Shown: piece after piece, positions 1 through 40,362 of the stretch
How the letters are laid out: each line of letters begins with the position of its first letter
Position numbering within the stretch: position 1 is the first letter of the stretch
IMG/VR virus record: IMGVR_UViG_3300048115_000492
Location: 1-40,362 of that record
Reading direction: 5' to 3' (one strand)
Source: a virus
Length of the DNA: 40,362 bases
The notes under the pieces: generated by a model
Databases searched by the model: none
Seen by the model: the letters and a program-made list of their open reading frames with translations, nothing else
Told to the model about the DNA's origin: nothing
Program-made: the position numbers and the translations under genes

Positions 1-1034
1 TGGGCGCTCCGGCGAACGGAGTTCAGTCATTGACTTTGGGCGCTTTTGGCGGCGCAACTTCAATTGGAGTTGTTCTAACTCAAGCAAGTGCAGGTGGTAG
101 AGACAGCGAAGATATCGAATCAATTCGGACTTTTGCTCCAAAGGCGTCTCAAATACAAGAGAGAGCAATTACAAGAAAAGACTATGAGACTCTCTTACGT
201 TCTCGTTTTCCTAACATACAAGCAATCTCTGTATATGGTGGAGACGAGGTAACACCCCCACAGTTTGGTAAAGTGATTATCTCTGTTGATGTAGTTGGTG
301 GTGAGGGTGTTGCTGACTATGAGATTGCTAACTTCAAGCAGTATCTATCTGATAAGACTCCACTTGCTATTGAGCCTATCTTTGTTGTTGCTAAGTTTCT
401 ATTTGTGGATACAAATGTAACAGTTACTTACGATCCAAATCTTACGGCTAAGTCTTCATCGCAAATACAAAGTGAAGTAGCAGATGCGATTATCGATTAT
501 CAGAATAGAAATCTAAATGACTTTAATAAGACATTCCGACAGTCACGACTAGCGGCGTATCTAGATGGTCTTGATGCTTCGATTGTATCGACTGATATTA
601 TTGCAAAAGCAATCATTGAGTATATTCCAGAACTAAATGAATCACAAGCACCGGCATTTACCTTTGGTGAAGCACTTGTTAAGCCTTATGTGTTTAATCG
701 TGATAAGGGCTTTGCTTCTTATAAGCCTGCTGTGTCTTCTTCTGAGTTCACTGTTAATAATACACTTGTACGAGCAATGGATGATGGTAATGGTAATATC
801 ATGCTTGTAACTTCAGGCTTGTCAGACGAGAGCGTATTTAGTACTTCTGTAGGTACTATAAATTATGATACTGGAGAAATTAAATTTAATGATTTAAATG
901 TGTCTTCTTTTGAAGGTAGCGCAATTAAGTTTACTGCAAATAGTGTGAAGAAAGATATTCGCCCACCAAAAGATCGTATTCTTGTGATTCGTGGTGAAGA
1001 TGTGAATGTGTCTATAATCCCTGTGGAACAATAA
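1..1034 (+). CDS. 6: Baseplate wedge subunit gp6, C-terminal part (5' end outside window)
   Basis: The reading frame is already open at base 3 and continues upstream, so this is the C-terminal part of a longer gene. The TTG at base 30 is not a credible start. The translated part carries the Baseplate_J/gp6 signature: an IR..AP block, then RAITRKDYE, then VYGGDEVTPPQFGKV, which matches the family pattern AP, RA.T..DY, GGE..PP.yGkV. In T4, gp6 forms the ring that ties the baseplate wedges together in the tail. The last third (IRGEDVNVSIIPVEQ at the end) is the usual C-terminal tail region. The stop lies three bases before the ATG of the gp7-like gene, which fits the T4 order 6-7-8. I saw no inserted module in this part. 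Confidence in the family is high. Confidence 0.9.
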   Translation, partial: GAPANGVQSLTLGAFGGATSIGVVLTQASAGGRDSEDIESIRTFAPKASQIQERAITRKDYETLLRSRFPNIQAISVYGGDEVTPPQFGKVIISVDVVGGEGVADYEIANFKQYLSDKTPLAIEPIFVVAKFLFVDTNVTVTYDPNLTAKSSSQIQSEVADAIIDYQNRNLNDFNKTFRQSRLAAYLDGLDASIVSTDIIAKAIIEYIPELNESQAPAFTFGEALVKPYVFNRDKGFASYKPAVSSSEFTVNNTLVRAMDDGNGNIMLVTSGLSDESVFSTSVGTINYDTGEIKFNDLNVSSFEGSAIKFTANSVKKDIRPPKDRILVIRGEDVNVSIIPVEQ

Positions 1035-1037
1035 TAT

Positions 1038-4000
1038 ATGTCTATACAAGTCCGAGATAATATTTACTCTGACATAGAAAGTCAGTTTCCAAACGTATAT
1101 AGAGAAAATAGTGAATTCTTTATAGCGTTTGTCGAGGCTTACTATCGCTATCTTGATCAAAAGAATGATCGAGATATTCCAAAGTTACGAGATATCGATA
1201 CAACTTTACCTACATTCTTTGTATACTATAAGAAGAAGTATCTTGCTGACCTTCCACTTGACTCAACTATTGATGTACCATTTATCGTAAAGCATATTAA
1301 TGATCTATACACAAGAAAGGGTACAAAAGAATCTCTTGAGTTATTGTTTAAGATGTTCTTCAATGAAGACATTACCGTAACTTACCCTGGCGGTAGTGTA
1401 CTAAAGCCATCTAATAGTCGATGGGGTGGTGAATCATTTCTTGAGATGAAGACTGTGTTTAGTGAAGATGGATATCCAATACAACGTGGTAATAGTATTA
1501 AGGGTGATCTATCAAGCGCAGAAGCATTTGTTGACGATATTGTATTTGTTAACTTCTCGGGCGCACTCACCCCCATTCTTTATATGTCAAATCTTAAAGG
1601 CACATTTGTGGGAGATGACTCGCTTGAAGTTATCTCTGCTACAAACGATGGAACAGAAACTATTATCAATGTTGGTAAACTAATTTCTGGTTCTGTATCA
1701 GGTGTAGAAATATCAAAAGCAGTACGACTACCAGAACAAAAACCTGGCGATACTGTTGATATCATTTCTAAAAAATCTGGTACTGGAGCAAAGGGTATTA
1801 TTACAAGTGCTTCCAAAACACAAGTAGGTAGTATTGATTATGAAATCATTGATGGTGGCTATGGTTATATTCAACCTAATACAAATGATTTCTCTAGTCA
1901 ACAAACTTTGGTAAGTAATCATGTTATTGTTCTAAGTGGTGACAATCCACATCCAACTTTAGAGGCGGGCGACACAATTGTATTCCCAGGTTCTACTGTA
2001 GACTATAATGGAAGAGATGAAACAAATGCGACACAGTATAGTGTAAATGGTAGTGCTATTGTAACTGAATATAGACATCCACTTTTGTTCATAAAAACAG
2101 AAACATCAAAAGATGACTTGTTCGATGTTTTCTCAGAATACTATTTTGGGCCTGCTATCTATCCATCTAATCTTTTGGTATCTGATGAGTATCCATATGA
2201 GGGTTTGAGTAATGGAGACCCTCATCCACTCGCAGGTCAACCATCTGGAGAAAATGTTGCACGAAATCTTTTCTATGATAATTTCGTAAACACTATGTAC
2301 ATTCGGGCTGGTAGTGAAGAACTTTTGAAATATCTAACTGAGTCACAACGTAAGTATTATTCCCAGTTCATGTCGCAACTTGAGCCTATTGACAAATATG
2401 GTGGAAATTTTTATAACGTACTTCTTGGTAGTGGAGACTTTAATGACCCCGTAGCAGAAACCAGTAATTTTAATGTTGATGCAGTGCAATTTTTTATTGG
2501 TTATCAAAACTCTATTAATAATGGCGTTGACGATGTAGACTTGTACAATCAGCCAACTGACTATGATAATTGGTTGGGGACTAATAGTATTAATCAGAAT
2601 AGCGAGGGTGAGATTAACGAAGCACTTCTTGCTACAGAGGTCGCTGATAGATTACCTACAATTTCACCATTTGTTACACAAGCAGTACTAAGTCAAGGAA
2701 TAAAATCTGGTCGATTAGATAAACTGATTGATGGTCAGTTGTATACCTTGACTCATCGTGGTAAAATTCTTACCGATGACGACTTTGCTAAGATAGGGTG
2801 TAATACTCCAGTAGTTGGTGAAGACTTTGTGTTCACATCAGCTAACTTATTAAACTTGTCTAGAGGTGGAGAACATCACAAGCTAGACAAGTATGACGCA
2901 ATCTTTACACCGCACAAACAAGTGATAGCAAAATTCCTTAAATTCTTTAATGCGCTTGGTTTGTATAATCAGATTACTATAGGTTCTACATTAGACACAC
3001 CACCAAATTTTCCAAATACAGTTACTGAATTTTACCCTGCAAATGATGAAGACGGCAATGCTATTGCTATTGGTGAACCTCATCCACAAGCAGGTCAACC
3101 AGACTATGGTTTTTATAATCAGTATATAGTGCCTGTTGAAAATTTAGTACCGGGTAGAAGATACTATATTCGTGATGTTGGAACAACATCTTTTGCTGAC
3201 TGGAACTTATTGGGGGCTCAGTTGGGTACAAGAACTACACCAAATGAAGTTTTCGATAAAGAACTTTCTACTCGCCCAATAAGTCCACTTCAAGAATACA
3301 TGATTACTGATCTTGGCGACACTACCAAAAATCAGTGGGAGCAAATAGGGTGGGTGGCAAACAGTGATGGACATGGTGATGAGCCTGCACAAGGTGATAA
3401 ATTCATTGCCCCAGATTTTGTCTACAGTAATTATACAGTAGAAATAGACTCTATTGTATCAAACGCATATGTGGTAGGGTCTGGTTCTACTGATAGTACT
3501 GGTGCAATAACAGGTCAAGATAGACAGATTCAAATAGATGTTGGTGATACAGTAACATTTAATAATGATGTTCACGAAACACACCCAGTACAAATTTTAA
3601 GTCAATTTGAAGCAGTAGAAACAATATCAGATATCTCTGACGCATCAGCTACAGACACTACTGGCGATAGTGATTTTATCATATCGGGTCACGGCTTTTC
3701 TAGTGGTGATGAAGTTACTGTGAGTTTTGGTAGTGGTACATACGCCGATCTAGAAACAAATAAAACTTATTATGTTAAAAGGGTTAGTAGCAGTAACTTT
3801 GAATTATACACTCAACAAAGAAACGCCGCAGGGAATTTTTTCGACCAATATCAAGTTTCAATCAATCCGGCTAATTTAACTGCTTCTCAAACCTTTGTTG
3901 CTGATACAGCACTATCCACCATTACAGCACAAGATGCTAATGGTACTTACAGTTGTGATCCAACTACTCTCAAGGTGGGCGATAGAATTACAGTCTCAGG

Positions 4001-7000
4001 TACTTTTGGTGGGACACCTGGATCAATCACTGGATACTCAGACTCGACAACTTATGCTGTTAGTAGCATAGTAACAGGCGCTTCCCCTAATGTCACTCGA
4101 TTCCAAATAGAAACTCTTGATGGTAATTCTGTTACTACTACGACTGGTGTGGTATCTGGAGCAACATTTACTCCACAGATTTTTGTACCTACATCAGTAA
4201 CATTTACTCGTGCTAGTGTAGTAGAAACATACGGCGTAACTGGTGCAGGCACTAATACAGTATCATTTACACCACTAACAAACAATGACTATTACTACGA
4301 ATCGGTAAATGATAGTGATCTTAGAGGTACTATCGTTGTTAGTGATAAGACAACTACAGATGATATGCCAAATGTATCGTCTACTGGTAAAGTTGCTGAC
4401 TTAAATCAATTACGAGAATTTGTGTATATTACTAGTAGTGAAGTTGGTGACACATTTGTTGCAACTGCACTAGCTGACGGTGTTACTGTAAGCGGGACTG
4501 GTCTGTGTGTAGATCATGCTAATGTCTTAACAGCAAGCAAATTTAGTGGATTTGGTGCATATACTGATCCATTAAAAGATGCAAGTGGACAGACACTAAA
4601 TGTATTACCGAGTGACTTACAAGCCACATCTTTCTTGGGCCTTATCAATGGTGACTATTTTAACCCGATTGAATGTCAAACCATAGGGCCTTACAATGCG
4701 TCATCTTCGTTTGATGTAACTCAGGTTAGTGATACTGAGGTCGTATCTATTACACCCGATATTATCGGCGATCATTTCCAAGAACAACTAGAGCCAAGAT
4801 ACTTTTTGACTGGGCTAACTGTTAATACTACAACAGGTCTATTCACACATGATGAGCAGATCATACCAACAGAAAAATATCTGTGGGTTGAAGGTCCGAC
4901 ACCACTCGGTAATATTGTTAATAATGAAGATTACTATCTAAGGCCTCTATCTTCTACCACATTTGAGTTATATGAAAATAGATCGGGTGATCCACCTTAC
5001 ACATATAGCAGTAAAGTTATACCTAGTGATAATAATGTAGATGGTCACGCTATAAGATTGCCTGTGCCTGCTCTGCTAGACCCCCAAAACTTTGATTCGA
5101 TTTATAATATGAGTGGTACGATTGGTGTTGAAAATTTTAGTACAACATATCAAGATGCGTTTGAAGAGAAGTTAATTACAATAGGTAGCATCACAGATAT
5201 ATTGGAAGATAGACCTGGTACAAATTATCAAAACGATGTTGGTGTTAGAGTTGTAAACGAACAGATTGCACAGTATGATTTGAGAGATTTAATCATAACT
5301 TTTGATAATGCACCCTTTAGTCTACAGACGGGCGATATAGTAATTCAAAAAATAAGATCACCATATGAGGGTCCTGAGTCTGACACTGAAGCAGACTACA
5401 TTAAGGGCGCTTTAACTTCTGATGCCACTAATGGCACATTGTTTGATAGAAGTATTGATGTCAACGGAATGAAAATTGTTTTGGCTGATGCAACTTTGAT
5501 TGATGCAAGCGGGCTCACAGACGCTGTTACAGACGAGTTCGGTAAAAAGGTTGCTAGAGTTGTGAGTTTGCTTACTGATAAAAGAGGCGCAGGTATCGAT
5601 GAAAGCGCACAAAGAAAGATGATCAAAATTCTTAATGGTAAGGGTGAGACTGATGATGGTAAAAAACGAATCGCACAAAGAGTTGCATATGGTTCTGCCG
5701 GTTCATATACACCAAACTTTATAACTAACCCAGCCGCATACTCTGGTTACACTTCTTTCTTGAATAGTCATAATACTAATGACACGATATTCTTTGAGGC
5801 AACCAATAGACCTTCAAGTGGCTTTGGTGTTGAGTCGATGACTGGTGCTTGGTCTACTATGCCTGGTCGTGCTAATGTTACTACTGGCACAGGTGTAAAT
5901 GTTGAAAGTGTGTTAAATGGCACTGGGCAAAATATATGTTACTTAAATGTTGATAATGTAGTACAAGGTAAATCTTACACGATAAACATTACTTCGACAG
6001 CAGACTCATCGCATAGTTTTACTTTAGTGGTGTACGATGGAGTAAACCCCAATAATCCAGACGAAACAGTTTTATCTCAAGCGATAGCCGTAGACTCCAC
6101 ACAATCAATTAATTTTACAGCATTATCTAGTAATACTTTCATTGCATTGATTGCAGGCTCAAGTAATAATACTACTATTGATGCAACTGTATCAGTCAAA
6201 GAAATTATAGACGGTCAATACGATGTCGAAAATGTTGTAGAAAATCTTTTACACACTTTCCATTTGTATGCTGTTAGAGGTGCTGTCGAAGGTAGTGAAA
6301 CTGCATTAAACTGGAAGGCAACTATCAATCCAAATTGGGAAAATACAGAACTTCATCTGGCAATGAAAGAAGCGATTGATAATGATATGTTCGATCCAAC
6401 TTCTTATGCGCCAAACTGGTTTAATGATCAAGCAGAAGCAGAGTCAGCATATAAAGAGTACTTGTATTTGTTGAACTGGAGTATGTGGGCGATGAGTGAG
6501 TTCTGGGTTGGTAGTAGTAAAGCACCACAATGGAACGATAGTATGCGTACTCCATTAGGTATAGAAGAAAACAACCCGCTTGGATATGAATTGTTTAATA
6601 CTTACATTGCTCCAGTATTAAGCAGACCAAACTTTATAACTCTCAGAGAAATGTTCAAACATAGTAATGGTGGAGTTTCTGGATATGTACCAACACCAGT
6701 AACATCTTATTTGTCTGCCAAAGAAATACAAGATTTAGCAGTTAGTTCTACAGAAGAAAGTATTAGGGCGTATAAAGTTAGTACTGGTGACAATTCTAAT
6801 CCACCAAGCTATGCTGAAAGTCAGACTATATTTAATCTTGAAGCAGAGCAGTACGATGTAAAATTGAAATACTTAAAGAGAGTGGGTACAGAGTTTTACT
6901 TCAGACCAATGAGTTTCTTTGGTGTACAAAATGATGTACCAATATTCATAAGATCAGAATTTAGAAATATTCTTACAGTAAGAAAAGATTTAGAATCTTT

Positions 7001-7583
7001 GCCTATGGGTGCTAATGCACAAATACTAGGGGCCGCTGAATATAGTACTGGTCAGATAGAAGGTGTTAAGATTTTGCATACTGGATATAAGTATGAAGAC
7101 GGCGAAGAAGTTGATATCATTAATACAAATGTAAACAGTACAACATACAATCAAAAAGTTGCTACTGGAAAAATAGTATCTACTGGTCAAGGTAATACAG
7201 AAGGTGGATGGAAAGATTCTTCTTCTTTCCTAAATGAATCAAGTGCTGTAGTGCATGATAATGACTACTATCAAGAGTTTTCGTATGATATATCTACGAT
7301 GCTTGATCCAGAAATATACACGCCACTTGTTAAAGATGTTGTTGGAGTAGCCGGCACTAAAATGTTCAGTACTCCACTGATAAATAGTGAGAATAGCTTC
7401 GAAAATTCGATAGATGTTTCACTCACAGGGTTCCAGATACTAGCAGAACCACTAGAAGCACAAGGTACTGGTTTTGTTGGTAACGCTACTGCTGATCTTA
7501 CTGGTGAAAGACTAGTAACTGATCCAAATGGAGCAGACGAACTTACTGCCGTAACACAAGATGAGTCAGAGGATATTGTTTAA
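1038..7583 (+). CDS. 7: gp7-like baseplate wedge protein, greatly enlarged by inserted modules
   Basis: At 2181 residues this is about twice T4 gp7. The N-terminal region (FFIAFVEAYYRYL at residues 27-39, then YTRKGTKESLELLFKMFFNE near 92-111) resembles the C-terminal helical part of T4 gp7 as I recall it, so I call it a wedge protein. The middle is a chain of inserted units: two tandem G..Y.I...W..GD.F modules (about 702-794), a cupredoxin-like domain (about 799-1103) split by two other modules, a second HG-type module (about 1260-1317), and a jelly-roll or carbohydrate-binding-like segment (about 1605-1726). A helical, Trp-rich stretch (1730-1860) and a beta-rich end follow. A PHP.AGQP motif occurs twice (about 2219 and 3076). 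The start ATG is three bases after the gp6 stop, with a weak GGA upstream. The stop abuts the next ATG. Confidence 0.75.
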   Translation: MSIQVRDNIYSDIESQFPNVYRENSEFFIAFVEAYYRYLDQKNDRDIPKLRDIDTTLPTFFVYYKKKYLADLPLDSTIDVPFIVKHINDLYTRKGTKESLELLFKMFFNEDITVTYPGGSVLKPSNSRWGGESFLEMKTVFSEDGYPIQRGNSIKGDLSSAEAFVDDIVFVNFSGALTPILYMSNLKGTFVGDDSLEVISATNDGTETIINVGKLISGSVSGVEISKAVRLPEQKPGDTVDIISKKSGTGAKGIITSASKTQVGSIDYEIIDGGYGYIQPNTNDFSSQQTLVSNHVIVLSGDNPHPTLEAGDTIVFPGSTVDYNGRDETNATQYSVNGSAIVTEYRHPLLFIKTETSKDDLFDVFSEYYFGPAIYPSNLLVSDEYPYEGLSNGDPHPLAGQPSGENVARNLFYDNFVNTMYIRAGSEELLKYLTESQRKYYSQFMSQLEPIDKYGGNFYNVLLGSGDFNDPVAETSNFNVDAVQFFIGYQNSINNGVDDVDLYNQPTDYDNWLGTNSINQNSEGEINEALLATEVADRLPTISPFVTQAVLSQGIKSGRLDKLIDGQLYTLTHRGKILTDDDFAKIGCNTPVVGEDFVFTSANLLNLSRGGEHHKLDKYDAIFTPHKQVIAKFLKFFNALGLYNQITIGSTLDTPPNFPNTVTEFYPANDEDGNAIAIGEPHPQAGQPDYGFYNQYIVPVENLVPGRRYYIRDVGTTSFADWNLLGAQLGTRTTPNEVFDKELSTRPISPLQEYMITDLGDTTKNQWEQIGWVANSDGHGDEPAQGDKFIAPDFVYSNYTVEIDSIVSNAYVVGSGSTDSTGAITGQDRQIQIDVGDTVTFNNDVHETHPVQILSQFEAVETISDISDASATDTTGDSDFIISGHGFSSGDEVTVSFGSGTYADLETNKTYYVKRVSSSNFELYTQQRNAAGNFFDQYQVSINPANLTASQTFVADTALSTITAQDANGTYSCDPTTLKVGDRITVSGTFGGTPGSITGYSDSTTYAVSSIVTGASPNVTRFQIETLDGNSVTTTTGVVSGATFTPQIFVPTSVTFTRASVVETYGVTGAGTNTVSFTPLTNNDYYYESVNDSDLRGTIVVSDKTTTDDMPNVSSTGKVADLNQLREFVYITSSEVGDTFVATALADGVTVSGTGLCVDHANVLTASKFSGFGAYTDPLKDASGQTLNVLPSDLQATSFLGLINGDYFNPIECQTIGPYNASSSFDVTQVSDTEVVSITPDIIGDHFQEQLEPRYFLTGLTVNTTTGLFTHDEQIIPTEKYLWVEGPTPLGNIVNNEDYYLRPLSSTTFELYENRSGDPPYTYSSKVIPSDNNVDGHAIRLPVPALLDPQNFDSIYNMSGTIGVENFSTTYQDAFEEKLITIGSITDILEDRPGTNYQNDVGVRVVNEQIAQYDLRDLIITFDNAPFSLQTGDIVIQKIRSPYEGPESDTEADYIKGALTSDATNGTLFDRSIDVNGMKIVLADATLIDASGLTDAVTDEFGKKVARVVSLLTDKRGAGIDESAQRKMIKILNGKGETDDGKKRIAQRVAYGSAGSYTPNFITNPAAYSGYTSFLNSHNTNDTIFFEATNRPSSGFGVESMTGAWSTMPGRANVTTGTGVNVESVLNGTGQNICYLNVDNVVQGKSYTINITSTADSSHSFTLVVYDGVNPNNPDETVLSQAIAVDSTQSINFTALSSNTFIALIAGSSNNTTIDATVSVKEIIDGQYDVENVVENLLHTFHLYAVRGAVEGSETALNWKATINPNWENTELHLAMKEAIDNDMFDPTSYAPNWFNDQAEAESAYKEYLYLLNWSMWAMSEFWVGSSKAPQWNDSMRTPLGIEENNPLGYELFNTYIAPVLSRPNFITLREMFKHSNGGVSGYVPTPVTSYLSAKEIQDLAVSSTEESIRAYKVSTGDNSNPPSYAESQTIFNLEAEQYDVKLKYLKRVGTEFYFRPMSFFGVQNDVPIFIRSEFRNILTVRKDLESLPMGANAQILGAAEYSTGQIEGVKILHTGYKYEDGEEVDIINTNVNSTTYNQKVATGKIVSTGQGNTEGGWKDSSSFLNESSAVVHDNDYYQEFSYDISTMLDPEIYTPLVKDVVGVAGTKMFSTPLINSENSFENSIDVSLTGFQILAEPLEAQGTGFVGNATADLTGERLVTDPNGADELTAVTQDESEDIV
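3141..3263 (+). repeat. Recurrent module, gp7 copy 1 (coding)
   Basis: VPGRRYYIRDVGTTSFADWN, then LLGAQLG ... EVFDKE: the first of a tandem pair in the gp7-like protein. Confidence 0.65.
3282..3419 (+). repeat. Recurrent module, gp7 copy 2 (coding)
   Basis: QEYMITDLGDTTKNQWEQIG, then WVANSD ... QGDKFIAPDF: directly after copy 1, with the GD.F.A ending intact. Confidence 0.65.
3669..3812 (+). repeat. HG-type module, gp7 copy 1 (coding)
   Basis: FIISGHGFSSGDEVTVSFGS, then NKTYYVKRVSSSNFELYT. The pattern is HGf.sGD.V ... YyV..v....f.L. Confidence 0.55.
3921..4175 (+). repeat. SC-VGD module, gp7 copy (coding)
   Basis: ANGTYSCDPTTLKVGDRITV, then SGTFGG ... FQIETLDGNSVTTTTGVVSG. It matches a unit in the 1367-residue protein over about 85 residues in the same order of motifs. 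Confidence 0.6.
4815..4988 (+). repeat. HG-type module, gp7 copy 2, drifted (coding)
   Basis: The C-terminal half NEDYYLRPLSSTTFELYENR matches the module. The HG..GD half is degenerate (FTHDEQIIPTEKYLWV). Confidence 0.4.
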
Positions 7584-8540
7584 ATGAGTATTCTTAAAAT
7601 TGTAACAGATGGTGATCCATTCCCCGCTAAGGCAGGTAATGTTAATGGTTTACCCATAAACGATGGTCGAGTCAGAACATTCAATGACGGTACTGAGATT
7701 AGTGATCAGACTGATGGATTTGCCGGCCCATTGACTTACAACATCAGATACAGAGGTGGACAAGGTGGTAGAATTTCAGATGGTTCTGTTGTCTTAGATG
7801 AATCTGTAACACACTTGATCGGTCCAGACGAAAAGATTGGTGTTACTGTAAATGGTGTTGCAATATACAGTTCGTTTACAAGCGTGTTAAATGGGTATGG
7901 CGCAAACATAGTTAATACGCCTTCTTATGCTGGGTACAATTGGGTTTTACCAGAAATATCAAGTCAATACTATGCGGCAGACTCTTGTGGTGGTAAGCCA
8001 GAAGGTTTGACCAATGAGTATAGATACAGAAGTGGTAGATTTCTTAAATCTGGATTTGAGCAAAACGAAGAGTTTCGTGTGTCTAGTGATTACTTTAGTA
8101 ATGGAAATCTATTAACACACTCAGATGGTCACTCTAAAATAATTGGGTGGGCCTTAGATGGCTATCCAATTTACGGTCCATTCGGCTATAGCGATCCAAT
8201 AAATAGTAGTAGCAACATCGCTATAATGAGGTCTGGATATAGAGTATTTGATCCACTTGTTGATGGAAGTTTGCCCGCTTCCAGACCAGGCATTACTGGT
8301 TTAACAGTATTGGGTGCTTTTAAAGAAGATTATATATATGATGGCTCCACTGTGGGGGTTTTAGACCCATTCAATGGTAGATTTTGTAAAACACCAGATT
8401 TTGAAGATGGTACATATGCGTACTTTTTGACATTTTCTGATGGCAATATTAACGATGCAGGCGTGATTACTTCAGAGCCTACAACACCACAATACCCTTA
8501 TATTATAGGTACGAGTACTAGAGAGCAACGCTCTTATTAA
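7584..8540 (+). CDS. YHYH-domain virion protein with the YHYH histidines replaced
   Basis: A 318-residue protein with clear signs of the YHYH domain common in T4-like marine phages: HSDGHSKIIGWALDGYPIYG (about residues 179-198), a late LDPFNGRFCKTPDF block, DGTYAYFLTFSDG, and a C-terminal YPYIIG. The segment that names the family is altered. Where homologues have CGGHP followed by YHYH, this protein has CGGKP (Lys138) and YRYR (Arg147, Arg149). The function of the family is not known to me; in these phages it travels with wedge genes. The start ATG directly follows the TAA of the gp7-like gene, with a CAGAGGA Shine-Dalgarno match about ten bases upstream, so the two are probably translated together. 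It may be a split-off part of a larger gp7-YHYH protein. Confidence 0.75.
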   Translation: MSILKIVTDGDPFPAKAGNVNGLPINDGRVRTFNDGTEISDQTDGFAGPLTYNIRYRGGQGGRISDGSVVLDESVTHLIGPDEKIGVTVNGVAIYSSFTSVLNGYGANIVNTPSYAGYNWVLPEISSQYYAADSCGGKPEGLTNEYRYRSGRFLKSGFEQNEEFRVSSDYFSNGNLLTHSDGHSKIIGWALDGYPIYGPFGYSDPINSSSNIAIMRSGYRVFDPLVDGSLPASRPGITGLTVLGAFKEDYIYDGSTVGVLDPFNGRFCKTPDFEDGTYAYFLTFSDGNINDAGVITSEPTTPQYPYIIGTSTREQRSY

Positions 8541-8558
8541 TAAATTTGGAAACGAATA

Positions 8559-10532
8559 ATGGCAAAGATTATAACAGAAAACTTTAAGATAGAAAATACG
8601 AATGAACTTTTCGATAGTTTGGATGATCAAAACTATTATGTTGTTGCGTCTAGAGCAATTACAAGAACAGAGGCTCAGATAACACCAAGCATTCAGAATA
8701 CTCAAGTATCTAAAAGAGATTTTTTGCGTAAGGTTATATTTGGTAGAAAACTAAGTACAGATAACGCAAGATATATGTTTGTCGAAAACCCTTGGGTTAA
8801 GGGTACTATTTACGACCAATTTGACGACACTCAAGATATCGAAACTTTAAACATGATTGTGACTATTCAAGAAGAAGGTAAAGATTCTTACTTAGTGTAC
8901 AAGTGTTTAGACAACAATAATGGCACACAGTCTCAAGAGATACCTGGTGTTGTCGATCCAACAAACTATCAGAGAACGAAAACTCAAGATGGGTATACTT
9001 GGCAATTCATGTTCAGAGTTTTACCCGCAGAGGTAGCTGATTTTAAGACTGCTGACAACTTACCACTACCAGTTATTGAGGGCGGGTATGGTGATAAAGA
9101 TGTAAAGAGAGAAGCGAAAGAAAATATATCAAATATTATTATAGAAGATACAATAGCGAGTCAGTTTAATCAGTATTTGTTTGGTGAGGCTACTAATATC
9201 AGTAACACTTCTGATGTTATCGTGGTTGACCCAGATACTTCGTCTTTGGGCGAATTTAGAAATATTACTGTAAGAGTGACAGCAAAAACTGGTAGACTTC
9301 TATACTCCGCCCCAGACGCATACAAAAATATGTATCTGAAACATGGTACAACTGGTAAACTGTATGATGTCGTTGCGTCTACATCTTCACCACAGATTAA
9401 TCAGATAACACTTAGAATTAAAAGTACCGATTTGTTTCTTGCACAACAAGTCTGTCAACTATTGATTAAGGTCAATGTAAGTTCTAGTTCACTTGTTGGC
9501 GAAAGGGCAAAGGCTTATCTAGAATTGGATGAATTTGGTACAGCTAAAAAAGTTTCATTCGAAACAAGAGGCGATGGTTACAAATCTGCAAGCGCACAAG
9601 TGGTGTACCCACCCCTACTGAAAAATTCAGCATCTGTTCTTAATAATCCAACACTGCTTCGTGCTATTGTTTCACCAAAAGGTGGTCATGGTTCAGACCC
9701 AATATCAGAAATGGCAATGAGTAAACTTGCCATAACTTCTACAATTGTTGGTACTAGTTTGTTTACTCCAGATGTTAACTTTTATTCGACTTTAGGTCTT
9801 GTTAAAAATCCAACATTTACCGATGCTAGTGGTGCTAGTGTAACGCCAGATGAATTCGATAACAGAACTATCCTAACAGTGTCTGGTGATCACATTGACA
9901 ATAGTGGAGATGAAATCACAGCAGATTCTCCATCACAGACTATACATAAACTTCTTCAGGGTGGCGGTGGAGTCGATAGTTATGTCGAGCAGTTTATAAA
10001 GACAATAAGTGTTCAAGAAATGGTTGATGGTGTGTCTTACACTATTGTAGACATGGGTACAGAGAACAGCCCCGCACAAATGGAGCAAAACGATTTCACT
10101 GCAATAGGTGCTTCAGGTGATAACATTGGTGTTGGTACTGTGTTTACAAGTACTAATACTGCAAGCATTTCGTCAATAAAAGACGGTAAGGTTTCTTTTG
10201 TTACTGATAGAGTTGATGTCACTTCGTCTACTTATGATTACAGTTTAGACATAGTAACCGCTAAAATACATGAAATTACTTCTGACGATAATAACACATA
10301 TATTCATCTGGTAGACTACGATGGAGATTTTGAGCATAAATTCCAAAAGGGTATTTTCTATATTAAACAAACTGAGTCAGCTACAGTCAGTATAAATAAT
10401 AAAACAACTAACACTATTTTGTATGGTCAATATGACGCATACTCGGGCGATCTATTACACTTTATAGATTTTACTCCTATCAATAGAAGCCCGACACGAA
10501 ACGAAAATATAAAGTTCACGTTTGATTTTTAA
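8559..10532 (+). CDS. 8: Baseplate wedge subunit gp8
   Basis: The N-terminal third is typical of phage gp8: VSKRDFLRKVIFGRKL, then VENPWVKGTIYDQFDD, then YLVYKCLDNNNG, then DGYTWQFMFRV (residues about 50-155). In T4, gp8 is a 334-residue dimer that joins gp7, gp10 and gp53 in the wedge. This one has 657 residues, in line with the enlarged forms of marine relatives. Residues about 488-533 hold a copy of the module that recurs through the window (DGVSYTIVDMG, then FTAIGASGDNIGVGTVFTST), so even a core wedge protein has accepted it. The start ATG at 8559 follows a GGAAACG sequence after an 18-base gap. The motif TATAAATA occurs in its 3' end (10391). Confidence 0.85.
   Translation: MAKIITENFKIENTNELFDSLDDQNYYVVASRAITRTEAQITPSIQNTQVSKRDFLRKVIFGRKLSTDNARYMFVENPWVKGTIYDQFDDTQDIETLNMIVTIQEEGKDSYLVYKCLDNNNGTQSQEIPGVVDPTNYQRTKTQDGYTWQFMFRVLPAEVADFKTADNLPLPVIEGGYGDKDVKREAKENISNIIIEDTIASQFNQYLFGEATNISNTSDVIVVDPDTSSLGEFRNITVRVTAKTGRLLYSAPDAYKNMYLKHGTTGKLYDVVASTSSPQINQITLRIKSTDLFLAQQVCQLLIKVNVSSSSLVGERAKAYLELDEFGTAKKVSFETRGDGYKSASAQVVYPPLLKNSASVLNNPTLLRAIVSPKGGHGSDPISEMAMSKLAITSTIVGTSLFTPDVNFYSTLGLVKNPTFTDASGASVTPDEFDNRTILTVSGDHIDNSGDEITADSPSQTIHKLLQGGGGVDSYVEQFIKTISVQEMVDGVSYTIVDMGTENSPAQMEQNDFTAIGASGDNIGVGTVFTSTNTASISSIKDGKVSFVTDRVDVTSSTYDYSLDIVTAKIHEITSDDNNTYIHLVDYDGDFEHKFQKGIFYIKQTESATVSINNKTTNTILYGQYDAYSGDLLHFIDFTPINRSPTRNENIKFTFDF
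10020..10157 (+). repeat. Recurrent module in gp8 (coding)
   Basis: MVDGVSYTIVDMG, then DFTAIGASGDNIGVGTVFTS. This is the copy closest to the form I recall from other marine phages (DFTAIGAS..N.VGT.FTA). Confidence 0.75.
10391..10398 (+). promoter_or_regulatory. Possible late promoter motif inside the end of gp8
   Basis: An exact TATAAATA lies about 150 bases before the ATG of the DUF4815-type gene. It is inside coding sequence (codons for S-I-N-N) and does not share the longer ACTATAAATATA string, so it may be chance in AT-rich DNA. Confidence 0.25.
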
Positions 10533-10549
10533 GGGAAAGAGTATAAAAC

Positions 10550-13500
10550 ATGGGTATCAACAAAGACTTAAATGTAGATCCGTACTACGATGATTTTGAT
10601 GAAGACAAGCAGTTTAATCGTGTATTGTTTAAACCATCTAGGGCGGTCCAGGCACGAGAATTAACTCAGCTTCAAACTATTCTGCAAAAGCAGGTAGAGA
10701 GATTTGGGTCTAATGTATATAAGGAAGGTACTATTATTAGTGGTATCAACCTTACATCTAGAAGCGATCTTAACTTTGTTAAGTTAGAAGATCAGGTTGG
10801 GTTTGATGATCCATCTCTTTTCAACGAAATTACTGACGCAGAAGGGGCGACAAAAAGATATAAGTTGGTTGGTAAGAGTAATGGTCTAGAAGCGGAAATT
10901 ATCGCTGGCTTAAATGGATTTGAAACTTCAGCGCCCAATCTAAAAACATTCTTTATCAACTACTTAAAAAGCGATTTCATCGGAGATACTACCAGTGAAG
11001 TTAAAACATTTGCTCGTGGAGAGTCTTTAGAGATAAGAGATTGGAATGATAACCCTGTGACTATTGGTGGTACAGCTACATCAGTTACGACTATTGGTGG
11101 TGGTACACAAGGTAGCGATCATGTGGGTAAATCTTTTGGTATTTCTTGTGAAGAAGGTGTTATCTATCAAAAAGGTCATTTCATTTTCGTTGACAAGCAA
11201 TTCATTATTGTTACACGATATAGTAACACCCCAGGTCAGTCTCCAACCGATCCAACTGTAATTACTCCAGTATCTGTCGGGTTTACAATTGAAGAAAATC
11301 TTGTAGACTCAAATCAAGATTCAAGTTTACTTGATAATGCCGCAGGCTTTAATAATTATAATGCACCAGGCGCAGATAGACTGCAACTAGTACCTAAACT
11401 TGTTTCTTATGAGACAGCATCGGAGCCGGAAGAGTTCTTTGCATTAATAAGATATACAGATGGTAATGCTACCAGAATTCGTGACTTTACAGAATTTAGT
11501 ACTTTAGGTGATGAGTTAGCAAGAAGAACATACGAAGAGTCTGGTAACTATGTGGTTAATGGATTAGATGCTTACTTAGATAAAGTTGATACTGATGAAG
11601 ATGGTATTGATGATGAAGTACAGGTTAAAATAGAGCCAGGTAAGGCGTATGTATATGGTAGAGAAGTTACCAACGTATCTAATGTCATATTACCAGTAGA
11701 CCCAATAGCAGAAACGCAAACTAAAAATAATCAAAAGACTGGTGTCAATTACGATCAATATTTTGAAGTTAATATGGAAGATGATGGTACTTCTACGACA
11801 ATACCGTGGGAAATCGGAATCAGTCAAGGCATTAATGCGGGTAATTATCACAGATATAACTTGCTAGGTGGTGTTGGGGGTACAGTACATATAGGCACCT
11901 GTAATGTTCTTAATATAGAGCCACCAAGTCAGGGTAGTACTCTAGATGGTTCTGCTGGTGCAGAAAAGGCTAAAGTTTATGTATTCAATCTCGCAAAATT
12001 TGCAGGTCAAGAAAACACAGCCCCAACCTTTATTGCTAAACACTCTAATACTTTTGATCAAGATTTGCAAGGTGGTAGTGTAGTCAAAACAGCGGTCAGT
12101 GAACTATTTAATTCCGATCAGGCTTGTATGATATTTGATAGTGGTAAAGATGGTCTTACTAGTGTTTCAGATATTAATCTAACTCGAAGAAAAAGTCGCC
12201 GAATACAATTGGGTACAGAAGATGCTTTAACATCATCACAGAAATCTGCATACTTACCTGCAGAATCTAGTGGTCAACCTGTAGTATCTGATAATGCATT
12301 TGCGATAACAACAGGCGCTACTCCCACTATCCACAGAGTTACCGCTATAGAGTTAACCAATAGAGTTAACGGTCAAGGGTATTTTGATGCACTAGTCACG
12401 TTTGGTACAGTACCAGACGGTGCTACAGTTGATATATTTTATGATATGGGTGTGGTAGATTCTGGTCATGATACATTGACTGAAAAAACTGGATTTATTA
12501 AACCACAGTTTAATAGCACTACTAATCGTGTTCAGTTAGGCGTACCTAACGTAGTTGAAGTTATTAGTGTTTCTATGGTTGATGGTCAGGGGGATCTAAC
12601 AGATGTTACTTCTAGATTTAGACTTGTTAATAATCAGAAAGATGGCGTATATGGATTATCTTATCTAAGACTTATAACTGGTCAGAAACAACCAGAAAAC
12701 TCTACGTTACTAGTTAAAATGAAATACTTAGAAAGAAGCAATACTGGCGGATTCTTAACGCAGAATAGTTACCCAGCCTCTATTAGGAATCGTATAGGCA
12801 AACATACAGCAAAAAATCTATACACTTACGATCTGTTGACATCTTTTGATTTGCGACCCTACACTGCCCCTGCAATTGACCCTAAAACTACTTCTTCTAG
12901 TGCGCTGAGTTATACACCAACAGTCAATAACTTGGTAGAACAAGCGTCTAATGTCACAGGAGTTACTGCTTTTGCAAATAATTCGGTAATAAACTCTACA
13001 CAACAGTACAAACTATCAAGAATAGACACTGTGGTGTTAGATGAATATGGCAACACATTGATAGTTAAGGGTGGAGAAAGTGAGAATCCAAGTCCACCAA
13101 GACTTATCAATCAGTATGGTCTTGCAAATGTTATCATACCGGGTGGGGCATATGAGATAACTGGAGAGAACCGTATAGAGATACAAGAGACCTCTAACAA
13201 AAACTATACTATGCGAGACATTGAAGAGTTAGAAGGTAAGCTAGACAGACTAACAGATATGGTTACTATGTCTATGGCTGAACAAGAAACTTCCAATCTC
13301 ATTATAAGAGGCGCTGATGGCGTTGATAGATTTAAGAATGGTATTCTTGCAGACACATTTAATGACTTAACTGGTGCAGAGTTTGTCGACCCTGAGTTCA
13401 ATGCGGCAGTCGATAAGTCTAAGGGCGTTGCAATGCCAGCGATTAAAGAGTTCCCTGTAGACTTAAAAATAGACCCAGATAGTATGAATGGAGTTTCTGA

Positions 13501-16500
13501 TACATTCGAAGACTTGACTTCGCTTTCTATCAAGACAGAAAAGAGTGTTGTGGTTGCTCAACCATATGCAACTGGGGTTAGAAACTGTGTATCTAACTAC
13601 TATGATTTTCAGGGCAAGGCGCATATCTACCCGAAATATACATATCATCGTGATGTGCTACTCAACCCTAAAATGAAAATTACCACAGAAATAACTTCAC
13701 AAGTTTTAGAGTTGGTTAAAAGAGTTCAAAAATTTGTTCCAGTAAATGTGGGTAAAAATAATTCTGCATTACATAGTGCATATGTTAATGCACTAACTAA
13801 ACAGAGAGGAACATATAAGGTTGGGTACAGATCACCTTTCGTCAAACAGGCGGCAGTGCAAATACTTAATGCCGCAAACAATGGTGAAAAGTATGACACG
13901 GCTAAAGATTTGGGTGGTTTTTTACAAGACAATACTGTTAGACCATATGTAAGAAGACATCTGATTAGAATTTCCGCTACTGGGTTAAGACCAAATACAA
14001 AACATTACTTCTTCTTTGGTGGTAAGAATGTAGACCCTCATGTAAGACAGTTTAGATACAGTTGGTTGAGATATTATCGCAGATATAGAAGAAGAGGTCG
14101 AGGTAGAGTCGGCTATAGATACGCATGGCACCCTAGATATTTGCCTTGGAGAAACTGGGCTGATTATTACTATGGTAGAAGAAGAGGTAGAAGAACATAC
14201 TACTATTCATATAGCAGTCAAAATGTATTCTCTGATTCTAGAGGTAGTCTGTTTGCTTATTTCTATGTACCTGCAGGTCAATTCTTAGTTGGTCAAAACA
14301 AACTAGAAATGTCTGATGTTTCAGATTACAGTCGTATTGGTAAAGATGGAACTTCTTATGCAAGTCAAACTCAAAGAGCGTATTGCAAACTCACTAACTC
14401 AGAGATAAGTAGTACCACTAGAGGTGTAGATGTAGATAGCGATACTTCAGTAGTGAAAAGAGAGTTTCAGGTTAAAAGACGAGACCCTATCGCACAGACA
14501 TTTAAATTGAGAGCATCTGGTACTGGTAATGCTAACTTTGGTTATCTGAGTGACATTAGTGTTTACTTTAAACAAAAGAGCGCAACTCAGGGTATAACTT
14601 TAGAAGTAAGAGAAGTAGAAGAAGGTGTACCAACACAAAAAGTATTACCTGGCGCAACTGCATACTTAGAGTCTGATGATATCAATGTTCATATTTTTGG
14701 TCAAACTGCATCAACTTTTGAATTTGAACACCCGATTAAACTAAAAGCAGATTTTGATTACTGCTTTGTTCTATTGCCCGATGGTGGTTCACCAGAGTAT
14801 TTGGTATTTACTGCAAAAGCAGGAAAGTTCAGTGTATCAAAAGGTGGAACATTTATTCAAGAAAGAGTTACTAATGATTGGGGTGACGGTGTTTTATACG
14901 CACCAACTAATGATAGTACTTGGAAGCCATATAGTGATGAAGACATGAAGTTCACTATCAATAGATATAACTTCAACCAAACTGGTACTATTGATCTCAT
15001 ACCTAATGATGTAGAATTTCTCACAATTAGAGATAATAAGAAGGACCCTGCGAATCAGGCGGGCACTTCTGCTTTCCTAGAGTTTGAGGAAGACGAGACA
15101 GTTTATGTTGAAACCAGTGCTTCGTTTAGTGGTTCTATAGGTAATAGGTCTGATGATGATCAAGAATCACCAGAAAAACTTGTTGTCAATTTATCTAGTT
15201 TGGGTAGTATTGCTGTCGATGTTGGTGATTACTTAATAGTAAAAGAAGTTCTTGCCGATGCTGACACAACACCAGATAAAATAGTTGGTCAAGTAGAAGC
15301 TATTGATGACGAAACAATTAGTCAAGATCAATTTAAAGTATTCACATTAGATACGCCTTGGTATGAACTTGATCCGGGAGAATCTTCGGAAGTTAGTGTA
15401 ACATTGGCTGTTACTGGTAAAGTTTCGTATTACGATCCAGAAAATCCAGAAGAAATACACTTGGATGAAAGTTCTGCTAGATATGGTAACTATTTTGATA
15501 ATTCAAGTGATCAAACATTTGGAGAGTTTCAGATAGGTCAACTTTACACGATAAGATCACTTGGTACGATTGATGGTGGAGTTGAGAATGGTGTTGTTCA
15601 GTCTTGGAAAGATGTCTCTGGTGATAGTTCATTCGTACCTGCTGTTGGTAAAACATTTATTGCGGCGGTCGCTGATTCTACAACTAATAGCAGTGCAGAT
15701 GGAACAGCAAGACCAAATAATCAAAGATTGATTGGTTTAGCTTCTGGTGCTGAAGCAACCATTACTAGATGTAACAGTCAAGGTATATCTTATTTCCAAC
15801 CAAGAGTACTGGTAGATAATACACCTAAAACTTCTCATAAAGTTGAGTTGTTTAAACTATCTGGTGATCAAAATGCGCCGTACAATTTAGATAAGCCTAT
15901 TGCAGAAAGCAGTGATGTTTATGTTTCTAATAATCCAAGAGTTATTGTTAGTAAGAGTAAGCAAATCGATAATCTTCCGGCACCACAGGGTAATCAAGAC
16001 ACTCCAACTATTAGTGAAGACTTCAGACTCAGAGTTACTCTGAATAACAATGAGTTTGATGCTGTTACGCCGACACTGGATGATGATTTGAGTAACTTGA
16101 GTGTTTACGAATATCAAATCAATGACTCGAAGAATGCACCTGCGTCTAGCTATATCTCTAAAGAAGTTATTCTGAATCCAGATATACCTGCCGAGGGGCT
16201 AAAAGTAATTATTGATGCATATAGACCACCGGGTACGCATATAGATGTGTATGCAAGATTTATCAATGCTAATAACTCTGATGAAAAAACTGACTGGGAA
16301 GAACTTGTAAACAAAGATCGTCAAGTATATTCTGCGTTGAATAATCAAGAAGATTATCGTGAGTTTGAATATAACTATACAGAACCTGATACTGAAACTC
16401 TTTATACTAGTTTCCAGATAAAGCTATCGTTTAGACATAGTACCTCTGCTGAATTGACAGACCCTGCATTTAGTGGTGTAGTTGTTTCGAAAAGTATATT

Positions 16501-16540
16501 CCCACATATTCGTGATTATCGAGCGGTGGCACTGACATGA
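10550..16540 (+). CDS. DUF4815-type giant virion structural protein with Arg/Tyr-rich insertion
   Basis: A 1996-residue protein. The start has the DUF4815 pattern: FKPSRAVQARELTQLQTIL, then ERFGSNVYKEGTIISG (residues about 27-66). This family sits after gp8 in T4-like marine phages and is taken to be a baseplate-periphery or fibre protein; its exact role is not known. The C-terminal half has a fibre-type beta domain (GLRPNTKHYFFFGGKNV ... SRGSLFAYFYVPAGQF), into which a 59-residue basic aromatic segment is set (residues 1166-1224). Another shared module lies at about residues 1658-1707 (IGQLYTIRSLG ... VGKTFIAAV). The start ATG follows AAGGGAAAGAG. The stop TGA overlaps the next ATG as ATGA. 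Confidence 0.75.
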   Translation: MGINKDLNVDPYYDDFDEDKQFNRVLFKPSRAVQARELTQLQTILQKQVERFGSNVYKEGTIISGINLTSRSDLNFVKLEDQVGFDDPSLFNEITDAEGATKRYKLVGKSNGLEAEIIAGLNGFETSAPNLKTFFINYLKSDFIGDTTSEVKTFARGESLEIRDWNDNPVTIGGTATSVTTIGGGTQGSDHVGKSFGISCEEGVIYQKGHFIFVDKQFIIVTRYSNTPGQSPTDPTVITPVSVGFTIEENLVDSNQDSSLLDNAAGFNNYNAPGADRLQLVPKLVSYETASEPEEFFALIRYTDGNATRIRDFTEFSTLGDELARRTYEESGNYVVNGLDAYLDKVDTDEDGIDDEVQVKIEPGKAYVYGREVTNVSNVILPVDPIAETQTKNNQKTGVNYDQYFEVNMEDDGTSTTIPWEIGISQGINAGNYHRYNLLGGVGGTVHIGTCNVLNIEPPSQGSTLDGSAGAEKAKVYVFNLAKFAGQENTAPTFIAKHSNTFDQDLQGGSVVKTAVSELFNSDQACMIFDSGKDGLTSVSDINLTRRKSRRIQLGTEDALTSSQKSAYLPAESSGQPVVSDNAFAITTGATPTIHRVTAIELTNRVNGQGYFDALVTFGTVPDGATVDIFYDMGVVDSGHDTLTEKTGFIKPQFNSTTNRVQLGVPNVVEVISVSMVDGQGDLTDVTSRFRLVNNQKDGVYGLSYLRLITGQKQPENSTLLVKMKYLERSNTGGFLTQNSYPASIRNRIGKHTAKNLYTYDLLTSFDLRPYTAPAIDPKTTSSSALSYTPTVNNLVEQASNVTGVTAFANNSVINSTQQYKLSRIDTVVLDEYGNTLIVKGGESENPSPPRLINQYGLANVIIPGGAYEITGENRIEIQETSNKNYTMRDIEELEGKLDRLTDMVTMSMAEQETSNLIIRGADGVDRFKNGILADTFNDLTGAEFVDPEFNAAVDKSKGVAMPAIKEFPVDLKIDPDSMNGVSDTFEDLTSLSIKTEKSVVVAQPYATGVRNCVSNYYDFQGKAHIYPKYTYHRDVLLNPKMKITTEITSQVLELVKRVQKFVPVNVGKNNSALHSAYVNALTKQRGTYKVGYRSPFVKQAAVQILNAANNGEKYDTAKDLGGFLQDNTVRPYVRRHLIRISATGLRPNTKHYFFFGGKNVDPHVRQFRYSWLRYYRRYRRRGRGRVGYRYAWHPRYLPWRNWADYYYGRRRGRRTYYYSYSSQNVFSDSRGSLFAYFYVPAGQFLVGQNKLEMSDVSDYSRIGKDGTSYASQTQRAYCKLTNSEISSTTRGVDVDSDTSVVKREFQVKRRDPIAQTFKLRASGTGNANFGYLSDISVYFKQKSATQGITLEVREVEEGVPTQKVLPGATAYLESDDINVHIFGQTASTFEFEHPIKLKADFDYCFVLLPDGGSPEYLVFTAKAGKFSVSKGGTFIQERVTNDWGDGVLYAPTNDSTWKPYSDEDMKFTINRYNFNQTGTIDLIPNDVEFLTIRDNKKDPANQAGTSAFLEFEEDETVYVETSASFSGSIGNRSDDDQESPEKLVVNLSSLGSIAVDVGDYLIVKEVLADADTTPDKIVGQVEAIDDETISQDQFKVFTLDTPWYELDPGESSEVSVTLAVTGKVSYYDPENPEEIHLDESSARYGNYFDNSSDQTFGEFQIGQLYTIRSLGTIDGGVENGVVQSWKDVSGDSSFVPAVGKTFIAAVADSTTNSSADGTARPNNQRLIGLASGAEATITRCNSQGISYFQPRVLVDNTPKTSHKVELFKLSGDQNAPYNLDKPIAESSDVYVSNNPRVIVSKSKQIDNLPAPQGNQDTPTISEDFRLRVTLNNNEFDAVTPTLDDDLSNLSVYEYQINDSKNAPASSYISKEVILNPDIPAEGLKVIIDAYRPPGTHIDVYARFINANNSDEKTDWEELVNKDRQVYSALNNQEDYREFEYNYTEPDTETLYTSFQIKLSFRHSTSAELTDPAFSGVVVSKSIFPHIRDYRAVALT
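14045..14221 (+). other. Arg/Tyr/Trp-rich 59-residue insertion in the DUF4815-type protein
   Basis: By my count 18 of the 59 residues are Arg, 14 Tyr and 4 Trp, with no Lys and one Asp. Characteristic pieces are YYRRYRRRGRGR and YYYGRRRGRRTYYY. Both flanks belong to one ordinary fibre-type beta domain in the same frame, so this is an insertion rather than a frameshift. The DNA has the direct repeat agaagaagaggt near both ends, which suggests growth by local duplication. Function is unknown; binding to acidic polymer or glycan is only a guess. Confidence 0.75.
15521..15670 (+). repeat. Recurrent module in the DUF4815-type protein (coding)
   Basis: FQIGQLYTIRSLGTIDGG, then SWKDVSGDSSFVPAVGKTF: the first half is clear, and the middle is longer than in other copies. 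Confidence 0.55.
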
Positions 16541-16725
16541 TAAATGAAACTTTTGTGCGATCTGAAAGCGGTAGCGGTGTAGTTAACGCCGATGTCGTTT
16601 CGTATCAAAAAGCTAGGGCTAGAAAGAAACAAGATAAATATATCAAGGGGCTAGAGCAGAGAATAGAAAAATTAGAATCTGCTATGCTTCGACTAGAAAA
16701 CACTGTTAACGAGATAACGAAATGA
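16537..16725 (+). CDS. Small coiled-coil protein, unknown function
   Basis: A 62-residue protein with a basic middle (YQKARARKKQDKY) and a C-terminal heptad stretch (GLEQRIEKLESAMLRLENTV, about residues 39-58) that should form a short parallel coiled coil, probably dimeric or trimeric. It overlaps the gene before it and the gene after it by the same ATGA arrangement, so its translation is likely coupled to both. Coupling between a giant virion protein and a trimeric fibre suggests a virion adaptor or a fibre-assembly helper, but nothing in the sequence proves that. Similar short coiled-coil genes occur at this place in related phages as far as I recall. Confidence 0.7.
   Translation: MINETFVRSESGSGVVNADVVSYQKARARKKQDKYIKGLEQRIEKLESAMLRLENTVNEITK
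16633..16640 (+). promoter_or_regulatory. Weak late promoter-like motif inside the coiled-coil gene
   Basis: GATAAATA lies about 80 bases before the collar-fibre ATG. It matches seven of eight bases of the T4 late consensus. It is in coding sequence and could well be chance. Confidence 0.15.
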
Positions 16726-18389
16726 CTGCAAAAGCTGACCTAATAAGCGTATCAAATCTGTCGACCTTTGGAACATGGAAAGATTTAACGAATGATCTTA
16801 GAGCAATAGCGCAAATAAGCGTTACGATGGGCGACAACGAAGTGAATAACGGAAATGTTGTTCTGAATGGTGATTTGACATTAGCACCATCAAAAGTATT
16901 GAAGATTGATACTATAACATCGACAGATAATGTTAATCTTGTAACCATAAACAAAAATTTGGTTAGGGTTAATGGTATAAGTTCTGTTCTACAAATTAAT
17001 TCGCTTAATGATGTAAGTGACAACACAACAGCAAGTAAACTATCTTTCAGTAAAGGTACTGCTCAAGTAGAATCTTTTTATATAACGACTAATGCAAATC
17101 ATACAGAACTAGAAATTGGTACAGCAAACAAACGCTTTTCTATAAGCAGTGGTGGTGTCATAAACTCTAGCGAGGCGCAGGGGTCTGTAACGATTCATAG
17201 TGATATGTTAACATCTGCTCTTGAGGGTAAAAACATTGGTCAAAGTCAACCTGCACTCGGTAAGTTCACTAAACTAGAGTGTACTGGAAGTGGTGGAAAT
17301 GGTATCGTTGACAATGTTGCTATTGGTACTAATATCCCATCGACAATCAAAGGCACAAGAATTGACATTGATCCAGACCCAGATGATAACTTATCTGATG
17401 GTGAAATTAATGCTCTTACTGGTCTTATTGATAACACTGCTATTGGTAGCAACATACCAAGAAGCGGTAGCTTCACTAGTATTATCACAACTACTGGTGT
17501 CACTGGCTCTGGTGGTACTCTTGGTTTTGGTGATGTTTATAACCAAGCGGGTTCAGTAAAAGTTGTTGATACTGTTAACAGAGTATTCAATGGTAGGGCT
17601 ACAGAAGTAGACAACAGCGCAGTTATAACAGTTATGGATGCAATTTATCCAGTTGGTGGAATATACATAACAACATTAGCCAGTTCACCAAATACTATTT
17701 TGAACTGGCCTGCCGGTAGTGGCGCAGGGCAATCTACTTGGGAAAGATTTGCTGAGGGTAAAACATTACTGGGGTATGATACAGGGGTCACTATTAGCGA
17801 CATACAGTATAGCACTGCTACTGGTGGTTATTGGCATATTGGTGTATCAGACGCAAGTAGATTTTTAGAGACAGAAGAAATTCAAATAAATGTTGGTGGT
17901 ACTACTATTACTGAACACGGTGCCACCATTACTGTCGGTCATGTTGCAAAAGTGATATCTAAAAATGGAGATGTTCTTAAAGTTGAATTAGAGGGTAATC
18001 CAACTCCGGCAAGTTCTGGTGTTGGCGTTCCATTTACTGTCCCCAACAATGCTGTAGCAGTTCATAAAAACTTTGGTACTGGTGGTGCGTTCGGTGGTTC
18101 TACAGCGCAAGCAATAGATGCTGAACACATTCCAGATCATGTTCATGACAATAAAGCATGGCATGGAGAGCAGTTCTATCTATACAATGATGCTAACTCA
18201 CCCACCTCACTATTTGGTACTAGTCGAGCGCAAGGTCCGGGTGTTGGGAGTGATGCTCATCTATACCAATACAGTGGTGGTGTGTATGGATATGAAACTG
18301 GCAGTGGTATTGAGCAAGTAGATGTCGGTAAACCCCATAATAATATGTCTGCATTTGTTACGACATATATGTGGAAAAGAACAGCATAA
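16722..18389 (+). CDS. Short tail fibre / collar-domain protein (gp10/gp12-like)
   Basis: A 555-residue fibre. Residues about 170-260 hold three degenerate repeats of the tail-fibre type (GKNIGQSQPALGKFT; VDNVAIGTNIPS; IDNTAIGSNIPRSGSFTSI). From about residue 310 comes the gp10-C/collar signature: YPVGGIYITTLASSPNTIL, then STWERFAEGKTLLGYD. Near the end are EHIPDHVHDN and PHNNMSAFVTTYMWKRTA, the standard receptor-domain ending. Histidines of the type H.H bind a metal ion in T4 gp12, and the HVH here could do the same. The N-terminal part should attach to the baseplate. The start overlaps the coiled-coil gene by ATGA. Confidence 0.8.
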   Translation: MTAKADLISVSNLSTFGTWKDLTNDLRAIAQISVTMGDNEVNNGNVVLNGDLTLAPSKVLKIDTITSTDNVNLVTINKNLVRVNGISSVLQINSLNDVSDNTTASKLSFSKGTAQVESFYITTNANHTELEIGTANKRFSISSGGVINSSEAQGSVTIHSDMLTSALEGKNIGQSQPALGKFTKLECTGSGGNGIVDNVAIGTNIPSTIKGTRIDIDPDPDDNLSDGEINALTGLIDNTAIGSNIPRSGSFTSIITTTGVTGSGGTLGFGDVYNQAGSVKVVDTVNRVFNGRATEVDNSAVITVMDAIYPVGGIYITTLASSPNTILNWPAGSGAGQSTWERFAEGKTLLGYDTGVTISDIQYSTATGGYWHIGVSDASRFLETEEIQINVGGTTITEHGATITVGHVAKVISKNGDVLKVELEGNPTPASSGVGVPFTVPNNAVAVHKNFGTGGAFGGSTAQAIDAEHIPDHVHDNKAWHGEQFYLYNDANSPTSLFGTSRAQGPGVGSDAHLYQYSGGVYGYETGSGIEQVDVGKPHNNMSAFVTTYMWKRTA

Positions 18390-18392
18390 GCA

Positions 18393-18404
18393 ACTATAAA
18401 TATA
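18393..18404 (+). promoter_or_regulatory. T4-type late promoter motif before the beta-helix gene
   Basis: TATAAATA, the T4 late -10 consensus, lies in the 40-base gap before the gene at 18430. It is 28 bases upstream of the ATG, and an AAGGA Shine-Dalgarno match follows it at 18415. The 12-base string ACTATAAATATA occurs again at 22045 before the next gene but one. T4 late promoters need no -35 box, so none is expected. Confidence 0.6.
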
Positions 18405-18429
18405 GCATAATATCAAGGACAAATAGGAA

Positions 18430-21400
18430 ATGGCTAAAAAGTTTACAGACTTAGAACTAGCATCAGCACTCACAACTAATGATGTGATTGCAATTGTTGA
18501 CGACTCAAATTCTAGCAGTAGAAGAATAACTGCTGAGAATGTTTCTGACTATGTTCTTAGTCAGTCTACATTGAACGCCGAAACGAATAAGGGCAATCTC
18601 ATTACAGTACTTAATGGTGCAAGTAATGTAGCAAATAATCTTCGATCTAATTTTTTCTTTATCCCAGAAACTAATCAATATCAAGATGGTGACTTCTTTT
18701 TAGATTATAACAATCTACAAAACAAACCACTAAATTCAAATAATAACTCTGCTTTTATTAACACAGAAAAATTTGTTTCTCTTCGTGCTGATGGAACTGG
18801 GCCCACTCTTTTAAAATTTAGGAATGTAGCAGATGCGGGTAATTCCGGCACAGAGCAAACTGTTACAACAGATCACATTTTAGAAGGCGGTAATGCTAAT
18901 AAAAGATTCTACAAAGATTCCTTAGTTAACACTGCGATTACCAATGCTTTTGGTGGTTTATTTAATCAATATAGTAGTACATTTGATGGTGGTAATGTAA
19001 GTGATAGTCTTCAAGATGTTAAAGCAACGTGGGAAGGCTATCCTTCGCCTACCTCAGGCTCTGCTAAAAAGATACAAATACAAGATACTGAAAGACAACT
19101 ACAGTCTTCGTTTGCAGAGGGTCAGACACTTAGAGTTTATGGTGGCGATAGAGGCGATAACCCAACGGACATACCAACAGTATCTGCTAGTGTTGATGCG
19201 GCTAACGGTGTTTTTGAATATGTTACTACTGGTACAACTGGCGCATTAACAGTTAGATATAAACTTGCAATGTTCAATTTAAAGGATGGTCAAATAGGGC
19301 CCAGAACAATTATTCCCTGCGTGTCCGGTAACGCTAATAATCTTAGTATTATAAGACACAATAATTTTGCCGATGGTGATACTGTACAAACAGTTAAAAA
19401 CTTATTTAATCCAACAAACTATATTGAAATTGATATCGATAGTGACCTAGCTAACCGAGGCGTGTGCGTATGGAGACAAGTAGGTGGTGCGGGTCCATAT
19501 AAACTAACTGCGATTCTAGGCCCTAAAGACCTTGCTGGCGGTGGTTTATGGAGAGATTATTATGCGTTTGACTACACAGCATGGTCTGGTAAAGACGAAA
19601 CAGATAATACATATCTAGCACCAACCAGTGACTTAGTGGGCGGTAGAAATGTAATACACTTCCCCCATCAAATAGGTGAAGTTACTGATCAAGATGACGA
19701 TGGTCTTAGGGGTTGGGTTGATGTTGTAATTCAAGCTGATGGTGCAACACCAGGTGTTGATATCAGTGCAGATGATGGTACTATTACGCTTAATGTAGCA
19801 ACTACTGATGACCTAGTGAGTATTAATGGAAGTGCATTTCCAGTCGAAGCCATAGGAAATACTTGCTATGTTGCCCATAATGACACAGAGAAACTTCAAA
19901 GTGCTATTGACAGTAAAGCAGATGCAGATCAAAGAAGCCTAAATCTAAACGGAAAAACATATAACGCAACTCATATAAAAATCCCTGATAGATTTGGTTT
20001 GACCGGTATAACAGGTATTTCGAAAATCAGAAAACTACCATTCAGTGGTCACACATCAGGCGTTAACACTGGTTTAGGTTCATATGACAACTCGCTTATA
20101 AAAGCAAAAGAATCAGTTAACTCTACACAAATATCTATTTCGGGTGTAGATTTTGAAGGTAACAATAGAAATCAATATTTGCTACAAGATGCTACTGGTA
20201 ACACCTTTATGGATTTCGGTATTCAGTCTGATAGTATTTTAATACAAAATTGTAGAATAAGAGATGTGGTTGGAGAGGGTATTAATGCAAGTTCACCTAC
20301 AGCATTTAAAATGCTTGCTTGTGAAATATCAAATAGTGGTACTACAGATAGACACGAATTTTCACCACTAACGATTGATGATGGTGAAAACACTATTGTA
20401 ACAGGTAATCTGATTCAGAATTATACCAATTTTATCGATGCTTCTGTTACTAAGCAAGGTGTTATTGCTAATAACATTATTAAAAATTTGACTGGTAATA
20501 TACAAGATGGTGAAGAAAACACTGATGTCGGGTCTGCTATATTTACATATGGTTCTACCTTCTTACTCAGTAGTCCCAATGTGATGATGGGTCCGTCTAA
20601 TGAATTTTTGACTAGCCCAGATGTGTTTAACTCAGAATTTGACGCTGTTAATATACTTAGAAGTAACATGAACAATGCACAAAATGCAGGCGATGATTAC
20701 GAAAGTGATATATTTGTGTATCAGGAAAATGGTGCTGTATTCGATCTCACTCAAGATAGCGTTCAGAGTACTGGCGGCACAATAAAGTATAGAACAAATC
20801 TAATAAGAAAATTAGGTGATGCGTCTAACTCGACTGAAGAAATATATGGAAACTTAGTTGGGCCGGGTGCTAGAGATATAAGAAACAATAGCTTCTTGAC
20901 AACCAACATATCCAATTATGGTTTGATTCAAGGTGAAACATATGAGATCAAAGTAGTTGGTAACACAGATTGGTCAAGGGCTGGCGCAGTTGCTAATATA
21001 GTTGGTACAGAATTTTTATATAACGGCAATGCGCTTAAACAGATAGACGGTACTACCAATCCAACATCTGGTACAGTTAGTCCTGGCTTTGCAGTACAAT
21101 ATCAAGATCGAGGCACAGCGGCTTTGACTGATGTTACTCTAATTAATAGTAATGGTGTTGTTCCTCAAGTCGGTACTGATATACAAGTTGGTGATAAAAT
21201 TACTGTGAGTGCAAGCACCCCCAGTGCCGCACCAGACCTAGTTACAGGGACATTTGCGGTCACTGCTAGAAATGGTAACGGAGATGAGTTTACTATAGCC
21301 GGTGCGGGTGACGCCACCGCAACGGAATTTGGCGATGCGGGAGTTCAGTTACATAAAGTTGTAGTGCAAAATAGCATATCGTTCGCTAATTTTAGTTCTG

Positions 21401-22095
21401 GTCTTGATAAAACTCAGGGTCAGTTTAAGTTTGCGATAAGCAATAACACTGACGGTTCTTTAGGTAGATTGTTAGGTAGTGGTGGATTTAGTTCTGGCGA
21501 ACTAAGCACTATATTCAATAGTCAAGTAAGATCAAGTGAATCTGACACATCAAAATTACATCCACCTGGATCATATCATGTTGGTATTGCATGGTCAGCA
21601 AATTATAGATATTATGTTAAGGCTGGCGACATTGCAACAGTCGGTAGATGGAGTGATCATAAACAATTAGATGGCACTACTGGTAAAGATACAAATACCG
21701 AGCAGTCGTTCCAAAATATTGATTATAATGGTAAAAATATGAACAAGGGTACAGATAATGACCCCATGAATGCCGGTAGAGCGTATAGAGATTTTGAGTG
21801 TGAAGTTGAAAATGCACAATATTTAACTACTGGTATGAAAATTAAATATCATAATAAGGTCGACTTTATGAATGCTCCTGCGGACTATAACGAGCATGGT
21901 ATTCTTGTCTTTATAGGCCCTTCAGCCACCGCAGGAAATATTCTTATTAGAACTAGACATTTTTCATCTGAAGCCAATCCATACAATGATGGAACTTCTG
22001 GTGCGAATCCAAACACTGCGCCGACTGTCGGTGAATCTAATGGCACTATAAATATAATAGACGACTTTGTGATGACACAAGGGCTTATTAAATAG
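18430..22095 (+). CDS. Spike- or fibre-like virion protein with right-handed beta-helix segment
   Basis: A 1221-residue protein. The N-terminus (FTDLELASALTTNDVIAIVD, then ITAENVSDYVL) is the usual virion-attachment start of phage fibres. Residues about 495-690 read like a right-handed parallel beta-helix: a turn with LNLNGKTYNATHIKIPDRFG, then runs such as ILIQNCRIRD, FKMLACEISNSG, NTIVTGNLIQNY and GVIANNIIKNL, spaced about one helical rung apart. Such folds occur in tail spikes that bind or cut surface glycans, but I see no firm catalytic residues. Residues about 831-868 carry the shared module (GETYEIKVVGNTDWSRAGA ... VGTEF). The C-terminal part is beta-rich and unassigned. An upstream late promoter motif suggests its own late transcript. 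Confidence 0.65.
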   Translation: MAKKFTDLELASALTTNDVIAIVDDSNSSSRRITAENVSDYVLSQSTLNAETNKGNLITVLNGASNVANNLRSNFFFIPETNQYQDGDFFLDYNNLQNKPLNSNNNSAFINTEKFVSLRADGTGPTLLKFRNVADAGNSGTEQTVTTDHILEGGNANKRFYKDSLVNTAITNAFGGLFNQYSSTFDGGNVSDSLQDVKATWEGYPSPTSGSAKKIQIQDTERQLQSSFAEGQTLRVYGGDRGDNPTDIPTVSASVDAANGVFEYVTTGTTGALTVRYKLAMFNLKDGQIGPRTIIPCVSGNANNLSIIRHNNFADGDTVQTVKNLFNPTNYIEIDIDSDLANRGVCVWRQVGGAGPYKLTAILGPKDLAGGGLWRDYYAFDYTAWSGKDETDNTYLAPTSDLVGGRNVIHFPHQIGEVTDQDDDGLRGWVDVVIQADGATPGVDISADDGTITLNVATTDDLVSINGSAFPVEAIGNTCYVAHNDTEKLQSAIDSKADADQRSLNLNGKTYNATHIKIPDRFGLTGITGISKIRKLPFSGHTSGVNTGLGSYDNSLIKAKESVNSTQISISGVDFEGNNRNQYLLQDATGNTFMDFGIQSDSILIQNCRIRDVVGEGINASSPTAFKMLACEISNSGTTDRHEFSPLTIDDGENTIVTGNLIQNYTNFIDASVTKQGVIANNIIKNLTGNIQDGEENTDVGSAIFTYGSTFLLSSPNVMMGPSNEFLTSPDVFNSEFDAVNILRSNMNNAQNAGDDYESDIFVYQENGAVFDLTQDSVQSTGGTIKYRTNLIRKLGDASNSTEEIYGNLVGPGARDIRNNSFLTTNISNYGLIQGETYEIKVVGNTDWSRAGAVANIVGTEFLYNGNALKQIDGTTNPTSGTVSPGFAVQYQDRGTAALTDVTLINSNGVVPQVGTDIQVGDKITVSASTPSAAPDLVTGTFAVTARNGNGDEFTIAGAGDATATEFGDAGVQLHKVVVQNSISFANFSSGLDKTQGQFKFAISNNTDGSLGRLLGSGGFSSGELSTIFNSQVRSSESDTSKLHPPGSYHVGIAWSANYRYYVKAGDIATVGRWSDHKQLDGTTGKDTNTEQSFQNIDYNGKNMNKGTDNDPMNAGRAYRDFECEVENAQYLTTGMKIKYHNKVDFMNAPADYNEHGILVFIGPSATAGNILIRTRHFSSEANPYNDGTSGANPNTAPTVGESNGTINIIDDFVMTQGLIK
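20920..21033 (+). repeat. Recurrent module in the beta-helix protein (coding)
   Basis: LIQGETYEIKVVGNTDWSRA, then GAVANIVGTEFLYNGN: a compact, clear copy. Confidence 0.7.
22045..22056 (+). promoter_or_regulatory. T4-type late promoter motif before the 1602-residue protein gene
   Basis: ACTATAAATATA is identical to the string at 18393. It lies in the last codons of the preceding gene, about 50 bases before the ATG at 22105. An AGGA Shine-Dalgarno match at 22094 overlaps the upstream stop codon. The same 12 bases before two neighbouring genes argue for a real signal. Confidence 0.55.
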
Positions 22096-22104
22096 GAAAA
22101 GTAA

Positions 22105-25100
22105 ATGGCAAGTATTAACAATATCTCATCAAACTCGGCAGTAATTAATGTAGGTAGAACTACACCAGTTTCACCTGGCGCTCAAACAGCAGATAAGTCA
22201 ATACCTGTTGTAATGGCATCTGATCAAACTGCAATTCCAGTCGAAGAGCAGAATAAAGTACAGTCAGAGGTTGCGCTATCGCTTCTAGGTATTCCAAGAG
22301 CAGAGGTTGCTCTAGGTATTTTTGCTGATGTAAATACTTACGATGTTAACCCATCTGAGTGGTCGATGAAGCCTGCATATCATACAGTGGGCGATGGTAT
22401 TAAGCATCTACCCACAGAAGCGGGTGCCCTTGTAGAAGCATCACGAAACAAAACAGCAGTACTAACGTCTAAGCGTTTTTTCAGATATCAGCCTGGTCGT
22501 GTATCTGCGGCTACATTTGGTATTAAGAGTTCTGTGTCTGTTGCAAAGTTTGCCAAAAATCCAGTTATTCGTAAATATGGTATCTACGACAAGTATGATG
22601 GTTATTATTGGGAAACCAGAAATGATGGTCAAGAAGATAACTTCTCGTGTGTTCGTAGAACTCAATCCTTACAATATGCCCCAGTTAGTCCATACGGTCT
22701 CGCAGGTGTTACAAAAAGAAGAGGCGAAGACAACCTAGGTACTATTGGTAATGCTGACGATTACACTGGCGCAGAAACTATTACTAATACTCAAATAGAT
22801 GATTATAGAATAGTTGGTCTTGGTGCTGATGAGAGTTCAGAGTTTTTAGGCTCTTTTGTAAAAGAAAGAAAGATATTAACAGAAAAAAGATTTGAACTCA
22901 TTGATGAAATTTTGGATAGTCTTCCAGATATTCCTGATAGTCAAAAACTTAATCTTGGTTACTCAACTAGCATTGCAACGGGCGTAAACTTTGAAAATAA
23001 TGATTTCTATGGGGCTTTTGCAGAAGCGTACAATACATCTTTAGGTGTTGATGCTGTTGACGCTTTAGAGTTTGATGCGGCTCAAATAAGAGCGAAGTGT
23101 GAACGTGATCTTAACTACTGGATCGATATGTTCTTAGAAGATTTAAAGTGGGGTGGTAACGCACATACTAAGTGGAACACAACTAACTTTGCGCTGTCAG
23201 ACGGCTCTAATTGGAGTGCTAAACCAGTGGGGCTTTTCCCCAACATACCACTATTTGAAAGAATTATTCATGAAAGACTACGCAAGCAGTTTGACGATAC
23301 TGTTAGTGGTAACTATGCAGATTCTGCTCATGCGGCTGTTGCTGTACTTTCTGATGTAAGCACATCGGCAAAAGCAAAACTTAGAACCTTAATGGATGAT
23401 ATTGTATTAGTTGCTTTCCCTGATGATTCAAGCAGCCCTAAAGTACCGACTACATTTGCTCCACAAACTAGTAATATTGACTATGGCTCTAAAGACAGTA
23501 TTGACACCATATATGAAGTTAAGAAAAACTTTTGGTCTTACTATGTTACAACTAAAACAGCAGAGATAACAGGTGTTACTGCGGCAAACATGACAGCAGA
23601 TAAGAAGTATACAATAATTGGTGGCACCTTAGAAACACATACTGTAATGGCGGCGATGTCTGATACAAACTTCAGTGGAGCGTCTGATGTTTATCTAGGT
23701 AAAACATTCAAGGTTAAAACGTCAGGGGCAACATTCCCAAATACAAGTACAATGATAGTTTGCGAAACTATTGACTATGTTGCGGCAGGCGGTGGTACTT
23801 CATCAAACGGGGTAAGTGCTTTATTCAACTTTACTGGTTTAACTAATGATCAAATAAAGGCAGTTATCAAAAATAAGTGTCAGCGAGATGTTGGTTATGT
23901 TATTGATGGATACAAAAATGATGTCAATAAAGGTATTGATGCAGAAACCACATATAATATGCAGATGTTTACTAGAGGTACTGGTATGTCAGTATACTCT
24001 CAAGTAGAATCTGATGGTACATTATCAGAGCCAACAAGACACGGACATTTGAAAACTATTCTATCAAATGATTTAAATGCGGCTGGGTTAAGTAGTGATT
24101 TACGAGCCAAACAAGATGCACTTGCCGCAAGGGTTGTTGCTAACTTTGCTAGAGAAGACTTGAAGACTCTTTCTCTTGCTCGTAATAATAGACCGTTCCC
24201 AGGTAATCTAGTTGTACTTCGAGATGGATTAATTCACACTCATGCGGCTGTCTTTGACCCATCATTACTTAAAGATGATAAAAATGTACTTGCTATTGTA
24301 GAAAATAATGGTGTCAGGTCTGATACATATGGGTCTAAAGTAGCTAACACATTTAAACTTACTGAGGGTATTGTTACTTTTGGTCAGCACGTTAAGATAA
24401 CTTGGAGTGGTGGTGCTTCTAGCATTGAAATTCAAGGTGGCTCAGGGGAAACTTCTCCCGATGTATTTGTTCAGAAAGGTGAAGTTCTAAGAGTTAGAAG
24501 AGTTTTAGGCCCTAGAGGTAATGAGTTTACTTTAATGAAGGCAGACGGAACTACATTTGGCAACCCACCCCAACCTTTGCCAGTAACAATTGCTTCGAGT
24601 GACATTGCGGGTCTAGGCTCTGTTTACATAAACACAGTTGTTCCATTTATGTTCCCTGTGGATTATGACTTGGAAGCAGTTAACAGTGGTGAAGCAAGTG
24701 TTACATCAGAAATTGCTACGACAACAGCTACAACTTTAAACTATGCTAGTGATGCAAGTGATACATCTAATCTGAGTTCAGATCGAGCAAAACAAAGACA
24801 GTTTAAGACATTCACTGCACCGACCAATACAGGTGCTGTGCCTAATGGTGCTATGTTCCCATATATGTATGCTTTCCAACAAAACTTATTAGACAACACG
24901 AATGTGCAAGAGGGTGATCAATGTCTAGGGTTTATTAACACTGCTTTGGACACATCGCAGGGTGATAGTGTTGATAGATTAAGATCACAGATCGATAATG
25001 TAAACTTCTATCCAGAATATGTAAACTGGATTAAGAATAATGTTAAGCCAGAATATTGGGGTGTTTACGAGTATCGTGTGCCTCGCTCAAGATTTAGTCA

Positions 25101-26913
25101 TGACCCTCTCAATGGAGTTTCTAAAGATGCGACCACATATTCTAGAGATAACACACAAGGTGCTAGATTTAGAGTTTATAGTGACTTAGCAACTGGTAGA
25201 ACTGGTACAGCTAGACCGGGTCAAATTTATTCAAACGAAGAAGGTACTGATAGTAATCAAGACAGTTTATATGACTTTGACTTCACTAAAGTAACGATGC
25301 TTAAAATTGAGTTCTCGTGGTATGGTGCGGTAGGTGCATTGTTCCTTGCATATATTCCTGTTGATAATGGCGAAGCAAGATGGGTACGAGTGCATCATCT
25401 AAGAGCATCGAATCAGTTGAAGATTGCATCTCTTGGTAACGCAACACTACCGATCACATACACAACATATGGTGGTGGATCAGTATACTGTTTGGGTGAT
25501 GGTGAAGACCTTCTAGCAGAACAGGGTTATGGTAGTAAATCTCATCACATCGTTAAGTATGGTGCTTCATACTATATTGATGGTGGTGACCGTGGTACTG
25601 TTCGTCTATACAGTCATAATAATGACGATACTGTATCTGCCAGAGGTAAAAGATTTGCTGTTACTGGAGCATATTCTGTAGATAATGGTGGAACAGCCAA
25701 CATACTCGGAGAGTCTGCCCCTGTTCCACAACTTACTGTGACAGAAAAGTATGTGGTTGGTGATCTAGCAGGTACTGTAACCACCATAGACGATGATGGT
25801 AATGATGGTGATGTTAATGGTAATAACTTTACTGTAGTGGCAGGTGATATTGTAAGAGTTGCCGGTAATGGTTTAACCAATGGTGATTATGTTGTAGCGA
25901 ATAGCCCAACCCCAACGTCTAGTGCATTTAGATTAACTGGGCTGAATCCAGGTTCGACAGTTACCATTGATAGTAGCCACACTTTCCAAGTAGTGAAACT
26001 TATTGACCCGACTTTCTACATAGGCGCAAAAGTTAAAACTGATAGTCTGTTAGATCAGAATGTTGAAGTTGTTTGGGCACAACAGGGTGGCGATAAAGTT
26101 TACTTGTCAGCACCCTTAGAGTCTTCGAGTAATATATCTCTACTTCCAGACAGAGCGGCAACAGTTTATGGTGTTGAAACTAAAAAAGTTATTCGTAGTA
26201 CGAGAGAAAGCAATCTCGTTCGTAACAGAGTTCAAGTATATCCAACTAAGTTGTCATCTGCCAATATTGGTGATGATACAGTAAGACTTCGTTTCAAGAA
26301 AACACCAACATTCCAGACTGATGTTACGCCTAATACTGGTAATAATGGATTCAGAATTAATGGTGCATATACAATTGATAACAATAATGAAGCTATTACT
26401 CAAAATGGTCAAGCTGATTATCTTCAAAATGGAGAAGAATTGTTTGGGTGGTTTAGAGGTCGTATTGTATCTGAAGCAGTTACTGTTTTCGGTAGACTAT
26501 ATAGAGATGCAGATTCGTATTATTTTGAACTATTACAATCTTTTGAGGGTGAAATTGTGTTAAATAGTGGTGGCGTATTCTTACCAGACTTGAAGTTCCA
26601 AGCAGATGGTAGAGAAATACCCTTCTCAACTACAAATACTAAGTACTCTGAGGAAAAAGAAGGATTAAGTTCTGTAGAGATAGCATCTAATACTGTTGTA
26701 CCAATTGCAGGTACTGGAATAAATGTGGCTACAACTTATTTACGATCAGGCACAGAGCAATTTGACTTGAGCCCATATTTTGACTATAATAAAGAATATC
26801 TATCATTCCCTTTGACAGATATTGCCGATAGTTTATACTTTGCTGTAGATTCTGATACAGCAAGTACGAACACTGACGAAATTAGCTTGGGTGTAACATG
26901 GGAAGAGCAGTAG
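22105..26913 (+). CDS. Large virion structural protein, paralogue of the next gene
   Basis: A 1602-residue protein of a type seen in T4-like marine phages; I cannot give a T4 name. It shares at least four blocks in order with the next protein: an N-terminal SLLGIPRAE ... FADVNTYD block, SKRFFRYQPGR, EFSWYGAVGA ... AYIPVDNGEARWV, and VKYGASYYIDGGDRGT. Between the second and third shared blocks it has two copies of a Cys-Arg-Asp repeat (KCERDLNYWID at Cys332 and KCQRDVGYVID at Cys592). A weak copy of the G..Y.I module lies at about residues 496-539. I see no enzyme motif. It is probably a baseplate-periphery or long-fibre component. The start has an AGGA site seven bases upstream and a late promoter motif. 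Confidence 0.65.
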   Translation: MASINNISSNSAVINVGRTTPVSPGAQTADKSIPVVMASDQTAIPVEEQNKVQSEVALSLLGIPRAEVALGIFADVNTYDVNPSEWSMKPAYHTVGDGIKHLPTEAGALVEASRNKTAVLTSKRFFRYQPGRVSAATFGIKSSVSVAKFAKNPVIRKYGIYDKYDGYYWETRNDGQEDNFSCVRRTQSLQYAPVSPYGLAGVTKRRGEDNLGTIGNADDYTGAETITNTQIDDYRIVGLGADESSEFLGSFVKERKILTEKRFELIDEILDSLPDIPDSQKLNLGYSTSIATGVNFENNDFYGAFAEAYNTSLGVDAVDALEFDAAQIRAKCERDLNYWIDMFLEDLKWGGNAHTKWNTTNFALSDGSNWSAKPVGLFPNIPLFERIIHERLRKQFDDTVSGNYADSAHAAVAVLSDVSTSAKAKLRTLMDDIVLVAFPDDSSSPKVPTTFAPQTSNIDYGSKDSIDTIYEVKKNFWSYYVTTKTAEITGVTAANMTADKKYTIIGGTLETHTVMAAMSDTNFSGASDVYLGKTFKVKTSGATFPNTSTMIVCETIDYVAAGGGTSSNGVSALFNFTGLTNDQIKAVIKNKCQRDVGYVIDGYKNDVNKGIDAETTYNMQMFTRGTGMSVYSQVESDGTLSEPTRHGHLKTILSNDLNAAGLSSDLRAKQDALAARVVANFAREDLKTLSLARNNRPFPGNLVVLRDGLIHTHAAVFDPSLLKDDKNVLAIVENNGVRSDTYGSKVANTFKLTEGIVTFGQHVKITWSGGASSIEIQGGSGETSPDVFVQKGEVLRVRRVLGPRGNEFTLMKADGTTFGNPPQPLPVTIASSDIAGLGSVYINTVVPFMFPVDYDLEAVNSGEASVTSEIATTTATTLNYASDASDTSNLSSDRAKQRQFKTFTAPTNTGAVPNGAMFPYMYAFQQNLLDNTNVQEGDQCLGFINTALDTSQGDSVDRLRSQIDNVNFYPEYVNWIKNNVKPEYWGVYEYRVPRSRFSHDPLNGVSKDATTYSRDNTQGARFRVYSDLATGRTGTARPGQIYSNEEGTDSNQDSLYDFDFTKVTMLKIEFSWYGAVGALFLAYIPVDNGEARWVRVHHLRASNQLKIASLGNATLPITYTTYGGGSVYCLGDGEDLLAEQGYGSKSHHIVKYGASYYIDGGDRGTVRLYSHNNDDTVSARGKRFAVTGAYSVDNGGTANILGESAPVPQLTVTEKYVVGDLAGTVTTIDDDGNDGDVNGNNFTVVAGDIVRVAGNGLTNGDYVVANSPTPTSSAFRLTGLNPGSTVTIDSSHTFQVVKLIDPTFYIGAKVKTDSLLDQNVEVVWAQQGGDKVYLSAPLESSSNISLLPDRAATVYGVETKKVIRSTRESNLVRNRVQVYPTKLSSANIGDDTVRLRFKKTPTFQTDVTPNTGNNGFRINGAYTIDNNNEAITQNGQADYLQNGEELFGWFRGRIVSEAVTVFGRLYRDADSYYFELLQSFEGEIVLNSGGVFLPDLKFQADGREIPFSTTNTKYSEEKEGLSSVEIASNTVVPIAGTGINVATTYLRSGTEQFDLSPYFDYNKEYLSFPLTDIADSLYFAVDSDTASTNTDEISLGVTWEEQ
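23071..23190 (+). repeat. Cys-Arg-Asp repeat, copy 1 (coding)
   Basis: The translation has IRAKCERDLNYWIDMFLEDL followed by GGNAHTKWN. The pattern C.RD..Y.ID...D...G....T..N matches the copy about 780 bases downstream. The same pattern recurs in structural proteins of marine phages as I recall it. Confidence 0.6.
23590..23721 (+). repeat. Recurrent module, weak copy in the 1602-residue protein (coding)
   Basis: MTADKKYTIIGGTLETHTVM, then LGKTFKVKT. It keeps the Y.I and G..F positions but lacks the Trp and the usual spacing. Confidence 0.35.
23842..23970 (+). repeat. Cys-Arg-Asp repeat, copy 2 (coding)
   Basis: The translation has IKNKCQRDVGYVIDGYKNDV followed by KGIDAETTYN. It aligns with copy 1 at Cys, Arg-Asp, Tyr, Ile-Asp, Thr and Asn, so the two look like an ancient internal duplication. 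Confidence 0.6.
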
Positions 26914-26916
26914 TTT

Positions 26917-29900
26917 ATGGCAAAGCAAATAAAGATTGGACACGATCAGAAACCGGCTCCAGTCACAAAGCAGTTTATACAACTTATAGACATAGACGGT
27001 ACACCGCTATTTGATGATGCGGGCAACCCTCTTGTAACTGAAGAAAATGCGGCTCTAACGACACTTACTCTGTCTGAGAACGCTTTAAGTGTTCATGTCA
27101 ATAATAATCCTGAACTAGGTGATAGTGGTGGTAAAGCTATACCTGTTGTAGAGCGATTTAAAGAGACTTCTGAAGTTAGTAGTTCTCTTCTTGGCATCCC
27201 TCGTTCCGAAGAGCAGTTAAGTCTTTTCTCTGATGTAGCAACATATGGTCTTGATGTTGAAAACTGGGATGCTAGTCAGATATTTAAGGATCACAGAAAC
27301 TACCCAGAGCAGTGGTATCGAAAGGAGCATCCAATTCATGGAAGAAGGTCGAATGCAAGATTCTACGAAGGCTCTGATGAGCAAGCACTTTATTTAAAAG
27401 CATTTCCTAGTCAATACACATATCCAGAAGGCACTAAAGAGCAAAGAAGATCGACCCCATCAACTAACTTTATTAAGTATATGAATTTTATTGCTCTGGG
27501 TAGATATCTATACAATAAGTTTTTGGTTATTGATGCACAGTTCGCAAAAGAAAACTTTATCTCTGAAACTGATGCGACTATTGTTCAAGGGGGTGTTGCA
27601 GAAGAATCAATCAGAGATTTCGAATTTAATATAAATGACGCTACATTAATATTTGCAAATTCTAGTAGTTGGTTTGATGTTAAGTACGGGCAGGTTGATT
27701 TACAAGATTCTTTTGATGCTATTGAAAGATGGACATCATTTTACGATAAAATAGCCGCCGGAACAGATCAATACCCACAAATGCCACAAGACCTAATTGA
27801 TGCAGAAGCAGGCGCTGAACAAATTGCACTTGTCGGTTATAAAGGATTTGCTGAATATGGTTTGATTAGAGCATTTGTAACAAGTACGGACACTAGACCT
27901 GGTGGTTTATCAAATGTAACCTACTATGGTATACTTCAGAGTAAACGATCTTTTAGATATCAGCCGGGTAGAGCAAGTGGATTTACTTTTGGTGCGAGAA
28001 TGGTTGCTGGCGATCCAAATTCCACAGCGCAGATAGCAGAATGGGGTTGTTCTAATGATACTGATGAGTATATGTTTCAACTCAAGGGTTCCGAATTTAA
28101 CATAGTCAGAAGAAGTACTGTTCGTATGCCTAATGAACTTCTTGAGCGACAAGGTCTAGATTCTACTGCTCAAAAATCTACTAAAGTGACGCAGTACGGA
28201 ATAGGTAACAATAGCAGACTTTGGGAAACAGTAATTAGTAGATCCGATTTTAATGGAGACAATCTTTTAGGTAATGGACCTTCTGGCTATATATTGTCAT
28301 TTGAAGATGTTACGATGTATAAAGTTGAGTTCTCTTGGTACGGTGCAATTGGTGCTAAGTTTTACGCATATATTCCAGTAGAAAATGATGAAGCAAGATG
28401 GGTATTACTCCATACATTTGTCATTGAAAACGGATTAGGCGAACCTATTTTAGAAAATCCAGACTTCAAGTTTAAGTATCTAATATACACAAATGATACT
28501 AAAGATATCAGAGAGCCCATGTATCTTTACAAATATGGTAGTAGTGTTTATATTGATGGTGGAGACGAGGGTACAATAAGACTGTCTTCTAAAAGCACAA
28601 CTGGCTCTAGACCGTTTACTGATAGAACACCCATACTTGGAATTTTACCAAAAGAAGAGTTGTCTAATACTGTCGGGGAATCAAAACCCAATTATAAAAA
28701 GTCATATCCAAATGTTATCTCAGTAACTTCTGATAGAAATTGTAGAATTGATTTTGAAGAGATTAAGGGTACCCCTATGGGTGTACACTTCAATTACAGC
28801 CCATGTATTCACATGAATGGAAGACACCCTAAAACTAGAACAGTTATCGCCAAGTATGATGTGGGTACCGCAGGGAATACACTCAATAGAATAACACTAT
28901 TACAGCCTAATGAGCGTAATCAGATACTACTAAACGGTCAAAATAAGTTTGATCTGGTCACAGAATCCTTTTTGGTTGATTTGCAAGATGGGTCATCTTT
29001 AGTAAATATTGCTAGTAATTCCGTTGCAAAGACTTTTGACACACTTCAAGTTGGTGATTGTTTGTATTTTGGTGAAGATTTAACAAACTATAAAATCAAA
29101 AAGTTCATCAATCAATTACCACTACAGTCTGTGCAAGTAACTGGTACTAGCGGAGAATTTAGTTGTCAATCTAGGAAAATGAGAGTCGGTGAAAGATTTT
29201 CTGTCACTGGTACATTGGCGGGTTCTGCAACAGCAACTATTGCTGAACATACTACTGCATCATCAACCCTTGAAGTATCTGAAATTCAAGGTAACCCGGG
29301 AATAACTGAAAGTGATTCAGTGACTTCATTTAAACTGGTTGAATTGAATGGAAATGACTTAACCACAACTGCAGGTACTGTTGATGGATTAACATTTACT
29401 ACTATAGATGTGACAGAATATTCTAGTGAGAATAAAACGACTGTAGTTCTTGAAGAAAATTATGTGCATGATTCAAATTTTGTACCTAGTTTGACAGGCG
29501 CCCAAGCAAATCTAAGATATGTTTACAATCAAGATGAACTTTATTCTCATGTTCTTGCAGATGGTGTGTTTGGAACTTATGTTGGTGCGGATGGCGATAT
29601 ATTTAAAAGAAGAAACGATGGGAATGAGGAAGATGATTACAAACTTCAAATCGGTGTTGCTGAAGACTCAAGAAAGGCTGATGGGTCTATATTCCGAGTA
29701 GACGGGTCAAACACTGACGAATCAAAATACTTTGAAGCTAAACTTATTGGATATCATACTGTAGTTGCTTCTACTAGACCAATATATGCTGACAAATTTA
29801 GAATACACTTTTTAAACCCAACTGGCACTAATAAAGATAGCTATAGTAACTTTAGTGAGTTTTCTGTTGGTATAACCCCATACTATCCACTTGCTAGTGG

Positions 29901-31020
29901 AGCAGGTGGTAGAACTGACGATGAACCACAGGTAAAATTTGATGCGGGTGATAGTAGCTATATTGACTATGATAGAAATACTTTCCCATCCATAGAGTAT
30001 TGTCACTTAGCTACTGCTTTCGACTCAAGAGATAGAATAAAACTTGGAGAAATAGATTATAGTTATGGCCCTCGTTTAAGTGTTGATCCAAGACTTGATG
30101 GAGCAGGTGGTGGAGTAGAGAATAAACTAGAGGGTGCAGACCCCGGTATTATCTCTGCCGTTAAGGGTGAGGTTGCTACAGTTAACTTTCCATTCGAGAC
30201 TATTGGTGATGATCCAGACCCAAATATTAAAAGAATCATTTTTGCTGAAGGCGAGCAGGGCCCAGAAGACAATTCTATAATACCTGGCGTATCTGAAATA
30301 GGCATTGACTTTGCAGGTAGTGGACATAAGTATCAGAGTCAGACAATATATCCACCCGACAATGCCGCTGACACAAGACCGTATATACAAGTCGATGCAA
30401 GTGCCTTTGATGTTTTGAATGGTCTTATCACAAGTTTAAATAAAGTTATTCAGACTAAGATGCTCGTGTTGACAGACGATTGGCAAGCTGTATCTTTAGA
30501 CGAAAACGGAGACGAGATATTTCAAAATAAATCATTTAGAGTGACAAAGGCTGTTCCGTTTGACGCTCAACCACTATATCCAGTATTCGCATTGAGTGAT
30601 AACTGTAGAATTAACGGTGTAGTTATCGAAGAGATATCTGAGCAAAACATAATTAAGACACATACACCGACATTTGTAACAGACTCTACCACTTGGAATA
30701 CTTCTATTTCTTTCCCAGTTCAACCGGGAACAAGTAATACAAACAATCCGTCAGCTTTTAATGGAGAAAGGGATCTTTCTGCGTGTAGATATGACGAAAG
30801 TCTTATGAATCCACTAAGACCAGGGAATGTTCTATATTCATACTATGTTGCAGAAAACGAAACTGTGAGCATTAATTTAGATAACATATTTGCTAGAGAC
30901 AGAAAGGGTATCGAGAGAGGCTCCCTAAATAATAAAGCAATATATATTACTGCATCTAAATTAACCAGTACTGATCCAACAGGTAATGTACAGATTTCTC
31001 TAACTAGCAGGGAGCAATAA
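26917..31020 (+). CDS. Large virion structural protein, paralogue of the preceding gene
   Basis: A 1367-residue protein. Its shared blocks with the upstream gene are SLLGIPRSE ... FSDVATYG near the N-terminus, SKRSFRYQPGRASGFTFG, EFSWYGAIGA ... AYIPVENDEARWV, and YKYGSSVYIDGGDEGT. The Cys-Arg-Asp repeats of its neighbour are absent; in that place is a helical stretch (GRYLYNKFLVIDAQFAKENF). Residues about 739-828 hold a module also found in the gp7-like protein (GEFSCQSRKMRVGERFSVTG ... TTAGTVDGLTFT). No catalytic motif was seen. The start is three bases after the previous stop, and the TAA overlaps the next ATG (TAATG). It is probably a baseplate or fibre component; the T4 counterpart is unknown. 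Confidence 0.65.
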   Translation: MAKQIKIGHDQKPAPVTKQFIQLIDIDGTPLFDDAGNPLVTEENAALTTLTLSENALSVHVNNNPELGDSGGKAIPVVERFKETSEVSSSLLGIPRSEEQLSLFSDVATYGLDVENWDASQIFKDHRNYPEQWYRKEHPIHGRRSNARFYEGSDEQALYLKAFPSQYTYPEGTKEQRRSTPSTNFIKYMNFIALGRYLYNKFLVIDAQFAKENFISETDATIVQGGVAEESIRDFEFNINDATLIFANSSSWFDVKYGQVDLQDSFDAIERWTSFYDKIAAGTDQYPQMPQDLIDAEAGAEQIALVGYKGFAEYGLIRAFVTSTDTRPGGLSNVTYYGILQSKRSFRYQPGRASGFTFGARMVAGDPNSTAQIAEWGCSNDTDEYMFQLKGSEFNIVRRSTVRMPNELLERQGLDSTAQKSTKVTQYGIGNNSRLWETVISRSDFNGDNLLGNGPSGYILSFEDVTMYKVEFSWYGAIGAKFYAYIPVENDEARWVLLHTFVIENGLGEPILENPDFKFKYLIYTNDTKDIREPMYLYKYGSSVYIDGGDEGTIRLSSKSTTGSRPFTDRTPILGILPKEELSNTVGESKPNYKKSYPNVISVTSDRNCRIDFEEIKGTPMGVHFNYSPCIHMNGRHPKTRTVIAKYDVGTAGNTLNRITLLQPNERNQILLNGQNKFDLVTESFLVDLQDGSSLVNIASNSVAKTFDTLQVGDCLYFGEDLTNYKIKKFINQLPLQSVQVTGTSGEFSCQSRKMRVGERFSVTGTLAGSATATIAEHTTASSTLEVSEIQGNPGITESDSVTSFKLVELNGNDLTTTAGTVDGLTFTTIDVTEYSSENKTTVVLEENYVHDSNFVPSLTGAQANLRYVYNQDELYSHVLADGVFGTYVGADGDIFKRRNDGNEEDDYKLQIGVAEDSRKADGSIFRVDGSNTDESKYFEAKLIGYHTVVASTRPIYADKFRIHFLNPTGTNKDSYSNFSEFSVGITPYYPLASGAGGRTDDEPQVKFDAGDSSYIDYDRNTFPSIEYCHLATAFDSRDRIKLGEIDYSYGPRLSVDPRLDGAGGGVENKLEGADPGIISAVKGEVATVNFPFETIGDDPDPNIKRIIFAEGEQGPEDNSIIPGVSEIGIDFAGSGHKYQSQTIYPPDNAADTRPYIQVDASAFDVLNGLITSLNKVIQTKMLVLTDDWQAVSLDENGDEIFQNKSFRVTKAVPFDAQPLYPVFALSDNCRINGVVIEEISEQNIIKTHTPTFVTDSTTWNTSISFPVQPGTSNTNNPSAFNGERDLSACRYDESLMNPLRPGNVLYSYYVAENETVSINLDNIFARDRKGIERGSLNNKAIYITASKLTSTDPTGNVQISLTSREQ
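29131..29400 (+). repeat. SC-VGD module, 1367-residue protein copy (coding)
   Basis: SGEFSCQSRKMRVGERFSVT, then GTLAGS ... FKLVELNGNDLTTTAGTVDG: counterpart of the gp7 unit at 3921. Confidence 0.6.
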
Positions 31021-34000
31021 TGGCTATAATCAGGGGACTAAATGTATCTAAGGCTCTTATCGATATAGATGATAAAAAAGCGTCTCTAGCCAATCTAGGC
31101 CTAAGAATTGATGATCTCGATCTTCTTAGAAATTTAGTAAGAGATGCTGATCTAAACATTTTTGATTTCCATCAAATAGCAGGTCTTGTCGATAATCAAC
31201 TTAGATTGTTCTCTTCTCAACAAGTTTGTGCTAACACAGCAGACTCTGATGTTGAAAATATGAATGAGGTTGATTCAAAGCAGAGATATAATCTTGCTGT
31301 TGATGATAGACTCATTGCAGGCGCAATTAAGTACAACTATGTAGACTTTGTTACACCAAATCTAGCACCAATAGTAGTCACTCAAATTAACGGCACCACA
31401 ATTAGTGGTAGTAATTTGGATACTGTCGAATATAATGGGAAAACTTATACATTATCAGCAGGCGATAAGATTAGAATAACTGACACTGGTAGTAGTGTGA
31501 CTAGTGGGGACTATGAAATAAATAGCGTTTCTTCTAGCCAAATTGTCTTAACCTCTTCTGCTTCATCTGGCGCCGTTACCGACTTCACAAATATAGTAGT
31601 GTCTTTTATAATAGAATGGCCTGTCAGAAGCGCAGATATTTCAACATCCAGAGTATCGTCTTGGTCGCCTATAGGTCCCGAAAATGCTCCAGACTCTTAC
31701 ATAACTTATGGTGGAGAGTTGGTTGTTGATGGTGAATATCTAGCATTAACTAAACTTGGTGTGACTTCTCAGCCGGTTGAAAAGCAGTTTAGAGCAGAAG
31801 TTCCAACACATACAATTAAACTTAATATCAATGGAAGTGATGTACAGTTACCTGTTATAAAGGGTATACCACTAGAATTTATTTCTTCTGGGGCAAATTA
31901 TGCTTATATTAGACTGGGTAGATCAGCCAACACACCTGCAATTACTGATAATGAGGGGGTTATACCGGCAACATTCAAAGTTTCAAACCTAAGTATACCA
32001 AGTGCAACACCGCTAGTTTATGACAGAAATGTGTCTAGCACAACCACGCAAACAGTTTTTTCCTACGGTCTTAATACAACCAATAAGTATAAAGCAGAAG
32101 TATATTACCCACCAAACAATATAGGGTTCTTGTCTGTATATCGATTTGGCGTAAAAGATTTTCCCAATACCAAAATGGAAAATTTGAAAGAATTAGAGTT
32201 GCTTTATAATCAATTTAAATACATACCTAATCTAAAGTCTCTAACACCCTCGTTGGAAAAACTTAAAATTAGTTATAACCCTCTTCATTCGGCTGTAAAC
32301 TATTTGGAAGATTTAGATTTAGGTCATCTCGATGGTGTATATCAAGTAACTGAGGAATTTGTCGATAATGATTTAAGACAAATTGTGTCACAGAAACAAT
32401 TAGATAATTTACCAATTAGTATTAAAGAAGTAGAGGCAATAAATGCCTTTAGAGGCTCTATTAATCTTAATACTGAGCATTTGCCTAATTGTGTTAAATT
32501 TCAAATATATGCCACAAGTAGTTCTCAAGCTAATAGAATTACATGGCCGTTCGAGAGCCCTAGAGGTGCAGACCCAGGCACAGCAATAGAGTTTAATCCA
32601 TCGACAACTGATGTTTATGAAGTTACAAACAATGTAGCAAGATTCAAATTATCTAATCATCAGCTTTCTACTGGAGATGTAGTTAAGTACGATTTTCATG
32701 CCTATCCATTAGACACTGATGACGACCCAACGGTCGGTGTGGGTGTAGATAATATGGGCCAGGCTCTTGGTGGTCTTACCGGTGGGGAGTTATACGATGT
32801 CGCTAAGATATCGGACAATGAAATTGAGTTAAGAGATCGTAGTTCTGGTGTTGCTCCAACTTCTTCTGCATACACAGCATTAAAGGGTGAACTACATTCT
32901 TTCGTAAAATGGAATACTACTGATAATGATATATTCATAGACACAAATAAGGCACCTGGTTTTGAGGAAATGAAACTTAGCTATGCATCTTATCAGTTTT
33001 TGTCTCGTCATATATGCAATAGCCCTGCATTAGAGATAATTGACTTTGATTCAACTCCAATTAAATCTATAGGTAGAACACCATATGTTACGAGAGGTGG
33101 TGTAGAAGGTGACGCTAATAGACTCAAGTCAAACTCTGATAGAAAAATATATTTTAAAAGTAAAGTGCTAACGAGCATAAAGTTGCGTTACTATCGGGCT
33201 AATCTTAATCTAGACTTTTCTGACAATCCACTTTTGAAATCATTATGGTTAGAGAATTGTAGACCCGATAGATTTTGGGGGGATAGTCAGCGAACAATAA
33301 ACGCTAGTATGCTAAATAATTGCCCTGCATTGACGACTATAAAGTTTAAATATTTGTATCAGAGCCTGACTGGCAGTGAGAGAGTTAGAGCAAATATTGA
33401 TAGTATCTTGCGTAACAAACCTAATCTAACTCTTTATGACGAATACTACAATGCCGGTGTTCATATAAATCTTGATGATAATACGCTTAGTGGAAATGGT
33501 GGTTCTTTGCAAACTTTTAGTTCTTATGCTCATTCCGGTGGCCGAGGGTTTGGTGGGTTCGAATATAATAGTGATTACTTTGCTATCGATGGAAGCAATA
33601 ATAGAACAGGGTTATGCTTCGAAGCCTGTAAAGGGAGTATGACAAATCTGAAAGTAAGATTCCAATATCATAAGCACGTTAGATTGGTTAATGATGATGA
33701 TTTAAGTAATGTCATCAAGGTACCTATTAGTGATATGTCAAATCTAGATCAACTATGGATTTACGAGTGTAATCAATGGGGCAAAGTTCCAAGTCTTTCA
33801 AATTTATCCAAATTGAACAGAATCTGGCTTTATAATGGCAAAAGCCAACGAGCGCCCGCCATTCAATCTTTTGGTGAAAACAATATCTTCTCAATTAGAG
33901 TATTGCCTAACAACAGTCAATATGGTAACGGTACTACTCTTTCTGCTATTAATCAATATGGATATTTTTTACCAAAAGAATATGAAGATATGGGGTGGTC

Positions 34001-35201
34001 ATCAACTGAGAAAGATTCTGATTTAGTTGATTTTGGGTCTGATGTACAGCATGGTTCTACCCCTGCGGTAGGCGATCACTTCAAGTACAATTATCTCGAT
34101 GTCGATAATATAATACCAGGTATGTACTATATGATTCAAGATGTTGGATCAATGACCACAGCACAATGGCAAAATTTAGGTTGGGCCGCTAATACGCCTT
34201 ACGCTGATCCTTATAATAAATTAAGAGGCAGACAAAGCAGTGTATTCACTCATGGTTACGAATTCTGTACAGGGTCTCAACCTAAAAGGGGTGACTTCTT
34301 TAGATGTCCACCAAGTAAGACTGGTTTGAATAGAGCAATTTTAGGTTCATTAACTAACGGCGCTGAATATAGAATACTTAGAAGTGGTTTTACAGGTTCT
34401 GGTAGTTATCAATATGACTTTAGGAATCAGGGTGCATCTAATAATAATGTGGGTACTGTTTTTACAGCAGACACATCTAACGATGCGACAATCAATTCGA
34501 ATACTAATTCGACTTATGGTACATTCAGGGTGGCAGAAAGAACTACTTATTCGGATTTAGGCGATGGTAAGATTTCTCGGGTGTCAACAAGTACCTTTGT
34601 CCAAGGCGTTCAATTTCTTGGATTCAGAGGAAGTTTAGGTGATTTGCAAAATATGAGTCAATTGCAAGATTTAAGAGTTTATAATAACTCTTTTTCTGGA
34701 CAATTCCCTAATCCAATAGCACCAGCTTTGAAAGATTTATACGCTCAGAATAATTATTTTAGTGGTAATGTTCCAGATATGAGTGACTGTCCTATTCTAG
34801 AAGAACTCAAACTAAATAATAATGATATAACGGGGTATGTCTCGCAAAGTTTAAGATTTAATACGAAAGCGACTCTAGTAGATTTGAGTGAAAACAGACT
34901 CCCTGCGTCTGTGGCTGGCGACTTAATAAACGATCTGTGGTTTATGGCTACGCCAAACACACCAAGAAAGGGTATAACTGTTAGACTTAATGGTCAAAAA
35001 GGGTTCGATCCTGGCACTAACGAAGACTACTTAGACAATAATGGATTTGCTACAAGATTATCTGTACAGGCGTTGATAGATATACCTGGCTCTGGTGATG
35101 ATGATAATCTTGATGTAAACGGGCTTCCGCTTCATCCATATCGAAGATACTTGTCCTTAATTGGAGCATTCCAATGGGATATAGAGATAGACGAAACATA
35201 G
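31020..35201 (+). CDS. Leucine-rich-repeat virion protein (putative adhesin)
   Basis: A 1393-residue protein. The start (ALIDIDDKKASLANLGL, then DDLDLLRNL) is of the attachment type seen in marine phage fibres. LRR-like segments occur in several blocks: about residues 376-422 (NLKELELLYNQFKYIPNL, then LEKLKISYNPL), 715-757 (LDFSDNPLLKSLWLENC), 904-943 (NLDQLWIYECNQWGKVPSLS) and 1202-1307 (QLQDLRVYNNSFSGQFPNP, LKDLYAQNNYFSGNVPDMSD, LEELKLNNNDITGYV, LVDLSENRLP). The last block follows the L..L.L..N..G..P form of plant and bacterial LRRs. Inserted modules break the series at residues about 537-610 and 1030-1154. LRRs commonly bind proteins or glycans, so receptor recognition is a fair inference. 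A start overlapping the previous stop implies coupled translation. Confidence 0.7.
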   Translation: MAIIRGLNVSKALIDIDDKKASLANLGLRIDDLDLLRNLVRDADLNIFDFHQIAGLVDNQLRLFSSQQVCANTADSDVENMNEVDSKQRYNLAVDDRLIAGAIKYNYVDFVTPNLAPIVVTQINGTTISGSNLDTVEYNGKTYTLSAGDKIRITDTGSSVTSGDYEINSVSSSQIVLTSSASSGAVTDFTNIVVSFIIEWPVRSADISTSRVSSWSPIGPENAPDSYITYGGELVVDGEYLALTKLGVTSQPVEKQFRAEVPTHTIKLNINGSDVQLPVIKGIPLEFISSGANYAYIRLGRSANTPAITDNEGVIPATFKVSNLSIPSATPLVYDRNVSSTTTQTVFSYGLNTTNKYKAEVYYPPNNIGFLSVYRFGVKDFPNTKMENLKELELLYNQFKYIPNLKSLTPSLEKLKISYNPLHSAVNYLEDLDLGHLDGVYQVTEEFVDNDLRQIVSQKQLDNLPISIKEVEAINAFRGSINLNTEHLPNCVKFQIYATSSSQANRITWPFESPRGADPGTAIEFNPSTTDVYEVTNNVARFKLSNHQLSTGDVVKYDFHAYPLDTDDDPTVGVGVDNMGQALGGLTGGELYDVAKISDNEIELRDRSSGVAPTSSAYTALKGELHSFVKWNTTDNDIFIDTNKAPGFEEMKLSYASYQFLSRHICNSPALEIIDFDSTPIKSIGRTPYVTRGGVEGDANRLKSNSDRKIYFKSKVLTSIKLRYYRANLNLDFSDNPLLKSLWLENCRPDRFWGDSQRTINASMLNNCPALTTIKFKYLYQSLTGSERVRANIDSILRNKPNLTLYDEYYNAGVHINLDDNTLSGNGGSLQTFSSYAHSGGRGFGGFEYNSDYFAIDGSNNRTGLCFEACKGSMTNLKVRFQYHKHVRLVNDDDLSNVIKVPISDMSNLDQLWIYECNQWGKVPSLSNLSKLNRIWLYNGKSQRAPAIQSFGENNIFSIRVLPNNSQYGNGTTLSAINQYGYFLPKEYEDMGWSSTEKDSDLVDFGSDVQHGSTPAVGDHFKYNYLDVDNIIPGMYYMIQDVGSMTTAQWQNLGWAANTPYADPYNKLRGRQSSVFTHGYEFCTGSQPKRGDFFRCPPSKTGLNRAILGSLTNGAEYRILRSGFTGSGSYQYDFRNQGASNNNVGTVFTADTSNDATINSNTNSTYGTFRVAERTTYSDLGDGKISRVSTSTFVQGVQFLGFRGSLGDLQNMSQLQDLRVYNNSFSGQFPNPIAPALKDLYAQNNYFSGNVPDMSDCPILEELKLNNNDITGYVSQSLRFNTKATLVDLSENRLPASVAGDLINDLWFMATPNTPRKGITVRLNGQKGFDPGTNEDYLDNNGFATRLSVQALIDIPGSGDDDNLDVNGLPLHPYRRYLSLIGAFQWDIEIDET
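32145..32285 (+). repeat. LRR block 1 (coding)
   Basis: The segments MENLKELELLYNQFKYIPNL and PSLEKLKISYNPLHS follow the LRR pattern L..L.L..N.....P..L, about 23 residues apart. Confidence 0.65.
32628..32849 (+). repeat. HG-type module in the LRR protein (coding)
   Basis: FKLSNHQLSTGDVVKYDFHA, then LTGGELYDVAKISDNEIELR. It is set between LRR-like blocks and carries an extra loop. Confidence 0.5.
34107..34310 (+). repeat. Recurrent module, LRR-protein copy 1 (coding)
   Basis: IIPGMYYMIQDVGSMTTAQW, then QNLGWAANTP, a long loop, then RGDFFRCP. It lies between LRR blocks. Confidence 0.65.
34347..34481 (+). repeat. Recurrent module, LRR-protein copy 2 (coding)
   Basis: LTNGAEYRILRSGFTGSGSY, then FRNQGASNNNVGTVFTADTS, immediately after copy 1. 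Confidence 0.65.
34623..34940 (+). repeat. LRR block 4, the clearest (coding)
   Basis: Four consecutive units are readable: LQDLRVYNNSFSGQFPNP, LKDLYAQNNYFSGNVPDM, LEELKLNNNDITGYV and LVDLSENRLPASV. They show the L..L.L..N.F.G..P form. Confidence 0.8.
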
Positions 35202-35210
35202 GTATTATAA

Positions 35211-37361
35211 ATGGCTCAAGGATTTGTAAAAAATTTAAATTTAGTAGAAAGTTCTAGTCGACCTAGTGACGCTGGCATACTAAACAATTTGGGTGGATTA
35301 GGTATTGCTGATGATATTGGATTGTTTGATGGTAATACTAAATTCAAATCTAGATTGGTAAATGACCCTAACTTTATAGGTAGAGTTAAAAACTATGGAT
35401 TTTTTGAAGAAGGTGTTCAGTACAAAATTCTTGTCTTAGGTGAAGATAGAGGGTGGCCTGCTGTTGGTTGGCAAGCAAATGACGGGCAAACAGGGGAAGC
35501 CCCAGAAGTAGACGACTTATTCACTGCCAACTTTTCTGGTGAAAATTTACCGGGTGTTGGTGGTATTGCTGTTGAAGTTCTAAACAGACGAGATATGAAT
35601 GCAGAAAATGATCCAATTGATGGTTGGACAATCGTCACAGATATTTTAGATGGTAAAAACGCATTTACTGATGGAACCCTACTACAAAAAGATAATGAGC
35701 CTGGCTTTAACTATGAAGTGTTTAATAGTGATGGTAATAGTAGATTTCAAATACGATCTGTAGCAACACAGCAAACTTTAGACTTGAGCGATATCGCTAC
35801 ATTCAAGCTAACAAGAACTGATGCAATAACCACAGAAAATGTACGAAAACTTATCGTAGCATCACCACCAATTCGAGGTGAAGTACAGTCTGAAGATGAC
35901 GAAGTAGAGCCATATCCAAGCCCGTTTGACCCTGATGGTCGAATTGAGTCAATAGAAGGTGTAATTTCTAACATAAACTTCAAAAAAAGTAATGTTGTTC
36001 TGTCATATAGAAATAACTTTTTTGATCTTGAAAGTGGTGTTGTATTTGGTGGTGCGATATCCGTAGAAAATCTTTCAAGTATAAGAATTGGTATCGATAC
36101 TGATTTTAATCAACTTGTTGTGGGCGAGTTATATCAAGTAGTTGCTCTAGGCACTGGTGCTTTTTGGGATCAGGTTGGCGCAAATGTTATTGATGAGAAT
36201 GTATCACCAGTGTCTTCTGGATCATTTGACACTACATCAAATGATGGTGGTGGTGTAATATATGTCATAGAAAATTTAGGCGTTGATGCAAGAGGAACTA
36301 ATGGTGCGTTCACATTTGGTGTGGGCGATATGGATGGAGGCTCAAATGAAATTGATCTTGGTAGTGGTCATGGTCTTGTAGTTGGCGATAAACTAAGATT
36401 GACAAAAACAGCAGACGATGACAATATATCTGGTTTACCAGTTAATGCTGATTATTTTGTGGTCGCTGTAGTCGATGACGAAATACAGCTTTCAACATCA
36501 TCGGGTGGTAGTATTCAAGAGTTTGAAACTCCATCCACTGGCACAAACTATACATTGACGATTGACCCACAAAAAGCATGGAATGTCATAGGCAACACTT
36601 CATCTTTAAATAGTGGAGCGGGTATTACTTATGAAGTGGGTGATTTCTTTACAGCTAACACTAACGGTTCTACTATTTCTAATGCTGTAGTATACCCTGT
36701 AATATTTAAAGCAACTGCTGTAGTTAATACTTCAGGTACTAATGGTAAAGCAAAGGCTCTAGAGCCACCTGGTCTATACATTCATAATGTAATGACTGAC
36801 GAAGCAAAAAGAGCATTTACTGGTAAAGATAACCCTTGGCAGGATAGTAATGTTACAATTGCAAATACAGTTGGTGGTGCTTCTTATAGTTTATCTGCAT
36901 TGACGACTAGTTCTGCTGTTGCTCAGGCAGGGGACTTCAATCTTAAAAGATCAGATGAGACTGATTGGGGAAGTTTTATTCCAGGTGAGAACTACACTAT
37001 CACTGATATTGGTAATGGTAGTAGAGACTGGAATGCTCTTGCAAACACCACAGGGCTAAATTATGAAGTAGGTGATACGTTTGAAGCCTCAGTTGATGGT
37101 AGTTCTCTTAACGCAGGGAGTGGTGGTAAAGCTATTGGTGAGCCTAAGTTAATATTTACAAATGAAAACCAGAATAGTGATAACGGCACATATGGCAATG
37201 ATGGTCTTGGAGATTTTAGCGGAAACATACAAGCGTCTGGTGCTAACATCACACACAAAATACCAATATATGTAAACGATGAGTTATATTATCTTTGCGC
37301 TTCATCAACGCCAACAGATGTTACAAATGGAGACTACAAGATTCTAGTTAAGCCAGATTAA
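35211..37361 (+). CDS. Virion protein built largely of the recurrent module
   Basis: A 716-residue protein with no recognised enzyme motif. It contains the recurrent module at least three times (EEGVQYKILVLGEDRGW..., VVGELYQVVALGTGAFW..., IPGENYTITDIGNGSRDW...) and a half copy (KAWNVIGNTSSLN ... VGDFFTANTNGS). It also has one HG-type module (GSGHGLVVGDKLRL ... ADYFVVAVVDDEIQLS). The N-terminus (KNLNLVESSSRPSDAGILNN) resembles those of the LRR protein and the minus-strand protein, so it may dock at a similar site. The start is nine bases after the LRR gene stop, so it probably ends the plus-strand operon. Its stop codon lies two bases from the stop of the convergent gene. Confidence 0.6.
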   Translation: MAQGFVKNLNLVESSSRPSDAGILNNLGGLGIADDIGLFDGNTKFKSRLVNDPNFIGRVKNYGFFEEGVQYKILVLGEDRGWPAVGWQANDGQTGEAPEVDDLFTANFSGENLPGVGGIAVEVLNRRDMNAENDPIDGWTIVTDILDGKNAFTDGTLLQKDNEPGFNYEVFNSDGNSRFQIRSVATQQTLDLSDIATFKLTRTDAITTENVRKLIVASPPIRGEVQSEDDEVEPYPSPFDPDGRIESIEGVISNINFKKSNVVLSYRNNFFDLESGVVFGGAISVENLSSIRIGIDTDFNQLVVGELYQVVALGTGAFWDQVGANVIDENVSPVSSGSFDTTSNDGGGVIYVIENLGVDARGTNGAFTFGVGDMDGGSNEIDLGSGHGLVVGDKLRLTKTADDDNISGLPVNADYFVVAVVDDEIQLSTSSGGSIQEFETPSTGTNYTLTIDPQKAWNVIGNTSSLNSGAGITYEVGDFFTANTNGSTISNAVVYPVIFKATAVVNTSGTNGKAKALEPPGLYIHNVMTDEAKRAFTGKDNPWQDSNVTIANTVGGASYSLSALTTSSAVAQAGDFNLKRSDETDWGSFIPGENYTITDIGNGSRDWNALANTTGLNYEVGDTFEASVDGSSLNAGSGGKAIGEPKLIFTNENQNSDNGTYGNDGLGDFSGNIQASGANITHKIPIYVNDELYYLCASSTPTDVTNGDYKILVKPD
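35397..35540 (+). repeat. Recurrent module, 716-residue protein copy 1 (coding)
   Basis: FFEEGVQYKILVLGEDRGWP, then AVGWQANDG ... VDDLFTANFSG. Confidence 0.65.
36111..36239 (+). repeat. Recurrent module, 716-residue protein copy 2 (coding)
   Basis: LVVGELYQVVALGTGAFWDQ, then VGANVIDENVSPVSSGSFDT. The first half is clear and the C-terminal half has drifted. Confidence 0.6.
36339..36512 (+). repeat. HG-type module in the 716-residue protein (coding)
   Basis: GSGHGLVVGDKLRLTKTADD, then NADYFVVAVVDDEIQLSTSS. Confidence 0.55.
36573..36671 (+). repeat. Recurrent module, half copy in the 716-residue protein (coding)
   Basis: KAWNVIGNTSSLNSGAG, then ITYEVGDFFTANTNGS. Only the W..G ... VGD.FTA half is present. 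Confidence 0.55.
36975..37106 (+). repeat. Recurrent module, 716-residue protein copy 3 (coding)
   Basis: FIPGENYTITDIGNGSRDWN, then ALANTTGLNYEVGDTFEAS. Confidence 0.7.
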
Positions 37362-37363
37362 CT
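37346..37363. terminator. Weak hairpin at the convergent stop codons
   Basis: AGTTAA and TTAACT form a six-base-pair stem around a GCCAGA loop. The stem includes the TAA of the plus-strand gene and reaches the stop of the minus-strand gene. It is AT-rich with only a short T run after it, so it is a poor terminator by itself. It is the only candidate at this junction. Confidence 0.2.
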
Positions 37364-40108
37364 TTAGCCACCAGGTGCGGTGTATGTTATAGGCATATAC
37401 TTATCTGTAGTTATAATAGTACCGCCGGCAATTTCAGATATACTATTTTCCGGCAATGTAAATGACAACTTAGAAAATCTCAACTCTTTAGCGATAACAT
37501 TCGGTCTATTAGGTGGAGTTTTCAATCCCTTAGTAGTACTCTCCCAAGGCGGTGCTGTGTTCAATGGTATGATACAATATTCTTTGTTTTCTCCATTCCA
37601 ACCATTTTGGGTGGGCACACCCTGATTATTGATTTCGCCCGCACTTCTTGATACAAACACAACTGTCGACCCCTTAACGAGGGCACCACTTATCGGCGCT
37701 GATAGCGTTACTGTTTTTGTGGAAGTATCAACCGCCGTTACTGTCGTGCCATGCGGGATTACACCATCAAAATAAATAAAATCTGCTAGTGATGCACTAG
37801 CGTTAGGTGTGATATTGTCAACATCAGATACTACAATTGATTGTGCCCCACTCTGATAAGTATTCATTACTTCTTTACCAATTACACCATTACACTCTTG
37901 TATAGTTGATCTATCACTAATACCTCTTGATCTATGTACAACAACAACGCCGTCAGTGGCGTTTATATCTGTTACACTTGATTCTGGATTGTTTTCAATC
38001 GTAATAATAGACTCTAGTGATGCGGGGATACCATAATGGTCTGTGCTTTTAACTCTGAACCCGTATTCATTGATGTCACTATTTGCGCCAGATGCACCTG
38101 TGAAGTTTACTTTGTATATTAAATCATTTTCTGTCACTGTGTTCGCAAAAGAACCAAATGCTTTTGGCGCCCTGTTAATCGTTTGAATTTGATGCTCGAC
38201 ACCTGCACCCGAGTCATTATCGGCATATTTGAAAACACCAACAAGACCTTCATTTTTAATAATTAGCACCTCAAACGCAGTATCTGGAGCAATATTAGTT
38301 AAATCGAAAAATTCGATTGGAAGAGATATGTAATGATAGTCACTATCTCGACTAGTAATTTCAACTTTAAACGCCCAGTAATTGTTCGCACCAGGAGGTT
38401 TTAATACTACGACATCGCCTTTATTCACTCCCCCGATTTTAGATGTAGCTACAGCCTCTTGATGTCTACCAGAACTATTGAGAGATAAAGTGTGTGAGAC
38501 AATCTCATTATTAGCACTGTCAAATAAAGTGCTTTGAGTTACAGATGATGATTTAAGTGATGGAGTGAACTCGTTTCTCAATGTGTTAATGACTTTTAAC
38601 TCAAAATCTGCTTTTTCGTTTGTCGGCCCTGCTCTATTGTCTCTAAAGAATGGATAACTATATCTTTTGCTAGAAAAATCTTGAGTCTGTTGGATTGGAT
38701 AAAATCTTGTATAACCAAACTCTGTATTGTTTGTTTCTTCTGCCTTTTTCACTCCACTAGCAGTGCCACCCTTTGCAACGCTAGGCCAGTAATGCGTATA
38801 TCTTACTCTTCTTCTGGCACCTCTATTTGGTGCAGTAATACCTAGTGATGGAAACTCAATTTCATCGTCTTTTGGCGAGAAAGAAAATATTATCTCATCA
38901 GTACCTGTAGCATCAGTGATATTGAAATCGTCAACAAGCGTTATTTTAAAATTGGTTCTGCTCATCGACTCTACTACAGATGTATAGTTTGACCCAGTGG
39001 CTGGGTCTGTAGTGTTATCGAAGGTGACAGTCATACCTAGCCCGACTCTACTCCAGTCGTGTCCATTACTCTGACAAGTTAAAACTGTTTTTCCATCTAC
39101 AGTTTCGTATGATATAGTTTCGTATGCTCTAAACTCAGGTTGTAATGTCCCTCTTACAAAACGCCAATTGCTTTCTACCGATTCGTTTTCAATTAAGTCT
39201 TCTTCTACAAGAAAACAACCAGTAATTAATATTTTGGCGTTAAAGCCACCATCTTGATATCCAGTGTGCTGAACAGCACCATTTCTATCAGAGAAAGATA
39301 TATCGAGTTTAGATGGATAGAAAAAGTCACCAGTACCGGGCCAGTAGTCTTCTGGGGTTATTATTGCTGGCACCTCTGCATTAAATATTTTTGTATGTAA
39401 CTCAGTTGGTTTCAACTGATTTGCGGCAACTTCATCAATTGCAAACGCATATGATGCCCTAGGTAAAGAAACATTTCTTACAGATGAACTGCTATATGTT
39501 GATGTTCCATCTATACTTGCAGTAAATATGTCGCCAACAGAATATGATCCACCAGATGCACCAGAGAGAGTATCCCATTGAGCGTCACTGTTATTATTAG
39601 TAACAATTTTATATCTTTGACCAGAAATAACATCATCACCATCAATAATAGATCCAATTTGTTGAGAAGAACTGTTTATTCTTTCTGTCGGAATTATCTC
39701 TGTAACAGGGCCGCTTCCACCATTAACAAATGGTGGATCACCAAATACAGTCTTAAATTTATTAAGATAGTCCTGCATTGTGACCTGAGGCTGAATAGGT
39801 TTGCTTGTGATAATTGATGGATCATTAGGATCAGCTATATCTATAAATGGTCGTGTATCTTTAAGATCAGTTAAAGCATAAGGTGGTACACCTGGCTGGG
39901 TGTAGTCGTATGTTTCATCTAGGTCGCTCTGAGAAAATATTCTTAGTGGTTCTATATCAGAAAGAGTAAATCCAGTAGGGTTGCCATCTATATCATTAAC
40001 GCTTGTCAGATCATTAATGACATTGGCGAGTGCCGTGCCTGAATCAGTTAGATCAGCTAACGCCCTATCTGCTCTCAATCCAAATTTTCTATACTTTCTA
40101 GATGACAT
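37364..40108 (-). CDS. Virion structural protein on the opposite strand (putative fibre/baseplate)
   Basis: A 914-residue protein. Its N-terminus (LRADRALADLTDSGTALANV, then FTLSDIEPLRIFSQ) is of the attachment type seen in marine phage fibre proteins and resembles the N-terminus of the LRR protein. Residues about 160-203 hold the recurrent module (ISGQRYKIVTNNNSDAQWDT ... VGDIFTASIDG). A weak HG-type unit follows (SNGHDWSRVGLG ... TNFKITLVDD). The rest is beta-rich (FFYPSKLDISFSDRNG; VRYTHYWPS) with no catalytic motif. The ATG at 40108 is preceded on its strand by AAAGAGAG about seven bases upstream. It runs convergent to the whole plus-strand cluster and shares a strand with the small gene upstream of it. 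Confidence 0.65.
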   Translation of the reverse strand: MSSRKYRKFGLRADRALADLTDSGTALANVINDLTSVNDIDGNPTGFTLSDIEPLRIFSQSDLDETYDYTQPGVPPYALTDLKDTRPFIDIADPNDPSIITSKPIQPQVTMQDYLNKFKTVFGDPPFVNGGSGPVTEIIPTERINSSSQQIGSIIDGDDVISGQRYKIVTNNNSDAQWDTLSGASGGSYSVGDIFTASIDGTSTYSSSSVRNVSLPRASYAFAIDEVAANQLKPTELHTKIFNAEVPAIITPEDYWPGTGDFFYPSKLDISFSDRNGAVQHTGYQDGGFNAKILITGCFLVEEDLIENESVESNWRFVRGTLQPEFRAYETISYETVDGKTVLTCQSNGHDWSRVGLGMTVTFDNTTDPATGSNYTSVVESMSRTNFKITLVDDFNITDATGTDEIIFSFSPKDDEIEFPSLGITAPNRGARRRVRYTHYWPSVAKGGTASGVKKAEETNNTEFGYTRFYPIQQTQDFSSKRYSYPFFRDNRAGPTNEKADFELKVINTLRNEFTPSLKSSSVTQSTLFDSANNEIVSHTLSLNSSGRHQEAVATSKIGGVNKGDVVVLKPPGANNYWAFKVEITSRDSDYHYISLPIEFFDLTNIAPDTAFEVLIIKNEGLVGVFKYADNDSGAGVEHQIQTINRAPKAFGSFANTVTENDLIYKVNFTGASGANSDINEYGFRVKSTDHYGIPASLESIITIENNPESSVTDINATDGVVVVHRSRGISDRSTIQECNGVIGKEVMNTYQSGAQSIVVSDVDNITPNASASLADFIYFDGVIPHGTTVTAVDTSTKTVTLSAPISGALVKGSTVVFVSRSAGEINNQGVPTQNGWNGENKEYCIIPLNTAPPWESTTKGLKTPPNRPNVIAKELRFSKLSFTLPENSISEIAGGTIITTDKYMPITYTAPGG
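39500..39631 (-). repeat. Recurrent module in the minus-strand protein (coding)
   Basis: VISGQRYKIVTNNNSDAQWD, then TLSGASGGSYSVGDIFTAS. Its second half is close to those of the 716-residue protein, the neighbour on the other strand. Confidence 0.65.
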
Positions 40109-40137
40109 TTTTTACTCTCTTTATGTACGATGAATGA

Positions 40138-40362
40138 CTACCAGTTAGCAGGCCATACAATCGTATTGTCTTTCCAATCTTCTTCAACAGATTCCATACC
40201 AGTATTTGTATTTGCATCTATAATTTCATCAACTTGATATTGTCCAAGATGCTGTTTAACCCATTCAATAACTGCACTTTCTTGAAGTTGATCATATTCA
40301 ATAAACGATTCAGGTGCTATGTTTTCGTGACAAAGCCTTAACCTTCCATAGCTTCTTCGATA
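40138..40362 (-). CDS. Small DUF7936-like virion-associated protein, 3' part
   Basis: Reading the minus strand from the window end gives 74 open codons ending in ...DNTIVWPANW and a TAG at 40138-40140. The 5' end is outside the window. The segment ESAVIEWVKQHLGQYQVDEI followed by a proline/tryptophan end resembles the small DUF7936-type proteins (AVI.WV...LG pattern) often beside fibre genes in T4-like marine phages. That assignment is from memory and moderate at best. The stop is 29 bases before the ATG of the 914-residue gene on the same strand, so the two are probably co-transcribed. Confidence 0.5.
   Translation of the reverse strand, partial: YRRSYGRLRLCHENIAPESFIEYDQLQESAVIEWVKQHLGQYQVDEIIDANTNTGMESVEEDWKDNTIVWPANW

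Follow-up and report, generated by a model that had tools for sequence, protein, structure and literature searches.

A small in-frame module, almost certainly a mobile insertion domain, in virion proteins of a T4-like phage and of many uncultured phages

Module copies in a baseplate and fibre region

The window, by which we mean the whole 40,362-base virus record analysed here, spans the part of a T4-like phage genome that codes for baseplate and fibres. It encodes the end of gp6, gp7, a YHYH protein, gp8, a DUF4815 protein, a gp10-like protein and a beta-helix protein, together with large proteins of 1602, 1367, 1393 (LRR) and 716 residues (p1602, p1367, LRR, p716) and a 914-residue protein on the minus strand (minus914). 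The assignment of gp8 to the T4 gp8 baseplate wedge family is firm: the profile of its orthologues matches 1n7z (E 1.1e-22), and its predicted model matches the same structure by fold (E 4.8e-7).

Distributed over seven of these virion proteins are 13 copies of a small module (Table 1) with the canonical form AGSFVxGxxYTIxxVGTTDFTAIGAxxNTVGxxFTATGAGSGTGTA. The profile that defines the family (Y.I, G, (T)D[FW], IG, VG..F.A) recovers its members above shuffled sequences. With leave-one-protein-out profiles, the copies in minus914, p716, LRR, gp7, gp8 and DUF4815 were recovered at 12.7-33 bits, compared with 3.5-7.3 bits for the best of 200 shuffles per recovered protein, and the beta-helix copy (6.2 bits) and the second LRR copy (5.8 bits) were marginal. 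Circularity was removed by an external HMM seeded with a single DNA pattern for DFTAIGA, which occurs once in the window and matched at least 120 viral-contig stretches; this HMM was built from 97 non-redundant copies, all from other viral contigs. The scores that it gave to the beta-helix, gp8 and second LRR copies (Table 1) compare with a maximum of 7.5 bits in shuffled sets (n = 100), and after iteration it added a third gp7 copy. The other window-type copies, in an alignment that left out the beta-helix, gp8 and LRR copies found by the external HMM, matched the external-only alignment profile to profile with a probability of 95.6% and an E of 1.2e-8.

Recovery of the copies above background, as proposed in the initial annotation, therefore holds for leave-one-out and external profiles alike, with some corrections to the inventory. 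Eight virion proteins had been listed, and the module is real in seven of them. The weak copy suspected in p1602 scored -0.4 bits against shuffles of up to 8.0, and it was rejected since window-type profiles, external-seeded profiles and the sister protein were all negative. In gp7 two copies had been seen and the one at residues 562-603 overlooked. In p716, to which three and a half copies had been ascribed, the 'half' is better read as a copy that lacks its second half (p716-b) and a complete copy split by an insert of ~90 residues (p716-c), whose score rises upon rejoining. Leave-one-out profiles gave no reliable recovery of two further suspected repeat families in the window, of a VGD and a GHG type.

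Table 1. Positions of the module copies in the window, with scores and conservation
Feature	Position	Strand	Residues	Remarks
gp7-0	2721..2846	+	562-603	iterated external profile 15.1 bits; sister copy 37.2 bits, same site
gp7-a	3129..3251	+	~698-738	second half weak or absent; leave-one-protein-out 19.9 bits; conserved in L001, L252
gp7-b	3282..3431	+	~749-798	leave-one-protein-out 19.8 bits; sister copies 28-33 bits
gp8 copy	9996..10190	+	480-544	within ~185-residue insert (437-621); external profile 18.4 bits, leave-one-protein-out 18.5 bits
DUF4815 copy	15512..15700	+	1655-1717	leave-one-out 12.7 bits; kept in L001, L252, G043
beta-helix copy	20902..21081	+	825-884	external profile 24.4 bits, 38.8 once iterated; structure predicted
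LRR-1	34095..34319	+	~1026-1100	long internal loop; leave-one-out 21.2 bits; conserved in G001/L342
LRR-2	34338..34499	+	~1107-1160	external profile 15.4 bits, 32.8 once iterated
p716-a	35394..35570	+	~62-120	leave-one-out 18.4 bits; G043 orthologue without copy
p716-b	36102..36200	+	~298-330	second half lost; 2.1 bits in window; sister 19.7 bits (external-seeded profile)
p716-c, first half	36243..36296	+	345-362	rejoined halves 22.5 bits, sister 27.2 bits
segment inside p716-c	36297..36566	+		~90 residues, GHGLVVGDKLRL...YFVV type; between strand 1 and helix in window and sister
p716-c, second half	36567..36680	+	453-490	leave-one-out 9.1 bits alone, 22.5 bits rejoined
p716-d	36960..37130	+	584-640	leave-one-out 32.8 bits; cleanly absent in G043 orthologue
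minus914 copy	39482..39649	-	154-209	leave-one-out 30.2 bits; G043 orthologue has two

For the beta-helix copy, a model of 61 residues predicted with 92 natural copies aligned reached a mean pLDDT of 80 (core ~90) and contains a strand (14-19), a helix (25-28) and two further strands (38-40, 52-55). Compared with the PDB it gave no fold match, although a query of only 61 residues has little power there, and all but one of its 10 matches in BFVD (probability ~1) are uncharacterised and come from uncultured phages or viruses, the exception being a named YHYH-domain protein. The expectation that the copies fold alike is thus borne out in part: this representative is predicted to be a small beta-rich domain, and profile-profile comparison shows the other window-type copies to be its homologues. 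In the AlphaFold2 model of whole gp8, residues 1-436 and 622-657 are mostly confident and the module-bearing stretch 437-621 is not; this fits an insert in the predicted fold, with the module in place not resolved. The alignment behind this model was an alternative version, used because the one with module rows added misplaced orthologues. Glycines, hydrophobic core residues and a likely helix cap make up the near-invariant positions of the module; as they look fold-defining, they point to no binding or catalytic site.

The region holds several other features besides the module. A stand-alone YHYH protein (PF14240, E 2e-26; 7584-8540) lies between gp7 and gp8, and in PHROGs the YHYH domain is part of large virion or baseplate wedge proteins in other phages. 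The gp7 of a sister contig (L001:1387-6897) has a cupredoxin-like stretch around residue ~865 with an intact blue-copper-like pattern (H...YYYQCENHENM); in the corresponding domain of the window gp7 (3534-4376, residues ~833-1113) those residues are gone and an insert of ~200 residues is present. Further downstream in the window gp7 (~5769-6215, residues ~1578-1726) lies a segment that resembles a binding-module jelly roll (GKSYTINITSTADSSHSFTLVVYDG) and is absent from the sister gp7. The adjoining p1602 and p1367 (22105-31020) share paralogous segments with 42-43% identity over ~115 residues, comparing window with sister copies. In another sister contig, residues 735-828 of the protein at L342:15070-19248 resemble residues 951-1045 of the window gp7 (35% identity, E 1e-12), and residues 113-191 of its LRR protein resemble residues 1208-1287 of p1602 (49% identity, E 1e-8). 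Such segments common to differing virion proteins suggest, at the level of sequence, that more exchangeable blocks may exist; leave-one-out profiles within the window alone gave no confirmation of them.

Occurrence among phages and host proteins

Among the viral-contig matches listed for the DFTAIGA pattern, 106 of 120 carry the module, and with further patterns the collected set comprised at least 340 copies in at least 252 open frames. No true copy was present among the 120 bacterial and archaeal genome matches listed, which included one weak match of 19 residues, and the plasmids searched gave no match. Using tblastn with single module copies, a search that diverged members may escape, we found the module in 3 of 50,697 phage records, namely Cyanophage S-TIM54, an isolate on Synechococcus WH8102 with a single copy, and two uncultured Caudoviricetes. 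Some of these queries gave no phage record and others three, and the best match of a copy from the 716-residue protein had an E of 6 or worse. Two phage records have 19 and 20 copies. In G004 and G009 (loci L010, L017, L052, L343 and L344), several of the 19-20 copies are tandem or truncated. No close relative turned up when viral contigs were searched with a peptide pattern of p716, whose relatives were reached via the sister contigs. Additional module-bearing genes with no counterpart seen in the window occur in sister contigs (L342:250-1413 and G043 26445-27413), so the window may undercount the copies of this phage.

Clustering of the 109 host proteins from the first scan gave at least 35 groups among the matches listed. 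The hosts that could be typed comprise tail fibres, central fibre J, baseplate wedge, head-tail adaptor, minor tail L, distal tail and internal virion proteins, a pectate-lyase-type spike and one amidase; all are virion or lysis parts, and many hosts are untyped. When 45 unrelated host proteins were aligned jointly, the module alone lined up. No model in Pfam, NCBIfam or PHROGs matched module sequences above its cut-off, and none of the papers searched contained the core sequence. Judged by the sequences searched, the module is a phage-only domain, common in uncultured phages, with at least 35 protein contexts that are unrelated to one another. Its near-absence from phage records and from all family libraries searched means that annotators miss it, despite its abundance in environmental phages.

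Insertion sites and relocation of the module

With modules masked, which removed false empty-site matches passing through an adjoining module, 103 of 228 testable copies, from 15 independent host clusters, have a homologue that runs straight across the junction. The module is lacking in 42 of 46 gp8 orthologues, which are generally shorter at the site, and the gp7 and DUF4815 orthologues in T4-like contigs outside the window clade gave no module match. G043, a more distant relative, has a p716 orthologue devoid of every p716 copy; it keeps the beta-helix and DUF4815 copies, and its minus-strand protein contains two. Taken alone, empty sites agree with loss as well as with gain; for gp7, gp8 and DUF4815, gain is the simpler reading because of the wide absence in other T4-like contigs. 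Going by these alignments, the module is an insertion in its host proteins.

At 41-70% protein identity, nearly all sites are retained in the sister contigs L001-L003 and G001, and the insertions of the window lineage are therefore mostly old, with some turnover. The identity of the module between window and sisters is variously above or below that of the remainder of the protein. By sequence comparison, copies within the window clade are mostly inherited and not currently moving, with some gain and loss.

A change of position of the unit itself is visible in one event, between the close relatives L012 and L070, whose gene A products share 91% identity near the site. At the DNA level, gene A is 73.9% identical before the insertion point (L012 base 3930) and 87.8% identical past it, across 566 aligned positions. 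The gene A of L070 has a net 156 extra bases that hold one module, and that of L012 lacks them. Gene B of L012, which adjoins gene A, contains the unit with 88.3% identity over 154 bases between unrelated flanks, and gene B of L070 is ~150 bases shorter at the unit site. A unit of 150-156 nt has recently been relocated between these neighbouring tail genes, in one or the other direction. Among 256 distinct copies, terminal inverted repeats or target-site duplications did not exceed the end repeats of mispaired controls, and ordinary recombination is therefore the simplest route. In three further pairs (L037/L038, L348/L390 and L361/L353), the module and its flanks differ several-fold in synonymous divergence, a mismatch that hints at in-place replacement of modules, presumably by recombination.

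Several ideas of the initial annotation are supported by these data. The view of a mobile or repeatedly recombined domain agrees with the orthologues of gp8, gp7, DUF4815 and p716 that lack it at the same sites and with the relocation visible in the DNA, and a discrete plug-in domain is indeed carried by wedge proteins as well as by peripheral fibres. What had been suspected to be an unusual virion design of one phage is, in contrast, common across many uncultured phages. Contact with capsule, host glycan or other particles, as also proposed there, is a tentative idea.

Possible role of the module

Taking all observations together, we consider it probable that the module is a phage insertion domain which is spread by recombination and retained for weak repeated contact. 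The parts of this reading differ in strength, with a mobile insertion domain being almost certain and the contact function, argued by analogy, credible though tentative. The domain would be phage-only and measure ~46-52 residues, with a strand, a short helix and two strands predicted for the representative, and many virion proteins would accept it in frame within a loop or linker, with the host fold left intact. Ordinary phage recombination, illegitimate or homologous from copy to copy, would account for its spread, since transposon-type ends and target duplications are lacking. We infer that a compact domain displayed many times may be retained for weak, repeated contact with polymers of the cell surface or the environment, in the manner supposed for Ig-like domains and carbohydrate-binding modules. 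Against the contact role stand hosts such as the head-tail adaptor and the internal virion protein, which are not obviously receptor-facing, and against the reading as a whole it counts that clean relocation at the DNA level is a single case and that copies of the window clade mostly stay put.

Selection on the module bears on the alternatives. The pooled dN/dS of 33 independent ortholog pairs is 0.126 for the modules and 0.143 for 80 flanking codons. As the value is as low as in the host protein, the module is not neutral. Moreover, every synonymous codon is in use at the TDFTAIGA core across the family, which confirms the drift of the copies at the DNA level that had been proposed earlier and, together with the low dN/dS, indicates that the family is kept as a protein. 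Purifying selection fits ligand binding and fold maintenance equally, and it could reflect the cost of misfolding only. A stabilising spacer or inter-subunit contact, which strengthens or lengthens virion proteins and has no external ligand, would agree with selection acting on the fold, with the fold-defining look of the conserved residues and with inner wedge and adaptor proteins among the hosts. We nonetheless regard it as unlikely, given that orthologues manage without the module at the same sites, so that it is not needed for assembly, and that no interface is common to the host contexts. Purifying selection argues against the module being selfish or neutral coding sequence that survives solely through tolerance in loops. 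Such a passenger would explain the very different types of host protein, the up to 20, sometimes tandem or truncated copies per record and the relocation as a unit; it is quite improbable in view of the low dN/dS, the module ends without inverted or target-site repeats and the fact that nearly all typed hosts are virion proteins and not genes generally. That there is no separate module, merely convergent short beta motifs, ordinary parts of host domains or chance, as the weak copies (p1602, p716-b and, in leave-one-out, the beta-helix copy and LRR-2) and the insert left unresolved in the whole-gp8 model might suggest, is highly implausible, because the external profile beats shuffles on the window copies and the profile-profile match is strong, unrelated hosts align on the module only, and clean empty sites and a relocated DNA unit contradict it.

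In comparison with known systems, the recombining insertion domain that we favour partly resembles the Rickettsia palindromic elements, which likewise insert in frame into unrelated proteins and are of similar size; unlike these, the module has no inverted-repeat ends, is conserved as a protein and is free in its synonymous codons. The closest analogue in behaviour are the Ig-like domains of phages (Big_1, Big_2, I-set and FN3), promiscuous small beta domains that occur in several classes of virion protein, for instance as an internal insertion in the YSD1 tail tube protein, and are thought to make accessory surface contacts (PMC9022992). The restriction to virion structures is shared by the typed hosts of the module (plus one amidase), with many hosts untyped. 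However, the module has only ~46 residues in a predicted strand-helix-strand-strand order, is in frame in all copies analysed here, is mostly internal and is almost confined to uncultured phages, and neither a Pfam or NCBIfam match above the cut-off nor a PDB fold match places it among Ig, Big or FN3 domains. Reusable bricks also decorate the virions of 936 lactococcal phages, whose neck, tail and baseplate proteins bear carbohydrate-binding modules, and such bricks can bind hosts (PMC6669499). In contrast to these, the module is known from sequence and a predicted model and has no sequence or fold match to a carbohydrate-binding module; a single copy reached 13.1 bits with CBM_5_12 (cut-off 26.2), and a single copy likewise 17.4 bits with DUF4766 (cut-off 27). 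Domain mosaicism in phage proteins involves shuffling among tail, baseplate and other proteins, and much more of it is expected where domain libraries are thin (PMC10684548). The module, by contrast, is absent from the libraries searched, and one small unit spans many types of virion protein.

That a new phage-only domain with no PDB relative found runs as a self-contained unit through nearly every virion class and thereby gives these phages a shared, repeated binding surface is a doubtful proposition. The module nevertheless offers a clear and testable case of particles being rebuilt from exchangeable bricks, including an in-frame relocation that is resolved to ~150 bases, and splitting it out would allow a cleaner annotation of many very large, seemingly unique virion proteins. 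If the idea of binding is true, the module would indicate that phages of uncultured bacteria in aquatic habitats share a surface target.

Follow-up and report, generated by a model that had tools for sequence, protein, structure and literature searches.

Among the described systems closest to our locus, VrlC is a protein of double-layered baseplates, in which it appears to replace gp7 of T4 (PMC7029224). VrlC presumably makes up the second layer, the pyramids or prongs, in double-layered baseplates of the T4-like type. A second layer that reorients at adsorption has been reported for A511-type homologues, the homologues of A511 Gp106 forming pyramids that are directed upwards at first and swing to the cell wall upon adsorption (PMC11406892), and VriC has been suggested to make prongs, which may face downwards (PMC11721090). 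A511 Gp106 is described as being of the same kind as ORF65 of Staphylococcus phage 812 (phi812), a DUF4815 protein of known structure (PDB 9euf, 9eui and 9euj).

The window analyzed here, the whole 40,362-nucleotide stretch of an IMG/VR virus record, is a T4-like phage region for the baseplate and host recognition. Its genes encode, in order, wedge subunits, a YHYH protein, a wedge protein of phrog_438 (8559-10532), the DUF4815/VrlC baseplate protein of 1996 aa (10550..16540, + strand) and then large fibre-like proteins. The phrog_438 gene adjoins the VrlC gene, whose stop codon is overlapped (ATGA) by a small ORF of 62 aa (16537-16725) with a weak match to phrog_473; the window thus has the VrlC gene order, with a baseplate wedge gene beside and a small ORF downstream. 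The same neighbourhood is shared by the VrlC/VriC proteins of Ackermannviridae, cyanomyophages, phiN3/phiM12 and Cr30, which lie before a small ORF and, in many of these phages, after a baseplate wedge gene, and which contain this domain, with a loop that varies at the corresponding site. The position of the 62-aa ORF is that of the putative chaperone Gp107 in A511. The YHYH-domain protein (PF14240; 7584-8540) lies in the baseplate cluster; for pelagimyophages, a role of such proteins in receptor binding has been proposed.

The VrlC protein of the window matches PF16075 with an E-value of 2e-47 (162 bits, the curated cutoff being 30) and phrog_358 with an E-value of 1e-237 (793 bits), and its structural model matches the phi812 baseplate DUF4815 protein 9euj with a Z-score of 26.1 and an rmsd of 1.4 over 173 residues. 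Like phi812 ORF65, it combines an N-terminal DUF4815 part, an Ig-like region and a CBM-like jelly roll; unlike it, it has 1996 aa instead of 1152, and ORF65 belongs to a phage of a Gram-positive host and does not match in sequence the Arg/aromatic loop described below. The first-pass annotation had spoken of a fibre-type domain, a term that has to be replaced, since phrog_358 and the phi812 fold match identify a VrlC baseplate protein (PMC7029224). The jelly-roll domain follows the Ig-like domain at 14477..14977 (+ strand), as delimited by the AlphaFold2 model and its fold matches; beyond the phi812 protein, the model resembles CBM-like folds such as the lectin-like domain of Cwp84 (Z 13.9) and CBM6 (Z about 6). 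Over 263 residues, which take in the region ahead of the jelly roll, the model of a distant relative, L183, matches 9euf.

Within the Ig-like domain, the window protein carries an Arg/Tyr/Trp-rich hypervariable loop of 60 aa, RQFRYSWLRYYRRYRRRGRGRVGYRYAWHPRYLPWRNWADYYYGRRRGRRTYYYSYSSQN (residues 1166-1225; 14045..14224, + strand), whose net charge is +17 in a protein that otherwise stands at -85. The alignments define the strands that precede it (..RPYVRRHLIRISATGLRPNTKHYFFFGGKNVDPHV; 13931..14044, + strand) and those that follow it (VFSDSRGSLFAYFYVPAGQFLVGQNKLEMSDVSDYSRIGK; 14225..14344, + strand). Translation confirms the 59 in-frame residues reported earlier at 14045-14221, with 18 Arg, 14 Tyr, 4 Trp, no Lys and a single Asp, and their composition is as extreme as had been claimed: 36 residues are Arg, Tyr or Trp, as opposed to 15 in the runner-up 59-aa stretch of any window protein (binomial P about 2e-23 for the excess, taking the window composition as expectation). 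The codon choice of the loop is the gene's own, with AGA dominant, and its GC content is 0.40 as compared to 0.38. In a scan of all ORFs (735,623 aa) for 40-aa stretches with 16 or more Arg, Tyr and Trp residues and at least six of each kind, the only stretches passing were in this loop. This exclusiveness is true of that scan and not of all the loci added later: a second scan of 926,331 aa, which required five Arg without an aromatic minimum, also returned Arg-rich runs in frames of L016 and L054, in the VrlC ORF of L149 and in the upstream loop of L270/L351. Those in L016 and L054 are short frames and probably non-coding.

AlphaFold2 models the strands flanking the loop with a pLDDT of roughly 83-93 (mostly 87-93 before it, dropping towards the loop, and 83-90 after it) and the loop itself mostly with 41-52. 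A low-confidence loop between well-modelled strands agrees with the earlier placement of the segment in a DUF4815 protein, within one of its beta domains. The prediction, a monomer, was made before the relatives bearing the same loop were discovered, from an alignment with no other such member, and the low loop pLDDT may reflect the shallow alignment there rather than demonstrate disorder. The domain of L183 gives a similar pattern, with its strands well modelled and its loop poorly.

The site of the loop is variable throughout the VrlC family. Two conserved flanks, ..GLRPNT.HYFFFdG..V... and ..v.tD.nG.l.avF.iP..tF.vG.., enclose a loop whose 192 distinct versions span 3 to 125 aa, with 10 in the sampled Ackermannviridae, 19 in phiN3, 31 in L001, 47 in L107 and 106-125 in cyanophages. 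L001 and L107 are the nearest relatives outside the clade of the window (45-47% identity), where ordinary loops of 31-47 aa are found. The segment does lie inside the beta domain, but the idea that it interrupts an otherwise ordinary domain needs amending: since relatives carry a shorter ordinary loop at this site, it takes the place of that variable loop and enlarges it, and is not an insertion into an invariant domain. Near the clade of the window, basic loops (+6 to +10) recur in L287, L107, L278, L297 and L295, and L001 and L299 have near-neutral ones. In the VrlC/VriC proteins of Ackermannviridae, cyanomyophages, phiN3/phiM12 and Cr30, the loops measure 10-124 aa and, unlike that of the window, lack a joint enrichment in Arg and aromatic residues. 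The 106-125-aa loops of cyanophages (L021, L022, L023, L025, L186 and related loci) occupy the same site, have motifs of their own (LNVDTxSL), are mostly acidic and possibly form an extra small domain. No second copy of the variable region, as the template repeat of a diversity-generating retroelement would be, was found in the 40-kb window, which is part of the genome.

Searches with the 59-aa loop by itself in viral_contigs, genome_contigs, phages and PDB gave no matches. Once an alignment of the whole domain served as the query, four IMG/VR contigs surfaced that carry the same loop, with 61 aa and identical motifs: 3300048111_000190, 3300017744_000090, 3300017717_000122 and 3300025849_000055 (L267 to L270, respectively). 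Their proteins are 53-55% identical to that of the window overall, 63-68% in the loop and 61-66% in its flanks. The loops share the pattern RQFRYxWxRxYxR..RR........YLP[YW]RNWADxxxGRRRGR...xYxY, in which the start RQFRYxWx (14045..14068, + strand) is invariant save for the x positions in the window, L267 and L270, and the block YLP[YW]RNWADxxxGRRRGR lies at 14138..14191 (+ strand). Compared with the window, dN is below dS in both loop and flanks, a rough estimate over about 60 codons. Loop alignments score 172-220 in frame 0 and at most 101 in the other frames. The segment is therefore not unique to the window, being common to five proteins and paralleled in a distant clade; nor is it a fold core conserved in all relatives, as many of them are without it.

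These comparisons bear on how the loop arose. A frameshift origin was considered and rejected, as the other frames of the loop are unlike the loops of relatives and less conserved. The extreme composition for the region might suggest a sequencing, assembly or frameshift artefact, whose probability we regard as negligible: an identical loop type was assembled in four other contigs from other samples, the other frames have stops or lower conservation, and the codon usage matches the gene. Conservation in the clade, in a conserved frame, thus rules out an assembly error and also makes unlikely a low-complexity expansion through slippage that was neutral or under weak constraint in a tolerant loop. 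The latter would suit a site that accepts 3 to 125 aa and the presence of an AGA-rich repeat; indeed, the repeat agaagaagaggt reported near both ends is there, with copies at 14087 and 14177. The growth by slippage or duplication that had been deduced from it is not supported, however, since resampling the codons of this peptide gives a longest exact repeat of such length, 13 nt, in 9.5% of cases, and a test for duplication within the peptide was not significant (P 0.83). The motifs have also been retained among lineages that are down to 61-66% identity in the flanks, their conservation is frame-specific, and a loop of the same type was gained in parallel elsewhere, so that neutral expansion seems very improbable to us.

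The parallel gain is found in L071, L183 and L187, which have an Arg/Trp-rich loop of 59-60 aa at the same site with a shared motif of its own. This clade is distant, the L071 protein being about 25% identical to that of the window. Its loop resembles that of the window in length, site and Arg/aromatic composition, but it has mainly Trp instead of Tyr, no alignable sequence and a separate origin. Homology between the loops was rejected, as the window loop aligned with those of L071 and L183 no better than with shuffled sequences (P 0.68 and 0.16, respectively). Within this clade, the loop diverges faster than the flanks, with its Trp and Arg positions retained (W.W..RR, W.W, RLF.R and WHP.W). 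A tree of 171 proteins, built by a quick method with the loop columns left out, requires two origins of the trait, and both clades have an SH-aLRT support of 100 (no bootstrap). As the two clades share composition but not alignable sequence, their loops need not do the same job.

The loop probably serves as a functional contact element rather than being a stray insertion. At about even confidence, we propose that it is a cationic-aromatic surface under selection for contacts made by the VrlC pyramid, most likely with the anionic host envelope. The contact with the envelope is inferred from the baseplate reports on VrlC, A511 and VriC, together with the proposal that Tyr/Trp and Lys/Arg residues of the T4 gp37 tip bind LPS (PMC9603124). 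This receptor-binding tip is comparable in how it would work and, here, in composition alone; unlike the loop, it belongs to an unrelated protein, sits at a fibre tip and has far fewer such residues. The adjoining CBM-like jelly roll would also fit such a role at the surface. Both the exposure of the loop, modelled at low confidence, and its role as a contact surface are presumed. As the tail lands, the VrlC pyramids would turn towards the cell and the Arg residues of the loop would form pairs with phosphates or with uronic acids in the outer envelope, its Tyr and Trp residues stacking against sugars or settling into the membrane interface; the outcome would be a secondary, low-specificity adhesion keeping the baseplate in place before contraction.

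The main rival is a partner within the virion, and sequence data leave the two undecided. The loop would then pair with acidic surfaces of baseplate or fibre neighbours, or of another VrlC copy, and stabilise the second baseplate layer or its switch, its composition following that of acidic partners. Because the neighbouring baseplate proteins of the window are strongly acidic, such a partner is electrostatically as plausible as the envelope: every large neighbouring structural protein is acidic (-13 to -151), and so is VrlC without its loop (-85). A conserved motif whose positions are fixed would suit a defined protein partner, and Arg-Tyr contacts are frequent in protein interfaces. The hypervariable length and composition of the site across the family, however, fit external contacts better than an assembly interface, and we consider this internal role possible but somewhat doubtful. 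An RG-rich patch handling DNA or RNA at assembly or ejection appears improbable. GRRRGR, RRRGRGR and the aromatic residues are compatible with phosphate binding, but the loop has no RGG triplet, as an RGG box would need, the loops of the distant clade are Trp-rich with little RG, and VrlC lies by homology in the outer baseplate layer, off the DNA path (phi812 fold match; PMC7029224).

While the VrlC family is already known, the conserved, twice-gained Arg/aromatic loop is new, and a limited search of open-access papers found no description of it. A broader form of the envelope-contact proposal, which we put forward as a rather long shot, is that the hypervariable loop of the VrlC Ig-like domain is an interchangeable contact site of T4-like baseplates that has become a peptide-like cationic-aromatic element in at least two lineages separately, and that grips or disturbs the outer envelope as the pyramids flip down. 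If true, there would be a second adhesion step, or a membrane-perturbing one, distinct from the binding of fibres to their receptor. The loop also offers a way into the question of which cell component the VrlC pyramids of double-layered baseplates contact: most relatives have a short loop close to neutral, and two separate clades a strongly basic-aromatic one, a natural comparison of one domain in the presence and absence of the presumed contact surface.

Upstream in this domain lies another hypervariable stretch (13745..13930, + strand in the window), which is Arg/Tyr-rich in L351, basic in L352 and Trp/Arg/Gly-rich in many other VrlC proteins. Unlike the window, L270/L351 have an additional Arg/Tyr-rich segment there; in the VrlC ORF of L351 (6620-12511), it comprises residues about 1030-1088 (YRVTRLQRYIRLSRRSRYRRRIRRHAYSYAKRLNYLYR), and a frameshift was rejected because the other frames contain stops. 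In L035, L093, L013, L018 and L026, Trp/Arg/Gly-rich tips (e.g., SWWWNRHNGWYGRNGYYNWGWWGG and WGMRWRGWRHHGG) are located just before the Ig-like strand, and several VrlC/VriC proteins of Ackermannviridae, cyanomyophages, phiN3/phiM12 and Cr30 have Trp/Arg-rich tips in this stretch instead of an enriched loop. Such tips may be the usual site of an aromatic-basic surface in VrlC. The charges of the upstream stretch and of the loop are weakly correlated among 250 proteins (rho 0.12, p 0.055).

Elsewhere in the window, a 914-aa ORF on the minus strand (37364-40108) has no match in Pfam or PHROG, and the fibre region encodes a large protein with leucine-rich-repeat matches (PF25019, LRR_4; 31020-35201), which is unusual in a phage tail gene cluster.

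Follow-up and report, generated by a model that had tools for sequence, protein, structure and literature searches.

A phage leucine-rich-repeat protein carrying in-frame modules that recur in other virion genes

Results

The stretch of DNA analysed here (the window) comprises an entire IMG/VR virus record, a linear metagenomic contig of 40,362 bases. Its gene g10 (31020..35201, plus strand), which encodes a predicted leucine-rich-repeat (LRR) virion protein, is a single open frame of 1393 aa and was aligned with its family in alignments A1 and A3. Upstream lie the baseplate wedge genes g01 (gp6-like), g02 (gp7-like), and g04 (gp8-like), recognised by PHROG matches (phrog_219, 8.7e-72; phrog_17744, 3.1e-92; phrog_438, 1.5e-40) and forming a T4-type baseplate cluster, with the gp7 identity of g02 assigned by gene order and PHROG label. 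Since these genes precede it, g10 falls within the baseplate/tail-fibre cluster of a contractile-tailed phage. The order g08-g09-LRR gene-g11-g12, with g12 on the minus strand, was kept in all 18 loci inspected, with some neighbours in the most distant of these identified only from their size, place, and strand. The neighbouring genes g08 (22105-26913) and g09 (26917-31020) are partial paralogs (38% over 165 aa and 49% over 53 aa), and both matched phrog_1645, a virion structural protein. The N-terminus of g12 (37364-40108, minus strand) is weakly like the N-terminal domain of g10 (E = 0.003) and may represent a shared docking module.

The g10 product begins with a strongly conserved N-terminal domain (residues 1-112; 31020..31355; all segments of g10 are on the plus strand) of the pattern 'GLNV..L.DVD....L.NLGL..DDL..IRGL', which a family N-terminal HMM that excluded the window matched at 110 bits (6.6e-35). 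Still in the N-terminal part, insert A (residues 113-197, 85 aa; 31356..31610) is followed by a conserved mid domain (residues 198-362; 31611..32105) with an invariant 'DISTSR.S.WS' motif and columns invariant in alignments A1 and A2. LRR segment 1 (residues 363-517; 32106..32570) contains LRRs 1-5, whose strands start at residues 368, 389, 412, 468, and 491. Insert B, an HG-type module of 128 aa (residues 518-645; 32571..32954), lies between LRR 5 and LRR 6, and the degenerate LRRs 6-15 make up segment 2 (residues 646-941; 32955..33842). Insert C (residues 942-1201, 260 aa; 33843..34622) consists of three tandem modules of the pattern 'G..Y.I...G....W...GW...HG..P..GD.F', two copies being clear and the third shorter; it interrupts LRR 15 immediately behind the LxxLxLxxN segment, and the remainder of that repeat resumes after the insert. 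Segment 3 (residues 1202-1310; 34623..34949) holds LRRs 16-19, with a plant-receptor-like consensus, and a C-terminal part (residues 1311-1393; 34950..35198) closes the protein with the pattern 'R.G(V/I).V.L.GQ ... L...W.I.L', its terminal W being invariant in A1-A3. The inserts fall outside the LRR strand segments. The first-pass annotation had spanned 32145-34940, i.e., residues 376-1307 or the LRR zone; insert A lies outside that span, as a third insert.

Relatives were reached by recruiting contigs with gp6-like g01 and with g05, whose orthologs of the window protein showed up to 43% identity to it, and then through alignment A1. The A1-based search found 102 relatives in environmental viral contigs and two in MAG-binned contigs; 58 non-redundant relatives were kept for the family profile A3. 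No relative was found by tblastn of the window protein against INPHARED phages (a chance-level match only), by an exact-pattern search of viral contigs, or by recruitment with g11 as bait. Phrog_6688 was considered as a specific relative and rejected, as its matches extend to control genomes, E. coli among them. The family profile found no member in phiM12, S-8S56, ACG-2014f, HTVC008M, P-SSM2, or T4, and did match cyanophages S-TIM5 and S-TIM54. Literature searches for phage LRR virion proteins returned no paper matching the g10 family. The two MAG-binned members, L274 (JABBCA010000073.1) and L275 (NHEZ01000047.1), were in contigs of Opitutales and Cellulomonadaceae TMED98 MAGs; these are probably phage contigs, and the binning gives a weak hint of host. 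Three contigs encoding a compact LRR form (G051, G055, and G070, of L249, L258, and L241) also carry psbA/psbD-type photosystem genes. Since some compact-form contigs and S-TIM5 carry such genes, these phages infect cyanobacteria; no photosystem genes were found in the searched contigs of the window's clade.

That g10 encodes an LRR protein, as first noticed from the letters of the sequence, was confirmed by Pfam, PDB, and family-profile matches alike. In the window protein, LRR_R13L1 scored above its Pfam cut-off, alongside LRR_4 (1.3e-5) and LRR_8 (4e-4). Phmmer against PDB matched residues ~1198-1304 to PEPR1 (E = 7.6e-19) and BRI1 (about 3e-18), and the A3 profile of the 58 members matched plant LRR receptor ectodomains at E = 4e-118. 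Compact-member profiles of segment 1 and of the middle LRR part (segment 2), each taken alone, matched LRR structures at 9e-25 and 6.5e-27; the window's own segment 2 is weak (21 bits, 2.2e-7; hmmsearch with the compact HMM). When the window and its sister were left out of its construction, a family LRR HMM found 5 units above 0 bits in the window protein vs. 0.1 per shuffled copy, with segment 3 units scoring 13.7-16.4 bits each. Its consensus, LYYLYLQNNQFTGYIPAFSNLPN, has GxIP following LxxLxLxxNxL, as in the plant-specific LRR class, and the family consensus shows 19 consecutive LxxLxL strand motifs at a spacing of 21-35 residues, in keeping with the tandem repeats of 20-30 residues around an LxxLxLxxN core that characterise LRR proteins. 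The likeness of the last block to plant receptor LRRs, also proposed at first reading, was borne out by the PEPR1 and BRI1 matches and the GxIP-type consensus, which is clearest in segment 3. The first segment is nearer other LRR types, e.g., Crov588 and LIC11098; Crov588, by name a giant-virus LRR protein, was the top PDB match of compact segment 1 (alignment A4). In a Fourier-type test, hydrophobic periodicity was significant for the last segment only, and over the whole array the best period (22.75) scored just below the 95% null limit. These sequence profiles predict a curved LRR solenoid fold for the g10 product.

The first-pass annotation had described at least four LRR blocks and had left a choice between a solenoid carrying bulges and separate short LRR domains strung together, with comparison to LRR proteins of related phages as one check. 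In 26 compact relatives (794-847 aa), that comparison revealed one unbroken array of about 19 LRRs without such inserts. A compact-protein HMM, from which the window was left out, matched the window protein as four pieces in colinear order (2-163, 202-539, 657-950, and 1202-1332, with segment 3 at 104 bits), and the gaps between these pieces are inserts A, B, and C. Instead of four blocks, there are three LRR segments (363-517, 646-941, and 1202-1310) parted by two inserts, the middle segment being degenerate and able to resemble several. The HG-type module that had been reported between the blocks is insert B, and the 'two recurrent modules' correspond to the 260-aa insert C, which reads as three tandem copies. 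Short LRR domains that each fold alone and are joined by other modules would fit the distances of 128 and 260 residues between the window's LRR segments, and the degeneracy of the middle one; however, in the 26 compact relatives the three segments follow one another directly and the repeats keep their normal spacing. Moreover, insert C begins inside one LRR unit, where separate caps for segments 2 and 3 would be hard to accommodate, and we consider separate domains quite improbable. The uninterrupted compact relatives and the placement of inserts at fixed loop sites favour a single LRR solenoid with plug-in modules, the three segments presumably being continuous in the folded protein.

Modules A, B, and C are each found again elsewhere in the window, in other virion genes. 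Hmmsearch located the insert-C module twice in gp7-like g02 (3111..3470, plus strand; 1.8e-8 and 4.3e-10) and once each in gp8-like g04 (9981..10193, plus strand; 1.7e-6), g11 (36960..37157, plus strand; 6.6e-10), and g12 (39491..39640, minus strand; 5.9e-8). The insert-B module was found in g02 (3651..3821, plus strand; 2.1e-6) and g11 (2e-4), and that of insert A in g08 (25753..25989, plus strand; 8.1e-10). Inserts B and C gave no significant chain match in PDB, and the window's inserts matched no Pfam family at its cut-off. In-frame inserts within a protein that is colinear with insert-free relatives could also be inteins or other self-splicing elements, in which case the mature protein would be an uninterrupted LRR array. 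Pfam scans of the inserts, however, detected no intein-type (splicing) domain, and the inserts match modules within other virion proteins and follow module copy number in length; we regard self-splicing as very improbable.

Inserts at both the B and C sites were present in 18 members besides the window, and inserts B and C were absent from all 26 compact relatives. Although a chimeric assembly or annotation artefact might be suspected in a linear metagenomic contig for which no isolate is in culture, these 18 members have their inserts at the same two sites in independent contigs, which refutes an assembly chimera, and we give an artefact next to no credence. Insert A was confined to the window, L200, L195, and L196. 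The C insert measures 123-185 aa in shorter-type members with two modules (L198/L205-type), about 224-261 aa in three-module members, among them the window, and 317 aa in L196. Alternative sites were used in other members, namely between LRR 12 and LRR 13 (L235, L247, L248, L251, and L273) and after LRR 11 (L256/L259). A global MAFFT alignment had put the clade II insert at site C; this placement was rejected, as the HMM pieces place it between LRR 12 and LRR 13. Two domains were recognised in the sister-clade insert, one Lcl_C-like (3.6e-6) and one cupredoxin-like (7e-5), both below Pfam curated cut-offs. In L247 (residues ~582-1290; 6744-8870) and L235 (6867-9110), the Lcl_C-like (DUF1566) domain lies inside the LRR protein and itself holds a cupredoxin-like segment (YQC.AHP.M) and recurrent modules.

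In a FastTree phylogeny of core columns rooted on S-TIM5, members with both B and C inserts form one clade (support 0.998) nested among compact forms, and the members with insert A form a subclade inside it, joined at a weakly supported node (0.559). The remaining two insert types fall on separate branches of the core tree, of which gain of inserts would be the simplest reading. Insert and core can diverge independently: two members, L207 and L222, share 78-91% identity across their core regions and only 45% in insert B, which suggests that one module has been replaced or is changing faster.

Discussion

The closest cultured comparison is cyanophage S-TIM5, whose gp118 (YP_007006107.1), an ortholog of g10, belongs to the g10 family by homologous sequence and by its place in the structural cluster, and is annotated 'virion structural protein and packaging' in the record. 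Both gp118 and UYE97282.1 of S-TIM54 occupy the same slot as g10, after the g09 homologue gp119 and before gp117 and the minus-strand gp116, and have a g10-type N-terminal domain (1e-10), a match to the family profile (7e-22), and LRRs above the Pfam cut-off. However, the LRRs of gp118 are very divergent and carry no LRR annotation in the record, its extra material is at other places, and the window's A, B, and C modules were not recognised there.

LRR proteins are classic eukaryotic recognition scaffolds. The ectodomains of the plant LRR receptor kinases GSO1, FLS2, PEPR1, and BRI1 share the consensus LxxLxLxxNxxxGxIP and were the best PDB matches of the family profile, whereas g10 has no kinase or transmembrane part and lies in a phage virion gene context; the likeness is one of repeat, not of domain order. 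In BRI1, a 70-residue island interrupts the LRRs (PMC6536576), and in PSKR1 the ligand site is formed between the LRR and the island loop (PMC7918699). Like these receptors, g10 has additional domain(s) within an LRR array, a likeness in working that does not imply a relation in sequence, but g10 has two larger module inserts in its array, and there are several alternative sites across the family. Among tailed phages, the genome of jumbo phage pir03 has an annotated BspA-type LRR protein (PMC7765460). That protein is of a different LRR type as annotated. Phage Ig-like accessory domains are small and occur as in-frame insertions in virion proteins that are unrelated but have such domains in common. 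The modules of g10 are similarly shared in frame, but are without a Pfam match at cut-off or a significant PDB match.

We think it fairly probable that g10 encodes a virion protein consisting of one solenoid of ~19 LRRs with in-frame islands that most likely contact the host surface. The phage would be contractile-tailed, marine, and related to the lineage of cyanophage S-TIM5. The conserved N-terminal part (residues 1-112 and 198-362) probably docks the protein to the baseplate region, and the remainder would be a single LRR solenoid with a C-terminal cap at the end of its roughly 19 repeats. Modules of small size, which the same phage employs in other virion proteins too, would have been inserted in frame: B behind LRR 5, C within LRR 15, and A in the N-terminal part. 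Since the order of LRRs is unbroken by these in-frame inserts, they are expected to protrude as island domains; most likely, it is these islands together with the exposed solenoid that touch the host surface, and gain, loss, or exchange of islands would alter what is contacted.

A putative receptor-binding role is plausible from the position of g10, the faster evolution of its LRR and insert regions (mean identity of 54-60% vs. 67% in the N-terminal domains across 88 pairs), and the Lcl_C-like insert of the sister clade. The Lcl_C family includes carbohydrate-binding members. However, the modules are not peculiar to a receptor-binding protein, as they are also found in the core baseplate genes g02 (gp7-like) and g04 (gp8-like), and every region of the LRR protein has dN/dS below 1, indicating purifying selection throughout. 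A structural or decorative role is therefore a live rival, in which g10 would encode a whisker- or collar-like scaffold and the modules would be generic sticky decorations like phage Ig-like domains. We judge this rather unlikely, given the faster divergence of LRR and insert regions relative to the N-terminal domains and the Lcl_C-like domain that the sister clade carries within the solenoid. More tentatively, the family may be viewed as an exchangeable 'pegboard' adhesion protein, whose fixed solenoid loop sites could have been plugged independently with recognition modules (tandem YxI, Lcl_C-like, and cupredoxin-like), a possibility that would amount to modular host-range evolution.

For cultured phages, the uncharacterised gp118 of S-TIM5 gains a domain assignment and a testable role. 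More broadly, a widespread family of aquatic phages with a 19-repeat LRR protein in the virion cluster, and with repeated loop inserts, would record the decoration of a recognition solenoid.
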